Assembly (NCBI GenBank): GCA_029834535.1
Contig: JAQMWT010000523.1
Coordinates: 281,001-345,000, forward strand
Reading direction: 5' to 3'
Source of the DNA: Chrysophaeum taylorii
Taxonomy: Eukaryota > Sar > Pelagophyceae > Pelagomonadales > Pelagomonadaceae
Length of the DNA: 64,000 nucleotides
Positions within the stretch are counted from its first letter, which is position 1. The number at the start of each line of letters is the position of its first letter. The position numbers and the translations under genes are program-made. Under the pieces are notes generated by a model. It saw only the letters and a list, made by a program, of their open reading frames with translations, did not search any database and had not been told where the DNA came from. This document shows, one piece after another, positions 1 to 64,000 of the stretch.

Positions 1-783
1 GGCCCGAGCCGTCGCCTCCAGAGCTCGTGCGAGCGTACCGTCGTCGCGTCGCTCCTCGCGAGCGAGCCGCCGCGCGATAGACTCGACGTCTTCGGCCGCC
101 GCGACCATGGCGTCGATTTTTCGATCGATCGCGTCGTTTCTCTTCCGTGGAGTCGTCCGGTGCTGGTCGTAGTCGGGGACGCCCCAGGCGCGGGGATCCG
201 TGCTCGACCACCGGAGCGTCGAGTCCCACGAGGCAAACGCTCCCACCAATATAAACCCCTGCATGCGTCTTCCCTCGCCGCGCTCGCGGCACACCCACCC
301 CCTCGGCTCGATAGCCAGCGCGACGCGGTCGTACATGTAGTCGGCGGCGAGCGGCTTGTCGAAGAATTTCGCCCTGGGCTCCTTCTTCACCGTCGCCCGC
401 CGCGCCGCCTCGTTGCAGACCAGCATCATCTCGGGCAGCAGCGCGATCCACTCGGCTCGACCGCGCACCTCCTCTATCTCGGAAGTTGCTTCGAACTCCG
501 ACTCGTTCCGCGCCGTCCACGGCACCTCAAACGGATCGTATGGTGCTGTCAGCATCACGCTCCGGTAGTCCTTGCACGACTCGTCCTCCTTTTCCGTTGT
601 CGACGCCTCGCTCGACGACTTGTTGAAGGCCTGCTGCGACAAGGACCGCTTCCGCTTGCGACACGACGACGCCACCTCCTCCTCCTCCTCCTCCTCCTCC
701 GACGAACAACAACTACAGCTACTAGTGGAAGACGAAGAAGAAGAGGAAAACGGGCGCCCCTGCTCCATCTCCATCGTCTCCAT
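1..783 (-). CDS. Acidic, NLS-bearing protein of unknown function (C-terminus beyond window)
   Basis: An open frame of 261 codons starts at the ATG at 783 and runs off the left edge without a stop; an upstream in-frame TGA supports this start. Seen: a Ser/Thr-rich N-terminus, a run of eight Glu at about residues 27-34, a basic cluster RKRKR at about 41-45 that looks like a nuclear localisation signal, then a globular stretch containing WIALLPEMMLVCNEAARR and MQGFILVGAFASWDSTLRW. The second motif recalls a QGFI...TxFxxWxxxFxWxS pattern I associate with some protist nuclear proteins; that link is from memory and weak. The end of the visible part is a charged helix (VESIARRLAREERRDD). It is divergent from the next gene, with starts 157 bp apart. 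A nuclear role is inferred from the NLS and acidic tract only. Confidence 0.6.
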   Translation of the reverse strand, partial: METMEMEQGRPFSSSSSSSTSSCSCCSSEEEEEEEEVASSCRKRKRSLSQQAFNKSSSEASTTEKEDESCKDYRSVMLTAPYDPFEVPWTARNESEFEATSEIEEVRGRAEWIALLPEMMLVCNEAARRATVKKEPRAKFFDKPLAADYMYDRVALAIEPRGWVCRERGEGRRMQGFILVGAFASWDSTLRWSSTDPRAWGVPDYDQHRTTPRKRNDAIDRKIDAMVAAAEDVESIARRLAREERRDDGTLARALEATARA

Positions 784-940
784 CGTTACTACTAACCTTT
801 TACTTCACTGTGTTGTAGTACTACTGTACTGCCTGCACCCCATCGCTCTTGCTTCCCCCTTTGGAAGGGCTTTCTTTTCGTGCCCGGAAAAGCGATAACC
901 CAACACCCTTACCCTTCCTTAACACCGAGTACCACACAGG
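784..940. promoter_or_regulatory. Short divergent intergenic region
   Basis: 157 bp separate the starts of the minus gene (783) and the plus gene (941), so both core promoters must lie here. No TATA box is obvious; there are short purine and pyrimidine tracts. Assignment as a shared promoter is inferred from gene layout. Confidence 0.4.
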
Positions 941-1238
941 ATGATGGCCCATCTCCTCCGCACCGCTGCGCTCCTCCGGACGCCTCGGCTCGTCGCCGCC
1001 CGCGCGACGGTCCTCCCTCTGCGCTCCTTCGCCACCCCGGCGACCACCGACGACGACGTGGTACGTTCCTCGCGACGAAGGAACTAAGTTTCGTTTTAGC
1101 CACGCGCCGCAGGTCGTCCCCGAATTGGTCGAGACGCTCGAGTGGGTCTTGGACAGCCCCCCACCCCTCCACCAGTTCGAAGAGCCTCCCATCGTCGTCG
1201 AGATCGGAGGAATCGAGCCCGCCGCCAAGCGAACCTGA
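941..1238 (+). CDS. Small mitochondrial-type protein, two exons
   Basis: Exons 941-1060 and 1113-1238 encode 81 aa. The 52-nt intron has a GTACGT donor and a CGCAG acceptor, and splicing keeps the frame exactly (40 + 41 codons). The N-terminus (MMAHLLRTAALLRTPRLVAA) is Arg/Leu/Ala-rich without acidic residues for over 30 positions, typical of a mitochondrial presequence. The second exon encodes a compact acidic/proline piece with LVETLEWVLDSPPP and FEEPPIVVE, ending at TGA. The size and make-up fit an accessory subunit of a respiratory complex, but I do not recognise the family with certainty and assign no name. Reading straight through the intron hits a TAA at once, so the intron is needed. 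Confidence 0.65.
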
Positions 1239-1802
1239 TGATGATTGAATTGATGATTATGACACTGCGACGCGTACCAACAACCAAAAACAACACTACC
1301 CGAGCCTTTGAAAAAACAGTCTGCCCCCAGAAAGAAAGAAAGAAAGAATGAATGAATGAATTAATTAATCCCGCGACCAGCGCGCTGCGTCCCCTGGCAC
1401 TACCACCACCTGGATCTGCCACACTCATTCTTCCGCATATTTTTACCTATATTTCTTCCAAGGTCGCCCGCCATGAATGTTGTTCCCGGAAGGAAGGGAG
1501 AGCCCTCGTTGGAGTTTCGGTCGGTGGGTTGGGTCCCCTACTCTTAATTTATTTCGATCGACATGTCGGTCCCTTCGTCGCTTTTGCGACGTCGAAGACG
1601 AGGAGGCCGAACGCAAGGGAGGAGTAGGCTCCTTGCTGCTCGTCGTATGCCGACTGATATTAGTAGGAAGGAAGGAAGGGAGGGAGGGAGGCCCAACCTT
1701 TTTTTTTGTCTCGTGTCGGCGACGAAAGAAAAAGCCCTCAACAAGAACAACCTTTAAGTACCTACCCCTTCTTGTTGAGTGTTATTAGGGAGGGAGGGTA
1801 TC
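1239..1802. other. Intergenic region with purine-rich simple repeats
   Basis: No gene is supported. The stretch holds GAAA/GAAT tetranucleotide runs near 1330-1365 and GGAA/GGGA purine runs near 1665-1690. It contains the 3' end of the small gene upstream and the promoter of the gene at 1803. Confidence 0.5.
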
Positions 1803-2795
1803 ATGCATCGCACGGCGCGCGGCTTGGTGCGGCGGGCGTTGTCGTCGCGGCAGCGCGACCCGCTGCTGGAGGTGCACCAGCAGCTCGCGTCGGTGCTGAA
1901 CAAGACGGCGCACGCTCTGGGCGTGCGGCATCGGCTGAGGGTCGTCGACGTCGAGGAGGAGGAAAAAAAAGGTCCGGCGTTTGAAGCACCCCCCGGCAGG
2001 CGACCCCCGCGGCTGCAGAGCGCCCTACGGTACATGACGCAAGAGGAGATCGAGGCATACGCCGAGCGGCTCGTCGGGAGCGGTCAGCTGGGTGATTTTG
2101 AGGGCTTACCGCGGCAGCGCGCGGCTCGGGTCGAGCGGTTCGTGTACTCGCATTGCGTCAAGATTTTGCTGTGTCTGATGCACGAGGCCCTCGATCGACT
2201 CGAGGTGGCCGAGGTGTTTGGGCTTCGGGTATCGTTGACCCAGACGGCGCGCGCCAAGGTCGATCTTTTGGGGTCCCTCGAGCGGCGTCTTCTCGAGGGG
2301 AACGAGGGAATTCGCGTCGACGTCCGGAGCATATCGAGCTTTGTCGACCGCGTCGTCGAGATCGAAAGAAGTACTTTTGGTACGTACCCTTCGCTCGAGC
2401 GCGCCTTGCTCAAAAATGTCTCGAACATCGTCCTGAACCTCCTCGCCGACGCGTGCTCGACCTATCGACTCGACTTTTTCGGGCACTCGCTGCGGCTCGC
2501 GCTCGAGCCCAACGATGCCCTCGACCATCTTACTTTGGAGAAACTCGAGGCCCACCGCGACTTTGGTCCCCCCGTCTTCGACGACCGGTTGATCGACGCC
2601 CTCGTCGACGAGATCCTCTCCGACAAGGACATCAACCTCTGGCTGATCCCGGACGCCCTCGAACGGAGCTTTTATCGCCGATTTTTCTTGTTCTACGGCG
2701 TCCTCCTCGACTACGCGCTCAGCGACGTCCACCTCAACCTCCTCGACGTCCACGCCCGCCTCCGCTTCGAACGGTCATCATCATCATCATCCTAA
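1803..2795 (+). CDS. Conserved-looking organelle-targeted protein, unknown function
   Basis: 330 aa from the ATG at 1803; an in-frame ATG at 1779 exists, but the 1803 start gives a clean presequence (MHRTARGLVRRALSSRQRD). After an acidic spacer (VEEEEKKG) comes a helical region: MTQEEIEAYAERLVGSGQLG, FVYSHCVKILLCLMHEALDR, and a C-terminal part FYRRFFLFYGVLLDYALSDV. No catalytic signature or metal site is visible and there is no transmembrane helix of normal length. The stop at 2793-2795 is only 22 bp before the next ATG on the same strand, an extremely tight spacing. Likely mitochondrial or plastid on targeting grounds; family not recognised. Confidence 0.75.
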   Translation: MHRTARGLVRRALSSRQRDPLLEVHQQLASVLNKTAHALGVRHRLRVVDVEEEEKKGPAFEAPPGRRPPRLQSALRYMTQEEIEAYAERLVGSGQLGDFEGLPRQRAARVERFVYSHCVKILLCLMHEALDRLEVAEVFGLRVSLTQTARAKVDLLGSLERRLLEGNEGIRVDVRSISSFVDRVVEIERSTFGTYPSLERALLKNVSNIVLNLLADACSTYRLDFFGHSLRLALEPNDALDHLTLEKLEAHRDFGPPVFDDRLIDALVDEILSDKDINLWLIPDALERSFYRRFFLFYGVLLDYALSDVHLNLLDVHARLRFERSSSSSS

Positions 2796-2817
2796 ACAAC
2801 ACTTTAATAATAAGAAG

Positions 2818-5145
2818 ATGTGGGCGGCGGCGGCGCGCAGCCAAAGAACGCGGTGCGTCGCGTTCCAGCGGCAGGTCGAGTGGAAGCGCTTGTTGATGCG
2901 CGACGAGACGACTCCCGCCTGGGTGCTGGGTCTCGTCGGCGCGAGGTTGCCCGAGCTGAGCGGCGTCAACCTGAGCCTATGCCTGCGGAAACTCGGGAGC
3001 CATCGCGACTCTTTCGAGCGAAACGACGCGCGGGTCGCGGCCCTCGTCGAGGCGTGCGGGTCGCGGCTCGAGGAACTCGGGCCCCGGCAGCTCGTGAGCG
3101 CGGGCGTCGGGCTCGCGCGGCTCGGGGTGCGCGGCGACCTCGCGCGCCGTCTCTCTCGACGCGTTCGCGCTCGAATCCGCGACCTCGACGCGGCCCAGGT
3201 CGTCTCGCTGACGTGGTCCCTCCTGACGCTCCGCGCGCCCTTCGGATTTTTCGCCGCGGAAATCGAGCGACGCATCGACGAGTTCGAACCTGGCCAGCTC
3301 TGCGCGCTCGCGAGCGCGCTTCGAGACTACGACGACTTGGTGTCGGCCGTCGCCCGAAGGGCCGCAGAGACGGACGCCTTTTTCGAGGCCGCGTCGCCCC
3401 TCGAGGCCTGCATGTTCGTGTCGGCCGCGTGGCGTTGCCACGACGTGTCCGCGGCGCTGGAGGTGATCGACCGCCGGCGCGCGTCGCTCTCTCCGTCAGA
3501 CCTCGCGACCGCGCTCAAGGCTATCAGCGACTCGGCGCCGCCGGGGCTCCTCGACGCGGCGGTCCGGGCTTTTCGGGAGGACCCTCGAGCCTTCCTCGAC
3601 CCCCTCGACACCCCGGCCTTCGCGCGGGTCCTTTCTGCCCTCGCGCAGCGCGCCGCCGCCGCCGCCGCCGCGTCGAAGAAGAAGAAGAAGAGCGCGGGCG
3701 AGTTTCGAGACGCCTTCGGCGCGGCCCTCGAATCCCTCAAATCGCGGCCCCTCGACGAGCTCTCGCAGGCGATGCTCGCGCGCATCGCCCTCGCGGTGAG
3801 CCACAGTCAGGTCTTCGACCCCCTCGAAGCTCGCGTCTTTCTCGACGCTACGATAAAGCCGCTCGTCGTCGTCGACGACGACCTCCGCGCGCGCGACGCG
3901 ACGCGCTTCGCGACGGGCTTCGCCAGGTGTGGCGCCGGCGACGCCGGGTTCTTCGGGAGGATCGCGCGCCATCTCGCGGTCGACGCCTTGCCGCCCCTCG
4001 GCCTGGCGCAGGCGGCCTGGGCCTTCGCCCTGACCACCCCCCCTTCGGAAGCCCGCCTCGACCTTCTCTCTCGCGTCTCGCGAAGCGCGCGCTCGCGACT
4101 CCACGAATTCTCGCCCTCGGAACTCCAGTTTTTATCGCGGGCCCTCGCCGAGGCCAAGTTCAACGCCCCCGCCCTCGCCGCCGACATCGCAAGCGCCCTC
4201 CGGCGCGCGGGCGCCCTCTTCGACGCGCGCGATTCGCCCTCTCGTCGCCTCGGCGCGCTCGCCGCGCGCGCGCGCGATTTCGCCGTCGTCGGGGCTTGTG
4301 CCCCCGACCTCTACGACCACATCGCGGCCGAGGCCCGAAGAGCCCTCGGCGCCGTCGACCGCCTCGACCTCAGCACGGCGAGGTCGGTAGTCACGCACCT
4401 CGGACGCCTCGCGACCGCTTTTTCCGCGCTCCGCCTCGCGCCCGACGGCTTCTTCGAGGCGATCCTCGACGCCTCGCGGGACGCCCTCCTCCTTCTCCAA
4501 GAGGATCGCACCCTAACCACCAAGGCCGTCCTCGACCTCCTCCACGCCTGCGCGATCTCGGGCGTTTCCGGCCCGATCGTCGATCCGGCTTGGCGCGTCT
4601 TGCGGCGCGGCGACCTCTCGCCACACCAGACCGCCGACCTCCACGCTGTCTACCGCGCGCTTCAAATGCAGGGCGAGGAGGAGGAGAACACCGCCTTCTT
4701 CCGCGAGGTCGAGGTCGCGGCCCTCGTCGCCGCACAAAAATTCGTCGACGCCAGACGAGCCGAAACTCCGCCAAAACACAAACCCGAAATCTCCGCGTCC
4801 CTCCGACGTCTCGGCCTCTACGAATTCCAGCCCCACCTCACCGACGAGGGCTTCCTCCTCGACTTCGCCGACCTCCACTCGAGATCCGCCGTCCTCGTCG
4901 CCGGCAGGCACGCCTACCTCCACTTCCCCGCCGGAAGTGGAGGAGGAGGAGGACGAGAGCCTGCCTCGAGGCCCAGGTACGTCCTCAAGGGCGTCCACCA
5001 CTTCCGCGCCACTCTCCTCCGCCACCTCGGCTGGAACCTCCATATCATCCCCTTCTTCAAGTGGATCTCCCTCGGATCCGACGCGGACGCGGAAGACGCC
5101 TTTCTCCAGGACAAGCTCGCCCCCCACTGGGCGGGGAGGCCCTGA
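2818..5145 (+). CDS. RAP-domain organellar RNA-binding protein
   Basis: 775 aa, intronless. The C-terminal ~100 residues (about 667-762) match the RAP domain: a YEFQPHLTDEGFLLDFADLH segment, then a central strand region (AGRHAYLHF) and the hallmark end LLRHLGWNLHIIPFFKW. RAP proteins (FASTK relatives, OPR-type and apicomplexan families) bind and process organellar transcripts. The rest is a series of degenerate ~35-residue helical pairs rich in LSxAxxxL patterns (LSGVNLSLCLRKLGSH, LGPRQLVSAGVGLARLG, LDAAQVVSLTWSLLTLR), as in octotricopeptide-like proteins. The N-terminus is basic (MWAAAARSQRTRCVAFQRQV), fitting organelle import. It sits beside two other presequence-bearing genes. Function in organelle RNA metabolism is inferred from the RAP domain. 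Confidence 0.85.
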   Translation: MWAAAARSQRTRCVAFQRQVEWKRLLMRDETTPAWVLGLVGARLPELSGVNLSLCLRKLGSHRDSFERNDARVAALVEACGSRLEELGPRQLVSAGVGLARLGVRGDLARRLSRRVRARIRDLDAAQVVSLTWSLLTLRAPFGFFAAEIERRIDEFEPGQLCALASALRDYDDLVSAVARRAAETDAFFEAASPLEACMFVSAAWRCHDVSAALEVIDRRRASLSPSDLATALKAISDSAPPGLLDAAVRAFREDPRAFLDPLDTPAFARVLSALAQRAAAAAAASKKKKKSAGEFRDAFGAALESLKSRPLDELSQAMLARIALAVSHSQVFDPLEARVFLDATIKPLVVVDDDLRARDATRFATGFARCGAGDAGFFGRIARHLAVDALPPLGLAQAAWAFALTTPPSEARLDLLSRVSRSARSRLHEFSPSELQFLSRALAEAKFNAPALAADIASALRRAGALFDARDSPSRRLGALAARARDFAVVGACAPDLYDHIAAEARRALGAVDRLDLSTARSVVTHLGRLATAFSALRLAPDGFFEAILDASRDALLLLQEDRTLTTKAVLDLLHACAISGVSGPIVDPAWRVLRRGDLSPHQTADLHAVYRALQMQGEEEENTAFFREVEVAALVAAQKFVDARRAETPPKHKPEISASLRRLGLYEFQPHLTDEGFLLDFADLHSRSAVLVAGRHAYLHFPAGSGGGGGREPASRPRYVLKGVHHFRATLLRHLGWNLHIIPFFKWISLGSDADAEDAFLQDKLAPHWAGRP

Positions 5146-5245
5146 TCATCATCTACTCCACTTTTGTACTCTGCTCCTCCAACCTACTTTACTTTACTTT
5201 ACTTTTCTTTTCTTTTCTTTACTTTTCCTTTCTTTCTTTGACAGG
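5146..5245. repeat. Pyrimidine-rich simple-sequence 3' flank
   Basis: TTTAC, TTTTC and TTTC units run from about 5185 to 5240, directly between the RAP stop codon and the LINE relic. This may be the RAP 3' UTR or a target microsatellite into which the LINE fragment inserted. Confidence 0.5.
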
Positions 5246-6330
5246 GTCCATCCCGCAAGAAATACTCTGGCACGTGCTGTCGAAGTTCGGCGTTCCAGCG
5301 AAACTAGCATGCCTCATAACGGCGCGAAACGACTCGCACGCCTCGATATGGCGCTAAACAGTATTATACAAGCGCGGTTCTCCGTCACCGGCGCTGCCGC
5401 TTCGATAGACTCAGCGTTAAGCAAGGTCCGGTTCTTTTCGTTCTATAGATGGCGACCTTGACCATCTCATGGCGACAACAACGACGATGTACTCCTCACT
5501 GGACGTCGTCGTTACAACGCAAAAAAACGCGACACTGAGGACATCGCACTCGAAGAAGAGTCAGCGTGCGAAAGACGATGTGGCGTTCCCGATCGTCGTG
5601 CTGTGAATGAAGAAATGCCTCGTCTCGTCCGGCACTTTTCCAGATGGGGTATGAAATTATTCCACACGGGTGACCGCCTTGGAAACATGGGAAGAGTCCG
5701 AATCCAAGTTACTGTTTGTCGCCAAGCCATCCATTCTCCACAATGACCTGGGCTCGGTACATTCTCGCAACCGGCATGATTATGAGGAGGTTGAGTCTCG
5801 TCCGAAGAAGGCGGCAGCGGCATTCGGTAGTGGGCTCCGTCGCTACGTTCTTGCCTCGAGATACGTCACTGCTCGAGCCTAGCGAACTCTCTACGTCGGT
5901 CTCATCCTGGCTATCCCGTTGCGATTCGGAATCAATCATGTTGCCTAACCGAGTTTGTCTACGATCGTCTTCGATGCTTTCACGCACAGTCCGCACGCGC
6001 CGCGTCGAAAAACACACGTCACCAGTTTATGGCTACATCACATTCTAACTCCAACCCTCCTCTAGTGCTTTGTTGGCCTGGAGACTGTCGATATCTACAT
6101 CTCTCGCCGACAACTCCGCTGGGCCGGCGATGTTGCCCGCACGCCCTGGAACCGCCTCCCTCGAATTCGAGGTGCTCCCCTCCTGGTGCGCCTCCAAACG
6201 TCCCCGCGGGTCCCTGCGTGTACCCACGGTTCACGAACGGCCGGGGTCTCTCTCAACAAGGCACACCGCAAATCCCGCATACTGACGGAGCCCCCTGGTA
6301 CCCCCTCGCTCAAAGCCGTGACAGTTGGCG
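5246..6330 (+). pseudogene. Decayed non-LTR retrotransposon (LINE) reverse transcriptase
   Basis: Fragments of a LINE pol protein appear in order but in shifting frames. First comes IPQEILWHVLSKFGVPAKL (reverse transcriptase fingers/palm block) at about 5246-5305. Next are VNEEMPRLVRHFSRWGMKLF near 5610-5660 and ESKLLFVAKPSILHNDLG near 5700-5755, followed by AAAAFGSGLRRYV near 5810-5850. CLTEFVYDRLRCFHAQS near 5940-5995 precedes the C-terminal RRQLRWAGDVARTPWNRLPR near 6100-6160. This order is that of the RT domain and C-terminal region of plankton and metazoan LINEs. Several stops and frameshifts break it and no intact Y/FADD active site is readable, so it is dead and 5'-truncated. It lies just downstream of the RAP gene on the same strand. 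Confidence 0.8.
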
Positions 6331-6486
6331 ACAGACCACCAACTCGCCCTCATTTCTACCCCCCTTGAACGCCCAGTGATTTTGATCCCTCGCGCTACGG
6401 CTCTGGGATTAGTCTATGTATGCCCCATGCATTGGGATGGTCCTGCCAGTCGTTGTTAAAAATGTGTCGGGTTTATTTTTAATAAG

Positions 6487-6800
6487 TGCCTGGGTTTTTA
6501 AAAGTCGACTGCTAGGAGGAGGGGCACGGGCGTTGAGGGGTTTCGGGTTGTGTTGAGATGTGAGAGATTCCGGAAAGGCGAAGGGATCCCGCTCAGGGGT
6601 TTTTGGGTTACAGACGCGAGGGGCGCCTGAAAGTCGGGGCCTAGTCGGGGTCATCGCCGAGCCGCGGGGCATGCGAAGAGAGGACGGGCCCCGCCCGTAG
6701 TTTATACGCATGCTGCCTCCGGACGTGTGTACGACGAAGTGTGGCGTCCTGCTGGACGCGGGCTGCCTGGGTGTGGCTGCCTGAGGTGGCAACATGGCTG
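6487..6800 (-). mobile_element. Dispersed repeat, older copy A
   Basis: On the minus strand this copy encodes, just before the stop, LRRTHVRRQHAYKLRAGP, VLSSHAPRLGDDPD, then a spacer and the tail motif (plus strand TTTTAAAAGTCGACTGCTAG at about 6496-6515). It aligns with the copies at 7011-7345 and 63516-64000 but is more diverged, and its frame breaks upstream of about 6830. Conservation of the same reading frame in all three copies implies a protein-coding mobile element. The spacer between ORF stop and tail differs from the younger copies. Family unknown. Confidence 0.65.
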
Positions 6801-7010
6801 AGGGCTATGGCGGAACAAAACGAGGCTTAGCTCGAGGGCTCGCCTAGACACGCCTACACCGTCGCACACTCGAGGTAGTCGGCCTAGGAGGGGGGTACAC
6901 TTCTCTCGTCGCCACAACAATCACTCGCCAAGACCTCTCACTTGAGGCTGGGATATCGTTTTCCTTACTACGAATCGACAGAGGTTTGTCTGTCTGTTTG
7001 TCTGTTTGTC

Positions 7011-7345
7011 TTTAAATGTCGACTGCTTGTCTTTAAATGTCGACTGCTAAGAGGGGGGGGTGTGTGGGGAGCATGAAGGATGTGGGTGGGTTTGTTGGAT
7101 ATGAGGGATGTGCCTGACGGGCGGAGATAAGTACGCGGGACCTAGTCGGCGTCATCGCCGAGGCGTGGGGCAGGCGAAGAGAGGACGGGCCCCGCCCGTA
7201 GGTCGTACGCATGCTGCCGCCGGACGTATATGCGACGAAGAGTGACGTCCTGCTGGGATCGGGCGGCCTGGGTGGGGTTCCCCGCGGCGGCGACATGGGT
7301 GAGGGTTGTTTGTTTGTCTTTAAATGTCGACTGGTAAGAGGGGGG
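7011..7345 (-). mobile_element. Dispersed repeat, young copy B with tandem tails
   Basis: From about 7116 to 7300 this copy is nearly identical to the copy at the right end of the window: I see three substitutions over about 190 bp. Minus-strand coding ends LRRTYVRRQHAYDLRAGP, VLSSPAPRLGDDPD, stop, then about 75 bp and the tail TTAAATGTCGACTGCTAAGA (plus-strand orientation, about 7033-7052), which is duplicated at 7011-7028. On the other side the copy is truncated at about 7303 and abuts another tail (TTTAAATGTCGACTGGTAAG, 7319-7338). So element pieces are joined through their tails, as if insertion targets the tail or its adjacent GTCT/GTTT microsatellite. Confidence 0.7.
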
Positions 7346-7380
7346 TGTGTGTGGCCCCCAATGTAGGGTAAGGATCAGGT

Positions 7381-7960
7381 AGGCGCGCGAGCCAGGCAGT
7401 GATCCTCCAAGCCGTCTGCAGCGACCTCGCAGACTGTTTCCACGACCCGCGGCGGCTCTTTCAGCGCGCCATTCTCACGCCCCGTCGACACGATGTTGTC
7501 GATGCTGACAACGCGCGCATGACCGCGGCCTTTCTTTCCCGGAGACGAGGCGTCGGAGTTCTTTTCGGTCGACTAGGTTGGGTCGGAAGACGACGCCTCG
7601 CTCTTTACAGTCGAGTTTCGACTCCCTGACAACCAACGGCATGCTGACTTTGATCGCGAGCTTAAAGTCTTCGCAACCTCGACCCGTCGCACGGCCACTG
7701 CAACGGTACCAGATACATGATCGATCATGTCGTGTCACCGAGGCTCCTCCAACCTGTATCCCTTAAGGCCCGCCGACGCCAAACGATCAACAAGATTCAG
7801 GGCCAGACGCCCCGCGAGGTCGGCGTCCTCTTGCCCAAGCCCGTCTTCTGTCACGTCCAGCTCTACGTGGCTCTCTGTCGATCGGCAACCCCGAGGATAT
7901 GCTCTTCTGAGTCGACGACTCCACCCTACCCCACACGTGCTGCGCAATACCGATAAGCCC
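7381..7960 (-). pseudogene. Decayed coding-like stretch, probable transposon remnant
   Basis: Two minus-strand frames meet near 7735-7738 with a frame change: an upstream part containing GQEDADLAGRLALNLVDRLA and a downstream part with FKLAIKVSMPLVVRESKLD and NLVDRKELRRLVSGKERPR. The charge pattern looks like real protein, and the location between repeats suggests mobile-element debris. I recognise no domain. Confidence 0.3.
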
Positions 7961-7984
7961 CCTCCCGGCGTCTACACGCGCACT

Positions 7985-8325
7985 GTAAGTGAACTTACTG
8001 GGACCAGGTGAACTTACTGGGGTTTGAGATTGGGATTAGGTGAATATAGTGACCAGGTGAACTTACTGGGACCAGATGAGCTTACTGGGGGTTTTAGAGT
8101 AAACTCAAAGGTTAGCGGCGTGTGCGGATCAAGGCGGCTTAGATTGGCGGAGGCGAGAGCGACGAGCTCAAAGGAGAGTGGGGTGAGTGGGTGTGAGCAC
8201 GAGTGGGTTTACGCCGGGATAGAGATTGGGACTAAGTGAACTAACTGACCAGGTGAACTTACTGCGACCAGACCTGTACTTACTAGGGTTAGAGATTGGG
8301 ACTAGGTGAACTTACTGGCCTGCAC
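7985..8325. repeat. Irregular direct-repeat block, GTGAACTTACTG units
   Basis: The core GTGAACTTACTG occurs at about 7988, 8008, 8056, 8242 and 8308, with variant units (GTGAATATAGTG, ATGAGCTTACTG, GTGAACTAACTG, TGTACTTACTAG) in between. They are interspersed with GAGATTGGGAYTAGG. Spacing is about 19 bp within pairs. The block lies directly upstream of the helix-turn-helix-like ORF at 8502, so it may be the subterminal binding array of a DNA transposon. Confidence 0.65.
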
Positions 8326-8501
8326 TTGTATGTGCTATCAACGTATCCAGCTTGGCGAAAGGCGGCGATCGAAGCGACTTTGACCCTTCTTCACGGCGGG
8401 AACAACGAAATCGACACGAAACCCTCACCAGATTCTTTTTCTCCATGTTGTTGCTGCGGTTTTTGCTCGAAGGCGCTTGTAGAATCGGCGGTTGATCGAG
8501 A

Positions 8502-9790
8502 ATGTCGCCGATTCGACGCGTAGGGGCACGGTCTGAGACCGCCGCTAAGGGGCCGACACGAGCTGAGATGGCCTTGCTGGTGCGTCGAACGGCTTTGGAG
8601 GTTGTTCGGGTGGGCGGCAAGGTGTCGGCGGCTCTGAAGCAGGTCTTCTCGAGGTACGCAGAGCTTCGGCAGGCGACGGTATCGCGCGTCTACGCGGAAG
8701 TGAAGAATATCAAGGAGAACCCGACCTAAGTACTATGCGCCGTGTCTACGACGGAACCCGAGCCTGACCCCGCATTCCCGCCGCCGCCTCGGAAGCGCGG
8801 GCCCTGCCCCTTCTCGAACGGAGGGCGTCGTGGCTCTCGAAGGCGACGAAGGACTGGGCCGCGCGGCGGGCAAATCTCAGGGGCTCAAGGCGATCGTGGC
8901 GACGCGATGTACGGTGCGGACGCGGCGTCCTCCGAGCGTACGGTCGAGCGATACCTGACCTCCAGCTACGTCGATGCAAAGTCTCGTGGCCGGGACACGA
9001 ACTTCAACTTCCCTCCCGACGTGCTCGTGACGCTTGTCAAGCTCGTCGAGGACATGCGCTCTATGCTCATCCCCGTCTGCAAATGGACTGTCGTCGACTA
9101 CGCGCGGCGCCTCGTCGCCCGCTCGTCGCGCGCGCGCATGTTTACGGAAACGGATGATCGTGGACATCAAAGTCGCGACGACCAAGGTAACAACAACGTG
9201 TGGAGCTCTGACAAATGGAACAACTGGTACTACAAAGTTTTCTGCAAGCACCCTGGGGTGTGTGTCGACGGGGAACCAGCTGGCCCGAGCGAAGCGGGTC
9301 GAGCGGCAGCGAGCAGACGGGCGAAATTGACTTCTCGGCTCTCGAACTCCCGACGTGGAAGCGGGCTCGCGAGGAGACAAAGACGGTCGAGCCTGGGGTG
9401 CGGCTGAACTCCGAGGGCATGGAGTATATCGCTTTCGAGACGGAGATTGCGCATATCAAGAACGCGACTGCGACAGACCTCAAGAAGGCCTACGCACTAC
9501 CCGCCTTCAACATTGCCTACGCGAACGCGGACGAGGCCAAGGTTGCCTTGATGCGCGCCATGGAGAATCAATACGGCAAGCAGATCCCCTTGCCTGGGTC
9601 CCCGAGAAGCTCGAGCCGAAGTTCGGAGGCGGTGGCGGCGGCGGCGGCGTGGCCGCTGCCACCACCTCCAAGAAGAAACAAAAGACATCCATCTTCGAGA
9701 CAGGCGGTGGCCTCGCGTGGGCCCGTAGTGTGAGGAGCGCCCCCATCGCCTCTCGGACGCCGCTGTGTGCCCTTCCAACCAACCAAAACA
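8502..9790 (+). pseudogene. Broken transposase-like gene with N-terminal helix-turn-helix
   Basis: Three plus-strand frames carry protein-like sequence in succession. 8502-8729 encodes 75 aa with a helix-turn-helix look (GKVSAALKQVFSRYAELRQA, then TVSRVYAEV). 8742-9260 contains SERTVERYLTSSYVDAKSRG and PPDVLVTLVKLVEDMRSMLI, with KWNNWYYKVFCKHPGV near 9210-9258. From about 9340 a different frame continues with EIDFSALELPTWKRAREET and LNSEGMEYIAFETEIAHIKN up to about 9600, ending in a Ser/Lys-rich stretch. At least two frame breaks are needed to join the parts. No DDE triad is identified. Repeats immediately upstream support a transposon origin; the exact superfamily is not clear to me. Confidence 0.45.
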
Positions 9791-10064
9791 CACCTTAAAC
9801 CAGCAAAATTAATTAACCTAATATCTCTTCGTGTACTTTAGACGGTAGTGATTTGTTGTTCATGCATAGTGCATCTAGGTTTTTCTTATTAGAGTTACCT
9901 TCTGGTGGTGCGCGATCGGCGTTTGAGAAAAGCGACACTCAAGGAACAACCCCCGAAAACGACCGTATCGTTTACAACTCCTAAACCCTATCTCCTCACC
10001 ACGACAACAACGAAAAAATCGTTCGTTCTACCCTCCCACCCACCCCCGAGAAAGAGAATCCGCC
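9791..10064. other. Promoter-side intergenic region
   Basis: AT-richer than its surroundings; it includes the 5' flank of the cysteine-module gene at 10065. No conserved element is recognised. Confidence 0.35.
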
Positions 10065-11705
10065 ATGTTCTCGACGACGACGACGACAACAACAACAACA
10101 AGAAGGTGGTGGGTGTCGTTGTTGTTTTTAGGGCTGTCGGGCGCCGAGTTCAGCTGCTGCTACGCGCCGAGCATCGCAGACCGGTGTTCGACGTGTACGT
10201 TGTTCGCGCCTTCGGACGACTTCTGCGCTGCGAGTCGGAGCAACTGCGAGACGTGAGTATGTATCTATTCTTCCTTCCAGCGATCCGTGTTAGGGCATGT
10301 TCGCACGTGTGGTGCTCGCTCCCCACGGCGAGTCCGACGACCACCGAACCCTCACCACGGCCGTCGCCGGAGCCGTCGACGGCGGCGCCCTCGACGCTCA
10401 AGCCGACGAGTTCTGAACCGACGACGGCGAGGCCCAGCCTCTCGCCGAGCACCTCGGCGCCCTCGACGCCCAAGCCCTCGAACATGCCGACCCCCAAGCC
10501 CTCGCCGCATCCGCCCTCCCCGATTCCAACGCCCTCGCCGACGGCAAGCTATCGGATCTGCTGCTTCTACTCGGAATCGGGCAGGCCCTGCTACGACTGC
10601 ACGGAGCAGAGTTACGTCACCAGCAACGACGAGAACCCCTTCTGCGCCCTCTCGGAGACGAACTGCGAGACGTGGTGCGACGGCACCTATTGCGACGGAG
10701 AGAATGCGGGGACTCCAGCGTACGTGTCTCCGCCGACGCGAAGTCCGACGTTTTCTCCGCCGACGCGGAAACCGACCTTGTCTCCGCCGACGAGAACGCC
10801 GACGACGCCGTCGTCCAAGCCCACCGACGCGCCGACGCCCGAGCCGATCCCCAAGCCTACCTACACGATGAGCCCGACAGCTTGCTCCGACGACCCCGAG
10901 TGGTTCAAATCGGGCGAGAATCTGCTTCCGATCTCGACGACGCTCTGACCTCAGGCGACCCCGACAAGGACTGCGCGTGGGTGCAAAATTTCGTCCCGAC
11001 CCGCTGCGCCGTCAAGGGCGCCACCACCTTCGCGTACCAGGGGTGTCCTGTTGCGTGCGGCACGTGCGCGAACAGCGAGTGCGGTTCCGAATCGACGAGC
11101 TGGTACCTAGGCTCGGAGCCGAGTAAAAACTGCGCGTGGGTCGCAGACGCGGCGGGAAACAGGTGCCACAAGAAGAGCGTGGACGACACCTACGCGTTTG
11201 AGGCGTGAGTGTTTTTTTTTCGCGTTGCTGCAGAGACAAAAACGACAGGTGTCCGTTCGCTTGCGACGCGTGCTCTATTTCGGGCTGCGAGGACTCGGCC
11301 GACTGGGCCAAATCGGGCGAACCGTGCGGTGTTCCGTCGCGTCGTGTGAATCAAATCTCGTGGCAGGTCCAAGGACTGTTCGTGGGTCGCGGAGGCAAAG
11401 TCGAACCGCTGCATCCTGTTGGGAGCCGACGGCGCGTACGCGTACGAGGCCTGCCGGGCCGCCTGCCATTCGTGCTACGAGGCTCTCACGGGAGCCGACT
11501 GCGCGAACGACAATTCATGGTACAAAAAATCTGAACCGGCCAAAACGTGCGACTGGGTCGCTTCCTTCGTGCCAAAGCGCTGCGTAACCAAGGGCGAGGA
11601 TGACGAGTGGGCTTTCGAGATGTGTCCGGAGGTACACCCCACACCATCTTATTTTTCTTCTTCTTCTTCATTTCCCCTCGACCCCAGGCGTGCGACACGT
11701 GTTAG
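10065..11705 (+). CDS. Secreted cysteine-module protein, paralogue A (six exons)
   Basis: Exons 10065-10252, 10294-10913, 10955-11204, 11249-11323, 11367-11631 and 11688-11705 give 471 aa with the frame exact. After a Thr/Arg N-terminus a signal peptide (WWVSLLFLGLSGAEF) is followed by a CC...C..C...FC..S..NC module, a long Pro/Ser/Thr linker (about 85-165), and a second such module (YRICCFYSESGRPCYDC...NCETWCDGTYC). A further PT linker leads to four ~48-residue six-cysteine repeats of the form C...W...P.K.C.WV...RC...A...CP.AC..C. The repeats resemble distant ShKT-like folds; the CC modules resemble C-G-x-W-C modules attached to stramenopile carbohydrate-active proteins (inference). Introns are 41-56 nt; one donor is GC and one is GTGCGG. 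It is a paralogue of the gene at 13775. Likely a cell-surface or matrix protein. Confidence 0.75.
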
Positions 11706-11965
11706 GCGTCCAGTTTTTCTGTTCTTGGGGAGCCACCCCGTCGAAACCAAATTGTCGGTCGCTCGACTCTGTGTCCCCGTCTTGTCCAAGTATCTGTATT
11801 GCGTAATCCATCCACACCTGCGATCGTTCGCGCGGAGGTTTTATGGGGTCGTCCCCGTTTTACAAGTTGTACAAGCATATTCGACCATGAACCATAACAA
11901 CATAGTGTACGATTTTGTGAGGGTTTACTGTCAAGTTCGTTGTTCGGCCCTGCAGGAGGGCCAAA

Positions 11966-12106
11966 GACGCGTCGATCGGCATCCCGGCCTAAGCTGGATT
12001 CGTCGATAGCACACATCTAGTCTAGGAGTAAAAACTACATTTGTCTGTAGAAAAAACAGTGCTCAGCGTCGCCACTGCCTTACGCCAGGATGCCGATCGA
12101 CGCGTC
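11966..12106. repeat. Inverted repeat, 19-bp perfect arms
   Basis: GACGCGTCGATCGGCATCC at 11966-11984 is the exact reverse complement of 12088-12106. Similarity continues a few bases inward (CGGCCTAAG versus TGGCGTAAG), giving arms of about 28 bp around a ~100-bp loop. It may be a terminal inverted repeat, a MITE or a hairpin. Confidence 0.8.
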
Positions 12107-12253
12107 CTCGACCTCCCTTTGACATCCTATATCAATTAAAACCCAAAATAGGGTCGGATAAGATTCCCAAAACCCTCCCAAAAAATTCCTGCACCAGTCG
12201 TGTCAGGGTGAGCTGGTGAACACGCAGGGCGCTGGGTGGTAAGGAGTAAAAAT

Positions 12254-12315
12254 AAAGGGTTAGGGAGTATATTTAAGTGGTAAAGGAGAAACTTAAAGGG
12301 TTAGGGAGTATATTT
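12254..12315. repeat. 21-bp direct repeat
   Basis: AAAGGGTTAGGGAGTATATTT, as 21 identical positions, occurs at 12254-12274 and 12295-12315. Similar in style to subterminal transposon repeats upstream of a transposase remnant. Confidence 0.7.
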
Positions 12316-12689
12316 CAGAGGTTAGAGTTTGCGGTGTCTCTTGATTTTTGCGTGGCGCTGGTAGCGCCTCGCTGAGGACCGCGACAACATGTCGGCAGCG
12401 CACGTACTGGAAGTGCTGCTGGACACTCCTGCAACTGTTTTGATGGCCTCCACGGACGAAACGCGCTTCACATCAACCCGGCTCCACTGGTTTTACAACT
12501 CAGGTGACAAGCATGGCAAGCTTTTTGTCAAGTAGCGACCAACGTGACAGATCCCGATGTTTACGACGAAAAAAACGACGACGGCGACAACGATGTCGAC
12601 CTCACGATCGATCCGACAATCAAGCCCCCTTAGAAAAGGTCTTCCTATCTGAGCGCGGCGGCGTGTCAAGTGGTTCCAGTCTGCGGCTC

Positions 12690-13330
12690 TCTAGACGCTC
12701 AAGGTTGGCAAGCAGCACCAAGGCTTCTGGGACTCGGACAATTTTCTCCTTCAGGTCGAGGACGCCCTGGATGTCATGGAGATTTGGTACCTTCGTCACC
12801 AGTTCCTAATTGAGGTCGACCACTCGTCGTGACACGTATCACTCGCTCCGTGGACAGCTCGACAAGTTCGGCGACGTCGTTCCGGAGACCTCAAGCAAGG
12901 AGATCCTCGGGAATTGCCCGGACTTCAAGAACGAGCTCAACCTCCTCCAGCAGCTCGTTCTTGACCGTGGCCACGTCCTACTCTCGTCGCCGAAATACCA
13001 CCCAGAGCTCTCTGGCGATGGCGTTGAGTACGGCTGGGGCCAGTCAAAGCGGTACTACCGCAAACATAACACCGGAAGAGAACGTGAGATGGCGTGCTGA
13101 CAACGTGAGCGCGTCTTCGACAGCATTGGCCCCAAAAACCTTCCGCCTCTCCGGCGGTTCTCTCGCGTCGCCCGCGAGTACAAACTCGTCTATACCGCTG
13201 CGAGGACGTGGGCCCCGCCGAGTTCGAACACGCCAAAATCGAGCAACAAAGAGAGGCTGAGCGTCTGTCTCAAGCGCAAACATTCCTTCCATCGCGCGAT
13301 CGACGCGTCAATTCTATTCGCGTTGACTCT
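12690..13330 (+). pseudogene. Broken DDE-superfamily transposase
   Basis: Two consecutive plus-strand frames carry the C-terminal half of a eukaryotic DDE transposase. The first, about 12705-12830, reads QGFWDSDNFLLQVEDALDVM then QFLIEVDHSS, containing a catalytic-type Asp in EVDHSS. After a stop and frame shift, about 12895-13100 reads ILGNCPDFKNELNLLQQLVL, then GHVLLSSPKYHPELSGDGVE and YGWGQSKRYY, where the PKYHPEL...E block holds the third acidic residue. A third frame continues as FDSIGPKNLPPLRRFSRVAR to about 13190. This order is familiar from DDE transposases of fungi and oomycetes. Stops and at least two frameshifts make it inactive. It sits between the two cysteine-module paralogues. 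Confidence 0.75.
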
Positions 13331-13774
13331 GGAGGGGGATAACGTCGCTGACTTGCTAAATGCATGACTCTGGTGATGAACTCGGGACACGAAAGCGTGG
13401 CGAGGGGACTAGGAACAGCCCCCTCGCGTATCGGGGCCGCTCTGCGGTCCGTCTTGAGTCACTTCCGACCGCTTGCGGCCGCACGTAGGGCGCCGAAATT
13501 GGACTCGTAATGCCGACGCCAACTTCAGGCGTAGTGTATATAAGTCATACGGGCTCGCCCGGAGTAAATTGTACTACCTTCACGGGCAGCCCATTCGGAC
13601 CTCCTCGGAGGCCCGAACGAAACTCCGGTCCAAATCGACTGATTTCCCCCTCAAAAAACCTGCAGACTCAAACGGGGTTTGTGGTTGAATATTATGCTTG
13701 TAGCAAGCGCGTCGAGTCTACACAGGCCCAATGGATTTTTTTCCTCAAAAAATTCTGTTTTCGAAAAAACAGTG
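13331..13774. other. Intergenic region upstream of paralogue B
   Basis: Holds the end of the transposon relic and the promoter of the gene at 13775. The segment is AT-richer near 13720-13770 (runs of T and A). No gene supported. Confidence 0.35.
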
Positions 13775-15565
13775 ATGATACGACGGCGTCTGAGTGGAGC
13801 CTTGGTCCTCGCGGGGGCGTGGGCCGAGGACTTCAGCTGCTGCTTCTATCCCGCCGTGAATAACCGGTGCGCGGTGTGCGAGACGTTCGCGACGTCGGAT
13901 GACTTTTGCGCACAGAGCCAGAGCAACTGCGAGTAAGTCCCTCGAGAGAAGCACAACAGTCAGTCAGTCAGTCAATCAATCAATCAATCGCAGGGACCAA
14001 TGTCGACACAAGTGGTGCCGGCTGCCAACAGCCTGCCCGACAATCCCCGCGCCGTCGCCGCGCCCCTCGACCGCACCGACAACCCTCAAGCCCACGATCT
14101 CAAAGGCGCCAACGACGGCCGCGCCCTCGACTACGGTCCCGACGACGGCCGAACCCTCGACTCAGGTCCCGACGACGGCCGAACCCTCGACACTTCTGCC
14201 AACGACCTCGAAACCGACGACGTCGATGCCGACCACCTCGGGACCGACGACCTCCGAGCCCACCACGTCGCGGCCGACCTCGAAGACGCCCACGACCTCG
14301 GAGCCCACGAGTCCTGCGCCGTCGCCGTTCGCGGGCTACCGGATCTGTTGCCTATTTTCCGAATCAGCGAGCCCCTGCTTTGACTGCAGCGGCTTCGCAG
14401 CCAGCACCGACGCTAACCCGTTCTGCGCGCTCTCGGCGTCGAACTGCGAATCGTGCGAAGGAACGTTTTGTCCGGGCGAGAACGCCGGCACGGCCGCTTA
14501 TACGTATCAGCCCACGCGAGCGCCGACGCCCAAGCCACTTCCGACGCCCAAGCCCACCATTGCGCCCTCGTCTTCGGGCTACAGCATATGTTGCTTGTTC
14601 TCTTCGACGGGCGCGCCTTGCACGGCGTGCGGCGGATTCATCGCGAGCACGGACACGAATCCGTTCTGCGCGTCCTCCGAAGCAAACTGCGACTCGTGCG
14701 GCGGCGAATTTTGCAAAGGGGAGAACGCGGGCACCGCAGCATACACATTTCCACCCACACCCGAATCCGCCGCCGTTTCATCGTGCTCCAACGATCCGAC
14801 GTGGTACAAGCGGGGCGATCCCGACAAGGACTGCGCGTGGGTGGAAAAGTTCGTACCAACCCGCTGCGCCGTCAAGGGCGCCACCACCTTCGCGTACCAG
14901 GGGTGCCCTCTTGCGTGCGGCACGTGCGCAAACAGCGAATGTGGTGCCGAATCAACGAGCTGGTACCTCGGCTCGAACCCGAGCAAAAACTGCGGGTGGG
15001 TCGCGGACGCCGCGGGAAACAGGTGCCACAAGCAGGCTGACGGCACCTACGCGTTTGAGGCGTGAGTGTGTTTTTTTTTCTCTCGCGCTGCTGGCTGGCT
15101 GTAGAGACAAAAACGGCAGGTGTCCTTTCGCCTGCAGCGCGTGCTCCATTTCTGGGTGCGAGGACTCGGACGACTGGGCGAAGCCCGGCGAACCGTGCGG
15201 CGTTCCGTCGCGTCGTCTGCATCAAATCTCCTGGCAGGTCCAAGGACTGTTCGTGGGTCGCCGAGGCCAAGTCGAACCGCTGCATCGTGCTTGGAGCTGA
15301 CGGTACGTACGCGTACGAGTCGTGCTCTGCGGCGTGCCACTCGTGTTACGAGGCTCTCGTCGGATCAGACTGCGCGAACGACGAATCTTGGCATAAGAGA
15401 GCAGACCCATCAAAAACGTGCGACTGGGTCGCTTCGTTCACACCCGCACGATGTCTCGTGAAGGGCGAGGACGACGAGTGGGGTTTCGAGATGTGCCCCG
15501 AGGTAGGTGATCCGTTCGGAAGAACTGATTTTTTTTTCCCGTCTCAGGCGTGCGACGCGTGTTAG
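13775..15565 (+). CDS. Secreted cysteine-module protein, paralogue B (five exons)
   Basis: Exons 13775-13932, 13994-15061, 15120-15194, 15238-15502 and 15548-15565 give 527 aa. The start is the ATG before a signal peptide (MIRRRLSGALVLAGAWAE). Modules in order: a CC...C..C N-terminal module; a Thr/Pro/Ser linker with PTTSEPTTS-type repeats; two CC modules (YRICCLFSESASPCFDC and YSICCLFSSTGAPCTAC), each ending NC...C.G.FC; then four six-cysteine repeats (for example DPDKDCAWVEKFVPTRC and DPSKTCDWVASFTPARC). Paralogue A has one fewer CC module but an extra intron inside repeat 1. Exons 3 and 4 of B (75 and 265 nt) equal exons 4 and 5 of A exactly, and their introns share GTGCGG donors. A recent tandem duplication with a transposon between is the simplest reading. 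Confidence 0.78.
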
Positions 15566-17090
15566 TAGTTGACCACTCCCCGTCGAGATCGCGATCCTCC
15601 TCTTCGAGGGAGGAAGTCGATGCTCGGTCTTTGGTGGAGATGATGTTCTGCTTTGCGTACTACGCTTTCGACTCGGACTTATTATTCTGAGTGCGGACGA
15701 TGCGCGAGACCGTCGTTTGTTCGTTCTTGGCCCGTATGCACGTATCGTGCGCAGCGGCGCGCGCACCGCCACCCACTACGAGTAGCACACACCTTTTTTT
15801 TGGCTTGTCGACGACCCCGGTATAGGGCGTAGGCGGGCACAACGCTCCGATCATCATCGCACCCGCCGGGGGATAATACTGACGTGCTCGAACCATCTAG
15901 CCTCGCCTGGCTTGTTTTGTACAGAAGAAATGACAGCTCGTGCGACAACTACTATGCTGGTTAGCCTCGTTGAATAAATAGGGTCGCCCCATCACCGCGA
16001 CCGCCAGCGCGGCGGCGGCAGCCAGTGATGATCTCGGATTTTAGATGAAAATTAAGACAAGCGAATTCGATCACGAACCCGCGGAACGGAGCGCGAAGAT
16101 AGGGAGGAGGAGGATTTGGTGACTATTCGGACTTCTAAATGTGTCTGTCACTCGGCGTAGCTCTCGAGAGGGAGGGATTTCAACACGCCGCTCCAGGAGC
16201 TAGCTATAGCCATGTTGGGAACGACGACGACGACGATAGCGGCGGACATCTCGACGTTCACGAAATGTGCGGTTAGGCCGGCCGTATAAGAGAGTTCCCC
16301 GCGCCGCGAGCGTCGTGGAGCACGGAAAGCGTCTACGACCCTCCTCCAAAGATCATTTATTTTTGCCTGAATCATTCATTCCTTCTGGAATCTCACCGCT
16401 CTTGTTCCTCGGGTGATGCTGTTTTGATTTACTACTTTCTGACGCGCCACATTTAAAAAGTAGACGTTGTAGCCATAGGCAAAAAAAAGTCGCGCGTGTG
16501 GTGTGGGCGGGCGACATTGGTGCCGTGCGGTTGCTTCAAGGAGGTCGATGATGAAGGCATCTCGCCCCTTTGAGCGACGAGCTTCATCGGCCACGTGGTC
16601 GTCGCCCGGCTCTTTGCGCGGCGCCAACCAGCCATTGGTGTTCGTTCGTGGTATCACGCCGCTGGTCACGTCGACTTGGTGCGCCTTTTGACTGCTGACC
16701 CATTTATTAGACACATCCTTGATGCCCCCACACAACGCACCAAAACCTTCAAACACCCACCCCCTCTTAGCTAGTCGACCTTCAAAGACCCTCTTAGACA
16801 CGCAGCGCGTGGTCTTGTGCGGCGTGACGCGCATCGATTTAACACTCGACCGCGGCCACGACGCCGTCGCGCGCGGCTACTCGCCGCCAGTTATCTTCTC
16901 GACGACGTCCTCCCTCCCTTCGTTGTTCGGCCCATGATATTGACCTCGTGGGTGGTTCGCGGCGCACAGCAGGGAAGTGGACATAATCCTCGCTGCAGTC
17001 GAGACCCGGTAGGTATGTCGCGGCATATGGAAAAATCAAGTGTCGCCGCTGTTCATTACACAGCACAAGCGGCGGCCCCACCGTCCATCC
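15566..17090. other. Gene-poor region
   Basis: No gene can be supported. A 152-codon minus frame (16376-16834) contains a charged stretch (NGWLAPRKEPGDDHVADEAR) but has no recognisable domain and may be mobile-element debris. A solo repeat tail lies at about 16757-16797. The rest shows no structure I can interpret. Confidence 0.4.
16757..16797 (+). repeat. Solo tail motif of the dispersed repeat
   Basis: CCACCCCCTCTTAGCTAGTC followed by GACCTTCAAAG matches the reverse complement of the tail seen at 7033-7056 and 63520-63580, with one inserted base. No element body is recognised next to it. Confidence 0.5.
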
Positions 17091-18203
17091 TCAAGTGGGA
17101 CGCGGTTCCACTGCTGAAGTGGATAGTGCCCTGGGCAGCGTCGCTCCTGTTGGAAGAAGCGGGTTTGTTGACCTTGGGCTTGCAGGAGGGGTCCGCTTGC
17201 GAACCTTGACCTCGCTGGCCGTCTGGTAGTGGTAAAGGGCACCCGCCTTGGAAACGGCGATGTCGTCCCACTCGGGGTAGCTGCGCGCCCGCGTGCGCAT
17301 GGTGCTGATCCAGTGGGCTTCGCCCGTCTGAAAGAGTTTTGGTCTTCGCGCCGCGTCGGACGGGAGCATGAGAGCCGGGTCGATGCCGTCGCGGCAGCGG
17401 TGGAGCGGGCCGGGTAAGATACCCGGGGCGTCCCAATTTTTTTGGTCCTCCTCGAGCCGCCGCCGCCGCCGTCTCGGTTGGTGGTCGAACAAATTGCCGT
17501 CGCCGTCGCCGTAGCCAAACAAGACCATGTCCTGGGAGTAGGCGGCCCGGAGCCTTCTGGCGAGGTCATTGGGGATCGTGGCCGTGGTGATGTTGCTCTC
17601 CTCGTGGTGGGCGTGGGTGTTGGGCACGCCCGTCAGACGCGCGGGGTGGTCGTAGGCGCGCATGAGATTGTCGAAGTCTGACTCGAGGCGTTCGAAGCGT
17701 AGAACGTGGTGACACGTGCAGCGCGCGACGGCGTCCCAGACGTACAAGAACTGGGGGAAGATGTGGCACGAGTGGTCGAGCATCTCGGCGGCGTGGGTGG
17801 CATTGTTGAGTTCCTGTTGCTCGAAGCGTTCGACGATCTGCCAGACGAAGTCGATCGCGGCTCGCGCGTTGTTGACGTTTTGTTTGGCGAAGTGCTTGAA
17901 CTCGCTCAAAGTTCGCGCGAGGGGGTCGCGGACGACGCAGAAAACGGTCCGGTTTCGCCAGGGGTTTGGCGTCACAAAGCGGGGCGGCGTGTGCCACCAC
18001 GAAAAGCACCTCTTGTGGCTCCTGAGATGATGCTTTTCGACGTGTTCGAGGTTGAGCTCGGGGCCGGTCAGGACCTCGATCGACTTGCCCGCGGTCTTGG
18101 GGATGTGCAGGAACACCAGGGGCTTGTCGAGCGTCCCGTTGTCGTCGTCGAGGGAGCCCCGGGCGCCGCCGAGACGCGTCGCGAGCATGAAGAATAAAAG
18201 CAT
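17091..18203 (-). CDS. Sulfotransferase-family protein
   Basis: 370 aa from the ATG at 18203, which begins a hydrophobic N-terminus (MLLFFMLATRLGGARG) that could be a signal anchor. KPLVFLHIPKTAGKSIEVL (about 27-45) is the 5'-phosphosulfate binding loop of PAPS-dependent sulfotransferases, and VFCVVRDPLARTLSEFKHFA (about 86-105) the 3'-phosphate binding region. These enzymes move sulfate from PAPS to glycans or other acceptors, usually in the Golgi. The C-terminal ~120 residues are low-complexity and less convincing. The upstream frame (18190-19692) enters this gene out of phase by one base, so the two may be one polypeptide with a frameshift, or two genes. Confidence 0.75.
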   Translation of the reverse strand: MLLFFMLATRLGGARGSLDDDNGTLDKPLVFLHIPKTAGKSIEVLTGPELNLEHVEKHHLRSHKRCFSWWHTPPRFVTPNPWRNRTVFCVVRDPLARTLSEFKHFAKQNVNNARAAIDFVWQIVERFEQQELNNATHAAEMLDHSCHIFPQFLYVWDAVARCTCHHVLRFERLESDFDNLMRAYDHPARLTGVPNTHAHHEESNITTATIPNDLARRLRAAYSQDMVLFGYGDGDGNLFDHQPRRRRRRLEEDQKNWDAPGILPGPLHRCRDGIDPALMLPSDAARRPKLFQTGEAHWISTMRTRARSYPEWDDIAVSKAGALYHYQTASEVKVRKRTPPASPRSTNPLLPTGATLPRALSTSAVEPRPT

Positions 18204-19692
18204 AAGCGAAGTGCGGGAAATTAATCAAGTCGTTTTCTTGCCAGTAGCCTCCTGACACAATGGGGGCTGGGGGGATCGCCCAGACCTCCCAGCCAAGGTT
18301 TGGGGAGGTGAGGGTGTCGGGAGTGGGGCGCGTGAGGGCCGAGTCGTTGACGACGGAGTGGAGCCAGCGCTCCGCGGCGGCGAGGGCGTCGGGGGCACCG
18401 ACGCAGGCGAGGTCGTCCTGGTTCATCATCATCATCAAATTCCGGTCGTCTAGCTTGCTGTTGACGACGAGGGCGCGGGGCCAGAGGTGGAGATAGGTGC
18501 AGAGAAGCGCGCGCCAGAGGTCGCGGGCCGTTGTGGCCGGGACTCGGAGCCAGGTGGTCCAGGAGGCGAGGCGAGCGGACGTGGTCGCGGACACTCGTTG
18601 CGCCTCGCGTAGCGGTGGCGCGGCATTGACCTGGACGACGACGACCGAGGTCGCGTCGCGGTCTCGGTTCGCGCGCACCCACAAGGCGCGGAGGTCGGCT
18701 TCGAGGGCCCGGTCGTCGGCGCGCGCCGAGTGGTCCCTGAGCTGGCGGTCGAGGTCGTCGCACCATCGATCCCCGAGAAAATCGCATTCGAGCCGGCCGT
18801 AAACGTTAAAGTCGAAGTCGACGTTCCGGCGTCCGACGGCGAGATCGACGCCACAACACGGGAAGCGCGAAGCGCAGGCGGCGACGTGCGCCGTCTTGGC
18901 TATTTTCGAAAACCGCGCGCTCCTGCTGCTGCTGCTTTGGGATTGAACCGTCGCGGCGTCCAAGACGGTCCCGAGCAAGGCGTAGGGCTGCGTTTCGAGG
19001 CACCTAGAGTCGGCGTCGCGGACGACGACGGCCGGGATGGTGAGGCGAGAGAAGGGCACACCCCGGGACGCGAGATGTCGCCAGAGTAGCGTCTCCGGCT
19101 GCCAGAGGTCGCCGGGGTGGTGCCAGCGCGGGACCCCCCCCTCGCACTCGAAGACGGCGTCCGCCGAAAAGAAGTCGGAAGCGAGGCGGCGCGGAACGAT
19201 CGCGAACTGATCGTTGACGCCGTTCCACGTGCGGCCCGGGACGTAGACGCGGTCGGGGCTCAAACTCGAGAGGTCCGGAGGTTTCGCGTACCAGCCGGCG
19301 TCGAACCGCGCGCGAACGACCCAAGAAAACTCGCGGCTCGTCTCGTGCTCGCGGTCGACGATCAATCCGAACGCCGCCGCCAAGCGAGCGTACTGCGCGT
19401 GCGCCGCACGGATCGCCTCGGCACCGCTCGCAAATTTTCGGGGGACGAAATCCGACCGGGGCTCCTCGGAGGGAAGGCAGGGCAAGGTCCCAATCCCGAC
19501 GACGGCGACGCGAACGGGTCGAAACAATTCGACGAGTGTCGCGTTGGCCCCGGTGGACCAGAGGGGCGCCTCCGCGAAGGCCCAAAAGGTCTCGACCTCG
19601 CCGCCGAGTCCCCAAACCAACTCGCGCAAGATCGACGTGTGCACGCGCCCAAAGGTGCGCGCGTGGCCTGCGAACAACAGCGCTACGAACAT
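18190..19692 (-). CDS. Glycosyltransferase-like protein (3' end uncertain)
   Basis: About 500 codons from the ATG at 19692 look real. The N-terminus MFVALLFAGHARTFGRVHTS resembles the start of surface-glycan transferase-like proteins that open with a (V)ALxFxGxxRTF strand. RARFDAGWYAKPPDL and NGVNDQFAIVPRRLASDFFS (D-x-F-A-I-x-R block) fit the donor-binding core of that group. The second half ends with GWEVWAIPPAPIVSGGYWQ. The frame then stays open to 17566, but from about 18185 it reads Arg/Pro-rich antisense-like sequence while the next frame encodes the sulfotransferase. Function as a glycosyltransferase is inferred. Divergent from DNAAF2 by 87 bp. Confidence 0.6.
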
Positions 19693-19779
19693 TCTTTTCT
19701 TTCCGTTAAAAATGGCGTCGTCGTGCTTGAATATTTATTTTCCGTTGGTGGTGGATGGCGCGCTAGAAAGGTGTGAGGA
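19693..19779. promoter_or_regulatory. 87-bp divergent promoter region
   Basis: The ATG at 19692 (minus) and the ATG at 19780 (plus) face away from each other across only 87 bp, including an AT-rich TTGAATATTTATTTTCC stretch. Core promoters of both genes must be within it or extend into the coding parts. Confidence 0.5.
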
Positions 19780-22095
19780 ATGGAGGGTCGGAAGATCGAG
19801 AGCATGCCCCCCGAGGCGCTCGAGGCGGCGCTGCGCAAGGCCCAGGCGAATGCGCAGGGGGACCACAAGATGACCGACGCCGAGACGGAAAAGTTCGCCA
19901 AGGCCTTCAAGGACCCCGAGTTCGTCAAGATGTTCGCCGAGTACGTCGACGAAATCAGCGATCCAAAGCACTGCGAGGAGCAAAACACCTACCTGCGGGA
20001 GCTCGAGGCCAAGGGGGAAGCCCCCAAAGGCCGCGACGTCATCGTCCCGTCGGCGGGCTTTGTCGTCAAGACGAGAAAGGCCGACGACGACGGGACGTCG
20101 AAAGTCTTCGTCAACGTCGTCCAATCTGACAAAATCGGGGAGCCCGAGGGGACCAAGGTCGACAAGGGCACCAGCTGGCAGCTCCCGCACATCTTGGGTC
20201 CCGTGAGGTTGGAGAAGGACAAAAAGGGCGACACCGCATCCACTTTCGACTGTTGCTTTCACGCCAAAGCCGTCGGACGCGCGCGCGTCCAAAAGCCCTA
20301 CCGGGACATGATCACGCAGACGGCCTTTGAAAGCATCGAAAAGTACTACGCGACCGTCGGCACCTGCGAGAAGTTGCTGCGCGAGTACCACGTCCTCAAG
20401 GGTGTCTCTTACAAGACGGGCGATCCGCACCCGCTCGTGGTCAAGGCCGACGAAGAACCGGAGGATCCGCCCGCCGAGGACGAAATGATCGGATCCAAGC
20501 AGCAGGCCCCCAAGCAAAAGAAAACGCGCCGCGCCGGTAAGAAAAAGCGCAAGGATGCTGCGCGAAGGGGCGCCGCCGACGACGACGACGATGACGACAA
20601 GGACGACGACGCTCGCGAGCTAATCGACGAGGCACCGCCACCACCCGCGGCGAAGGAGGAGGAGGGAACCAAGGCACCAGCGGCGCCACCCAACCAGGTG
20701 AACGAGGAGGAGGGAACCAAGGCCGAGGCCGAGGCCAAGGCACCACCACCACCCGCGAAGAAGGAGGAGAAGCCAAGCGAGGCCAACGCAGCAGCAGCAG
20801 CACCATCACCACCGCCACCGCCACCGCCAGCAGCAGCAGCCAAAGCGAAGAAGGAACCCCCCAAGGCACGAGCCAAGGCAAACGGCGGCGTCAAGGAGAA
20901 AGCAAAAAATGAGATTAAAGCGGCGAAGAAGAACGAGTTCGCGCGAGCGCTTAGGGGCAAGCTCGCCAAGGCTCCCGCGCCATCCCCAGCGCCCGAGGTG
21001 GTGGTCGAGGTGCCGCCGCGCGGCGGCGCGATTCCTGCCTATACGATCACGGAGCGCGGGTACTTCGACATGACCGAGCACGTCGGCAGGGGCCCGATGT
21101 CGCGACGACCCAAGGAGCTCGTCGTCGCCGTCGAGCTCCCCGGACTCGGCTCGGTCTCCGGCGTGGACCTCGAGGCCAAGGCGCGCCGCCTCTCGCTCAC
21201 CGCCAAGAAGGAAGGGACCGTAGTCTACTCCCTCGACGCGGGCTTGCCGTACGAGGTCGACGGCGACGGCGGCAAGGCGAAGTTTAACACCAAGTCGTCG
21301 GTTTTGTCGGTGACTCTTCCGCTCGTGCCCCCGCCCGAGACGCCCAAAGAGGTGGTTGTCGCCGACGACGAGGAGGAAGAAGAAGAAGACGCGCGCGAGG
21401 TGAGGCCGGTGGGAAGTCTCCCGGGTGAGAATGACCATTCGCGCTGGCTCGAGTCGGCGGCGCCCGCGCCGCGAAAACCCTTTGCGACGGACGCGATCTC
21501 GCCGAGAGATGACGAGGCCGCCCCCAGCGACGAGGGGGGGGCTTTCGTGGCGAAGGACGCCTTCGAAGGCGCCATGCAAGGCTACGTCTTCAAGGTGGGT
21601 GATCGCGGCCTGGGCTACTACGCAGACGCCGTCCCGCCCGTCGCGCGGGTCGAGTGGCGCCAAAAGAAGGACTTCGTTTCGCTGATCGCGCAGCTCGAGG
21701 CCGTCGAGGACGCCGTTCTCGCCTTTCCCGGCGACCGTGCCGTGGAGGTGTCGTGCCGCTTCGGCGACGGCCGAACCACGAGATTCGTGGCTATCTTCCA
21801 AGCGCCAGTCGACCCCGACCGGTGTCGCGTCGACGCGGCCGATCGCAACGTTGCCATCGTCGTGTACAAGCGTAATCCCGAATTGTGGCAAGATTCAAAA
21901 CCCGTCGTCCAATTCGACGGCGCCCTCGATGTCACCACGACGGCGAGGAAGCTCAAGAAGACTGCGCCCAGCCCCCTCGCCGCCGAAAAGGAGGTGAAGG
22001 CGGCGGGCGAGGACTCGATTACCCCCGACGGTGACACCACGACGCCCGTCGCGCCGACCACGTTCCAGAACACGCTCCTCTTTGACATAGATTAG
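19780..22095 (+). CDS. DNAAF2: Dynein axonemal assembly factor 2 (Kintoun/PF13-like)
   Basis: 771 aa, intronless. Residues about 50-200 form a PIH1 domain of the Kintoun type: VIVPSAGFVVKTRK, KVFVNVVQSDKIGEP, SWQLPHILGPVRLEKDKKGD and TFDCCFHAKAVGRA. A long Lys/Ala/Pro/Glu-rich linker (about 230-410) precedes a CS-like domain (about 420-517; VVAVELPGLGSVSGVDLEAK, LSLTAKKEG). A third region near 595-725 (GYVFKVGDRGLGYYADAVPP) is typical of the Kintoun C-terminal half. In animals and Chlamydomonas this protein works with HSP90/HSP70 in the cytoplasm to preassemble axonemal dynein arms. Its presence implies a motile flagellum in some life stage. The start is 87 bp from a divergent gene. Confidence 0.85.
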   Translation: MEGRKIESMPPEALEAALRKAQANAQGDHKMTDAETEKFAKAFKDPEFVKMFAEYVDEISDPKHCEEQNTYLRELEAKGEAPKGRDVIVPSAGFVVKTRKADDDGTSKVFVNVVQSDKIGEPEGTKVDKGTSWQLPHILGPVRLEKDKKGDTASTFDCCFHAKAVGRARVQKPYRDMITQTAFESIEKYYATVGTCEKLLREYHVLKGVSYKTGDPHPLVVKADEEPEDPPAEDEMIGSKQQAPKQKKTRRAGKKKRKDAARRGAADDDDDDDKDDDARELIDEAPPPPAAKEEEGTKAPAAPPNQVNEEEGTKAEAEAKAPPPPAKKEEKPSEANAAAAAPSPPPPPPPAAAAKAKKEPPKARAKANGGVKEKAKNEIKAAKKNEFARALRGKLAKAPAPSPAPEVVVEVPPRGGAIPAYTITERGYFDMTEHVGRGPMSRRPKELVVAVELPGLGSVSGVDLEAKARRLSLTAKKEGTVVYSLDAGLPYEVDGDGGKAKFNTKSSVLSVTLPLVPPPETPKEVVVADDEEEEEEDAREVRPVGSLPGENDHSRWLESAAPAPRKPFATDAISPRDDEAAPSDEGGAFVAKDAFEGAMQGYVFKVGDRGLGYYADAVPPVARVEWRQKKDFVSLIAQLEAVEDAVLAFPGDRAVEVSCRFGDGRTTRFVAIFQAPVDPDRCRVDAADRNVAIVVYKRNPELWQDSKPVVQFDGALDVTTTARKLKKTAPSPLAAEKEVKAAGEDSITPDGDTTTPVAPTTFQNTLLFDID

Positions 22096-22432
22096 TAGCG
22101 CGCCTTTGGAGGAGGTGAGTTTTCTTTTCGGGGGGGGGGCAACCAATATTAGCCAATAGTGATAGTGATGATGTTCGAATAAATGGCCCCGCCATATAAC
22201 AACGATATACAAGTACGCCGAAATTCACGGGGCGGGGTGTGTGGGGACTAGGTGGTTTTTATGTGCGCAAACGACTCACTCGCCTCAAGGGCTCCTCCTC
22301 CTCCTCTTCGAGGCGCGCAGCTAAAATAAAACGCGAAGATCCAACAATTCGCCGCCAACTGTTGTTGTTTGTTTGTACACTGCAGCATCTCAGAAGATCT
22401 GATCAGAAGATACTTTGAAGATACGTAACGAC
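22096..22432. other. Intergenic region
   Basis: Contains the DNAAF2 3' flank, a 10-bp G run near 22129 and the promoter of the gene at 22433. No gene seen. Confidence 0.35.
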
Positions 22433-23034
22433 ATGTCGACTGAGGAGTCCGACCTCGTCGAGCTCCAGTTCTTCACCCAGACGCCCGACTACACGCAAAC
22501 GCAGCGGTTCAGCGACACGCGAAAGAGCCAGTTCGTGCGCCAGGTGTACTCCCACGAGAGTCGAGCGCGGGAGCGGCCGCCGACGGCGCCGACGACGCAG
22601 ACGACAAAGCCTGCCCCAACGTTCGCGTTTCGGGACGACGCCGGCGAGAAGCACCTCGTCCCGCCCCTGGACGCGGTACCGAGCCTGCCGTACCACGCGG
22701 GGCCCGGGCCGTGCGACGGCAGTTGTGCGATCTTCGCTCGCTTTGATTTCAATCGCTGTTCGACCGCGCTCGCCAGCAGCGTATACGGCAGCTTCCACGA
22801 GCGAGGCCGCGTCCCGCTCCACCACTGGAACGCTCACGTTAAGCTCGACGAGCTCATGGACGCACATCGACGCCACATCGCCCGCGACGACCACGGGTGA
22901 GCGAGCTGTGCTACTCGCACCGTGCGCGAGCCCCGCGCAGGTTTGGGAAAATCCCGGTTAAGTCGAAGCGCTGCCTCGAACTCAAGCGCGACCAAGCCTC
23001 CTCGCGCCAAGCGAGGGGCGCCATCGGTCACTAG
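22433..23034 (+). CDS. Small unknown protein, two exons
   Basis: Exons 22433-22896 and 22941-23034 encode 185 aa; the 44-nt intron has GTGAGC and CGCAG borders and the join keeps the frame (DDHG then FGKIPVKSKRCLELKRDQ). Without splicing the protein would stop at 22900, three codons into the intron. The N-terminus is acidic (MSTEESDLVELQFFTQTPDY), followed by a segment RFSDTRKSQFVRQVYSHESR and a cysteine-containing centre (GPGPCDGSCAIFARFDFNRC). The C-terminus is strongly basic. No known domain is recognised. It is tail-to-tail with the next gene, 52 bp apart, and next to a ciliary assembly gene, but that proximity is not evidence of shared function. Confidence 0.6.
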
Positions 23035-23086
23035 AACGCGCACCTCCGCTCCTTGTTTATGGTATGACCTCGCGGCTCCAGAACTA

Positions 23087-24073
23087 CTACTGATCAATCT
23101 CGAGGTTTTGCGCCCACTTGAGCAAGTCGTCGACAGCGTCGGCGCCGCATTGATTGGGCGTCGTCGGGGGGGGCGGGTGTACCATCTCGGGCTTCTTCTT
23201 CCCCTTGCCATTGGGGGAAGAAGGGTGATGTCTGACGACCGGGACATCCTGGTTGCGACAGAGACTGTCGAGGTCGCCGTCGCCAAAATACTTGGCGACG
23301 ACGCCGATCTGCTGCTTGGTGAGGTCGAAGCGCGCGACGGGCGCCTGCGGGAGGAGATCGACATCGTCGTTGGGTCTCGGCGGCTTGGTGACGACAACGT
23401 TGTCGTTCATCGGTGCCTTTCGAAGGTAGGCGTCGCGCATGCGGTTGATCCGCGCCGTTGGGTCCTCGTCGCGTTTCGCGGGGCGGCGCTTCGAGGAGGC
23501 GGCGGCGGCGGCCCAGGGCCAAAACCGAGATTTGAGACGGGCCTCGCGCTCCGCTCTGAGCATTCGCGCAGCCGTACGCGCGTTGTAGGTGGTGGGTTCG
23601 GACTCGGGCGCGCTCCGGGAGCTCGCGAGTGGCGTCGAGGACGCGCTGCTCGCGTCGTCCGAAGGTCGTCGCTTCGAGGTGCTGAGATCGCTCACGACGC
23701 TCCCGCGGCTCTCGGGCCTCGAAGAAGAAGAAGAAGAAGAAGAAGAAGAAGAAGACGAAGACGAAGAATAAGAAGAAGGGACGCGCTTGACGGCGCGCAC
23801 GGCCCGCGGGAGACTGTGATGGGTCGCCGCGTCTTCGTTGACCGGGGCTAGAGCCTCGCGCACTCTGGTCGCCGTCGCGGGGTCGAGCTCGCTGCTCACA
23901 GCGTCGATGGCGCGCCGCAGCCTCTCGAGCTCAGAGGCCACGTGAGATTGCTGCCGCTGCTGGGCCTGCGCTCGCTCGAGAGCTCGCAGCTCCTGCCACG
24001 GACCGACATACATATCTAGGTAACGCTTCCAACGGATCTCTTTCAGTGGTGCACGTATCCGTGGCGTGGACAT
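23087..24073 (-). CDS. Unknown protein with coiled coil and Ser-rich linker
   Basis: 328 aa from the ATG at 24073. Seen: an N-terminal Trp/Arg-rich part (KEIRWKRYLDMYVGPWQELR), a coiled coil (about 38-65, LERAQAQQRQQSHVASELER), a run of about 18 Ser, and a conserved-looking second half (RMRDAYLRKAPMNDNVVVTK, FDLTKQQIGVVAKYF). A terminal acidic helix, DAVDDLLKWAQNLEI, ends the protein. The final DDLLxWxxNL helix looks like a short interaction motif found at the end of several ciliary or cytoskeletal proteins, but I cannot name the family. The Ser run is coded by a CTT/TTC-type microsatellite at about 23720-23765, so its length is likely variable. Confidence 0.65.
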   Translation of the reverse strand: MSTPRIRAPLKEIRWKRYLDMYVGPWQELRALERAQAQQRQQSHVASELERLRRAIDAVSSELDPATATRVREALAPVNEDAATHHSLPRAVRAVKRVPSSYSSSSSSSSSSSSSSSSRPESRGSVVSDLSTSKRRPSDDASSASSTPLASSRSAPESEPTTYNARTAARMLRAEREARLKSRFWPWAAAAASSKRRPAKRDEDPTARINRMRDAYLRKAPMNDNVVVTKPPRPNDDVDLLPQAPVARFDLTKQQIGVVAKYFGDGDLDSLCRNQDVPVVRHHPSSPNGKGKKKPEMVHPPPPTTPNQCGADAVDDLLKWAQNLEIDQ

Positions 24074-24660
24074 GCTGCCCAACTGCGCCTTCGAGGCGCC
24101 CGTTAAGGCTTTGCTGATGGCAACTTACTCCGGCGAATAAAGCACCGTCCTCCTCGACCTTGTCCCTCTCGCTGCTCGGGGCATAGCTGATTGGCGACGG
24201 ATGGATGGGTGCTCGCAACGTCACCGATGCATACTCCGCCCAACCGTGACACGCCACTTCCGCGCGCTAAGCAACACCACCCATCACGACCTTGTCCGCT
24301 CACTCTTCGCCATGCGTCCCATCGCTGACCCTCACCTGCATACCATCGAGCCGTCTTCTACGCGCAGCGCACGTGCCGAGAGCCGGTTCTCCATGGACCT
24401 GCTCAATGGTCAGCGCTCGAGTGAAGGGCGCTGAGCCCTCGGCCCCCTCATTCTTCGCGCTCCTCTCCCTCCTCTCCTTCCTTCCCCACCGTCACCTCTT
24501 TGTGTGGTGTCCACCCTGCATTCTCTCCGTTGACTACGAGGTCATTGCGTCCATTCCACACAACTTTATTATTATAACTTGCGACCGCATAGGCTTACAC
24601 GTACGTAGTAATATCTTACAGTTCGTTAACAACACACCACAACTTGAGGTCGTTAGGAAT
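24074..24660. other. Divergent intergenic region, 587 bp
   Basis: Lies between the minus gene starting at 24073 and the plus gene at 24661. Pyrimidine-rich tracts near 24460-24500 and an AT-rich stretch near 24560-24640 may be promoter elements. No gene seen. Confidence 0.35.
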
Positions 24661-25248
24661 ATGGGCCGGCGGTCGACTGTGTTTTACGAGTCGCGGGAGG
24701 CGGACGTCGCCCAGCTCCTGGAGGACGCGAAGCGCGAGGGCGAACGGCTCAAGGCTCTTATCGATGCCGCCGACGCCGCGCCGGCCTTCACAACCGAGAC
24801 CGAGGACGCCCCAAGCCTCGAGGAGCTGCTCGAACTCGCGGGATTGCTTGAGAGGCCGGCGATGGTCTTTGTGTGCCCGGCGTGCGACGTGCGTTTGGAA
24901 TGCGAGGACGAGCTTCGAGCGCACTACGCCGCGCTGCATATGAGCAGCAAGTCGTGGAAGCAACTCTCTGGTCGCGCCGAAGGGAGCGACGCGTACGAGT
25001 ACGGCGACTTGACTCGCGCCGCCTTGCACTGGATCAACCTCGAGCGCCGCTCCTGGAAGATGCTCAGTGGTCGCACGACGGGCGTTGACTCATACCAGTT
25101 CGGCGACCTCACGCTCAGTGCGGTCAACGCGTGCCGCCGCGCCTTGAGGGACTCGACTATTTTCAACTCCTCCTCCTCCTCCTCCTCCTCCTCCTCTTGG
25201 TGGACGCGCGACACTTCCCCTGAGCCACCTCATACTCCCGCCCTCTAG
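24661..25248 (+). CDS. C2H2 zinc-finger protein with SGR/FGDLT repeats
   Basis: 195 aa from the ATG at 24661 (MGRRSTVFYESREADVAQLL). An N-terminal helix is followed by one C2H2 finger at about 77-100: CPACDVRLECEDELRAHYAA then LH, with spacing C-x2-C-x12-H-x4-H. Two tandem units follow: SWKQLSGRAEGSDAYEYGDL and SWKMLSGRTTGVDSYQFGDL, each about 35 residues, followed by a Ser run and a short tail. The frame is open further upstream, but those residues look like non-coding sequence, so the finger-proximal ATG is preferred. A nucleic-acid or protein-binding role is inferred from the finger; the repeats are unknown to me. Confidence 0.65.
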   Translation: MGRRSTVFYESREADVAQLLEDAKREGERLKALIDAADAAPAFTTETEDAPSLEELLELAGLLERPAMVFVCPACDVRLECEDELRAHYAALHMSSKSWKQLSGRAEGSDAYEYGDLTRAALHWINLERRSWKMLSGRTTGVDSYQFGDLTLSAVNACRRALRDSTIFNSSSSSSSSSSWWTRDTSPEPPHTPAL

Positions 25249-25317
25249 ATGTGGCTGTTGAGTCTCGAGGATGATGTGTGGTTCTGTGGATATCACACTT
25301 CTTTAACGAGCGCGGCG

Positions 25318-26244
25318 TCAGTCCACGACGACCCGCACGTAGTCGAGTGGACGCTGGGCGACCGTCGCTGCCGGCGCCACGAAGGCCGGAGACACACCAC
25401 ACGCGGCCGCCTGGGCGTCGAGCGGGAGGCGGCGCCACTCGTTGAGCGAGAAAGGGTTGCCGCGCGCGGAGGCGAGGCGGTGCAGATAGTCCTCCACGTC
25501 CTCGCGGATCGCCGCGTCGCACAGAGAGGTGCTTTTCTCGGCGAGGCGCTGGTTGACCTTGGGACCCGCAAGCAGGGCATTTGCTTCGGGGGTCATTCGC
25601 AAGCCGAGAGCGGCGAGGAGCTTTTCGGCCCCCGCGGGCTGCCATAGCGCCTCGGCCCTAACCTCGATGAGCCGCCACGTGTTGTACAAGGTCTGGCACC
25701 GTCGCTCGACGTCGACGTGGTACGCGCACAGTTTCTCGATCTGGCCGTACCCGGTGGCTCCCGGCGGCTCCCAGATCCAGCCGCATTCGCGACCGCCAAA
25801 GTGGCCAAGGCGGGCGCGCGATCGCACAGAGTCGACCAGGTCGCGCCGAAGCACGATGACGAGAAGCTCGACGCCGTGCAACTCGGCCGCGAGGTCGGCA
25901 AACGTCGCGACGAAGAGGTGGTTGGCATCGAGGTAGACCGGACGCTCGCACCCAAAGAACTTTGCCAGCTCGTTTGAGACGAGGCTCGCGCGCGCGCGAG
26001 CGGCGAGAGCTTGGCGTTTGAGCACCGTGGCTTTGTGGGGCCGCTTTCCGTTGACAGCCGCCTGCAGAACCTCGTTCGCCATCGAGGGTGGGGCCTCGTG
26101 CTCGGCAATGCCCCCGGCAGCTCTGACGAGCTCGCTTAAGAACCGCGTCCCGCACCTTCCAGCCGAAGCGACGAAAACGCAGAGTGGTTTGGACCAGCAG
26201 GTATTTTCATGCTCGACCTTCTTGGTCGTCTCTTGCATCATCAT
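25318..26244 (-). CDS. Sulfotransferase-fold protein
   Basis: 308 aa from the ATG at 26244. VFVASAGRCGTRFLSELVRA (about 24-43) is a P-loop-like 5'-phosphosulfate binding segment of the sulfotransferase superfamily, followed by the usual HEAPP after a short helix. ELLVIVLRRDLVDSVRSRAR (about 125-145) matches the 3'-phosphate binding region. Trp-rich WIWEPPGATGY follows. The overall length fits a single sulfotransferase domain, with no membrane anchor or signal peptide visible, so a cytosolic or unusual localisation is possible. Substrate unknown. It is divergent from the PX-type gene (245 bp between starts). Together with the gene at 17091 it suggests active sulfation chemistry. Confidence 0.65.
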   Translation of the reverse strand: MMMQETTKKVEHENTCWSKPLCVFVASAGRCGTRFLSELVRAAGGIAEHEAPPSMANEVLQAAVNGKRPHKATVLKRQALAARARASLVSNELAKFFGCERPVYLDANHLFVATFADLAAELHGVELLVIVLRRDLVDSVRSRARLGHFGGRECGWIWEPPGATGYGQIEKLCAYHVDVERRCQTLYNTWRLIEVRAEALWQPAGAEKLLAALGLRMTPEANALLAGPKVNQRLAEKSTSLCDAAIREDVEDYLHRLASARGNPFSLNEWRRLPLDAQAAACGVSPAFVAPAATVAQRPLDYVRVVVD

Positions 26245-26488
26245 CGGCGCCGACACTCGGAAATAAACACCGTCGCAATATTCCTGGACGTGCGCAATAA
26301 TAATAATGAGACTAATTATGTCTTTTCAAGTGCCGTACAACACCACCACAGCAAGAAAGAAGTCTTTTTAAATTACTAACCCGCAATTTAAAACGGCCTA
26401 GGAAAGAACTTTCTTCTTCTTCTTGTTGTAATATTCAAACGAGCCGAGCCGAGCCGACCCTCAGATATTTTATTTTATTGAATTTAAA
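26245..26488. promoter_or_regulatory. Divergent promoter region, AT-rich
   Basis: 244 bp between two divergent starts. It is markedly AT-rich compared with its flanks (TTTTATTTTATTGAATTTAA at 26467-26486 directly before the plus ATG; AATAATAATAATGAG near 26295). Confidence 0.45.
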
Positions 26489-29464
26489 ATGGGTAGTAAC
26501 GACATGGCGGCGACGGCTGCCACCAAGGCCAAAGTCGATGAGCTCGCGAGGTTGTTCGCTGGGGGTTGGCGGCTCGTTGAGTCGCGCGGGCGCGCCGGCG
26601 ACGTCGCCTCGACGGGCTATGGACTCCAACGGCACATTTATTATTCCCCTGGCTCCGAGACACAGATGCACCTGTCCTTTCACCGAGATGCGCTAGAAGT
26701 GTCCGAGGTCTTTTGCGACGCGACCATCATGCACAAGCCAATCCCGCTTTTCAACGGCCGGACCGTTGTCGAGGGCTTCCGCGGCGACGACTTTAAGCTC
26801 GCGGGCAACGTCGAGGACGAAAACGTTATTCTAGTCTCGACGTCGCGCGTCCAAGCTACGCCGCCGCAAACTAGCGTGATACGGTTTGCCCTCCACGACA
26901 GCGGTGGCAGGCTCGGCATCGACGCGTACGTCAACCGCGTCCTGGTGCTTTCCGAGACGTGGGAGCGCGCGCCGAGCGTCGTCGAGCTCGCGCCAGTCCT
27001 CCCGCGCCACCTCCAACACGTGCCGACGATGGCTTCCAAGAGGCGGGTCTGGGTACCGTACGTCGAGGATCGCCTTGTTGTTGCGAGCGGGGGGGCGCTG
27101 TTCGTGCTTGATCTCGGGGTCAGCAGCCGCGGGTCGCGAGTTGTTCTCAGAAAACACTACTCGGAGTTCGTGTCGCTCCATTGGAAGCTCCGTCTCCTCT
27201 TCGATCAGATCGAAGACTTTGCGCTGCCACGCCGCGTCGTTCGCGGCACCTCGCGCGCCGACGCTCTCGAGGCAAGGCGCGTGCTCCTCGACGCCTTTAT
27301 CGCCTGCGTCATGCGACTCACGCCGCTCCCGGCTGCTTTCGTGCGCTTCGTCTCGACCCCGACGCCCGCGCAGCGCGGCCATCCGGGCGCGGAAGTGCCA
27401 CGAGCTTCCCCGCCCGCGCAGCCGCCGCTCTGGACGCACGTCTACGACACCGTCTTTGGGGGTGCTGGACCCCCAAACAAGATGGGCGGCAAGACGGTCC
27501 CGACCAACGGTCGCAAACGGCGATCCGTCTCTTTTGGCGGCAAGCTCGCGAACACCGTCGCGGCATGCTTGCAGGCGCGGGCGCTCAGCGCGCAGGTCGA
27601 GCACACGGGCTATCACGGCCGCCACGCGCTCTATCGTCTCCGAATATCGCTTCCCAGCAACGACGACGGACGCGACGACGACGTAAAGTGCGAGGCCGCG
27701 CGGATAGACGCCGACGCCCCGCTGGTGCTCGCGCGGGACGCGACCGACAACGCCGATTCGTCGCGACGGACTTCGGCGCGGCCACCAATCAACCCCCAGA
27801 TTTCGTCGTCGTCGTCGCGAACCGTCGAGACCGCGAGCATGAGGTTCAAGCAGTTCGCCAAGATCCATCAGTTTCTGGTCAAAAGCACGTGCTCTAAAGA
27901 CGCCGCGGGCGTGCTTACGACCTACTTTGACGGCCTGTCGCGGCTCGCGGGCCCGAGGTCAGCGTGGCTTTCCATGCGCGTCGATACCGAGGTTGTTGAG
28001 GCGCGCGCGCGCGGCTTGTCCGTGTACTTCCGCGACGTCTTTCGGTCGCAGTACAACAAACTGAGCGCTAAGGGCAAGCTCGATCTCTTCGACCTCCTCC
28101 ACATCCCCACGACCGAGGCGCTCCGCCTCATCTCCGGCGACCTCGCGTACGCCACCGCCACGCAAGATGACCTCGACGACGACGACGACGTCGCCAAGCC
28201 CATGATGATGATCTTGCGCCGCCGCGACGGTCCCGCCGCTGCCGCGGCCACCGCCGCGAGTCCCACGTCGTCCTCCGTCGTTTCCCGCAAGACTCTCGCG
28301 CTCGCGACCTTCGAGCTCCTCTGCCGCCACAACGACCTCGAGGCTGCCAAGGTGCCGTCCGCAGAAAAGCAACGAAAACAAGCTGGCGACGTTCCGCGGC
28401 GGCGGCAGTTGTCTCGCCCGTCGTCCGAGTCGTCGTTGGGCAAGCGGACCCCCGCTCGCCTCCACTTCGATCTCGCCGCGATCACGGGGCTCGTCGATGG
28501 CGTGCGTCGATTGTCGGTCACCTGTTGCTTTGGCCACGAGGAGGTCAGCATCCCAACCGTCGAGGTGGTCGCTGGAACGTGCGACTGGGATATCCCGGAG
28601 CGCGTGAGTTTCGACGTCAATCCCTGGGATCCGGACGACGAGGACTTCTTCGACGACGACGACGACGTCGTCCAGGCGGTCGTCGGCTCGGCCGTACCTG
28701 CTCACCTCCAGGAGGAGGAGGAGGAGGAGGAGGTGAACGCCACCAAGGCGCGCCTGCTCGGCGCCAAGACGAGGTCGGGACTCAAGGACAAACTCGTTCT
28801 CCTGATCGAAGCGACCGCCGACGACGGCGAGTCCCCGACCCAATGCTGCGCAGTTGCGACCGTCGCGTACCCCCTCGATTCCAAGCGAAGGGACGTCCGC
28901 CTCGTCGCGTTCGACGAAGAAGATTTTGAGACCGGGACCACCGTCCGCGGCTCCGTCTCGGCCGAGCCGGCGAACGACTTCAACTGCCTCCTCGTCTACC
29001 AGGAGCGCATTGATCGGTCTTTCGTTGCGTGCATCGCTGCCGAGGCCTACGACTGCTCTTGCCATGAGGACGACGTCGAGGGAACCGACGACGACCCTTC
29101 GTGGCGCCACGTGGGCTGCGTCGCAACTCCCGACCTCGGACAAGCCATGACCATGAAAAAAAACGAGATCTGGACCTCCCTGACTTTGCAGCATTCCAAC
29201 ATCTATGGCGATGGCGACGCCGTCCTCGACGGCTGGCACCTCTGCGAGCCGCGGTGGCTCTACGCGAGCACCATTGACGCAAAAAAGTGGGTTTTGTATC
29301 CGGAGCCGCACCACGAGTACCGCCGTCAGTTGTGGTGCCAGGCCGCGCCCCCGGACCAGCGAACGCATATCAGGCGCCTCTGGCTGAGATCCGTCGACCA
29401 CATCCCCGGAATTCGCGCGATGACTGACATGGCGATGGCCCCTCGGGCTCCAACCTGCTGGTGA
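26489..29464 (+). CDS. Large protein with PX-like lipid-binding regions
   Basis: 991 aa, intronless, starting MGSNDMAATAATKAKVDELA. Residues about 25-150 look like a beta-barrel of lipocalin/FABP kind (GGWRLVESRGRAGD, MHLSFHRDALEVSEVF, NGRTVVEGFRGDDFKLAG). About 183-295 resembles a PX domain: VVLRKHYSEFVSLHWKLRLL then FALPRR and a helix pair with AFVRFVST. A second PX-like core is at about 350-540 (RFKQFAKIHQFLVKSTCSKD). The last third has acidic tracts, a possible C2-like beta region (LVLLIEATADDGESPTQCCA) and a Cys pair. PX domains bind phosphoinositides, so a membrane-trafficking role is inferred; the domain order is unfamiliar to me. Confidence 0.65.
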   Translation: MGSNDMAATAATKAKVDELARLFAGGWRLVESRGRAGDVASTGYGLQRHIYYSPGSETQMHLSFHRDALEVSEVFCDATIMHKPIPLFNGRTVVEGFRGDDFKLAGNVEDENVILVSTSRVQATPPQTSVIRFALHDSGGRLGIDAYVNRVLVLSETWERAPSVVELAPVLPRHLQHVPTMASKRRVWVPYVEDRLVVASGGALFVLDLGVSSRGSRVVLRKHYSEFVSLHWKLRLLFDQIEDFALPRRVVRGTSRADALEARRVLLDAFIACVMRLTPLPAAFVRFVSTPTPAQRGHPGAEVPRASPPAQPPLWTHVYDTVFGGAGPPNKMGGKTVPTNGRKRRSVSFGGKLANTVAACLQARALSAQVEHTGYHGRHALYRLRISLPSNDDGRDDDVKCEAARIDADAPLVLARDATDNADSSRRTSARPPINPQISSSSSRTVETASMRFKQFAKIHQFLVKSTCSKDAAGVLTTYFDGLSRLAGPRSAWLSMRVDTEVVEARARGLSVYFRDVFRSQYNKLSAKGKLDLFDLLHIPTTEALRLISGDLAYATATQDDLDDDDDVAKPMMMILRRRDGPAAAAATAASPTSSSVVSRKTLALATFELLCRHNDLEAAKVPSAEKQRKQAGDVPRRRQLSRPSSESSLGKRTPARLHFDLAAITGLVDGVRRLSVTCCFGHEEVSIPTVEVVAGTCDWDIPERVSFDVNPWDPDDEDFFDDDDDVVQAVVGSAVPAHLQEEEEEEEVNATKARLLGAKTRSGLKDKLVLLIEATADDGESPTQCCAVATVAYPLDSKRRDVRLVAFDEEDFETGTTVRGSVSAEPANDFNCLLVYQERIDRSFVACIAAEAYDCSCHEDDVEGTDDDPSWRHVGCVATPDLGQAMTMKKNEIWTSLTLQHSNIYGDGDAVLDGWHLCEPRWLYASTIDAKKWVLYPEPHHEYRRQLWCQAAPPDQRTHIRRLWLRSVDHIPGIRAMTDMAMAPRAPTCW

Positions 29465-29543
29465 GACATAGCTGTTGTTGTTGGGGTTGTTTTTTTTTTC
29501 CCCCACCCCGCAACAAAAAATACGCGTGCCGACGACGACGGGG

Positions 29544-29574
<31 letters not shown>

Positions 29575-29858
29575 GAGTGCGTACGCTCGTGCCAAACCGC
29601 CCCGGCCTCTTCTCCTTGACAGGAGAAAACTCGGCAGCAGCCCCGCATGCTGGAGGTGGGTATTCCATCCATATTCCCCCTCCTCGGAGGTTCGGTTTTT
29701 TTGTAAAAATACTACTAAAGTTATTATTGTGGATTAATCAAGATGGAAAATGGTTCGCGCATTATTTATTCATCCCGACGTCGCTCCGGTGGTGGTGGTG
29801 GTGGTGGTGTTGTGCGCGGAAAAAATGTGGAGAAGACGAGGATACGTAGTAGTCGGCG
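29465..29858. other. Tail-to-tail intergenic region with AAC microsatellite
   Basis: Between two convergent stop codons. Contains an (AAC)n run at about 29544-29573 and GGT repeats near 29790-29810. No gene seen. Confidence 0.45.
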
Positions 29859-31586
29859 CTAGCGCCTGGCAGCCGCGCCGGCCGCGCCCGTGCGTCTTCG
29901 AGCCATTTTCTTCGAGCGAAGCTTGCGCGGCGGCTCCTCCTCCGTCTCTGGTGGTGGTGGTTGGTGATTTCCGCCGTCGTCGTTTTCATCATTATCGTGG
30001 TCGTCCTCGTCTCGTACGCGACGACGGCGCTTGCGAGAGGCTCGAGCGAGCCGCCCGTCGTCCTCCCCGTCTTTGTTTTCTTCTTCTTGGGTAACGGTCG
30101 GCAGAGTTCTGGCCGTCGCGGCGGCCGCGAGAAGGGCGCCGCAGATGCGCGAGGCCGTGTTCGAGTATTGCGTGCCCGGTCCGTTGTAGGCGTCGCAGTT
30201 GGTTACGAGGCGCTTCGCGTCGCCTTCGAAAGCCTTTACGTGACGGTAGTAATTGTTGACGAGGCGGTCGCGGATGAGGCGGAGCTCTACGGGTGCGGGT
30301 ATTTTGGCGAGGTAGGCGGTAGCGACGTCCGGAAAGCGCTCGACGACCGGTTCCCGGAAGTCGTCGTGGTACATGACTTTGTCGACGGCGGAAACGAGGG
30401 CTTGGACGACCTCGGCTCCGAGAGACGAGACTTCGACGTCGACGTCGACTCCGACTCCGACTCCGACGTCGACTCCGACTCCGACGTCGACGTCGACTCC
30501 GACTCCGACTCCGAGTCCGACTCCTTCTTCCTCTATTGGCTCGAGCTCCCAGGGAGAACACTTTTCGCGCGAATCGTCGTCCATGACGATTTCGAGCTTC
30601 TCCCACGTCGAGGCAGCGGGGGCTTCGCGTCCGTCCGGATCCCATAACAACGACGGCGAATTTTCGGCACCAGCGAGAAGCGTCGGCGAGGGGTGTCCCG
30701 GACGGAGGGAAGCGGCCGCAATTCGTCCCGCGTAGCGAGTCGCGAAGGAGCCCTCGACCATAGCGAGGGCCGCGCGCGCGTCTTCTCCGTACAAGTCTCG
30801 GCGTCGCATCGCGCGTTCGTATTTTGAACGAAGGACGAGAAAGTCGGCCGCGTCGCAGCGCCGGAACGCGAGGCGGATCTCGACCTCGGGGTGTTGCCGA
30901 GTGCTGCGACGGCCGGCGAGGTCGTCCAGGACCCGCAGGGCCTCTTGTACGGTCGAAAATTCGAAACAGAGGGGATCTGCGACGTCCGAAGCCACGCCCG
31001 TTACCGAGAGCTCGAGGTTAGCGACGATCGACCTAATCGGCTGCTTTTTCCCCGGCATTTCGTACTGGATATCCTTGACGAGGCAAGCGAAGGCGCCGTG
31101 GCCGCCGGCGACGAGCCGGGCGACAACCGGAACAGCGCGCCACGGAAGTTCGACTTCTTCGCCGACGCGCGTTACGTGAGCCGCGTGGCCCTCGGGCAGG
31201 TAGACCACCTCGTCGCCTTCCTGGGGAACGTATTCGAGGGACGTCGCTTCCGACGCCGCCGGTCTTCGGTCGAGCCGCGCCCACTCCCGTTCGACGATCC
31301 TCGCGTCAATTTTTGGCTGTTTCGGCGGCGGCGGCGGCGGCGGTTCTTCTTCTTCTTCTTCTTCTTCCTGTTGATCTTGATCTTCTTGGTCCGCGCGTCC
31401 GCCCGAGTCCGAGTCCGACTCGAGGGGGGGCTCCTCGTCGTCCTCCTCCTCCTCCTCGGCCTCGACGGACGACGAATCCTCCAATTCGACGACGCGGCGC
31501 CGAGATCTCGGCTGCTGCGCCGGTGGACTATTATTTCTGCGCCGCCGCCTTCGCCTTCGCCGCCTCCGCGACTCCCGAGGATCGTA

Positions 31587-31620
<34 letters not shown>

Positions 31621-32142
31621 CGACGAGCCCTTCGAAGACGCGCCGCGGCCACGGCGCCAAGCAGGCGACGCTGCGGCACGAGCGGCAGCGCCTCTTCGCC
31701 GCCGCCGAGGCGGCGCCCGGTCGCGTGCCTCGCCGCGACCGAGCGCGTCACTCGACCCTCGTCTTCGGATAACGACCGAGGCAACGCGTCGTCTTCTTCC
31801 ACGAGGTCGTCGGCCACCACGAAGTCGTCCAAGGGCGCGACCTCCTCTTCGACCAAATCGTTGTCGTCCTCCTCGTCCTCGTCGCGCGCGTCTTCCTCGC
31901 GAAAATCCGCGTCCGCCGCGTCGTCCTCCGGCTCCTCCGCCGGCTCGTCCTCCGACTCGATCGTCGCGTACTGCGGCCGAGGGTCGCTCGGCCGACGCTG
32001 CCGCTGCGGCGGCGCGATCAGCTTTTCGGGGGGGATTTCCTTCTTATGCAAAACAAGGTGCCGCTGCTTGGGCCACCACCAACGCGAGGCGGCGATCGCG
32101 GCAGCCGCGTCGTTCGCTCGACCGCCGCGCCGAGGTCGAGGC

Positions 32143-32174
<32 letters not shown>

Positions 32175-34559
32175 GTCTCCCTCGTTCGCGACGACGACCC
32201 AGGCCTCCACGGCGCGCCTCTCTCCGGGGGGTGGTGACCGGGTCTCGACCGGAAGCGGCGCGAACCGCGCCGCCCACTCGAAGTCGCCCGACGCCTTGCG
32301 GTGCGGCGCCTCTCTCGCGTCGACCAACGGCGGCCTGAAGTCGGCGTCGGGCGTCAGGCCCGCGGCCGCCAAGTAGTTCCTAAAGAACTCGCGCGGCGCG
32401 AGGTGGGGCCGCGCGCGCGTCGCCGCGTCGGCAGCGTAGCCCCGCGCGTCCCACACCAGCTCCGCGTAGTCGGTCGCGAGGTACTGCTCGCGCGGCGCGC
32501 TCGCCGCCTCGCCGTCCCCCTTGGGTCCGAAGAGGTGCAGCTGACCGCGGAGATCGACGACCGCCAACCGCGCTCCGTCGCGCGACCAGCACGCGCTCCA
32601 CACGTGCGCTGGATCGCCAGGATCGGACGCAACCTGCGGCGGCGGCGGCGTGTCCCCCGGCCTCGCATCGGCTGCGGCGACGGCGAAAAAGTCCCTCGCG
32701 AGGAGACGGTCGCGCGAGTCGAGGTCCCAGGCGCGGAGCGCGCAGTCGTGTCCGCCCGTCACGAGAAACGAAGGGTCGAGGGGGTGCGGGGCGAGCGCGT
32801 AGCACCGGTCGTCGTGGGCCTCGAAGCTCCGGAGCCTGATTCCGTCGATCGCGTCGAAGATGTCGATCCGCTGTTCGCCCTCGTCGCGACGAATCGCGCG
32901 GTACGACGACGCGACGACGAGGCTGTCGTCGCACGTCCACGTCGCCGAGGTGAGCTCGAGTTTTTTGCTTTTCTCGTCGCTATTATTATTAAAGTCGAGG
33001 TTCACGCACCCCAGCTTGGTGATACCCCTTTCGGCGTAGACCACCCACGACCACACCCGGACGGTGCACTCCTTGGTCGACGCGGTCAGCAGGCGATCGC
33101 CGAGCCCCGAGAAGGCGAGGTCGCTGGCCTCGAGGCCGTGGGCTCGGACCTCGCACCGCATCAAGAGTCGCGCGCGGAGAGCCTCGCGCGCCGCGACGAG
33201 CTCCCTCTGCTTCGCGACAAGACTCGCATCATTATTCGCCGACGACGACGACGACGCCAAAGCCAAAGCTCGAGAGACTTCGGCCTCGGCTCGCGCGAGG
33301 CGGGACGCGTCGTCGTCGTCGGCGCCAACGTCGTCGAGGCACCGCCACAAGCAGACAGTTCCGTCGCGCGCCCCCGTGGCAGCGTAGGCCCCCGTCGTCG
33401 ACACAGCGACCGCCCGGAGCTTGGTGGTCGCGTCGTGCGGCAGGCACGCGCCCGCGACGAGGGTTTGGTCGTGCGAGTCGACAACGAGTTTCCTCGCGTC
33501 CCAGCACCGCGCGTCGCAGTAGTCCTTCCCGACCGCGTACAGAAAACCGCGCGACGCGTCGAAGGCGAGCATCTCGATCGGGCAGAGCCGGTCGTCGGCG
33601 GCCGTCGCGAGGTGGAGGGGTTTCGTCGAACCGAGCTTTAAGACCGCGACGCACGCGCCGTCGGCCAACCGCCACAAACGCGCCGTCCCGTCCTCCGAAG
33701 CAGACGCGAGGGACGCGTTATCGGGGGCGACGGCGACGTCCGAGACGACCCCGCGATGCCCGCGGAGCGTCGCGAAGAGTCGCGCCGACGCGGCGTGCCA
33801 GACCTTGACGAGGTGATCGTCCGCGCCAGTCGCGACGAACTCGCTCCGCGCGTCGAACGCGACGCAGTACGCGCCGTACCCGCGGTGTCCGCTCAGCGTG
33901 GCGCGCCGCCCGAACCGCGCCTCGACGGCCTCCGCGTTCGCCGCCCGCCACTCCTCCAACCCCACGAGCGGCGCGCACCCGAGGACGGCCTTGCGCCGGT
34001 CCCACATTTTTGCGGCGCTCCGAGGGCGAGAACTTCTCCTCCTGAGCGCGACCGCCGCGCGCGCGACCCTTCCCGACGACGACAAAAGCGCCTTGCAGAG
34101 CTGTTGGGAGCCGTTTTTTTCTTCCCCCAGCAGCAAGAGGTGACGCGGCGCGAGGATCTTGTTTCCCGCGATGCAGCGCATCGCGCGTTCGGCCTCGCGC
34201 ACGTCGGCGGCCGACGGCTCGGGCGGCCGCCCCAACAAGGACCGCGGCGCCGCCGGCGCGCGAATCACGATCCGCCCGTCCCCGAGCCGCCGGGGGTCTT
34301 GTTCCTCGGGCTCATTCTCCTCCTCCTGCGGCGCGGCGGCGCCCTCGAGCTGCGACACGAGCAGCTCCGGCGCGAGCCCGCGCTTCGCATTCTCGAGACA
34401 CACGGGCAACTCCTCGCCGGTCCAACTCGGCGCCGACCCGAGGAGACCGTGCTCCGCGATCTCCTCGCGCAGCGCGGCGGCCGCGCGGGCGCACGGGGTC
34501 GTCTCCAGAAACTTGGCCATCAGAACGAGCGCTTCCCGCGCCGTCGCATCCATCATCAT
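29859..34559 (-). CDS. WD40-repeat bromodomain protein (BRWD/PHIP-like)
   Basis: 1566 aa from the ATG at 34559; the frame is open to 34814, but the downstream ATG starts a LisH-like helix (REALVLMAKFLETTPCARAA), as in BRWD proteins. WD40 repeats span about 215-690: LSGHRGYGAYCVAFDARSEF, FATLRGHRGVVSDVAVAPDN, TGGHDCALRAWDLDSRDRLL, with gaps. Very acidic and basic tracts follow (about 900-1080). A single bromodomain lies at about 1360-1465 (VMYHDDFREPV then NCDAYNGPGTQYSNTASRI), with the acetyl-lysine-binding Asn in NCDAYN. Animal BRWD1-3/PHIP have eight WD repeats and two bromodomains, so this is a single-bromodomain form. Likely reads acetylated histones in the nucleus or serves as a CUL4 substrate receptor (family knowledge). 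Confidence 0.8.
30427..30525. repeat. Coding GTCGAC/TCCGAC tandem repeat
   Basis: Irregular GTCGAC and TCCGAC hexamers on the plus strand encode, on the minus strand, alternating Gly-Val and Asp-Val dipeptides just before the bromodomain of the WD40 protein. Hexamer slippage gives an uncommon hydrophobic/acidic repeat. Confidence 0.75.
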
Positions 34560-35141
34560 CCGTCGAGACCGTTGGAATCCGTTGAACAATACAAAAACGC
34601 GATATGTATGTCCAACGGACCTCCTCCTCTCGGCAGCCATCATCGCGGTGGTCCTCTCGACGGTGCTCACCGATCGACCGACCCGACCGACCGAGGGCCC
34701 GGCCGGCCGGCCGGCCGGTGGGACCACCCAAGCCCGTCTGCCCGGAACCACGCGGCTCCCGGAACTCGCGCAGTCGCGGAGTGCCGGCCGGAGCAACCCC
34801 GCGACTGCGCACAATCATCATCATCATCATCATCATCACCGTTTATAGCCCACAAGGTCTATTTATTAATACTGCCTCTCTCTACCACGGTGGCGCGGCG
34901 GTGTCTCGTGGTGTGGCGACCTTCTGCTCCTCCTTTGGAGGGCGGATCTATATGAAGGGGTGGAGTGAGCCAAGTACATACATACATACCGTATTGATGG
35001 TCAAAGAAAGAGGTGCTTTTTCTTCAACAAATCCGTTGTTGTTGTGGTGTCGCGAGGAGAGGAGGGTAAATATTTCTGTTTCTTCAACGAAGGTTCAAAA
35101 ACTCAATACTACATATATATCCGTTGTCGATCGATCATAAT
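34560..35141. other. Divergent region between WD40-bromodomain and PP2C genes
   Basis: Contains GGCC/CCGG-rich palindromic sequence (34695-34720), an (ATC)n run at about 34815-34838 and AT-rich sequence close to the PP2C start. An 85-codon upstream extension of the minus frame overlaps the left part but is not favoured as coding. Confidence 0.4.
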
Positions 35142-36349
35142 ATGTGGAAGAACAAAGCGCTTTCCGACCTCATCCGCGTGTCGGCGTCGTCGCCGTCCCC
35201 CGAGATCGGGGTTGCCGAGGCCACGGTGCGGTTCGCGCGCCGAAAACATACATAACCCCGGCGCCGCAGGGGTGGCGTTCGAGCCAGCAGGACGCGTACG
35301 TTGTGTCGCGGCTCGTAGGGCGCACGATTCTCGCCGTCTTCGACGGCCACGGTGGAGCCGAGGTTTCGCGCCACGCCGCCAACTCGTTCATCCCTCGGCT
35401 CGAGGCCGAACTCTCCGAGAACTCCCCGGCCGAGGCCCTGCGGCGAGCGCTCGCGGCCATAGAGTCTTCGCTGCGCGAAGAACTTTCGGGCATTTCCTTG
35501 GATCAGGTCGGGAGCACGGCGATTTGCGTCGCCGTCGACGACGCGACCATCGCGTGCTCCTGGCTCGGGGACTCGCGGGCCGTTCTGTCGTCGAACGGTG
35601 TCGCCGTCCCGCTCTCTTACGACCACAGACCCGACGACGACCTCGAAAGGCAGAGAATCTCCAACGCCGGCGCCCGCGTCTTCCGCGGCCGCGTCAACGG
35701 CATGCTCGCCGTCTCCCGTGCCCTCGGCGACTACCTCTACAAGTCGGTCCAGAATGTCGACGCCTTCGACCAACCCGTAAGCGCCAAACCAGACTGCGTT
35801 TCCAGACCGAGGTCCCTCGACGCCACCGACGAGTTCGTCATCGTTGCATGCGACGGCATCTGGGAAAAGGTCACCAACGACCAGGCCGTCGCCTTCGTGC
35901 GCGCGGCCTGGGCCCACGGCCTCAAGCACCCCGACCTCGTCGTCACCAAGCTCCTCCAGTGGTGCCTCTTGTCGGGCTCCACCGACAACATGACCTGCTG
36001 CCTCTACTTGATCGACACCACGTCCCTCGACGACATTAACCCCCAGGACGCCGACGCGAGATTACAGGCGACCGACCTCGCAGCCCCCGCCGTCTTCTTC
36101 GCCGACCAAGTCATCGAGCGACGCCGCGCCAACGTCGCCAAAATGGCAGAGGCCGACGTCGTCAACGCCATCAAGGCTTTTGGCCTCCACTCGCACGCCG
36201 CGACCCTTGCGGCGCACCACGTCGACGGCGAGAGCCTCCTCGAGGTCGAGGAACACGAGTTTACCGAGGACCTCGAGATGCCCCCGGCGGACGCCCGCTT
36301 CATGACCCTCGCTCTCCAGTGGTGGGACAAAACCTCCACCTGGCTTTAA
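35142..36349 (+). CDS. PP2C-type protein phosphatase with C-terminal SAM-like domain
   Basis: Exons 35142-35225 and 35270-36349 give 387 aa. The 44-nt intron (donor GTGCGG, acceptor GCCGCAG) joins GVAEAT to GWRSSQQDAYVVSRLVG, restoring the canonical PP2C start; without it the first ATG frame stops at codon 37. Metal-binding and catalytic motifs are present: ILAVFDGHGGAEVSRHA, SWLGDSRAVL, AVSRALGDYLYK, VACDGIWEKVTNDQAV and SGSTDNMTCCLYL. The enzyme should be an active Mg/Mn-dependent Ser/Thr phosphatase. Residues about 325-385 (VVNAIKAFGLHSHAATLAAH, then HVDGESLLEVEEHEF) look like a SAM domain for protein interaction, an unusual pairing. No signal peptide; cytosolic or nuclear. Confidence 0.85.
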
Positions 36350-37617
36350 TAATTTGATGGCACCTCCTCTTATTACGACTCGAGACGACGATTCTGCCTG
36401 TTTGACGTCTGCAACGGACGAAACGGCGACTGGAAACGCGACGCGCGAGACGTGCGAGACAAGAGGGACCCTGAGAGAGGGTTTTTTTCCATTTGCCATA
36501 TGCCTGGGCATCCGGCGGGACGATGTCTAACGCTGAAGGGGGGGGGGCGGGGTCCGGAGAGGCATGCATGCCCAGCGAAGTGTGGTGGCTCTTTCTTTAT
36601 GTAGTGAAGCGCAGGCTCCCCATCCATCATGGGCGCCGTAGCGACGCGCGCCGAAGGTAAGGTTTGGGCCGCCGATATTTGGATGCGCGTCGCTCCTAGC
36701 TCGCTTTGCGCTCCACCCAGAACTTGTGCGGCCGTGGCACCACCTCCACGAACGTTCTAAACACCCACAAAGTGTGGAAGACCCAAAGAGAGTCGGCCAT
36801 CAAGAAGGACCCTGAAATACAACATTCTGCCTTTTGGAATGATGATGCTAGTTTGTGGATTCCAAATTGAGCATGTTCGTTCGTCGGGGGCTTCCGTATT
36901 ATGGCCCGCGCTTGGGTAGGGGTCGTCACGTGCAGCTATGAAAAATTTGGGCTAAGAGGGCCGGTATGCATATCCACAGGTCAATGCGACGTTTGTCGTC
37001 GCTTGCGTCGAACTTTGACCAACTGCACGTGTGATACAGGTCTGCGGGACATCTGCGGCCGCCGTCTCGTCAATCAACGTCGTCGTCATGCTGATTCACA
37101 TAGTCGTTCGTCATCCTGGACTTACTTCGGCGCACCTGTTCATCTCGTTCTCCTTGCTCTGATCGTGTTCTCGTCTCGCCCTCGTTGTACCAAGAAGGTA
37201 ATTTACGAGGCGCAATCAGAGTATTTTTTCAATGATGAAAGGCGACACTGCTAAAAAAAGGGAGGCAGGTGACAGCATGCGACGGGGCTTTGGGAAGGTG
37301 TGAGAGGCAGGAGAAGCAGCCTGGCTCTCTGTGCCTGGAAGTTGCTAACCGTAATAATTAATTACCAGGGTTTTTTTGGGCCGGCCGACTCGGGGGAGGT
37401 GTAATAGCGGGAGGGAGAGACACATCCAGTGGTTTCTTTTAAGGTCGATTGCTAAAAAGGGGAGTGCGGTAGTGCGCGCAGGGGCTTGAGGACGTGTGAC
37501 TGGCTTGGTTGGTCCAAAGGTGCCCAGTGGGAAGGCGCTTTATTCGCTGTATGAGGTCCTTCCCCCGGCACAGGGTACACGCAGGCAGGGTTTAGTTTGA
37601 GGAGGGTGGTGATTAAG
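36350..37617. other. Gene-free interval with a solo repeat tail
   Basis: 1.27 kb with no convincing gene. A 117-codon plus frame at 36901-37254 has several Cys (GQCDVCRRLRRTLTNCTC) but no signal peptide or known domain, and is not called. The dispersed-repeat tail occurs at 37436-37462 (TTTTAAGGTCGATTGCTAAA). Confidence 0.4.
37436..37462 (-). repeat. Solo tail motif of the dispersed repeat
   Basis: TTTTAAGGTCGATTGCTAAA then AAGGGG matches the tail TTTTAAAAGTCGACTGCTAG of copy A with a few changes. It precedes the mutarotase gene by about 150 bp; no element body recognised. Confidence 0.45.
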
Positions 37618-38625
37618 ATGGTTCTAGTCGACGCGCAGTTGGTCGCCGTCGCTTTAGTGACGATCTGCGTCGGCGCGATGGCGATGCGTATGGCGAGGCG
37701 CACATCGAGTGTGGTGCGGCGATTAGGGAAGAACGGACAGGAGATGGTGGCTCTGCGGCATAGGTCGGGCGCCGCGTGCGACGTGTACCTGCACGGGGCC
37801 ACGGTGAGCCGGTACGCCGTGCCGAATGGTCACGAGGTGCTTTGGGTGTCGTCGGGCGCCGTGTTCAACGGCTCCAAGGCCATCCGCGGCGGCGTGCCGC
37901 TGGTGTTCCCGCAGTTCGGGCCCAAGGCCGACGAATTGTTAGGAATCACATCGATGTCTCAACACGGTTTCGCGCGGACCTCCAAGTGGTCCGTTCGGTC
38001 GGCCGAAGTGCGGCTGAACGGCGACTGCCAAGTGGTCTTAACGCTCGAGGACTCGGAGGCGACGCGCGAGAAGTTTCCCCACAAATTCTCGCTCCTGTAT
38101 ACGGTCTCGCTGAACGAGACGTGCCTGCGAACGGCCTTGAAGATGACCAACATGGACAAAGCCACGGTCGCGCCGCAGGCCCTCCTTCACACCTACTTTG
38201 CGACCGACGAGGTCGCGCAGACCAGGGTCTCTGGCCTCGACGGCGTTTCGTACTACGACCAGCTCGCCGACGAGACGGACGCGCAGCACGGCGACGTCTC
38301 CTTTTGCGGCGAAACCGACCGCGTCTACGAACGAGGCGATAAGCTCGTTATCTCCTGCGAGGGCCAACGCGCCGTCACCGAAATCGCTGTCGAGGCCACG
38401 TACGTCGAGGAGTTCGGCGAGTCGGGCAGCTCGGCGACGCCCTTCGCGCCGGACGTCGTCGTCTGGAATCCCCACGTTTCCAAGGCCAAGGCCATGTCCG
38501 ACTTTGACGACGACGGCTGGAAGCGCATGCTCTGCGTCGAGCCCGGCATCCTCAACAAGAACCGCCCCAAGATCGCCGAGGGGAACTCCGTCATCCTCTC
38601 CCAGACCATCACCTACATTCCGTAA
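37618..38625 (+). CDS. Glucose-6-phosphate 1-epimerase-like (aldose epimerase family)
   Basis: 335 aa from the ATG at 37618. A hydrophobic N-terminus (LVAVALVTICVGAMAMRMAR) suggests a signal anchor or targeting peptide. The rest is the YeaD-type aldose epimerase fold: VYLHGATVSRYAVPNGHEVL, FNGSKAIRGGVPLVFPQFGP, then MSQHGFARTSKWSV with the catalytic His, HTYFATDEVAQTRVSGLDG, VVWNPHVSKAKAM, and MLCVEPGILN with the catalytic Glu. These enzymes interconvert the alpha and beta anomers of hexose 6-phosphates. The membrane-like N-terminus is unusual for the family and could mean plastid, ER or Golgi location. The gene is tail-to-tail with the next small gene, 79 bp apart. Confidence 0.88.
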   Translation: MVLVDAQLVAVALVTICVGAMAMRMARRTSSVVRRLGKNGQEMVALRHRSGAACDVYLHGATVSRYAVPNGHEVLWVSSGAVFNGSKAIRGGVPLVFPQFGPKADELLGITSMSQHGFARTSKWSVRSAEVRLNGDCQVVLTLEDSEATREKFPHKFSLLYTVSLNETCLRTALKMTNMDKATVAPQALLHTYFATDEVAQTRVSGLDGVSYYDQLADETDAQHGDVSFCGETDRVYERGDKLVISCEGQRAVTEIAVEATYVEEFGESGSSATPFAPDVVVWNPHVSKAKAMSDFDDDGWKRMLCVEPGILNKNRPKIAEGNSVILSQTITYIP

Positions 38626-38704
38626 AAATAAGAAAAGAAATTTTATTGCGGTTTTAAATTATCTCGACGAGGCGCACGCATCCTCATATTCTTACTACTT
38701 TTAT

Positions 38705-39039
38705 TTAGTCGACGTGACAGCAGGTGGTGCTCCACCGCGGCGAGGGGGGTCGTCTCGAGGGGGGCCTCGTCGCGGGCGAACTTGGCACCGCGTGACTGAA
38801 ACTGTGCGATTTGTGACCCAAGCGCGCGACCTGGAGCTTGCTCCCTTCCATTCGCGAGAAGGAGAGGCTCTTGGCGATGCGGTTCTCTGGGCTCGAGACG
38901 CCGGGACCCTCCTTTTCATCGTCGTCGTCGTCATTCATCAACATATTTGTCGCGTCCTTGTCGCTTCTGCCTCTGAAGAGCCGCGCGATCCGCGGGTCGC
39001 CGGCGTGCTTGGTGCTGTGGAGAGACGCAGCAGAGGAAC

Positions 39040-39074
<35 letters not shown>

Positions 39075-39187
39075 AAATCGCTCAACGTGTCGCTCTCGTG
39101 ACTCGACCAGCTCGACGACTCCGCGTCGCTCATGTCGTAGAGCTCGAAGTCATCCTCCTCTTGATCCACCACCTCGCGAAGCATCAT
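38705..39187 (-). CDS. Small acidic/Ser-rich protein, unknown
   Basis: 160 aa, starting MMLREVVDQEEDDFELYDMS. Features: an acidic N-terminus, a ten-Gly run coded by a GCC repeat (39046-39075), an Asp run, and a middle segment RIARLFRGRSDKDATNMLMN. A Ser/Arg-rich C-terminus (SRMEGSKLQVARLGHKSHSF) follows. No domain is recognised. It is probably intrinsically disordered. Kept as a gene because the codon pattern is consistent over the whole frame, it has a sensible start and the spacing to both neighbours is tidy; still uncertain. Confidence 0.5.
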
Positions 39188-39406
39188 GTTTTTTACCGCG
39201 AGAATTGAGATTCACTTGATTCGGGGAAGAATGACACCACCATATTCTTTTTTTGTTCCTTGCGCAATAATTATTATTAAGCAAAATTAAACTGTCGGCG
39301 TTAATGACCGTTAAACACCCAAAACGTGGTCCGTTGTTGACGATGCTGATGATTATCCGTTGGGATCGTTGTGAACCCTAATAACTCGGTCGGTCGACCC
39401 TGCACC
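39188..39406. promoter_or_regulatory. Divergent AT-rich promoter region
   Basis: 219 bp between divergent starts, with AT-rich TTATTATTAAGCAAAATTAA at about 39270-39289. Presumed to hold promoters of the small minus gene and the giant plus gene. Confidence 0.4.
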
Positions 39407-42400
39407 ATGATGCGATCGTTGATCATCACCGTTGGCCTGCATGCAGCCAGCGCGATTCTCACATGGTCGCCCCACGATGTGAGCACGTTCGAAGGGTCCA
39501 CTGCCGAAATCGTCGTCGACATATCTGACGTCCATTATTCGGTCGGCGTCCTCGAGGCGACGCTGAGCGGCGGCCTCGCGCCGTCCAAGCTCGAGGGTGT
39601 CGTCGTCCTGGAAGCTTTATGCTCGAACTGCGTGCGACTGAGGGGTTGTGTTGAGTGCATGCGCGCCGCCTTCGCACCCTTGCTCTTCTACGCCCCCGAT
39701 GATTCTCTGTCAGACGCGAGTAACGCTTCTCTTCACATCCTTCGAGTGGGGGTCGACGGCTTCGACCACATTTTGAATGCCAGCAGTCGAACGAGCGAGA
39801 CGATCGAAATCCCTGTTGTCGTTCACGCGGTGAACCATCCTCCGTTCTGGATTGCGCCCGATTTGGTTCAAGTACGGACGGAGAGGGAGGCGGTCCCCGC
39901 GCGAATCGACGATCCCGACGCCAAAGATGGCAGCGTCCACGTCGCCTTGTCGGTCCAGCGCGGCACTCTTATATGGAACGCGAGCGAGTCCCTCGCTTTT
40001 GATGGCACCCTGCTCGAAATCAATGCCGCCCTGTCGACGCTCGCGTACGCGCCCGTCCCCGGCGACGACGGCATCGACGTATTGAGGCTCGAAGCGAACG
40101 ACCGCGGGCACCGCGGCGTAGGCGGGCCGCGAGAGGTCGTGCGAGAAATTCCGTTGAAAATAAACGCGGTGAACCGCGCGCCGTTCATCATCGCACCCAA
40201 CACGGTTGAGCTGGAAGGAAGAGGTCGAACACATCTCGACTTCGTCGCGATCGGCGACGCGAACGACCACGATCTCCTCGACGTGTCGGTCGAGACCGCG
40301 TGCGGCACTCTTGAAGTTGCAGCAGCTGCTGGCATTTTATGCGGCGTCCAGCTCGTTAGCGGGACAACTACCCGAGGCCGCCTCCTTAACTTTCGCACTG
40401 CGTCCGACACCGGCGATGCGCTCTTCGCATCGCTCGCGTACGAGCCTTGCGCGCGCGCCAACGAGAACGACACCATCACAATCACCGTGAACGACTCCAA
40501 ACTTGCGACCGACAAATTCATTAGCGTGTCGCTGTTGTCTGATGAAGAAGATGACGGTCCAATTACGTTGGCCGCAACGCAGTCCGTATTGGAGACACGG
40601 GAAGACACGCCGGTTAAGCTGGGAGGCGCGCTCGCGCTCCGAGGCGGGTCCAGTGAACCAAGACCATTAAACGTGAGTCTCCGCGTGACCGGCGGACGAC
40701 TCATTTCTTTCGATAGACGCGCTTCAACGACCATGGCGGGAGTGGTTGTGGTGACGGGGTGTTGCAACAACAGCGTCGTCAACGCCCTCGTCGCCCAAGT
40801 CCAGTACGAACCCGCGAACGACGTTCACGGATTGGCGTACTTGACTGCAACTCTCGGGGGCGCCCAGTCGGGCGAGGCGACAATTGCTCTCATTACGCAC
40901 GCAGTCGACGATCCCATTTTGATTTCGACCCCGAACCACATCGACGCCGTCGCGGGCCGGTCTCAGGTTATTCACCCCCATGTTTCGGTTTCCGACGTCG
41001 ACGCGCCCGACTTGCAATTCAACGTCACGCTTGCCACGATGTTTGGCGGATCGCTGAGTCTTCCTCATCGCGAGGGGCTCGCGGTGAACGCAGCGACGTC
41101 TTCTTCGACTGTTCATGTTCGCGGCTCGTTGGTGCGTCTCAATCGAGCGTTTGAGTTCCTACGGTACGCGCGCGAGTCTTCTGGAGAAGATCGTATCGAC
41201 GTCAACGTGAGAGCGCCGCGCGACGACACCCAGAATGGTGCTCCACGGACTGCGGCGTCATCGATCGACGTGACGGTCGCCCGCGTCAACGAGTGGAACC
41301 GCCCGATTGTGTGGGCGCTTTCGAAGTCAATCCATTGCCTCGAAGACACTTCGTGCAACATCACAAGCATTTCCCTCGACGGCGACTCCCCGCGCGGTCC
41401 TCTGACCATTTGCCTTGCTGTCTCCCACGGTAATCTCTCATTACGCAGGACGGACGAGCACGACTGGATTGTGCCACGAATATCCACGAGTCAAGTGATT
41501 TCACACAACGAACTCGTTTTCCGCGCCATGCTACCCGCTGCCCGTTACGCGTTTGAAAAACTTGTTTACACGCCAGAACGTGACTGGTTTGGCGCTGACG
41601 AGCTTGGCATCAACATTACGTATCAACAACACGGAAGTGAACGCCTGACCACAAATCACACATCGCTACAACTCTTCGTGGAAAATGCCGACGATCCACC
41701 TCGAATTGATGTAACGTCACCGCTGACAATTGACGACTTGACTTCGGAGACACTTCTCTCGAGCTTATTGAGCGTGCATGACCCCGAGGCCCGATTGACA
41801 GACCACCTCCTGCGGCTCGATGTCGTCGCCAGCTTTGGCCGCTTGGTTCTAGAGCAGCCATCGCTAACTGGCGTCTCGACGACTTGGAATGGAATCCCTC
41901 TCGGCAACGGCGGTCAAAACTTAGGAGTGGTAGGTTCAGCCTATCGTCTCAACAAGGCGCTCGATTTCGCGACGTACGCACGCCCAGTGCCTGGTCGTAG
42001 TTACGACACCTTGGAATGCCGGATCTTCGACGTAAGGCAAGCCAGCAGTGGGCTGCTCTACCTCGGGCTCTCTGTCAACGCGACCGCGACAATCCACATG
42101 CCGTTGATTATGAACGCACCTCCTACGGTCTCTCGACGAGACGCGATAACTGGATGGCTCTACACGGACGAGCGTCACGTTTTGGCATTTCCGCAAATTG
42201 AAGTTGATGATCCCGAAGCGGAAGCGTTTGGTCAAGTAGTCGACATCAACGTCACGAGTCGGCGCGCAGGAACAACGTTCCACCTGAACGCAACAGGCCT
42301 GCCACTCGCAAATCTCGCCATTAGCACATCTGAGGAGCAAGCTGCAGCAACCATCGCGTTCACCGCTTCGCCCGATGTCGCGTCGACCGCTTTGGGCCGG

Positions 42401-45400
42401 TTGTCGTACGTTGCCCCTGCGACTTTCTGCGGTGTTGACTTCCTCGACGTCGGCGTCTCCGATCGCGGTTTGAAAGGAGATGAGCGCGGCGGCGACCAAA
42501 TCTCCTCGTCGAGGCTACGGCTTGACGTGCGGGTGAGTAGTGTTAACCGTCGACCCGAAGTTCGAGTGCCTCTAGATGTCGTCGCTACTCGGCTTGGCCA
42601 AGACGTGTCGATCTCCCAGATAGTCTTCTCAGACTTTGATGAACAGTCGCAAGGATGTGGCGACAGCATTCTCAACGTGTCAGCCACCACAACGGCGGGA
42701 CGATTACGCGTCAAATCTTCAACGGGCGTTCACCTGGTTAGTCTGAGTAACGGTAGTCGTGTCGATGCTAGGGGCCGTCCGACTGCGTTGACGAAGATGT
42801 TTGCAACGCTTACCTTGACAGACTGCCCTAGAGGCGAGCATCGAGTTGACATTAATGCCATGGACGGAGCAGGGGCTGAGGCTACTCCGCAGACCATTTC
42901 GGTTCACGTTGGACCCGCGTTTTCACAATCGGCAGTGGTGAAGGCAATCTCCAGTCTTCCTCCGATTATGTCGTTACCAGAGGACACCACACTCCCACTC
43001 GACGGGCTCTTTGAGATCGAAGGTGATCTCCCATTTGAGCTTGTCTTGAGCGTCGCGCCTGGGACTCTGTCGCTCAGCAGGATCGACGACTCAAGACGAT
43101 TGCTGCAGCGGACATCCACAGAATTAAACCTTCGCGGGACCCGCGATGAAATCGCTGCCGTCATCTCAGAGGCGGCGGCATATGTGCCTCCTTCAAACTT
43201 CAACGGCATCAGTCAGCTCAATGCCACAGTCAACACATCAATCGCTATCATCTATGTCGACATCTTTTCCGTGAACGACCCGCCCGAAATCCTGGTCTTG
43301 GAGGACAAGATTGTGAATCATACGTACGGCGAGACGGAAATTTTGACAACCGCTGTCGAACTGCGGGATGCCGACGCTGACGACGTGCTCACTACAGAGT
43401 TTTCGGTTACGAGAGGGAAACTCGTCTTGACAGATTATCCTTTGTTTGGTATACGCGCGGAGATGGGATTTGGCGCGAACGCTCTCGCGTTGACGGGAGG
43501 CACGGACAGCCTCAATGAAGCCATCTCAAGAATCTTATTCGAACCAACGGCAACAGGTTGCGAAAGTCTGCGCATTCTCGTTCGAGACCGGGCTGGTTTT
43601 GAAGCGACAGCGATCATACCCATACATGTAGACATGCCAGTGAAATTCGCGACCTTGCGACTGGTCGCAAATGCGACCGCGACGCTGGGTGGTGGTTACG
43701 TAAAAATTGATGAAGATTCAACATTGCAGCTCGGACCGGTGTTCGATGTGAAGACTGTGGTAGAATCAACCAAGGCGCTCGTTCTCAGACTTGAGGCTAA
43801 GCACGGAAATGTAGTACGAACGTTTTCGGCTAGTGAAGATGACGCATCGTTCGATGTCACCTTCGAGGTGACACGCGTGGGGAGCTCCAGTCATAACGCG
43901 ACTGTCCTTCGAGGAACAGCGGCCGGCCTTGCAAGATTCGTGCAGCAAAGTAGCCGCCTCGCGTACGTCCCCGAGACAAATTTCAATGGCGCCGATCATC
44001 TTCACATCTCGCTCGCCGTCGAGTCGTCCGCGACCACCTTGGGCACAATCACTGTCAACATCTATGTCAGGCCAGTCGGTGACTCTCCGGTTATACGCGC
44101 GGCCGACACCGTCAAGATGAGGTACGAAGATCGTTGGACAAACGTCCCCGTATCGGTGCATGATGTCGACCGAGGAGATACCGTGGATTTTGTTGCGCGC
44201 GCACGATTTGGAACATTGATGTATAACTCTCGGATTGTTACGAGCAGTGCGGTTCGTTACTACACGTCGCAAGAAGCCGCCTTGGATCTCGCGTGTACAA
44301 GATTCAGTAGTGACGCCGGTTCGACCGGGAACATCGTGCGCATTTTTGGGGCACCCTTGGCAGTCGCGGAACTCACTGCTTCGTTGAGATACTCGCAGCC
44401 ACGCGTCGCGCACGTTCACGACAACATTCATATTGGCGCTGTCGATAGTTTTGGACGCTGCGTGAACCATTCTGTGGTTGTCGACGTGCTGCCTGGAAAG
44501 GTAAATCTTCGCTTAACAACAGTCTCGCCACTTTTACAACAGCAGCAGTCTGTCTTGTCGTCAATCGAAGAAGATGTTGAGAGCGCCCGCCTACCCGCGC
44601 TTGCTGTGGTATGGGATGGCATGGAAGCCAACAGTCCCGTGTTTGTCAACGTTTCGATAGAAACTAGATTCGGCGAGATAGCGTTGCTCGAAGATGTCGG
44701 AAGATCACTTCTCCCGTCGCTGCGCGTGTGGACACGAACTCGAATGCACCTTGGGTTCGCCGCGACTCGAGCCGACGTTGACCGCGCACTCGGCGCTCTG
44801 GCATACGCCCCTGCGAAAGATTTTTATGGTGACTGGGAGCCGCAAGCGGGGAGCCACCCCGACCATTTCGGTGGTGGTGACTTGCACGCGGGTCCGTTGT
44901 ACAATTCGGAAACTGTGGACGTGGTTGGAAGAGCCTGCCACCTCGTCGGTTTGCGTCGGCGCTCCTCGTTGGAGCAACTGGCATTTCGCATCGCTCCCGT
45001 CGAGTCGGCTGCGACACGAGCTGACTCGTGGACGACGTCGTTGTGGCGTGTAACTGTCAGGCCTGTAAACGATGCTCCGACACTGACTGCCGAAACAGAT
45101 TCGATCAGCCTTCCGAGTGGATCACCATGGTCGTCGGTGGCAGCGATGGCAAACGTTAGCATACAAGACATCGATGCTGCCTTGCTTGAGTTCGTGGCCA
45201 CGGCTGCCAGCGGCAAACTGCGTCTCAGCAAACCGAATGGCGTCCAGATTCTCGCAAACACAGGAAGTGTCGTCGCGATCCGGGGGTCCGCCGCGAAGTT
45301 GACCGCCACCATTCGCGAGGCGTTGCAATATGCTCCTCCTCCTCCGAATGGCGACGTTACCGACGACACGCTGGAACTCGTTGCTCGCGATCACGGAGGC

Positions 45401-48400
45401 TGCGGCTCGGGTCCCATGTACTCGACCGAGTTTACCATTCAAATCGAAATCATCCCGCCACGGGTCATGCTCGCGTACGACGACAAATCGATGCGGGAGC
45501 TCCGCGTTGAAGAAGACGCGTATCTTGCTCTGCCAGCTGTGGCACTGAAGGTTGGCGGGAATGCAGTGAAACCTGGAATCTCGTCGATTGCTGCTCGTAA
45601 CATCATCTCCCGGAATCGTTGCTCGCAAGGTTCGAGCCAAGTTTGTCGCATCCGCGGCGACGACACCGTCGTCAATGGAGAGTATTATAATAACAACTCT
45701 TCGCAGCAGCAGCATCTTGACACGGGTACTCTCCACTTGCGCGGAGTCCCGACGCATGGACAGCTTGCGGTTTACGAAAACAGCTCCGGCCTCGACTTCT
45801 TCGAGCCGGAAGTCATCCTGCGGCTCGAAGTCTCAGAAACGGACGAGTACGTGGAGGCACCACGCGGACGCCCAGAAGTTTGGTCGATCACAACTGATGT
45901 GGCTTGGCGACGCTCTGTCCAGCGCGTAACGGTGCACGTCGTTGAGCGCGACAGTAGTCACGACCACATATTTCGAAGTCTTCGGGCGACGGCCATCAGC
46001 ACAGCGATGACACATCGTAACCGAAGCAGCAGCGCAGCTCACGCGACTCTCGGGCCGAGCGAGAAAAACGCAACAGAGAATATTCAAGCGGCACTCCGTG
46101 ATCTGAGCACGATTGGCCAAACAAGTGTAGCCGTTGAGCAATACGGCGTGACTCCTCTTGACTGGATGTCGGGCAAAAACACAACTTTCCGAGCCACCGC
46201 TTCATTTTTGGTCACATTCTCTCAAAATGCCCCCGTGCCACTCCTTGATCTTGCAGTTTCCGGATGCGGAGGCTCTGCTGCCGACGGAACAGTCAACGAC
46301 GACACCATAATCTCTAAATGCACGACGTGGGTGGAGCCAGTCCAAAACGCGACGACTGTGCCCGAAACACAGCGTGTTAGCATTCGGGCAAACGGGACGC
46401 TCGAGTCAGGCTCCTTCTCGATTGTGTTTGAAAGTGAGCCGCCGAATCCAGGACAAACCTTTCGAAACAAGAGGACGCAGTTTCGATCGGCCCCGATTGC
46501 TTACAACGCGAGCGCGCGCGACGTCCGCGCAGCACTCGAAAGCTTACCCCCAATTGGCCTCGTTGATGTCGTGCGCTCCAAGTACGACGAACCAATTGTC
46601 CTTCCCGATGACTGCTGGTGCCGATCCTGCGAGAATGAGGACGTGACGAATACGAGTGCGCCCACTCCGGTTCCAACAAATAATGCGACGAGCATAGTGC
46701 CGTCCTTTGAGCCCAGTATGGCCAACAACCAGACTTCTTGGCCGACGTATGCGCCGTGAGTGCTGCAGCGTCTCGCACACCCAGACGTGCAATAGTAAAA
46801 ATAAACGCGTGTTCGTCATACCCCTGTAGGTCACACGTCCCGACGCCAGGCCCGACGCATATTCCTACTACGAGCCCAACCGCCCCTGTCGTCGGGTGCA
46901 ACTTCTTTCCGCACGAAACAGCTTGGGACATAACGTTTCTCACCCTCTCCCACGACGTCGCCCCACTGGTCGTCCAGTGGAGTGACGGGGCGTCGTCTGA
47001 CGAAAGTGTGTGCGAACGTTGTTCATCACTACGACCTGAATGGCCGGAAAACATCGCTGCTATTGCAAGCTTGTCTCCAGCAACTCGCGGGACGATCACC
47101 TCAATAACCAATGGAACTACGCCTCTTGCCGGAAGCTTTGCGCTGAGTTTGGGAACGAAGACGACGTCGCTCGTATCGACCGCCGCGACGAGCGGACAGC
47201 TTCACTCCGCCTTGGCCTCTCTTGATGAATCTCTACGTTCGCCGGACGCCCTAGCAGTCACGCGAACTAGTCCCTCCCCAGAGGGTAGAGTGACTTGGCG
47301 CGTTACTTTCAATCCGCGGCTTGGGAAAGTACCGAGAATCACCGCGACGAGTCTCGAAGAGCTGATCGGCACCGGCGCGACAGTCTACACAAAGTTCATC
47401 GCACGGGGTTCAAATCCAGACGATGCAGGTGGCTTCACGCTCCAAGTGAAAAGCGAGGCAGGCACAGCTCAAACGCAGCTATTAGCGGTAGAATCGACAG
47501 TTGACGATTTACGCCACGCCCTTACGGCGGCGGCGGCCGCCGCCGCCGCCCGCGGGGGCGCCGGATCGAAGAACGCAGCAATCACCGTCGCGTCAGGGCC
47601 ACTGCTCTTTGGTCGCGTTCGTGCTGCGTGGCTGATCACTATCGGCGCTGGCTATGGCGCAAGACCCGAAGTTACGATTGGATCCGCGAACACTCTACGA
47701 AATGGGCTCGAGGCCGCACTCGAGCCAATAATAGACGGCGACGCACGCGCCAGTTTCATTCTGGCCGCGGCAGCCGCTGTTCCACCAGTGGTGAACGAAA
47801 GCCAGAGTCTGCGTTGTTCGATAGCCTCCTCGATGGAAATGTTGAATACGTTTCGGCTGATTTTCCGAGGGTCTATCTCGCCTTTAATCAGAGTAGACGC
47901 CGCGCCAAACCCGTCGGGATTACCGTCGTGCACTCCAGTCGTCAAAGGCGCGTGCAAAGGCGACGGTTCATCTCTCGAGGAGATAATGAATTTATGGCTT
48001 TTTTCCACGGGTGTGACAGATACACCAGCAGCACTCCAAGTAACATCTTCGTCTTCAAGCATCTGCTCGAGAAATGGCCAAGAGGCGACGACAGAGTCAA
48101 CGATTGTCTTCGTTGGCGACGGAGTCGTGGGCAATGTCCCGCTACTCGTGGCTGTCACCGAATTTAACCGTTCGCTCAACGTGTCCGCCGTGGATGTTGT
48201 CGAGACAAGAAGAGGATCGCATCCTTTCGTCCCCGAGGTTCAGCGCGTCCAGACTGCCTTGGAGGCGGAGGAAAACAACAACGCCATGCATGATAATGAT
48301 TATAATTTGTCCATAAACGAGACGCGAGTCAGCGGCTGGTTTGCACTCGGCTTTCGAGGATCTGCGACTCCACTACTTGCCTTTGACGTCTCGCCATCTG

Positions 48401-51400
48401 AAATGGAAGCTGCACTGAACGAGTTACCAACGATTAGCGGAAACGTTCGAGTATCACGGTTGAGCCGCGGTAAAGGATGTTTTGCGTGGAGAGTGACCTT
48501 TCAAAGCTCACCACCAACGCAGGGTAGTCTTCCACTCGTCACGCTCGCGAGTGCAACGTGTGAAGACAAGGCATCTTGCTTGAAACGACCAAAGCTTGTC
48601 GGAGCATACGTCATCGTGGAAAAAATCGTCGCAGGAGTTGCTCCGGCATGGGGTTCGTATGCTTTGCGCGTGACGCAACAACCGCCGAGGGTGCCGCGCG
48701 AGACAGTCACAACCTGGCTCAGGCTTGATTCTCCCGTCGATGAGGTACAAGCTGCGATAAGGATGCTTCCAGGAGCATTCCGGGCGCGAGCGACGACGGA
48801 AGTCGCAGGCAATCCCCTTGCTCCTTGGGGACCGTTGCTTACGATTCGAGGTTTGGACGCCGGAACTAATGTAGAGATTGCAAAGATAGAGCTCGAAGGT
48901 GCCGTTGATTGGTGCCAGCCCAATGGCATATGCAGTGGAGTTTGGGACGCCGTCGTTGGCCGAGATGATGATGATGATGATGATCTTGCCTCCCAAGGAT
49001 ACTGGCCAGGGTGTTCCGCGTGCCTAGATGTCCGCGCCCCTCCCCTGCCGCGGCTCCGCGTTGCGTCGTTGCGAGATGAAGTCCAAGTCCGCGGCGCGCC
49101 GTCTGCCATAGCGGCAATTCTCGAACGTTCGGTGTTCGTTGGCGACCAGCATTACCACTCGCACATGGACGGGCTTGCAAGCGTCTCTTGGTTTGTATCG
49201 GACGCCTCGAACTCTTCAGATTCGGTGCTCTTCGACGTGAACATCGCCCCAGTGAATGATCCACCCAAACTGAGCTTCCCAGCCGTCGTCGAGCCGGTTC
49301 TCGAGGATACGCGTACGGTGATCGGAAGGGGTATTGTCGTGTTTGATGCGGATGATCGAAGCGCCTCGCGTCGTCAGAGATTGACGATCACGCTTTCGGT
49401 CGTGCACGGTACACTTTGGATTCCGGCCTCCGATGAGCTGCATGTTCTCGAGGGGTACAGAAATGGAGGTGGCGCGGGACCTTTTGGTACCCTTAAAATC
49501 TCTGGGACACCTGCTGCACTCACACATGCCCTCTCGAGCCTTGTCTACGATCCTGACTTGAATTGGGCGTCGGTTCCACTGGTGACCGACGTCCAGCGCG
49601 TTACCGTGAAAGGTCCGACGAGAAGATCGGTCGTGCAAACGGTCGAGACGAGCTTACGCGGAACCGGCCTTCTCGCCGGGAATTTTAGTCTTGTCCTACG
49701 GTGTGGTTACCTCGACAAGGCGCTCGAAGAATTGATCGCGATTTTTTTAAATCTCAACGCGACGAACACTTCCAACTATCCCTCCATCCGTGTGAGCAAT
49801 CGAGCTGTCAACTTTACGCTTGCCTCGAACGCCCCGGCCGTCGTGCCGTCGAACATCTCGTTCCAAGGCAAATTGCAAAGAGCTTTAGATGAGTGCTCGG
49901 CGATCGCCATAGACGAAGCTCGATCAGCTGGTTTGCAGTTCGGAGAAAACATCTCCATCGCCTACCGTTACACCCGGGTGGAAGCATCTGCGTGGCGTAG
50001 CAGTCGTCGCGAGCGAGATCATAGTTACCTCTGGGAAGTAACTTTTTTGAACGCGCCGGCGACGACATTTCCAGATCTTGTTGTTGTTGTTGTCGGAGAA
50101 TCAGGCGAACCGGTTGGGCTCGCCGTCACGGACGTCTTCGACGGAAATCTCACGTTTCCAAAATCACGAGGTGCGAGGTTCCACGCTTCAAAATGACCAC
50201 CCCCAGAGTTCTCACAACACACACACACACACACACAGACGCTCGAGCTTCGGTCCAAGTTAAACGCGTGCGCGACGCGTATGACGCCAAAGAGCAGCAC
50301 TGGCTCACTTTACGTCACACGTGCTCAGGATTTACCGCGACGACCACTCCGTTACCGCTCGACGCGTCCGCACCGAATTTAGCTGATGCCTTAATGTCGT
50401 TGTCGAGTGTAGGATCGGTCCAAGTGCGTGCTGTCGACAGTGCGGTACGACGCTCCCTTGATGGCGTCTATGCTTGGGAGATCGAGTTCCTACCACACGG
50501 CAATCCGGCGCACGTGGGGTCCGAGACTCCGCTCGAGGTAGTGGCATCAGACGGGGTTGAAGTTACCGTTGAGAAGCTGCGTCAAGGCCGGGCGACACAC
50601 GACGAACTAAAATGGGAGATCCAAGATGAAGATGGCCTCTCGGCGGCCCATACTATCCCGGTGACAGTGCGTCCAGTTCACGATGCTCCTGAGATTCGCG
50701 TTATGTCAGCAACGGGGTCGGATCTGGCTCGCGGATTCGAAGATGAAACGTTGCGCAACCTCTTCCAGAACATTGTGTTCTCAGTTGACGGTAACGGGAT
50801 ACCCGCTGAGAAGATCGTCGCGACGTCGGTGGTCACGTGCGTTCGAGCTTGCACCGTGACGATCCCTCCCGTCGTAGGAGCGGCGAACAACCTGGGTGCG
50901 TGGAGACGCGACATAGCCGACGAGGTTCGCCGCAACGCTGCCTTGGTCCTTCACGGAGCGCCTCGGGCCTTGGAGGCTCTGTTGCGGGTCGCTATGTGGG
51001 ATCCAGAGCCAGACTTCTACGGTGTCGACGTTGCAACCGTGATGCTAATCGATACGCTGGGTACCGAGGCAATCCCTCGGACGCGGACTATTCGTGTCGA
51101 GGCGGTGAATGACCCGCCGAATATTCGGGCGACCTTTCGTTCGTTGCCCCTCAAGGTGGATGCCGCGCCTGCTGTGCGCTCCCGCCAGCGTGTTTGCTAG
51201 AGCATACTTCTAGATTCGCGTTGTTGTTGTTGTTGTTGTTGTTTGTTTATCACGCCACCACTCGAACCCACAGGTTACTCTTATAGCTGGCTTGATCATT
51301 GGCGATCCGGATGATACCATGCTTACTTTGTCCATGGTACGTGCCTCGCATGTTATAGTCCTTTTCATGCCAAGTGTCGTCGGCGAACCACAGGCTTGCG

Positions 51401-53109
51401 AGTACGGGTTCCTAAGACTTCGGAGGCAGTCTCGGCGGACGATCGCTCATTGGATTCGAGGCGACGACGAAGACGAAGGTGCACGGTTGATAGAGGCAAA
51501 AGGACTGGTTTCTGCGTGGAATGACGCGCTGCACTACTTGGAGTACTCGTCGCCAACTAACCAACGTTCCGATGCCGTAAACGCCACGGTCGTCGACAGC
51601 GCTGGCGCCGTCGCAAGCCTCTCCCTGCCCGTGCGATTGCGGGCAGCGTCTTGCCAACATTTAATGAATTTTTCCGTGGGAGATCCCCTGAAAAAGGTTG
51701 TCGCGGGATCAGCTGAGGCGGCTGCTCGAACGGCGATACGCGAAGCGCGGGACGAGAATGGAGCCCGATCAGTTGTGACGGAGGGCACTACACTCTCCCT
51801 CGAAGGATTGCAACTCGCTGTAGCTTGCACAGAAGCATCCACGCTTCGCGTCCAAATTGCACCCCATAGCGTCGACGACTCGGATGGTCCAGGTGAAGGT
51901 GCCGATGCGACGCTGAGCGTGGACGCGAGATACCACGGCATCGTGCAGGTGGATGCGAGCCGACGCGGTTTGATTGCACTGACGAGTCCCGGACCCTCCA
52001 CCACCGCCGCGGCTACACAGCTCACAGATGCTTTTTCTTACGTGACATATCGCCCGCCTCTAGACTACAACGGCCTCGCCCGACTCGTGGTCAGCGTCGA
52101 AGCTCTCGGCGAAGCGACAGGTGCTGCCGAGTACGAAATGTGGCTGAGGATCGAAGCCGTCGACGACCCACCCGAATTACGAGCGTTTGGTCCAGCTGTG
52201 GTTGCCGCCGCAACATCAGTTACTGCCTCCTTGACTCTTCAAGCTGTGGCTCGCGCCGTGCCTGATATTCGGACACCGAGCGAGACGGATGCTTGGATGT
52301 TGGCCGATCAGGCTGTGGCTTCGTTGGCTTTTTTTCAACACAAAGGCGGGGGCGGCGGCGTCATCGTTTCAAATGACGGCGACGACCTGTTGACTGTGAG
52401 CATCGACGTCGCTTGGGCCTCCGAATACCTTGACGCGACGAACGCGACTGACGCCGCTTTGGCCCGCGATGGCTCTAGACTAGCGGTTTCGCTCGAGCCA
52501 GGTTGCGCGTCGGGTGCTTGTGGTGCTTTACATTTTGTCGAGCGTCTAGGTGCGACCAGGGGCAAAGTGACCAGTTCCCACTCATCTCTTCGATTCCTTG
52601 CCTCGCCCGAAAACGCGAATCGCGCTTTTGGAGCCTTGCGAGTTGTCGCTCTCGGCGACTACGAGGCCTGCTGGCGATCAAATGCAGTCGAGAATATTCC
52701 GGGCATCACGCAAGACGGGGCCCGCAAGGCGACCTTAACTATCATCGCGGTCGACGCTGGCGGACAGTCGGCGAGGAGGACCTTCAATCTTCGCGTTATC
52801 GCGCCGCCGTTCTCTCCGTTGGAGATCGATGGTGACGTGCAGGTTCTTCGTTCTATCGAAGATGGCTCTTCTTTGCTTCGCGGCTTGCGATTGCGCGATG
52901 GCAGGGCCGTCGTCTCGGGCAGGTGCGCGCAGGACGAGATTGTCGAACTGAGAGTCCGAGCTCGTCGCGGGACGGTAACGGCAGCAGCCGCCAACTTGGA
53001 CGCCATTGGCGTGTCATCGGAAAGACGAGGAGACGAAGTGATTTTCAGCGGGCCGCGATCAGCGATGTCACAGCTATTTGGAAGCCACGATGTCGCCGAT
53101 TCATCATAG
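39407..53109 (+). CDS. Giant secreted CSPG/cadherin-like repeat protein (five exons)
   Basis: Exons 39407-46755, 46830-50170, 50239-51191, 51274-51336 and 51394-53109 give about 4473 aa, and the sum is divisible by three. A signal peptide (MMRSLIITVGLHAASAILTW) starts it. Exon 1 is built of ~110-residue beta-repeats of CSPG/cadherin-like type, each with VN(D)xPP or VNRAPF linkers (AVNRAPFIIAPNTVEL, VNDAPTLTAETDSISL), an LxxxVxxxxGxL strand and a LxxLxYxP closing element. Around residues 2320-3100 comes a second repeat type (FSIVFESEPPNPGQ, YNASARDVRAALESLPPIGL), then CSPG-like repeats again. A PT linker spans the exon 1/2 boundary. No transmembrane helix is seen at the C-terminus, so it may be a secreted matrix or adhesion protein. 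The fourth intron is 57 nt and in frame, so it can hide as coding. Confidence 0.8.
50217..50236. repeat. (CA)n microsatellite in intron 2 of the giant gene
   Basis: A 20-bp CA run ends at the CACAG acceptor of the intron 50171-50238, so repeat length affects the polypyrimidine-like acceptor context. Confidence 0.8.
51220..51245. repeat. (GTT)n microsatellite in intron 3 of the giant gene
   Basis: GTT units within the intron 51192-51273, whose donor is the atypical GTTTGC. Confidence 0.8.
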
Positions 53110-53575
53110 TGTCAGCCCGCCGTCTGTCTAGGAACGGGCGGACTGGACTGACTCCGCCTGTGCACTCTAGCTCATCGCAGAATGTCCCCAGTGTAGTAGA
53201 CAATAATAAGACTAGGATAATTAGGTCCAAACCAATTATTCTTTTTTGATCACCCTAATCATCATCTGGGGAACTAGCTGACGAGACTCGTCGAGAGTGT
53301 GTGTCGTGGACTGGGATATAATTAATGATCTGTTAGATTTTTTGGTTCGCTCAAGAGAGGCAGGCGCCTTCAAGCTTATCGACTTAGCACAGAGAGACCG
53401 CACTAGTTCGTAGTACCTCTTTCTTTAAAGAAAGAACAACCTCTGAATTACCACCCACCCCCCCTCTTAGACCCATAATTATTATGAACGACTATCAATT
53501 GGACATTTTGCTGTCTTTTGTGTGCGTCGCGGTTGGCTAGACTCCTCCTCCTCACGGATTTGTCCTTTTGCTCAC
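53110..53575. other. Tail-to-tail region between the two giant genes
   Basis: 466 bp separate two convergent stop codons. AT-rich in part. CCACCCACCCCCCCTCTTAG at about 53451-53470 repeats the core of the dispersed-repeat tail. No gene seen. Confidence 0.45.
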
Positions 53576-56500
53576 TCACGCAGTCGTCATGCGTCTCAGC
53601 CGGTGGGTGTTAGCGTTGATGGTCAAGCGGTGGCTTTGGTTGAGCGTCGAAAAAATGAGCCTGCCGGTGATGCCGATAGCAACGAGAAAAATGACAACGC
53701 CCATCATCAAGACTAGCTCCGAGATGTTGCCTCGACGTTGGCGAGTCGAGTCTAAGGCAGGCGGAAGGGCGAGCGCAGTCCCGGCGAACTTGGTGCAGAG
53801 CGGGATTATGAGAAGCGTTTCCTCGAAGAAAATCTCCTGAAGTGGTGCGGGTAAAACCAAAAAGTACGCCACCAACCACAGGAACACACGTGTGCCTATG
53901 AGCGGCTTCCATGTCTGATCTCGGTAAATCTCCTCGAGCTGGTCGAAGATATCAACGTCTGCCTGATGATGGAGGTGGCCCATGACGTATCGTCCTATCT
54001 TTGATTTTTGAACCTCCGGATCCATAACGCACAGATAATACAAGGGCGAATGAGGGAGTGGCGTTTTAAAGGGAAATTGCGAGAGCACCGTCGGGTCGTG
54101 CATCTTCTTCATCCTTCCAGCGAGCAGAGACGGGAGAAAGGCATCGAAGAACAATATCTCCACTGGCTTCAGAATGAGATAGTATAACGTGATGGTCACG
54201 ACGACCGAAACAAGCCAGAGTTTTGATTGACCGTATCCGAGCTCACTCGCGATCAAGATGAGATAGCAAATCGTCCCAATAAACAAGACGAGGACGAGAA
54301 CCCAGGCACCGACGTAGGCTGGCAGACTGGGTACCGTCGTCGGCACCTCGAGTTGATAAACGGCTCGGTCTTTCGCACGCGCATAGATTCTCTGTTCGGG
54401 TCCGGTAAGCCTCGCGACTCGTTCGTGTTCTATGAGTTTCTGGGTTCGCAGTGCGATCGCGTCCTCGGGTGGAGCCGCGGAGGCGATTGCGTCCAGTTCC
54501 TCCTTGAGCCTGATGGCGGCCTTCATGTGCCGCCGCGTGATCGTCTCGATGTTGGAGAGCCAGACTGCGCGCTGTTCTACGTATTCCCATTTTCTGAGCA
54601 GCCGTATTTCAAGCTCCTCCAAGAGCTTCATCGCGCGCCGACCCGCGTCGTCGTTGCGTTCCCGGGCGATCACCATGCAGGCGTGGAGCTCGTCTTGGCG
54701 CTTGATCACGAGTTCGGCAATGTGCGGTGCGAGTTGTCGTGCCTCCTTGATCCTTGCCTCGCGGGCACTCCGTTCCTCGCCTTTCGATGACAGCTTCTTG
54801 GTTTGTGCGACGGCCGCCCGGTACAACGTCCTTCCAGCAGATCTCGCTCTGAAATATGCATCAATGTTTGCCCGCGCAAGAGTCGAGCGGTTCCTGTTGT
54901 TGTGAAACTCACACTTTCCTCGCTCTTCTTTCTCAGGATCGTTTGATTCGGTCGGCGAGAATGACGACGAATCTCGGCTTTGATGACTTTGCGAATATCG
55001 ACGCGGGCTCTGCTGCCGCCGAGTATGAATCCCGAGGGAGTCGCGAAGCTCGGACGCCATCACTAACCAGCTCCCCGCCATGTGGCGATGATGTGTTGGA
55101 CGGGGAGACGCCTTTCCTGCTGCTGCTGGTTTGTCGTCGTCGTCGTCGTCGTCGTCGTTCTCTAGAGAGGCGCCCGTACTTGCAGGGCGTGCGTAGTCTT
55201 CGTGGCTTGGACGACAAGTAGGAATCGCTTCGAAGTCGTCGTTCTTCGCGTGCGCCAGAACTCCCATCGAAGTTTGGGTCAACGCAACTTCGTCGATCGC
55301 CACGGCACTGACGTCTACTTCGCTGTCCGCTTCCACGGCACTCTCACCCACTTCACTCTCGTCCACGTCCGCGGCCGTCTCGTCGAGGTCGGGGGCATCG
55401 CCTTCGGCAACTGGTGGTCGTCCACATTCGTCATCGCTTCCCCGGCCGGTTAATGGATGTGGCGTTTTCTCGCGGCCATCACGAAGATAATCGAGTCTCT
55501 CGGGCAGCGGCGCTATCAAAAACTGGTCAAACAGGTAGTCGAAAAGTGATACAAGAGGAATGACAACGACGATCACGATGAGAACCATGATGAAATGGTC
55601 AGCTTGCGAGGCAACCTGAATGACACGATAAAAACGTGCGCGCGCATAAAAAAAGTAAGTACTCGACGTAAAATGATGAACACTGGGGGTGACGCCATCG
55701 CCTGGTTCATTTACCTCACATGACCCCGAACACACGTCCCACGTACAGAGCCGGTTGCGGGAGCCCAGGCTCTTCTCGCGCTCGCACGATTCTCGGCGGT
55801 TGTACTTGCTGCAGTCCGTCGACGGATACTCCAAGGCCGATTCTATTCCGAGAGAGAGGAAGAAGATGAAGAGTTCGATTCCTAGTTTACAGGCGCGGAG
55901 CGTTCGCGACACCGAGTCGCTGTAGATCGTAAGAAAATTCAAGAATGGATGCTGCGACATAATCAAGCGGATGTTGTGCCGGACAGACTTTTCCGTTAAG
56001 AATATGATCGCTTGCTCTGACGCAAATCCGTGCAACGCCTCCGTGTCAATGCGGCCGACTGGGCGTCGGCGACTGCCTCGCACAGATTCGAGCACTGATT
56101 CCATGACGTGCCACTCGCGCTGGTCGAGAGTCCTTCCAATCCAAACACACAGCAAGATGAATGCTACCAAGACACCAAAGGCGGCTAGCACGAGGCGAGA
56201 TTTCTTCAAGTCCGGCGTGGTCCGGAATGTTGAAGTGTAGCGCGCCAAAGCGTCGACGATCTCGTCTCGAGTCGAATAGTCAGTGGCACCATTTGTCGTG
56301 TCGACGCGACATTCGCATCGCGTCTCTTTTCCATTTTCGATGCTCGCGCACGAGTCGGGGATCGTCCACTGTTTGAGACTGGGGTCCCACGTCGAACACG
56401 CAAGCTTGGTCGTCTCGCACGTGAATACAATTTCGCTCGGTGTGCCGTCGCACTCTAGAGAGTGGCTCGTGTTGTCAGGACATCGAGCCTCGACGAAGCC

Positions 56501-58544
56501 AACAAAGTCGCAAGGACACGCTGCCGTCACGTTAAGAAGACTTGTTGTTGTTGTTGAATTCCTGCCGATGCTGGTATCGTCTTTCGATTTTTTTGTGCCA
56601 GGAATGGCGAGTGCGACAGTCGTTGGTTCATCCACGAGCTGGGAATTGCTGCTGGTGCTTAGGGAAACGTCGAGCTCGAAGCGAAGAACTTGCGACGTGG
56701 CCTCTGCGCCATCGTTTTCTCTTCCGTGCGGGTTGATGCCGAATTCGGTGAGCGACGTCGCGTACCCGAAGCCGAGTTCGGGGGATAGAGTGACCGAGGC
56801 ATTCATTTCGTCGGTGGTGATTATGCGCGCCTCCTCGCCGTAGGCAGCAGATATGCGCGCGCTTGCTGTCTTCACGTGGTCTGACGCGGCCCCCGCGGAA
56901 TCTTCGTTGTCTACGAGCGTGTCGCGCTGCGATTGCGCAACCGAATCAACCGTGGCGAGTAGCAGGGTTGACGCGTTCGCTCCGTCTTCGTTCGTAAGTT
57001 GCCGAGATCGAGTCTCGTTTTGTCGGATTATTTCGTCGAAGACTTCCGTTTCGAGCAGCGACGAGAGGATCTGAACCGTAAGCTCTGGAGCTTCGGAGTC
57101 GCCTTCTCCAAGGCCTGTGCGTGCCACTGCTGCCGCGAGATCGCTCACGATATCGAGAGCCTCGAACGACGCCTCTTCCTCGAGGCCTCCTGGATCGGAA
57201 ACTGGCGACAAGAGGGCGGCGAGTGCCTGGATAAGGAGCTCGCGATCGTCGTCGACGAAATTTTCGACCGCAATCGCGAGCGCCGAGACCACCAACGAGC
57301 GTACCGCACGAGATTCGTTCGCGCTCGCAGTTTCGGGAGCCGACGTCACGATCTGGCACACGTCATCGAGCGAGTACCGTGCGAAGGCCGACGCGAGAGC
57401 CGCGGCGGTATCATTAAAGGTGATCCCAACGACGTTGGATTCGATGTGCACGAGAGTGCTCAACTCGGTTTCGGCTCCGTAGACGTCCGAGACCCTGACG
57501 GAGACCGTCAAATTTGGTTCTCTGAAGCCTAGAGGCAGGCGCGCGTCATCGAGGTTCGGGTCGAGCGTCGAGCTCCGCAAGATACCACGTTCTGTGGAGA
57601 ATTGGTACTTGAGCGGGTCTTCTCCGACCCAGCTCGCCGCGCGAAGACGAAAGAGATCCGAGAAAGCGACGCCGCGTTGTGGCGCTACGTCGAGAGACCC
57701 AGAACTGGGCGGTGCCGCGACACTTATCGACACCGAGGCGAACCCGACTTCGCCGTTCGCGTCGGCTTCGAGCGCGAACGTATACGTGCCGCCAGGCACC
57801 AACGTTGATGGAGAAAGCACAAGGTCGTGCGCTCGCGAGATCGCCAGCGACGATTTCGCATGCTTTGTCGAGACCGTGACGGGCGTGCGTGCGGCAGCCT
57901 CGAGACTCGCGCCGCTACTGAGCTCACCTCGCGTGACTGCCCACGTCGAATTGAGGAACGTCGGAGCATCATCGGCACGGCCCGCAGCAACCGAGATGTC
58001 GCCGGCAATTGTCAGCTTCTCGTTTGAGAGAACAGGCTCCGCGAAGCTTGCGACCTCGACAATAGGTAGGATTGTGGTGGTGGTTTTGGTGTCCTTGATT
58101 GTGACGACAGACGTTGTCGCGGTCGACCTCGAGTCGGCCGCGAGAACAACCACGGAAAACGCATACGCGCCTTCCTCTTCGAACGTCCCGCCGGCGACGA
58201 CCAGATTTGCCGTATCTGTCCCGGTCAGGTTGACGGCGCAATCTCCCCCCGACTCGGTTTCGCACGACCACAAGAAAGCGAGGTCGGCGTCTTCTCCCGG
58301 GGCAACATCTTCGTCTCGCGAGGTTCCAGCAGAAAGCGTAAACGTAGATATAAGGGAGGTCGAACGCTCGTTGCCACCGTCGATGACGGCAAGAATGTCG
58401 CCAGACTTAACGGTGATTGTAACCTCCGCCGTGTTGCTGAGCGTCGGAAACATCTGGTCTCGCGCGGTCGCTCGCAGCGAGTACACCGACCCCGTCGTTA
58501 ACGAGAAGGCGTCGAGCTTGTACACCGAGGGATTTCTTGCTACC

Positions 58545-58575
<31 letters not shown>

Positions 58576-61500
58576 GCATCGAAACTTCCGACGACGACGC
58601 TCCTCCTTCGAACAACAGCAGCAGCAGCCATTCGAAGTCGACTTGGCGCTCAGAGTTGGGCCGGCCGTCACAGTTGGTCGCGAATGCCTCCGCGACGACC
58701 TCGAGCTCGTCGCTCCGTTGGATCTCGAGTTCATTGCCACCAATAATGATAAGCGATGGCACTTGATCGACCACCAATGTCACCGCGAGAGACCCGTTGC
58801 CCGTAGCCCCGAGGTAGTTGCTTGCACTCAACGCGACCGTCAGCTCGTCGCCGTACGCGAGGAAATCTTGGAGCTGAGAACTGTTGAGAGAAAAATATGC
58901 CGATCGACTTCTTTTTGTCGATACCGCAAGGACTGTGTCGCTTTCCGAGTCCTCGACCGTGACCGTCCAGGTGAACGACATGTCGCGACCGCCGCCCCCG
59001 GTCGATTGGTCGGCAGAAACGAGAACGTCTTCGCATACCGATGCGAGAGCTGGTCCCTGGAGTACAACCCTCGGAACTACCGCGTCTGTCGGTTCGCGAG
59101 CGACAACGCTAGATACGTCCGCGAATTCCAGACAGTCGCAGCGAGCGCTCGCCGCCTCGAAGGGACACACTCCCTTGAGCGTATTCGATCGCAGGGCAAC
59201 CGTGCCGCCCGGAAAAAAAGATACGGAGTTGCTGACTTGAGCGTTGATCCACGTCGCGTTGATGAAATAACAGTCTGCTTTGGTTGCATCCTCGAATGTA
59301 AGTATTTCGTCGCAACTGAATGTCTCGCCCGCCATCTTTCCGGCCTGGTCTGTTGGCGAGTCGAAGACTACGAGTACTTCCGCCGCGGTCGAAGTGAAGG
59401 CGGCATCGGCCAGTTCAGGAGGGCTCGGAAGATCCAAGTCGCCGCATGATGTCGGATTCGCACTTGGGACCACGGTCGGGTTGGAGGTCGCCGCTGTTGG
59501 CATCAACTGGTTCGGAAAAGATATCAACAACGTTGGCTCGGGTGACACGATTGATGACGGTAGTCTGGCGTATGACGGCGAGGCCGCGGGTGATGAGGAT
59601 TCCAGTATGGTTGTTGACGGGGCAGAAAGCATCGTCGGCACAAGTGTCGGAAGCTCCTCCACAGATCGCGCGTTGGGTGACCACGTTGGGGGGAAAATGT
59701 CCGAAAACGTCGGCAAGAAAGTCGGCAGCACTGTTGGTTCCGGCATCGGTGCAACCGGGAACGGGGTCATCGCGCGACTTGGCTCGAAAGTAGGTGGGAA
59801 CGGTGACGGCGTCGGCGCGGGCGTTGGGTTGAGTGTTGTTGGCTTGGGTGTGGGTGGTGTTGTAGGAACGTAAGTTGGTCTGGTGGTGGTCGGAGGATAC
59901 ATGGGTCGGGAGGTGGTTGGATTTTTGCTCGGTGCTCGCGTCGGATAAAGACTTGGCAGAGCTGTCGGACTGTCTGTCGGTGGCGTTGTGGACGACGGCA
60001 AAAGCGTCGTCGGATTTGTGCTCGGCTCGTGCGTCGGCAACGGCGTCGCGATCGTCACAGCACTTGTTTCGGCGATCTCGTCGATCGACGCGGCCTGATC
60101 CACGACGCTTCCCGAGAGCGACGAGTCATCGCTCGCGGCCGTTTGCAGCGCGGTCTGGAGCGCACTCGTCGAGCCGGAGACATTCACAGCACTAGTCAGT
60201 TCGTCTTTGACCTTGTCTACGAGGTCATCGGACTGTGTGGACCCGCTAGACGAGGAGAATTCGATGTCGAACGTGACATCAATCAAACCCGCGGCGTCTT
60301 CGAGCGAGCGACGGTCCGATATTGAGCGATCTGTTGCTTCGACGTTCTTGATCTGGCTGGAATCTGAAACGACGCCCAAGACGTCGTTCAAAGCAGTCTG
60401 GACGATCGCTTCCTCCTCGTCTCCAAAATCCGAGGCGCCGAGGCCGCTCAGCACGAAGCCGGACGAGACGACGGTGACCGCGTCGGCGGCCGTGGGGATT
60501 CTGGTTGAAGGTTGAAGCGTGGGTATTCTCGAGGGTGCCCGAGTCGGCGGCATCGTTGATGAGGCTGACGGAGGCAACGTAGGCGTCACCGTGGATGTTG
60601 CGCTTGGACACAAAGATGGAGCAAACGAGGGTCCTGAAATGGGACCGGGCGACGGGACGAGCGTCGGCGTCACCGTTGGACGCGCGGACGGGACCGCCGA
60701 CGGGAACGGAGATGGGACGAATGTAGGTGCCAACGTTGGATACGTAGAGGGGAGTGTTGACGGGGCCGGAGACGGAACAAGCGAAGGATTTGACGAGGGA
60801 GACTGGGTCGGAGCAAGAGTCGGCACGACGGTTGACGCGACGGTTGGGATGACAGTTGGCAGAGATGTCGGCGAGGGCGTCGGAAGAGGCGTGGGATATG
60901 CTGATGGGGAAAGCGAAGGTATCTTCGACGGTACGACAGTCGACTCGATCGTTGGCACGCTCGTCGGAAAGTAGTAAAAACCTCGAATCTCTGTGCAGTT
61001 AGCGTAGAGCACCGACGACGAGACGTCGACGGTCGCTGCCGATATGTTGGTCGCTTTGTTTGTTGCGTTGGCTATGGAGTCGATCGACGTCTCCAGGTCG
61101 CCCGTTTGAACGGCCGCGCGGAGCTGCTTTGTGAACTGTGCGAGGATCGCCTTTGCTTGGTCGACGCCGCCGGCTCGCTCGTAAACCTCGAAGTTGACGA
61201 CTAGACTGCTGCTGACTTCCTCTGTCCGTCGGCCGGTTGAACGATTACTGGCGGTAAGTGGCTCGTCTCCTCCTCGCGGAGTAGCTTCATCTTCTTTGAT
61301 CACACAATTCGTCGTCGTCGACTGTAGTCGCCTCTGGGGCGTCAGATCGTCGACAAACGCGGAGACGAGGTCGTCGAGCGAGGTCACGTTGACCTCGGAG
61401 GCGTTTTCAACGATGTCGACCGTCTCCACCAGGGCCAAAATGAGGACGGTCTCGTCGATAACGCGGAACTGCGCGCTCGAGATCGACTCAAAAACGACAC

Positions 61501-62161
61501 CGGTTTCCATCGCGAATCGCACAATCTCGCCAGTCGGCGCGAACGTTGACGTCGGCTCGGAGGACGGCAACGCTGAGCTCGGAGCCGGCGTCGTCGGCAC
61601 TGATGTGGGCAGCGAGCTTATCGTCGGCATCCTAGTCGGTGCGCTCGTGGGTACCTCGGTCGGAAACGAGAACGAGAAGACCGCGTCGAGCAAATCGGCC
61701 GACGCCGAGACCGCGACGTAGGCATTGGTGAGGGCCGATTCCATCGGGTCGCAGCACCGAGACAGCTCGTTCTCAAGTGGCACGGTACCGTTCTCGTTCA
61801 CGCTCACGGCCAGGTCGACGGCGTTTTTGAATTTGTTGGCTCGGACCCCGGCCTGAGTCGCCGAGGCCGCGTAAAACGCCGCGTCCAAAAAGATGTCGAC
61901 GAGGTCAGTCTCGTAGTAGTACGTGGACGTGCTTGTTTCGGCAGTCACGTTGCGGATCTCGTAGCTAAAGCTCACCTTGAGGGCGTCGTTAAACGCGCTC
62001 ACAAACTCCGCGGCCTCGACAGTAAGCTCATCAGCAGTAAGTCCCGCGAGGACAAGGCCGTAGCTCCCCGTTGCCAGCGTAGTCGCGGTTGTCGGGGCGG
62101 GCGTTTGGGCCAGCGCGTATGGGAGCCACGACGCCAGGATGCGCAGCAGCAGCAGCATCAT
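53576..62161 (-). CDS. Giant REJ/GPS-like seven-helix membrane protein
   Basis: 2861 aa in one exon from the ATG at 62161, where a signal peptide begins (MMLLLLRILASWLPYALAQT). Three SEA-like modules (for example GYGLVLAGLTADEL-type and VVSSGFVLSGLGASDFGDEE) are separated by long PT/PS linkers (VPTVAPTLAPTQSPSSNPS style) to about residue 900. Then comes a large beta-rich REJ/PKD-like region (about 900-1900; FTLSAGTSRDEDVAPGEDAD, FAFLWSCETESGGDC-like). A GPS-like Cys motif near 1930 reads CSTWDPSLKQWTIPDSC and CECRVDT, lacking the HLS/T cleavage site. Helices are at about 1989-2009, 2093-2113, 2191-2213, 2617-2641, 2648-2670, 2754-2775 and 2818-2837. The loop between helices 3 and 4 holds an acidic stretch and a long coiled coil (about 2420-2600). 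It recalls polycystin-1/adhesion-receptor architecture without LRR, PLAT or the channel part. Confidence 0.78.
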
Positions 62162-62595
62162 GGCGCGACGAACGATGTCAGGGACCGTCGCCCCTATTAA
62201 ACAAACAAACAAACAAACAAACAGACGAACAAAAATTGGATCTGCTGTACTGTAACTCGGTGCAATATAATAATGAAAGAGATGCCACGTCATCACTTGA
62301 GGCTTAAAATTTTGCACCGGACACCTCTCCCTAACGATTCGTATGTATCGACAAGAAGCATCGCACAACAACAACAACCCAGAGCAAAGCAAGGACAAAA
62401 CGAACCATTCGGTCTGTCGGGAATAAAAGCGTGCTACCCGGAGAAAAGGGGGGGGGGGTAGGGCAAAAGCACGAGATGTGCACCGCTGGCAGCAAGGGGT
62501 CGCCGATATCCGCCCGAGAGGAGAGAGTGTGATAGAAGAATGGCCGGGTCTGGTTTCAAGGGCCCGGTGTGGATGTGTGCTGCGTGCTTCCTGCC
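62162..62595. promoter_or_regulatory. Promoter side of the giant minus gene and 3' end of the BET gene
   Basis: Holds an (ACAA)n run at about 62199-62222 just upstream of the ATG at 62161, a CAACAACAAC run near 62365 and a G10 run near 62448. No gene seen. Confidence 0.4.
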
Positions 62596-63307
62596 TTATT
62601 GCTTGGCCTTTTTTGCTTTGGCTTCGCCGCCCTCAGTTGAGGAGGAGGCGGCCTTTTTTTTCTTTTTGGGCTGTGCTTGCGCGATACAGTGTCGCACGAA
62701 CCTGTCGAGTTCGTGGAAAGTCTTCGGGTCGATCGCGTCGATGTTAATCTCGATCTCGTCTTCGTTGGTGCTCTTGTCCATCGCCTCGCTGCACCTCTCT
62801 TCCAACTTTTCCACGAGCTGTCCGAGCTCCTCCTGTTTGATTTTGTATATGTTGTGCGAAAAGCGTATTTTCTCCTCGTGACTCGGCGCGTGATCCGTCT
62901 CCTCCTCAACAGCGGGATCGTCTGTCTTGATTTTGGAGTACTTGTCCTCGAATCGCTTCGAAAATGTATCGGCGAGGTTATAAAAATCCGAGCCGTCCTG
63001 GTTGTACTTCTTGCAGTTTGTCCAAATCAGCCGGACGTCCTCGGCGCACTCCTGGACCGACTGGTACACCCCCTTCTCGATGTTGCCCTTGACCGTCGAC
63101 AGGTCCATCGGCTTCTTTATGATCTGGGGGTAGTCGTATAATCCGAGCGACCGCCAGTCGACCGGCTCGCGGAACGGCACTGCCATCAACACACCTCAAG
63201 ACGACGACGACGACCACGACTACAAATCACAACAACAACAACAAAAAAAACCGACCCGAATCCGGCTTGCTGATGAGCTGGTTCACGATCTTCGCCATCG
63301 CCTCCAT
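62596..63307 (-). CDS. Minimal BET protein: one bromodomain plus NET domain (two exons)
   Basis: Exons 63307-63256 and 63194-62596 (minus) encode 216 aa. The 61-nt intron has donor GTCGGT and acceptor TTGAG, and splicing gives MEAMAKIVNQLISKPDSG then VLMAVPFREPVDWRSLGLYD. The first exon supplies the missing first helix of the bromodomain. The core is complete: DYPQIIKKPMDLSTVKGNIE, then WTNCKKYNQDGSDFYNLADT with the acetyl-lysine-binding Asn in KKYNQ. The NET domain follows (EEKIRFSHNIYKIKQEELGQ, then EIEINIDAIDPKTFHELDRF) and a Lys-rich tail (QPKKKKKAAS) acts as a likely NLS. BET proteins read acetylated H3/H4 and recruit transcription factors. Animal BETs have two bromodomains and plant GTEs one; this is an especially short form. 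Confidence 0.88.
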
Positions 63308-63420
63308 GATGGCGACTCACTCCGCTCCGAGTGGGTGGTCGGTCCGGCACCCTCTACCAACCTTTCCGCGGACACTCGCTCCCAGTAGGGAGGTAGGTCC
63401 GTTGGGGATGAGGTTCTCAA

Positions 63421-63468
63421 CGAACGAACGAACGAACGAACGAACGAACGAACGTACGAACGAACGAA
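63421..63468. repeat. (CGAA)n microsatellite
   Basis: Twelve CGAA-type units with one CGTA interruption, located between the BET promoter and the young dispersed repeat. Confidence 0.9.
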
Positions 63469-63515
63469 GGAAAGGAAGGAAAAGGAACACTGTGTATGTC
63501 CGTCTGTCTGTCTGT

Positions 63516-64000
63516 CTTAAAATGTCGACTGCTAAGAGGGGGGGTGTCTGTCTGTCTTTAAATGTCGACTGCTAAGAGGGGGGTGTGTGTGGGGAGCATG
63601 AAGGATGTGGGTGGGTTTGTGGGGTATGAGGGATGTGCCTGACGGGCGGAGATAAGTACGCGGGACCTAGTCGGGGTCATCGCCGAGGCGTGGGGCAGGC
63701 GAAGAGAGGACGGGCCCCGCCCGTAGGTCGTACGCATGCTGCCGCCGGACGTATGTGCGACGAAGGGTGACGTCCTGCTGGGATCGGGCGGCCTGGGTGG
63801 GGTTCCCCGCGGCGGCGACATGGGTGAGGGCGGTGAGGGCACAGCGAGCCCGGCCTAATGCGTTGGCGATCCCCCACTCACGGTAGATGCGGCGAGTTTG
63901 GGCCGCCTTTGCCTCTGTGAAGTTGGCGCAGCCGCTTGTCACCCAAGTTCGCGCAGCGATGCGCTCTGCGCATGTTTGGGCGAGAGCGTGGCACGCCGCG
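63516..64000 (-). mobile_element. Dispersed repeat, young copy D with open ORF (runs off window)
   Basis: On the minus strand a frame is open from the right window edge to the stop at 63667: ACHALAQTCAERIAARTWVT, SGCANFTEAKAAQTRRIYRE, WGIANALGRARCALTALTHV, AAAGNPTQAARSQQDVTLRR, TYVRRQHAYDLRAGPVLSSP, APRLGDDPD. About 75 bp after the stop come two tandem tails (CCCCTCTTAGCAGTCGACAT on the minus strand) separated by GACA repeats. It is about 98% identical by eye to copy B over ~190 bp. The protein has no domain I recognise; basic, with an RRxY..RRQ motif. A tail of tandem copies next to a GACA microsatellite recalls the 3' end of a non-LTR retrotransposon. Confidence 0.7.

Follow-up and report, generated by a model that had tools for sequence, protein, structure and literature searches.

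Copies of element M and repeat X in the window

The 64-kb window (the whole stretch of Chrysophaeum taylorii DNA analyzed here) holds several copies of one repeat, some of which are nested in a second repeat, X (Table 1). The first repeat is a young LINE (non-LTR) retrotransposon, named M, and its copies are truncated at the 5' end. A preliminary description of the window had recognized three stretches with the same minus-strand frame and the same stop, which holds, but the ending RLGDDPD is found only in copies A and D, and is replaced by RLGDDAD in copy B. The near-identity claimed for two copies was also borne out, given 6 differences between B and D over 274 aligned bases; A and D differ at 24 of 171, and B and D are therefore young, and A older.

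Copy B had been described as a single copy, but is in fact three M insertions nested in X, which is split into two parts (7365–8319 and 6962–7011), with the M insertions between them. The duplicated tails reported for B and D are present in D (63517 and 63557), whereas those of B are tripled (7011, 7032, and 7319). At the end of the window, copy D meets 2.5 kb of N (positions 1001–3500 of locus L009), and is readable no further. Solo tails had been placed near 16760, 37440, and 53461, and diverged tails do lie at the first two of these, but near 53461 there is only CCCCCCCTCTTAG, where the substitution-tolerant search of the window recovered no M tail. The tail at 16764 has an extra base, and was missed at up to 5 substitutions, but recognized by reading. 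The chance level of the tail search was given by 20 shuffles of the window, with 0 or 1 match each.

Table 1. Positions of M copies, M tails, and parts of repeat X in the window.
Feature	Position	Strand	Details
T2, terminal 23 bp of X	6962..6984	-	3 mismatches here; then other DNA
X microsatellite (GACA/AACA)n	6985..7010	-	target
Copy A, older diverged M	6497..6805	-	86% over 6635-6805; tail at 6497; then AAC, not GAC
Copy B, third M tail stub	7011..7026	-	16 bases, GCAGTCGACATTTAAA
Copy B, M insertion	7032..7305	-	M reference 4827-5102; last ~53 codons, stop, 3' UTR, tail
Copy B, ultra-short M insertion	7319..7353	-	M reference 5068-5102; directly behind X body
X body	7365..8328	-	BLAST 7365-8319, 91.8% identity; CAAGTGCAGG end maps to ~8328
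Diverged solo M tail	16764..16789	+	ends TTCAAAGAC, then CCTCTTAG stub; by eye
Diverged solo M tail	37437..37456	-	4 mismatches/20
Second M tail adjoining D	63517..63536	-	then GACA stretch without T2
Copy D	63557..64000	-	M reference 4657-5102, 98.7% identical

In the genome (70.8 Mb), an exact-sequence search found approximately 2,300 M tails, with 1,099 + 1,166 occurrences of the 20-base tail and none of a control in which the tail was reversed without complementing. The M loci were picked through matches to the tail, the C-terminal end, T2, or the RT, and thus represent a non-random sample. The copies share a common 3' end, TTTAAA, and have variable 5' ends, a combination of truncation and common end that is a trait of LINEs, and their identities lie mostly between 91% and 99%. 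No complete 5' end, and hence no full-length copy, was present among the loci examined, and a scan of viral contigs found no relatives. Two of the low-identity RT matches also proved to be M copies, one of them frame-broken (L120, 94.6% at the DNA level) and the other older (L119, 85%), with a match that stops before the nuclease segment.

Repeat X appears to be a Helitron-like repeat of approximately 1.05 kb, and is a candidate Helitron. It carries a (GACA/AACA)n microsatellite at its end, and forms tandem arrays of approximately 1 kb. Helicase-like motifs were seen by eye, while Pfam searches of two X fragments found none, and no CTRR end was seen. Read in reverse, T2 begins with TC; the base beside T2 is C in 28, T in 22, and A in 12 of 62 cases, and the base beside the other end of X is T (A in the sense of the element) in 24 of 28 contexts. 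A tail followed by T2 at 10–40 bases is found at 532 places in the genome. The possibility that T2 is a host target was rejected, the X tail being upstream in 18 of 20 places taken from 100 of the 1,655 T2 matches. The copying of the microsatellite from the M RNA was likewise rejected, as three copies (L041, L053, and L056) end in TTTAAA, followed only by the duplicated target. The tetranucleotide microsatellite is mainly a property of X, rather than M.

Insertion sites and the growth of tail arrays

The bases GAC stand directly behind 2,219 of the 2,363 exact M tails of the genome, behind 73 of the 76 M 3' ends read, and at 23 of 24 further loci, which include one (L097) that is the same place as L051. 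Exceptions include L087 and copy A, where the tail is followed by AAC. The 5' flanks were unreadable in 7 of the 76 copies; the remaining 69 consist of the M tail (29), the X tail (18), T2 (4), and other DNA (18). Overall, then, 47 of the 69 flanks are M tail or the microsatellite of X, which are the main insertion sites in this sample, and the proposal of a young mobile family that enters its own tail or the adjoining GACA/GTTT microsatellite is upheld.

Target duplications, suggested earlier as a check, are found in 10 of the 18 copies with a 5' flank other than M, X, or T2 (at least 8 bp, with one mismatch tolerated from 11 bp), in comparison with a mean of 0.46 and a maximum of 2 in 500 shuffled pairings; in the other 8 copies, the duplication is shorter than 8 bp or absent. 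Two of the duplications (L001-5062 and L051-4593) lie in microsatellite, where matching is easy. The GAC is found on both sides in 7 of the 10 (L001, L022, L041, L051-4593, L053, L056, and L061), and CAC in another (L051-5031). In the case of L059 and L060, the 5' copy of the duplication is without the G or GA, and part of the GAC may therefore come from M. The proposed comparison of filled and empty sites is provided by L041 and its paralogues L085 and L086, where GACATCATACC is present once in the empty sites and twice, plus one extra base, in the filled one, as an 11-bp duplication. At least 40 unfilled paralogues of the L041 site run through the join at 97–99%, while queries with five other insertion sites returned no informative match.

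Neighboring copies in the arrays mostly differ in their truncation point (L001, L052, L054, and L057). At L114, successive copies of unequal length are each followed by the same GACC(T/C)ACCTATCC, the last being cut where the locus stops. Since the TTTAAA/GAC junction persists, very short copies can accumulate in growing arrays. Some arrays are also periodic, such as that from C6:90792 onwards, with tail pairs every 366–370 bp, and L046 has two units with nearly equal truncation; both are more easily explained by duplication than by insertion. The difference between contigs C25 and C521 amounts to a single unit, and fits a deletion. We infer repeated insertion to be the dominant process in array growth, and tandem duplication to account for part of it.

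These periodic arrays, together with the one-unit difference between contigs, are what would be expected if unequal recombination had spread the tails as satellite or minisatellite DNA that carried the ORF along as a passenger. For the family as a whole, this is very improbable, however, given that the 5' truncation point varies among most of the copies in the arrays read, that the tail is found on both strands of many contigs, and that duplications flank copies outside M and X, one of which has the unfilled paralogues described above; for isolated M copies, it is already contradicted. It is also unlikely, if somewhat less so, that insertion is near-random, and that the GAC rule derives from the pairing of the 3' end of the RNA (TTTAAAGAC) with short homologies in the target. 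The G or GA restricted to the 3' junction at L059 and L060 fits this pairing, but the GAC on both sides of most of the duplications indicates that the target had it already. Pairing and nicking may both contribute to the rule.

The predicted protein of M and its relationship to known LINEs

The check for an RT upstream, also proposed in the preliminary description, was positive, in that longer M copies encode it in the same frame as the C-terminal end, as in L061, with an ORF of 1,396 codons. The motifs RPIG, NAFN, GGQQGDP, and MDDG, located in the M ORF by script, are presumably those of an RT. A 301-aa RT segment matches RVT_1 (E = 0.0042, profile positions 8–192 of 205), below the curated Pfam cut-off, and the whole ORF has no RT match in Pfam. 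A restriction-nuclease-like motif, PD-x12-D-I-K, was found by script and by eye, and its segment is a putative nuclease, recognized by this motif; the copies in the window do not contain this segment. The predicted protein would comprise, in order, a low-complexity N-terminus, a RING-like finger, the RT, a linker, a PD-(D/E)XK-like nuclease, and a C-terminal part. Pfam searches found nothing over the cut-off, either with the whole ORF or with its nuclease, C-terminal, and finger segments. In phmmer searches of the PDB, the whole ORF and the RT segment were without a match at E values up to 10, the nuclease segment matched only an irrelevant MarR regulator (E = 0.5), and the finger matched the Arkadia RING (E = 0.69 and 3.9) and, about as well, a non-RING protein (E = 0.8 and 0.91).

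The single-copy changes across 31 M copies, retrieved by high protein similarity and thus biased against stops, include 39 synonymous, 79 nonsynonymous, and 0 stop changes, which is near the neutral expectation. The absence of a dN/dS signal, which the preliminary description held to count against the family, is thus formally seen in the truncated copies, but their frame is intact because they are young, and a neutral pattern would be expected of dead-on-arrival LINE copies.

In the established RLE LINEs (R2, R4, NeSL, CRE, and HERO), a CX2-3CX7-8HX4C zinc knuckle between the RT and the nuclease is described as highly conserved, and the nuclease has a PD-(D/E) core, its catalytic lysine having moved to KX2KY. 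A regex search found no such knuckle in the L061 ORF, and no KX2KY was seen by eye in the M protein, where the lysine of the putative nuclease stands at D-x-K instead. M is provisionally kept out of the R2-type LINEs because of these two differences. Membership of M in this RLE group is nevertheless conceivable, if rather doubtful, in view of the nuclease-like motif after the RT and the preference for repeats, which is reported for the group in PMC4640811 and PMC3636483. In these same papers, Dong (R4 clade) and the microsatellite-specific HERO elements are RT-plus-nuclease LINEs that land in microsatellites, as M does with its putative nuclease, but the target of M starts with GAC, is often on another repeat, and includes its own tail.

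Zepp of Coccomyxa/Chlorella, as described in PMC3446292, is also an algal LINE with clusters of nested copies, but with one cluster per chromosome, whereas M copies are scattered and associated with X; this comparison is of descriptions, rather than proteins. In the case of X, PMC4067079 describes the Helentron-type DINE-1/HINE elements, non-autonomous rolling-circle relatives that also carry a microsatellite, and cites, by title, a (GTCY)n case; X differs in its helicase-like remnants, seen by eye, and its tandem arrays. Among the publications listed, and judging from their titles and the openings of their abstracts, none deals with a LINE inserted into the microsatellite of a Helitron, or with a LINE that has a RING finger.

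Proposed mechanism and implications

Taken as a whole, M is very probably a LINE that inserts before GAC, often in the X microsatellite or its own tail, by target-primed reverse transcription. The putative nuclease would nick the target just before the GAC, and the RNA, with a 3' end in UUUAAA, perhaps plus GA or GAC (candidate ends are UUUAAA or UUUAAAGAC), would be copied from the nick, usually incompletely, which would produce 5'-truncated copies and duplications of approximately 8–18 bp, mostly starting with GAC. The GACA/AACA microsatellites, which are plentiful at the end of X, offer many GAC sites. The GAC stays behind the new TTTAAA after each insertion, leaving the same place open to the next.

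Tentatively, M may represent a separate LINE lineage, which combines an RT and a PD-(D/E)XK nuclease with an ordinary D-x-K, no knuckle, a RING-type finger, and a self-renewing niche formed by the GACA microsatellite of X and its own tails. If the nuclease reading is true, this would be a second kind of restriction-like endonuclease in the LINEs, besides the R2 type, with a bearing on the gain and loss of LINE endonucleases. M clearly illustrates how a selfish element can prepare its own landing ground, as the short motif it targets survives its own insertion, and as it borrows a microsatellite that belongs to a different mobile repeat. It also shows that tetranucleotide repeats next to tails of this kind can be insertion targets, and not necessarily the products of slippage.

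Coding capacity of the M element

The window copies A, B, and D are the 3′ ends of M, a non-LTR (LINE-type) retrotransposon. The three stretches were originally described as sharing both a minus-strand frame and a C-terminal end, of which the frame holds throughout, while the end is shared only in part, being either RLGDDPD or RLGDDAD. Comparison of copies B and D shows 6 differences in 274 positions, and that of A with D, 24 in 171. Searching with the last 107 residues of the M protein (150 scored among 1,827 candidate places) recovered longer copies, in which, as in the reference copy L061, with 1,396 codons, an open frame lies upstream of the shared stop. The reverse transcriptase (RT) sought upstream is present in this shared frame, with the motifs RPIG, NAFN, GGQQGDP, and MDDG at residues 533-698 of the L061 ORF, where a 301-residue segment matched RVT_1 at E=0.0042, under the Pfam curated cut-off; the match was absent when the whole ORF was the query. 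C-terminal of these motifs, PD-x12-DIK (residues 1190-1206) follows the pattern of the PD-(D/E)XK nucleases and marks a putative nuclease, a segment for which no library searched gave support.

In locus L118, a single frame (nt 2-4153, then broken) spans a cysteine/histidine cluster with a faint resemblance to a RING finger and, downstream of it, the RT. The finger remnant of L061 is in a different frame from the RT, and a stop separates the two in L105, so the single-ORF reading depends on L118. The 96-residue finger segment matched no Pfam family, while a 46-residue part matched RING_XB3 at E=0.045 over 19 residues, under the cut-off, and the Arkadia RING ranked first in the PDB (E=0.69). 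In L061, the duplication GACAGAAG marks the start of M, near nt 732; L105 and L118 extend further upstream, and the 5′ end of M was not found even there.

Other RT-bearing sequences occur in the assembly (697 contigs, 70.8 Mb). A different LINE, with an N-terminus that appears APE-like by eye and is not among the Pfam matches, is found at L009 (3506-4486) and L022 (1-2946, with a strong RVT_1 match), and a decayed piece of this type is visible by eye at about 6090-6180 of the window. Contig C696 (L011-L014), which is perhaps organellar, has several RT frames, and its translated RT frame resembles, by eye, a group II intron protein. The assembly, in which the window occupies C523:281001-345000, is eukaryotic judging from its size and the style of its genes. 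Contig C697 encodes a Rubisco large subunit, whose best solved-structure matches we take to be diatom enzymes, and long PTxxPT runs are present in proteins of the window, so that the host is probably a photosynthetic stramenopile.

Insertion of M and its preference for GAC

The M copies have the 3′ end TTTAAA in common, and their 5′ starts range from nt 2313 (L062) to 5078 (L046) of L061; eleven copies in the tail-found loci L001, L006, and L008 are represented by matches only 42-156 bases long. The target duplications for which a search had been proposed were recovered, with at least 8 bp (one mismatch tolerated from 11 bp upward), in 10 of the 18 copies with a 5′ flank other than M, X, or T2, against an average of 0.46 and a maximum of 2 in 500 shuffled pairings. 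Microsatellite sequence surrounds two of the ten (L001-5062 and L051-4593). In L041, M sits within another dispersed repeat, and the joined flanks are found uninterrupted at at least 40 places, with 97-99% identity. Two of these places, the empty sites L085 and L086, have GACATCATACC once; at the filled site it flanks M on either side, with one additional A, which is the pattern left by target-primed reverse transcription.

Exact matches to the 20-base M tail number 2,265 genome-wide, and GAC directly follows 2,219 of the 2,363 tails AGCAGTCGACATTTAAA (93.9%), against a chance expectation of ~1.6%, although array members are not independent. It also lies behind 73 of the 76 M 3′ ends read, and 23 of 24 further loci (one of which, L097, is the same place as L051), the exception being L087 (AAC). 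Seven of the ten duplications start with GAC on both sides, and thus GAC belonged to the target; L051-5031 has CAC on both sides. In L059 and L060, G or GA is missing from the 5′ copy of the duplication, which suggests that the end of the M RNA may supply part of the GAC.

Among the 31 copies with a length of 400 bp or more and an identity of 95% or higher, changes in one copy only comprise 39 synonymous, 79 nonsynonymous, and no stops, the copies having been selected by protein similarity, which biases against stops. Changes common to 2-4 copies are 5 synonymous and 2 nonsynonymous, and those common to five or more, 6 and 11. As the synonymous share of the single-copy changes (0.33) is near expectation (about 0.31), the truncated copies look neutral and young. 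Between copy A and the reference, 11 codons differ synonymously and 10 nonsynonymously, too few to judge.

A MITE-like repeat, whose inverted ends are TAGGGTCGGATAAGAAA or closely similar, is inserted in or beside M tails in L055 (between tail and T2), L006, L049, and L091, and in L058, M lies inside a repeat, perhaps a DNA transposon, with inverted ends AAATAAGGGACCGA seen by eye.

Repeat X, nesting, and arrays

Many M tails are followed by (GACA/AACA)n and then by the 23-base T2, the terminal end of repeat X. T2 has 1,655 exact copies and lies 10-40 bases behind 532 M tails. In a sample of 20 T2 places, mostly isolated, taken from 100 listed, the tail of the ~1.05-kb X precedes the microsatellite at 18 (in L065, with M between); L066 has a short GACA stretch only, and L079 has M tails. 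The DNA beyond T2 is place-specific in 16 of the 20, with an inverted M end in L063, more X in L064 and L081, and a second T2 in L082. In L083 and L084, X forms head-to-tail arrays of tandem units of about 1.05 kb. T2 joins directly to an inverted M end starting CTGCTAAGAGG in L035 (3172), L036 (2490), L037, and L063, possibly a single event copied with X.

Read in reverse, X starts with TC, close to a TGTC/TGTT microsatellite, and has broken helicase-like frames, by eye; the base adjacent to its opposite end is T in 24 of 28 contexts. These features resemble those of Helitron/HINE elements, in which microsatellites have been described (PMC4067079). X is only a candidate for this class, given that the base beside T2 varies (C 28, T 22, A 12 of 62) and Pfam detected no helicase in two X fragments. 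First-look candidates for a query with a helicase fragment numbered 8,425, and 150 of these were scored.

Copy B combines both elements:

Arrangement of copy B in the window
Feature	Position	Strand
X part	about 8328 to 7365	minus
M insertion	7353-7319	minus
M insertion	7305-7032	minus
16-base M tail stub	7026-7011	minus
Microsatellite	between tail stub and T2	minus
T2	6984-6962	minus

In copy D, the tail is doubled, as previously noted, with two M tails adjoining a GACA stretch, without T2. The proposed integration of M into its own tail or the GACA microsatellite is borne out in loci found through matches to the tail, the C-terminus, T2, or the RT, the sample to which these shares apply: the 5′ flank, readable in 69 of 76 copies, is an M tail in 29, the X microsatellite in 18, after T2 in 4, and elsewhere in 18.

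Because TTTAAA is still joined to GAC after an insertion, the site remains usable for a further one, and its renewal would permit repeated hits. Locus L114 shows such repeated insertion, in successive copies of unequal lengths, each followed by GACC(T/C)ACCTATCC, the last cut off by the locus end. Duplication also takes part in the formation of the arrays, given that the tail pairs of contig C6 have a period of 366-370 bp, nearly one truncation is repeated in L046, and a single M tail unit, in a way that fits deletion, distinguishes the near-identical contigs C25 and C521 (L019 and L020), which are perhaps alleles.

Relationship to known elements

In the LINEs with a restriction-like endonuclease (RLE; the R2/R4/NeSL/CRE/HERO group), a highly conserved CX2-3CX7-8HX4C knuckle precedes the nuclease, and the catalytic lysine is displaced to KX2KY, as described in PMC5678591. 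The knuckle was not found in the L061 ORF, and no KX2KY was seen by eye in M. The target preference of M is similar to that of Dong and some HERO families, which have microsatellite targets (PMC4640811, PMC3636483), and its nesting recalls the nested LINE clusters of Zepp (PMC3446292). M works like a target-preferring nuclease LINE, but is not assigned to the RLE group.

A LINE, a microsatellite target, and nesting are each already known. No published description of their combination in M was found in a partial literature search, with most subscription journals outside its scope. What appears to be new, to our knowledge, is the association of a GAC site kept at each insertion with a Helitron-like carrier and an unusual putative nuclease signature.
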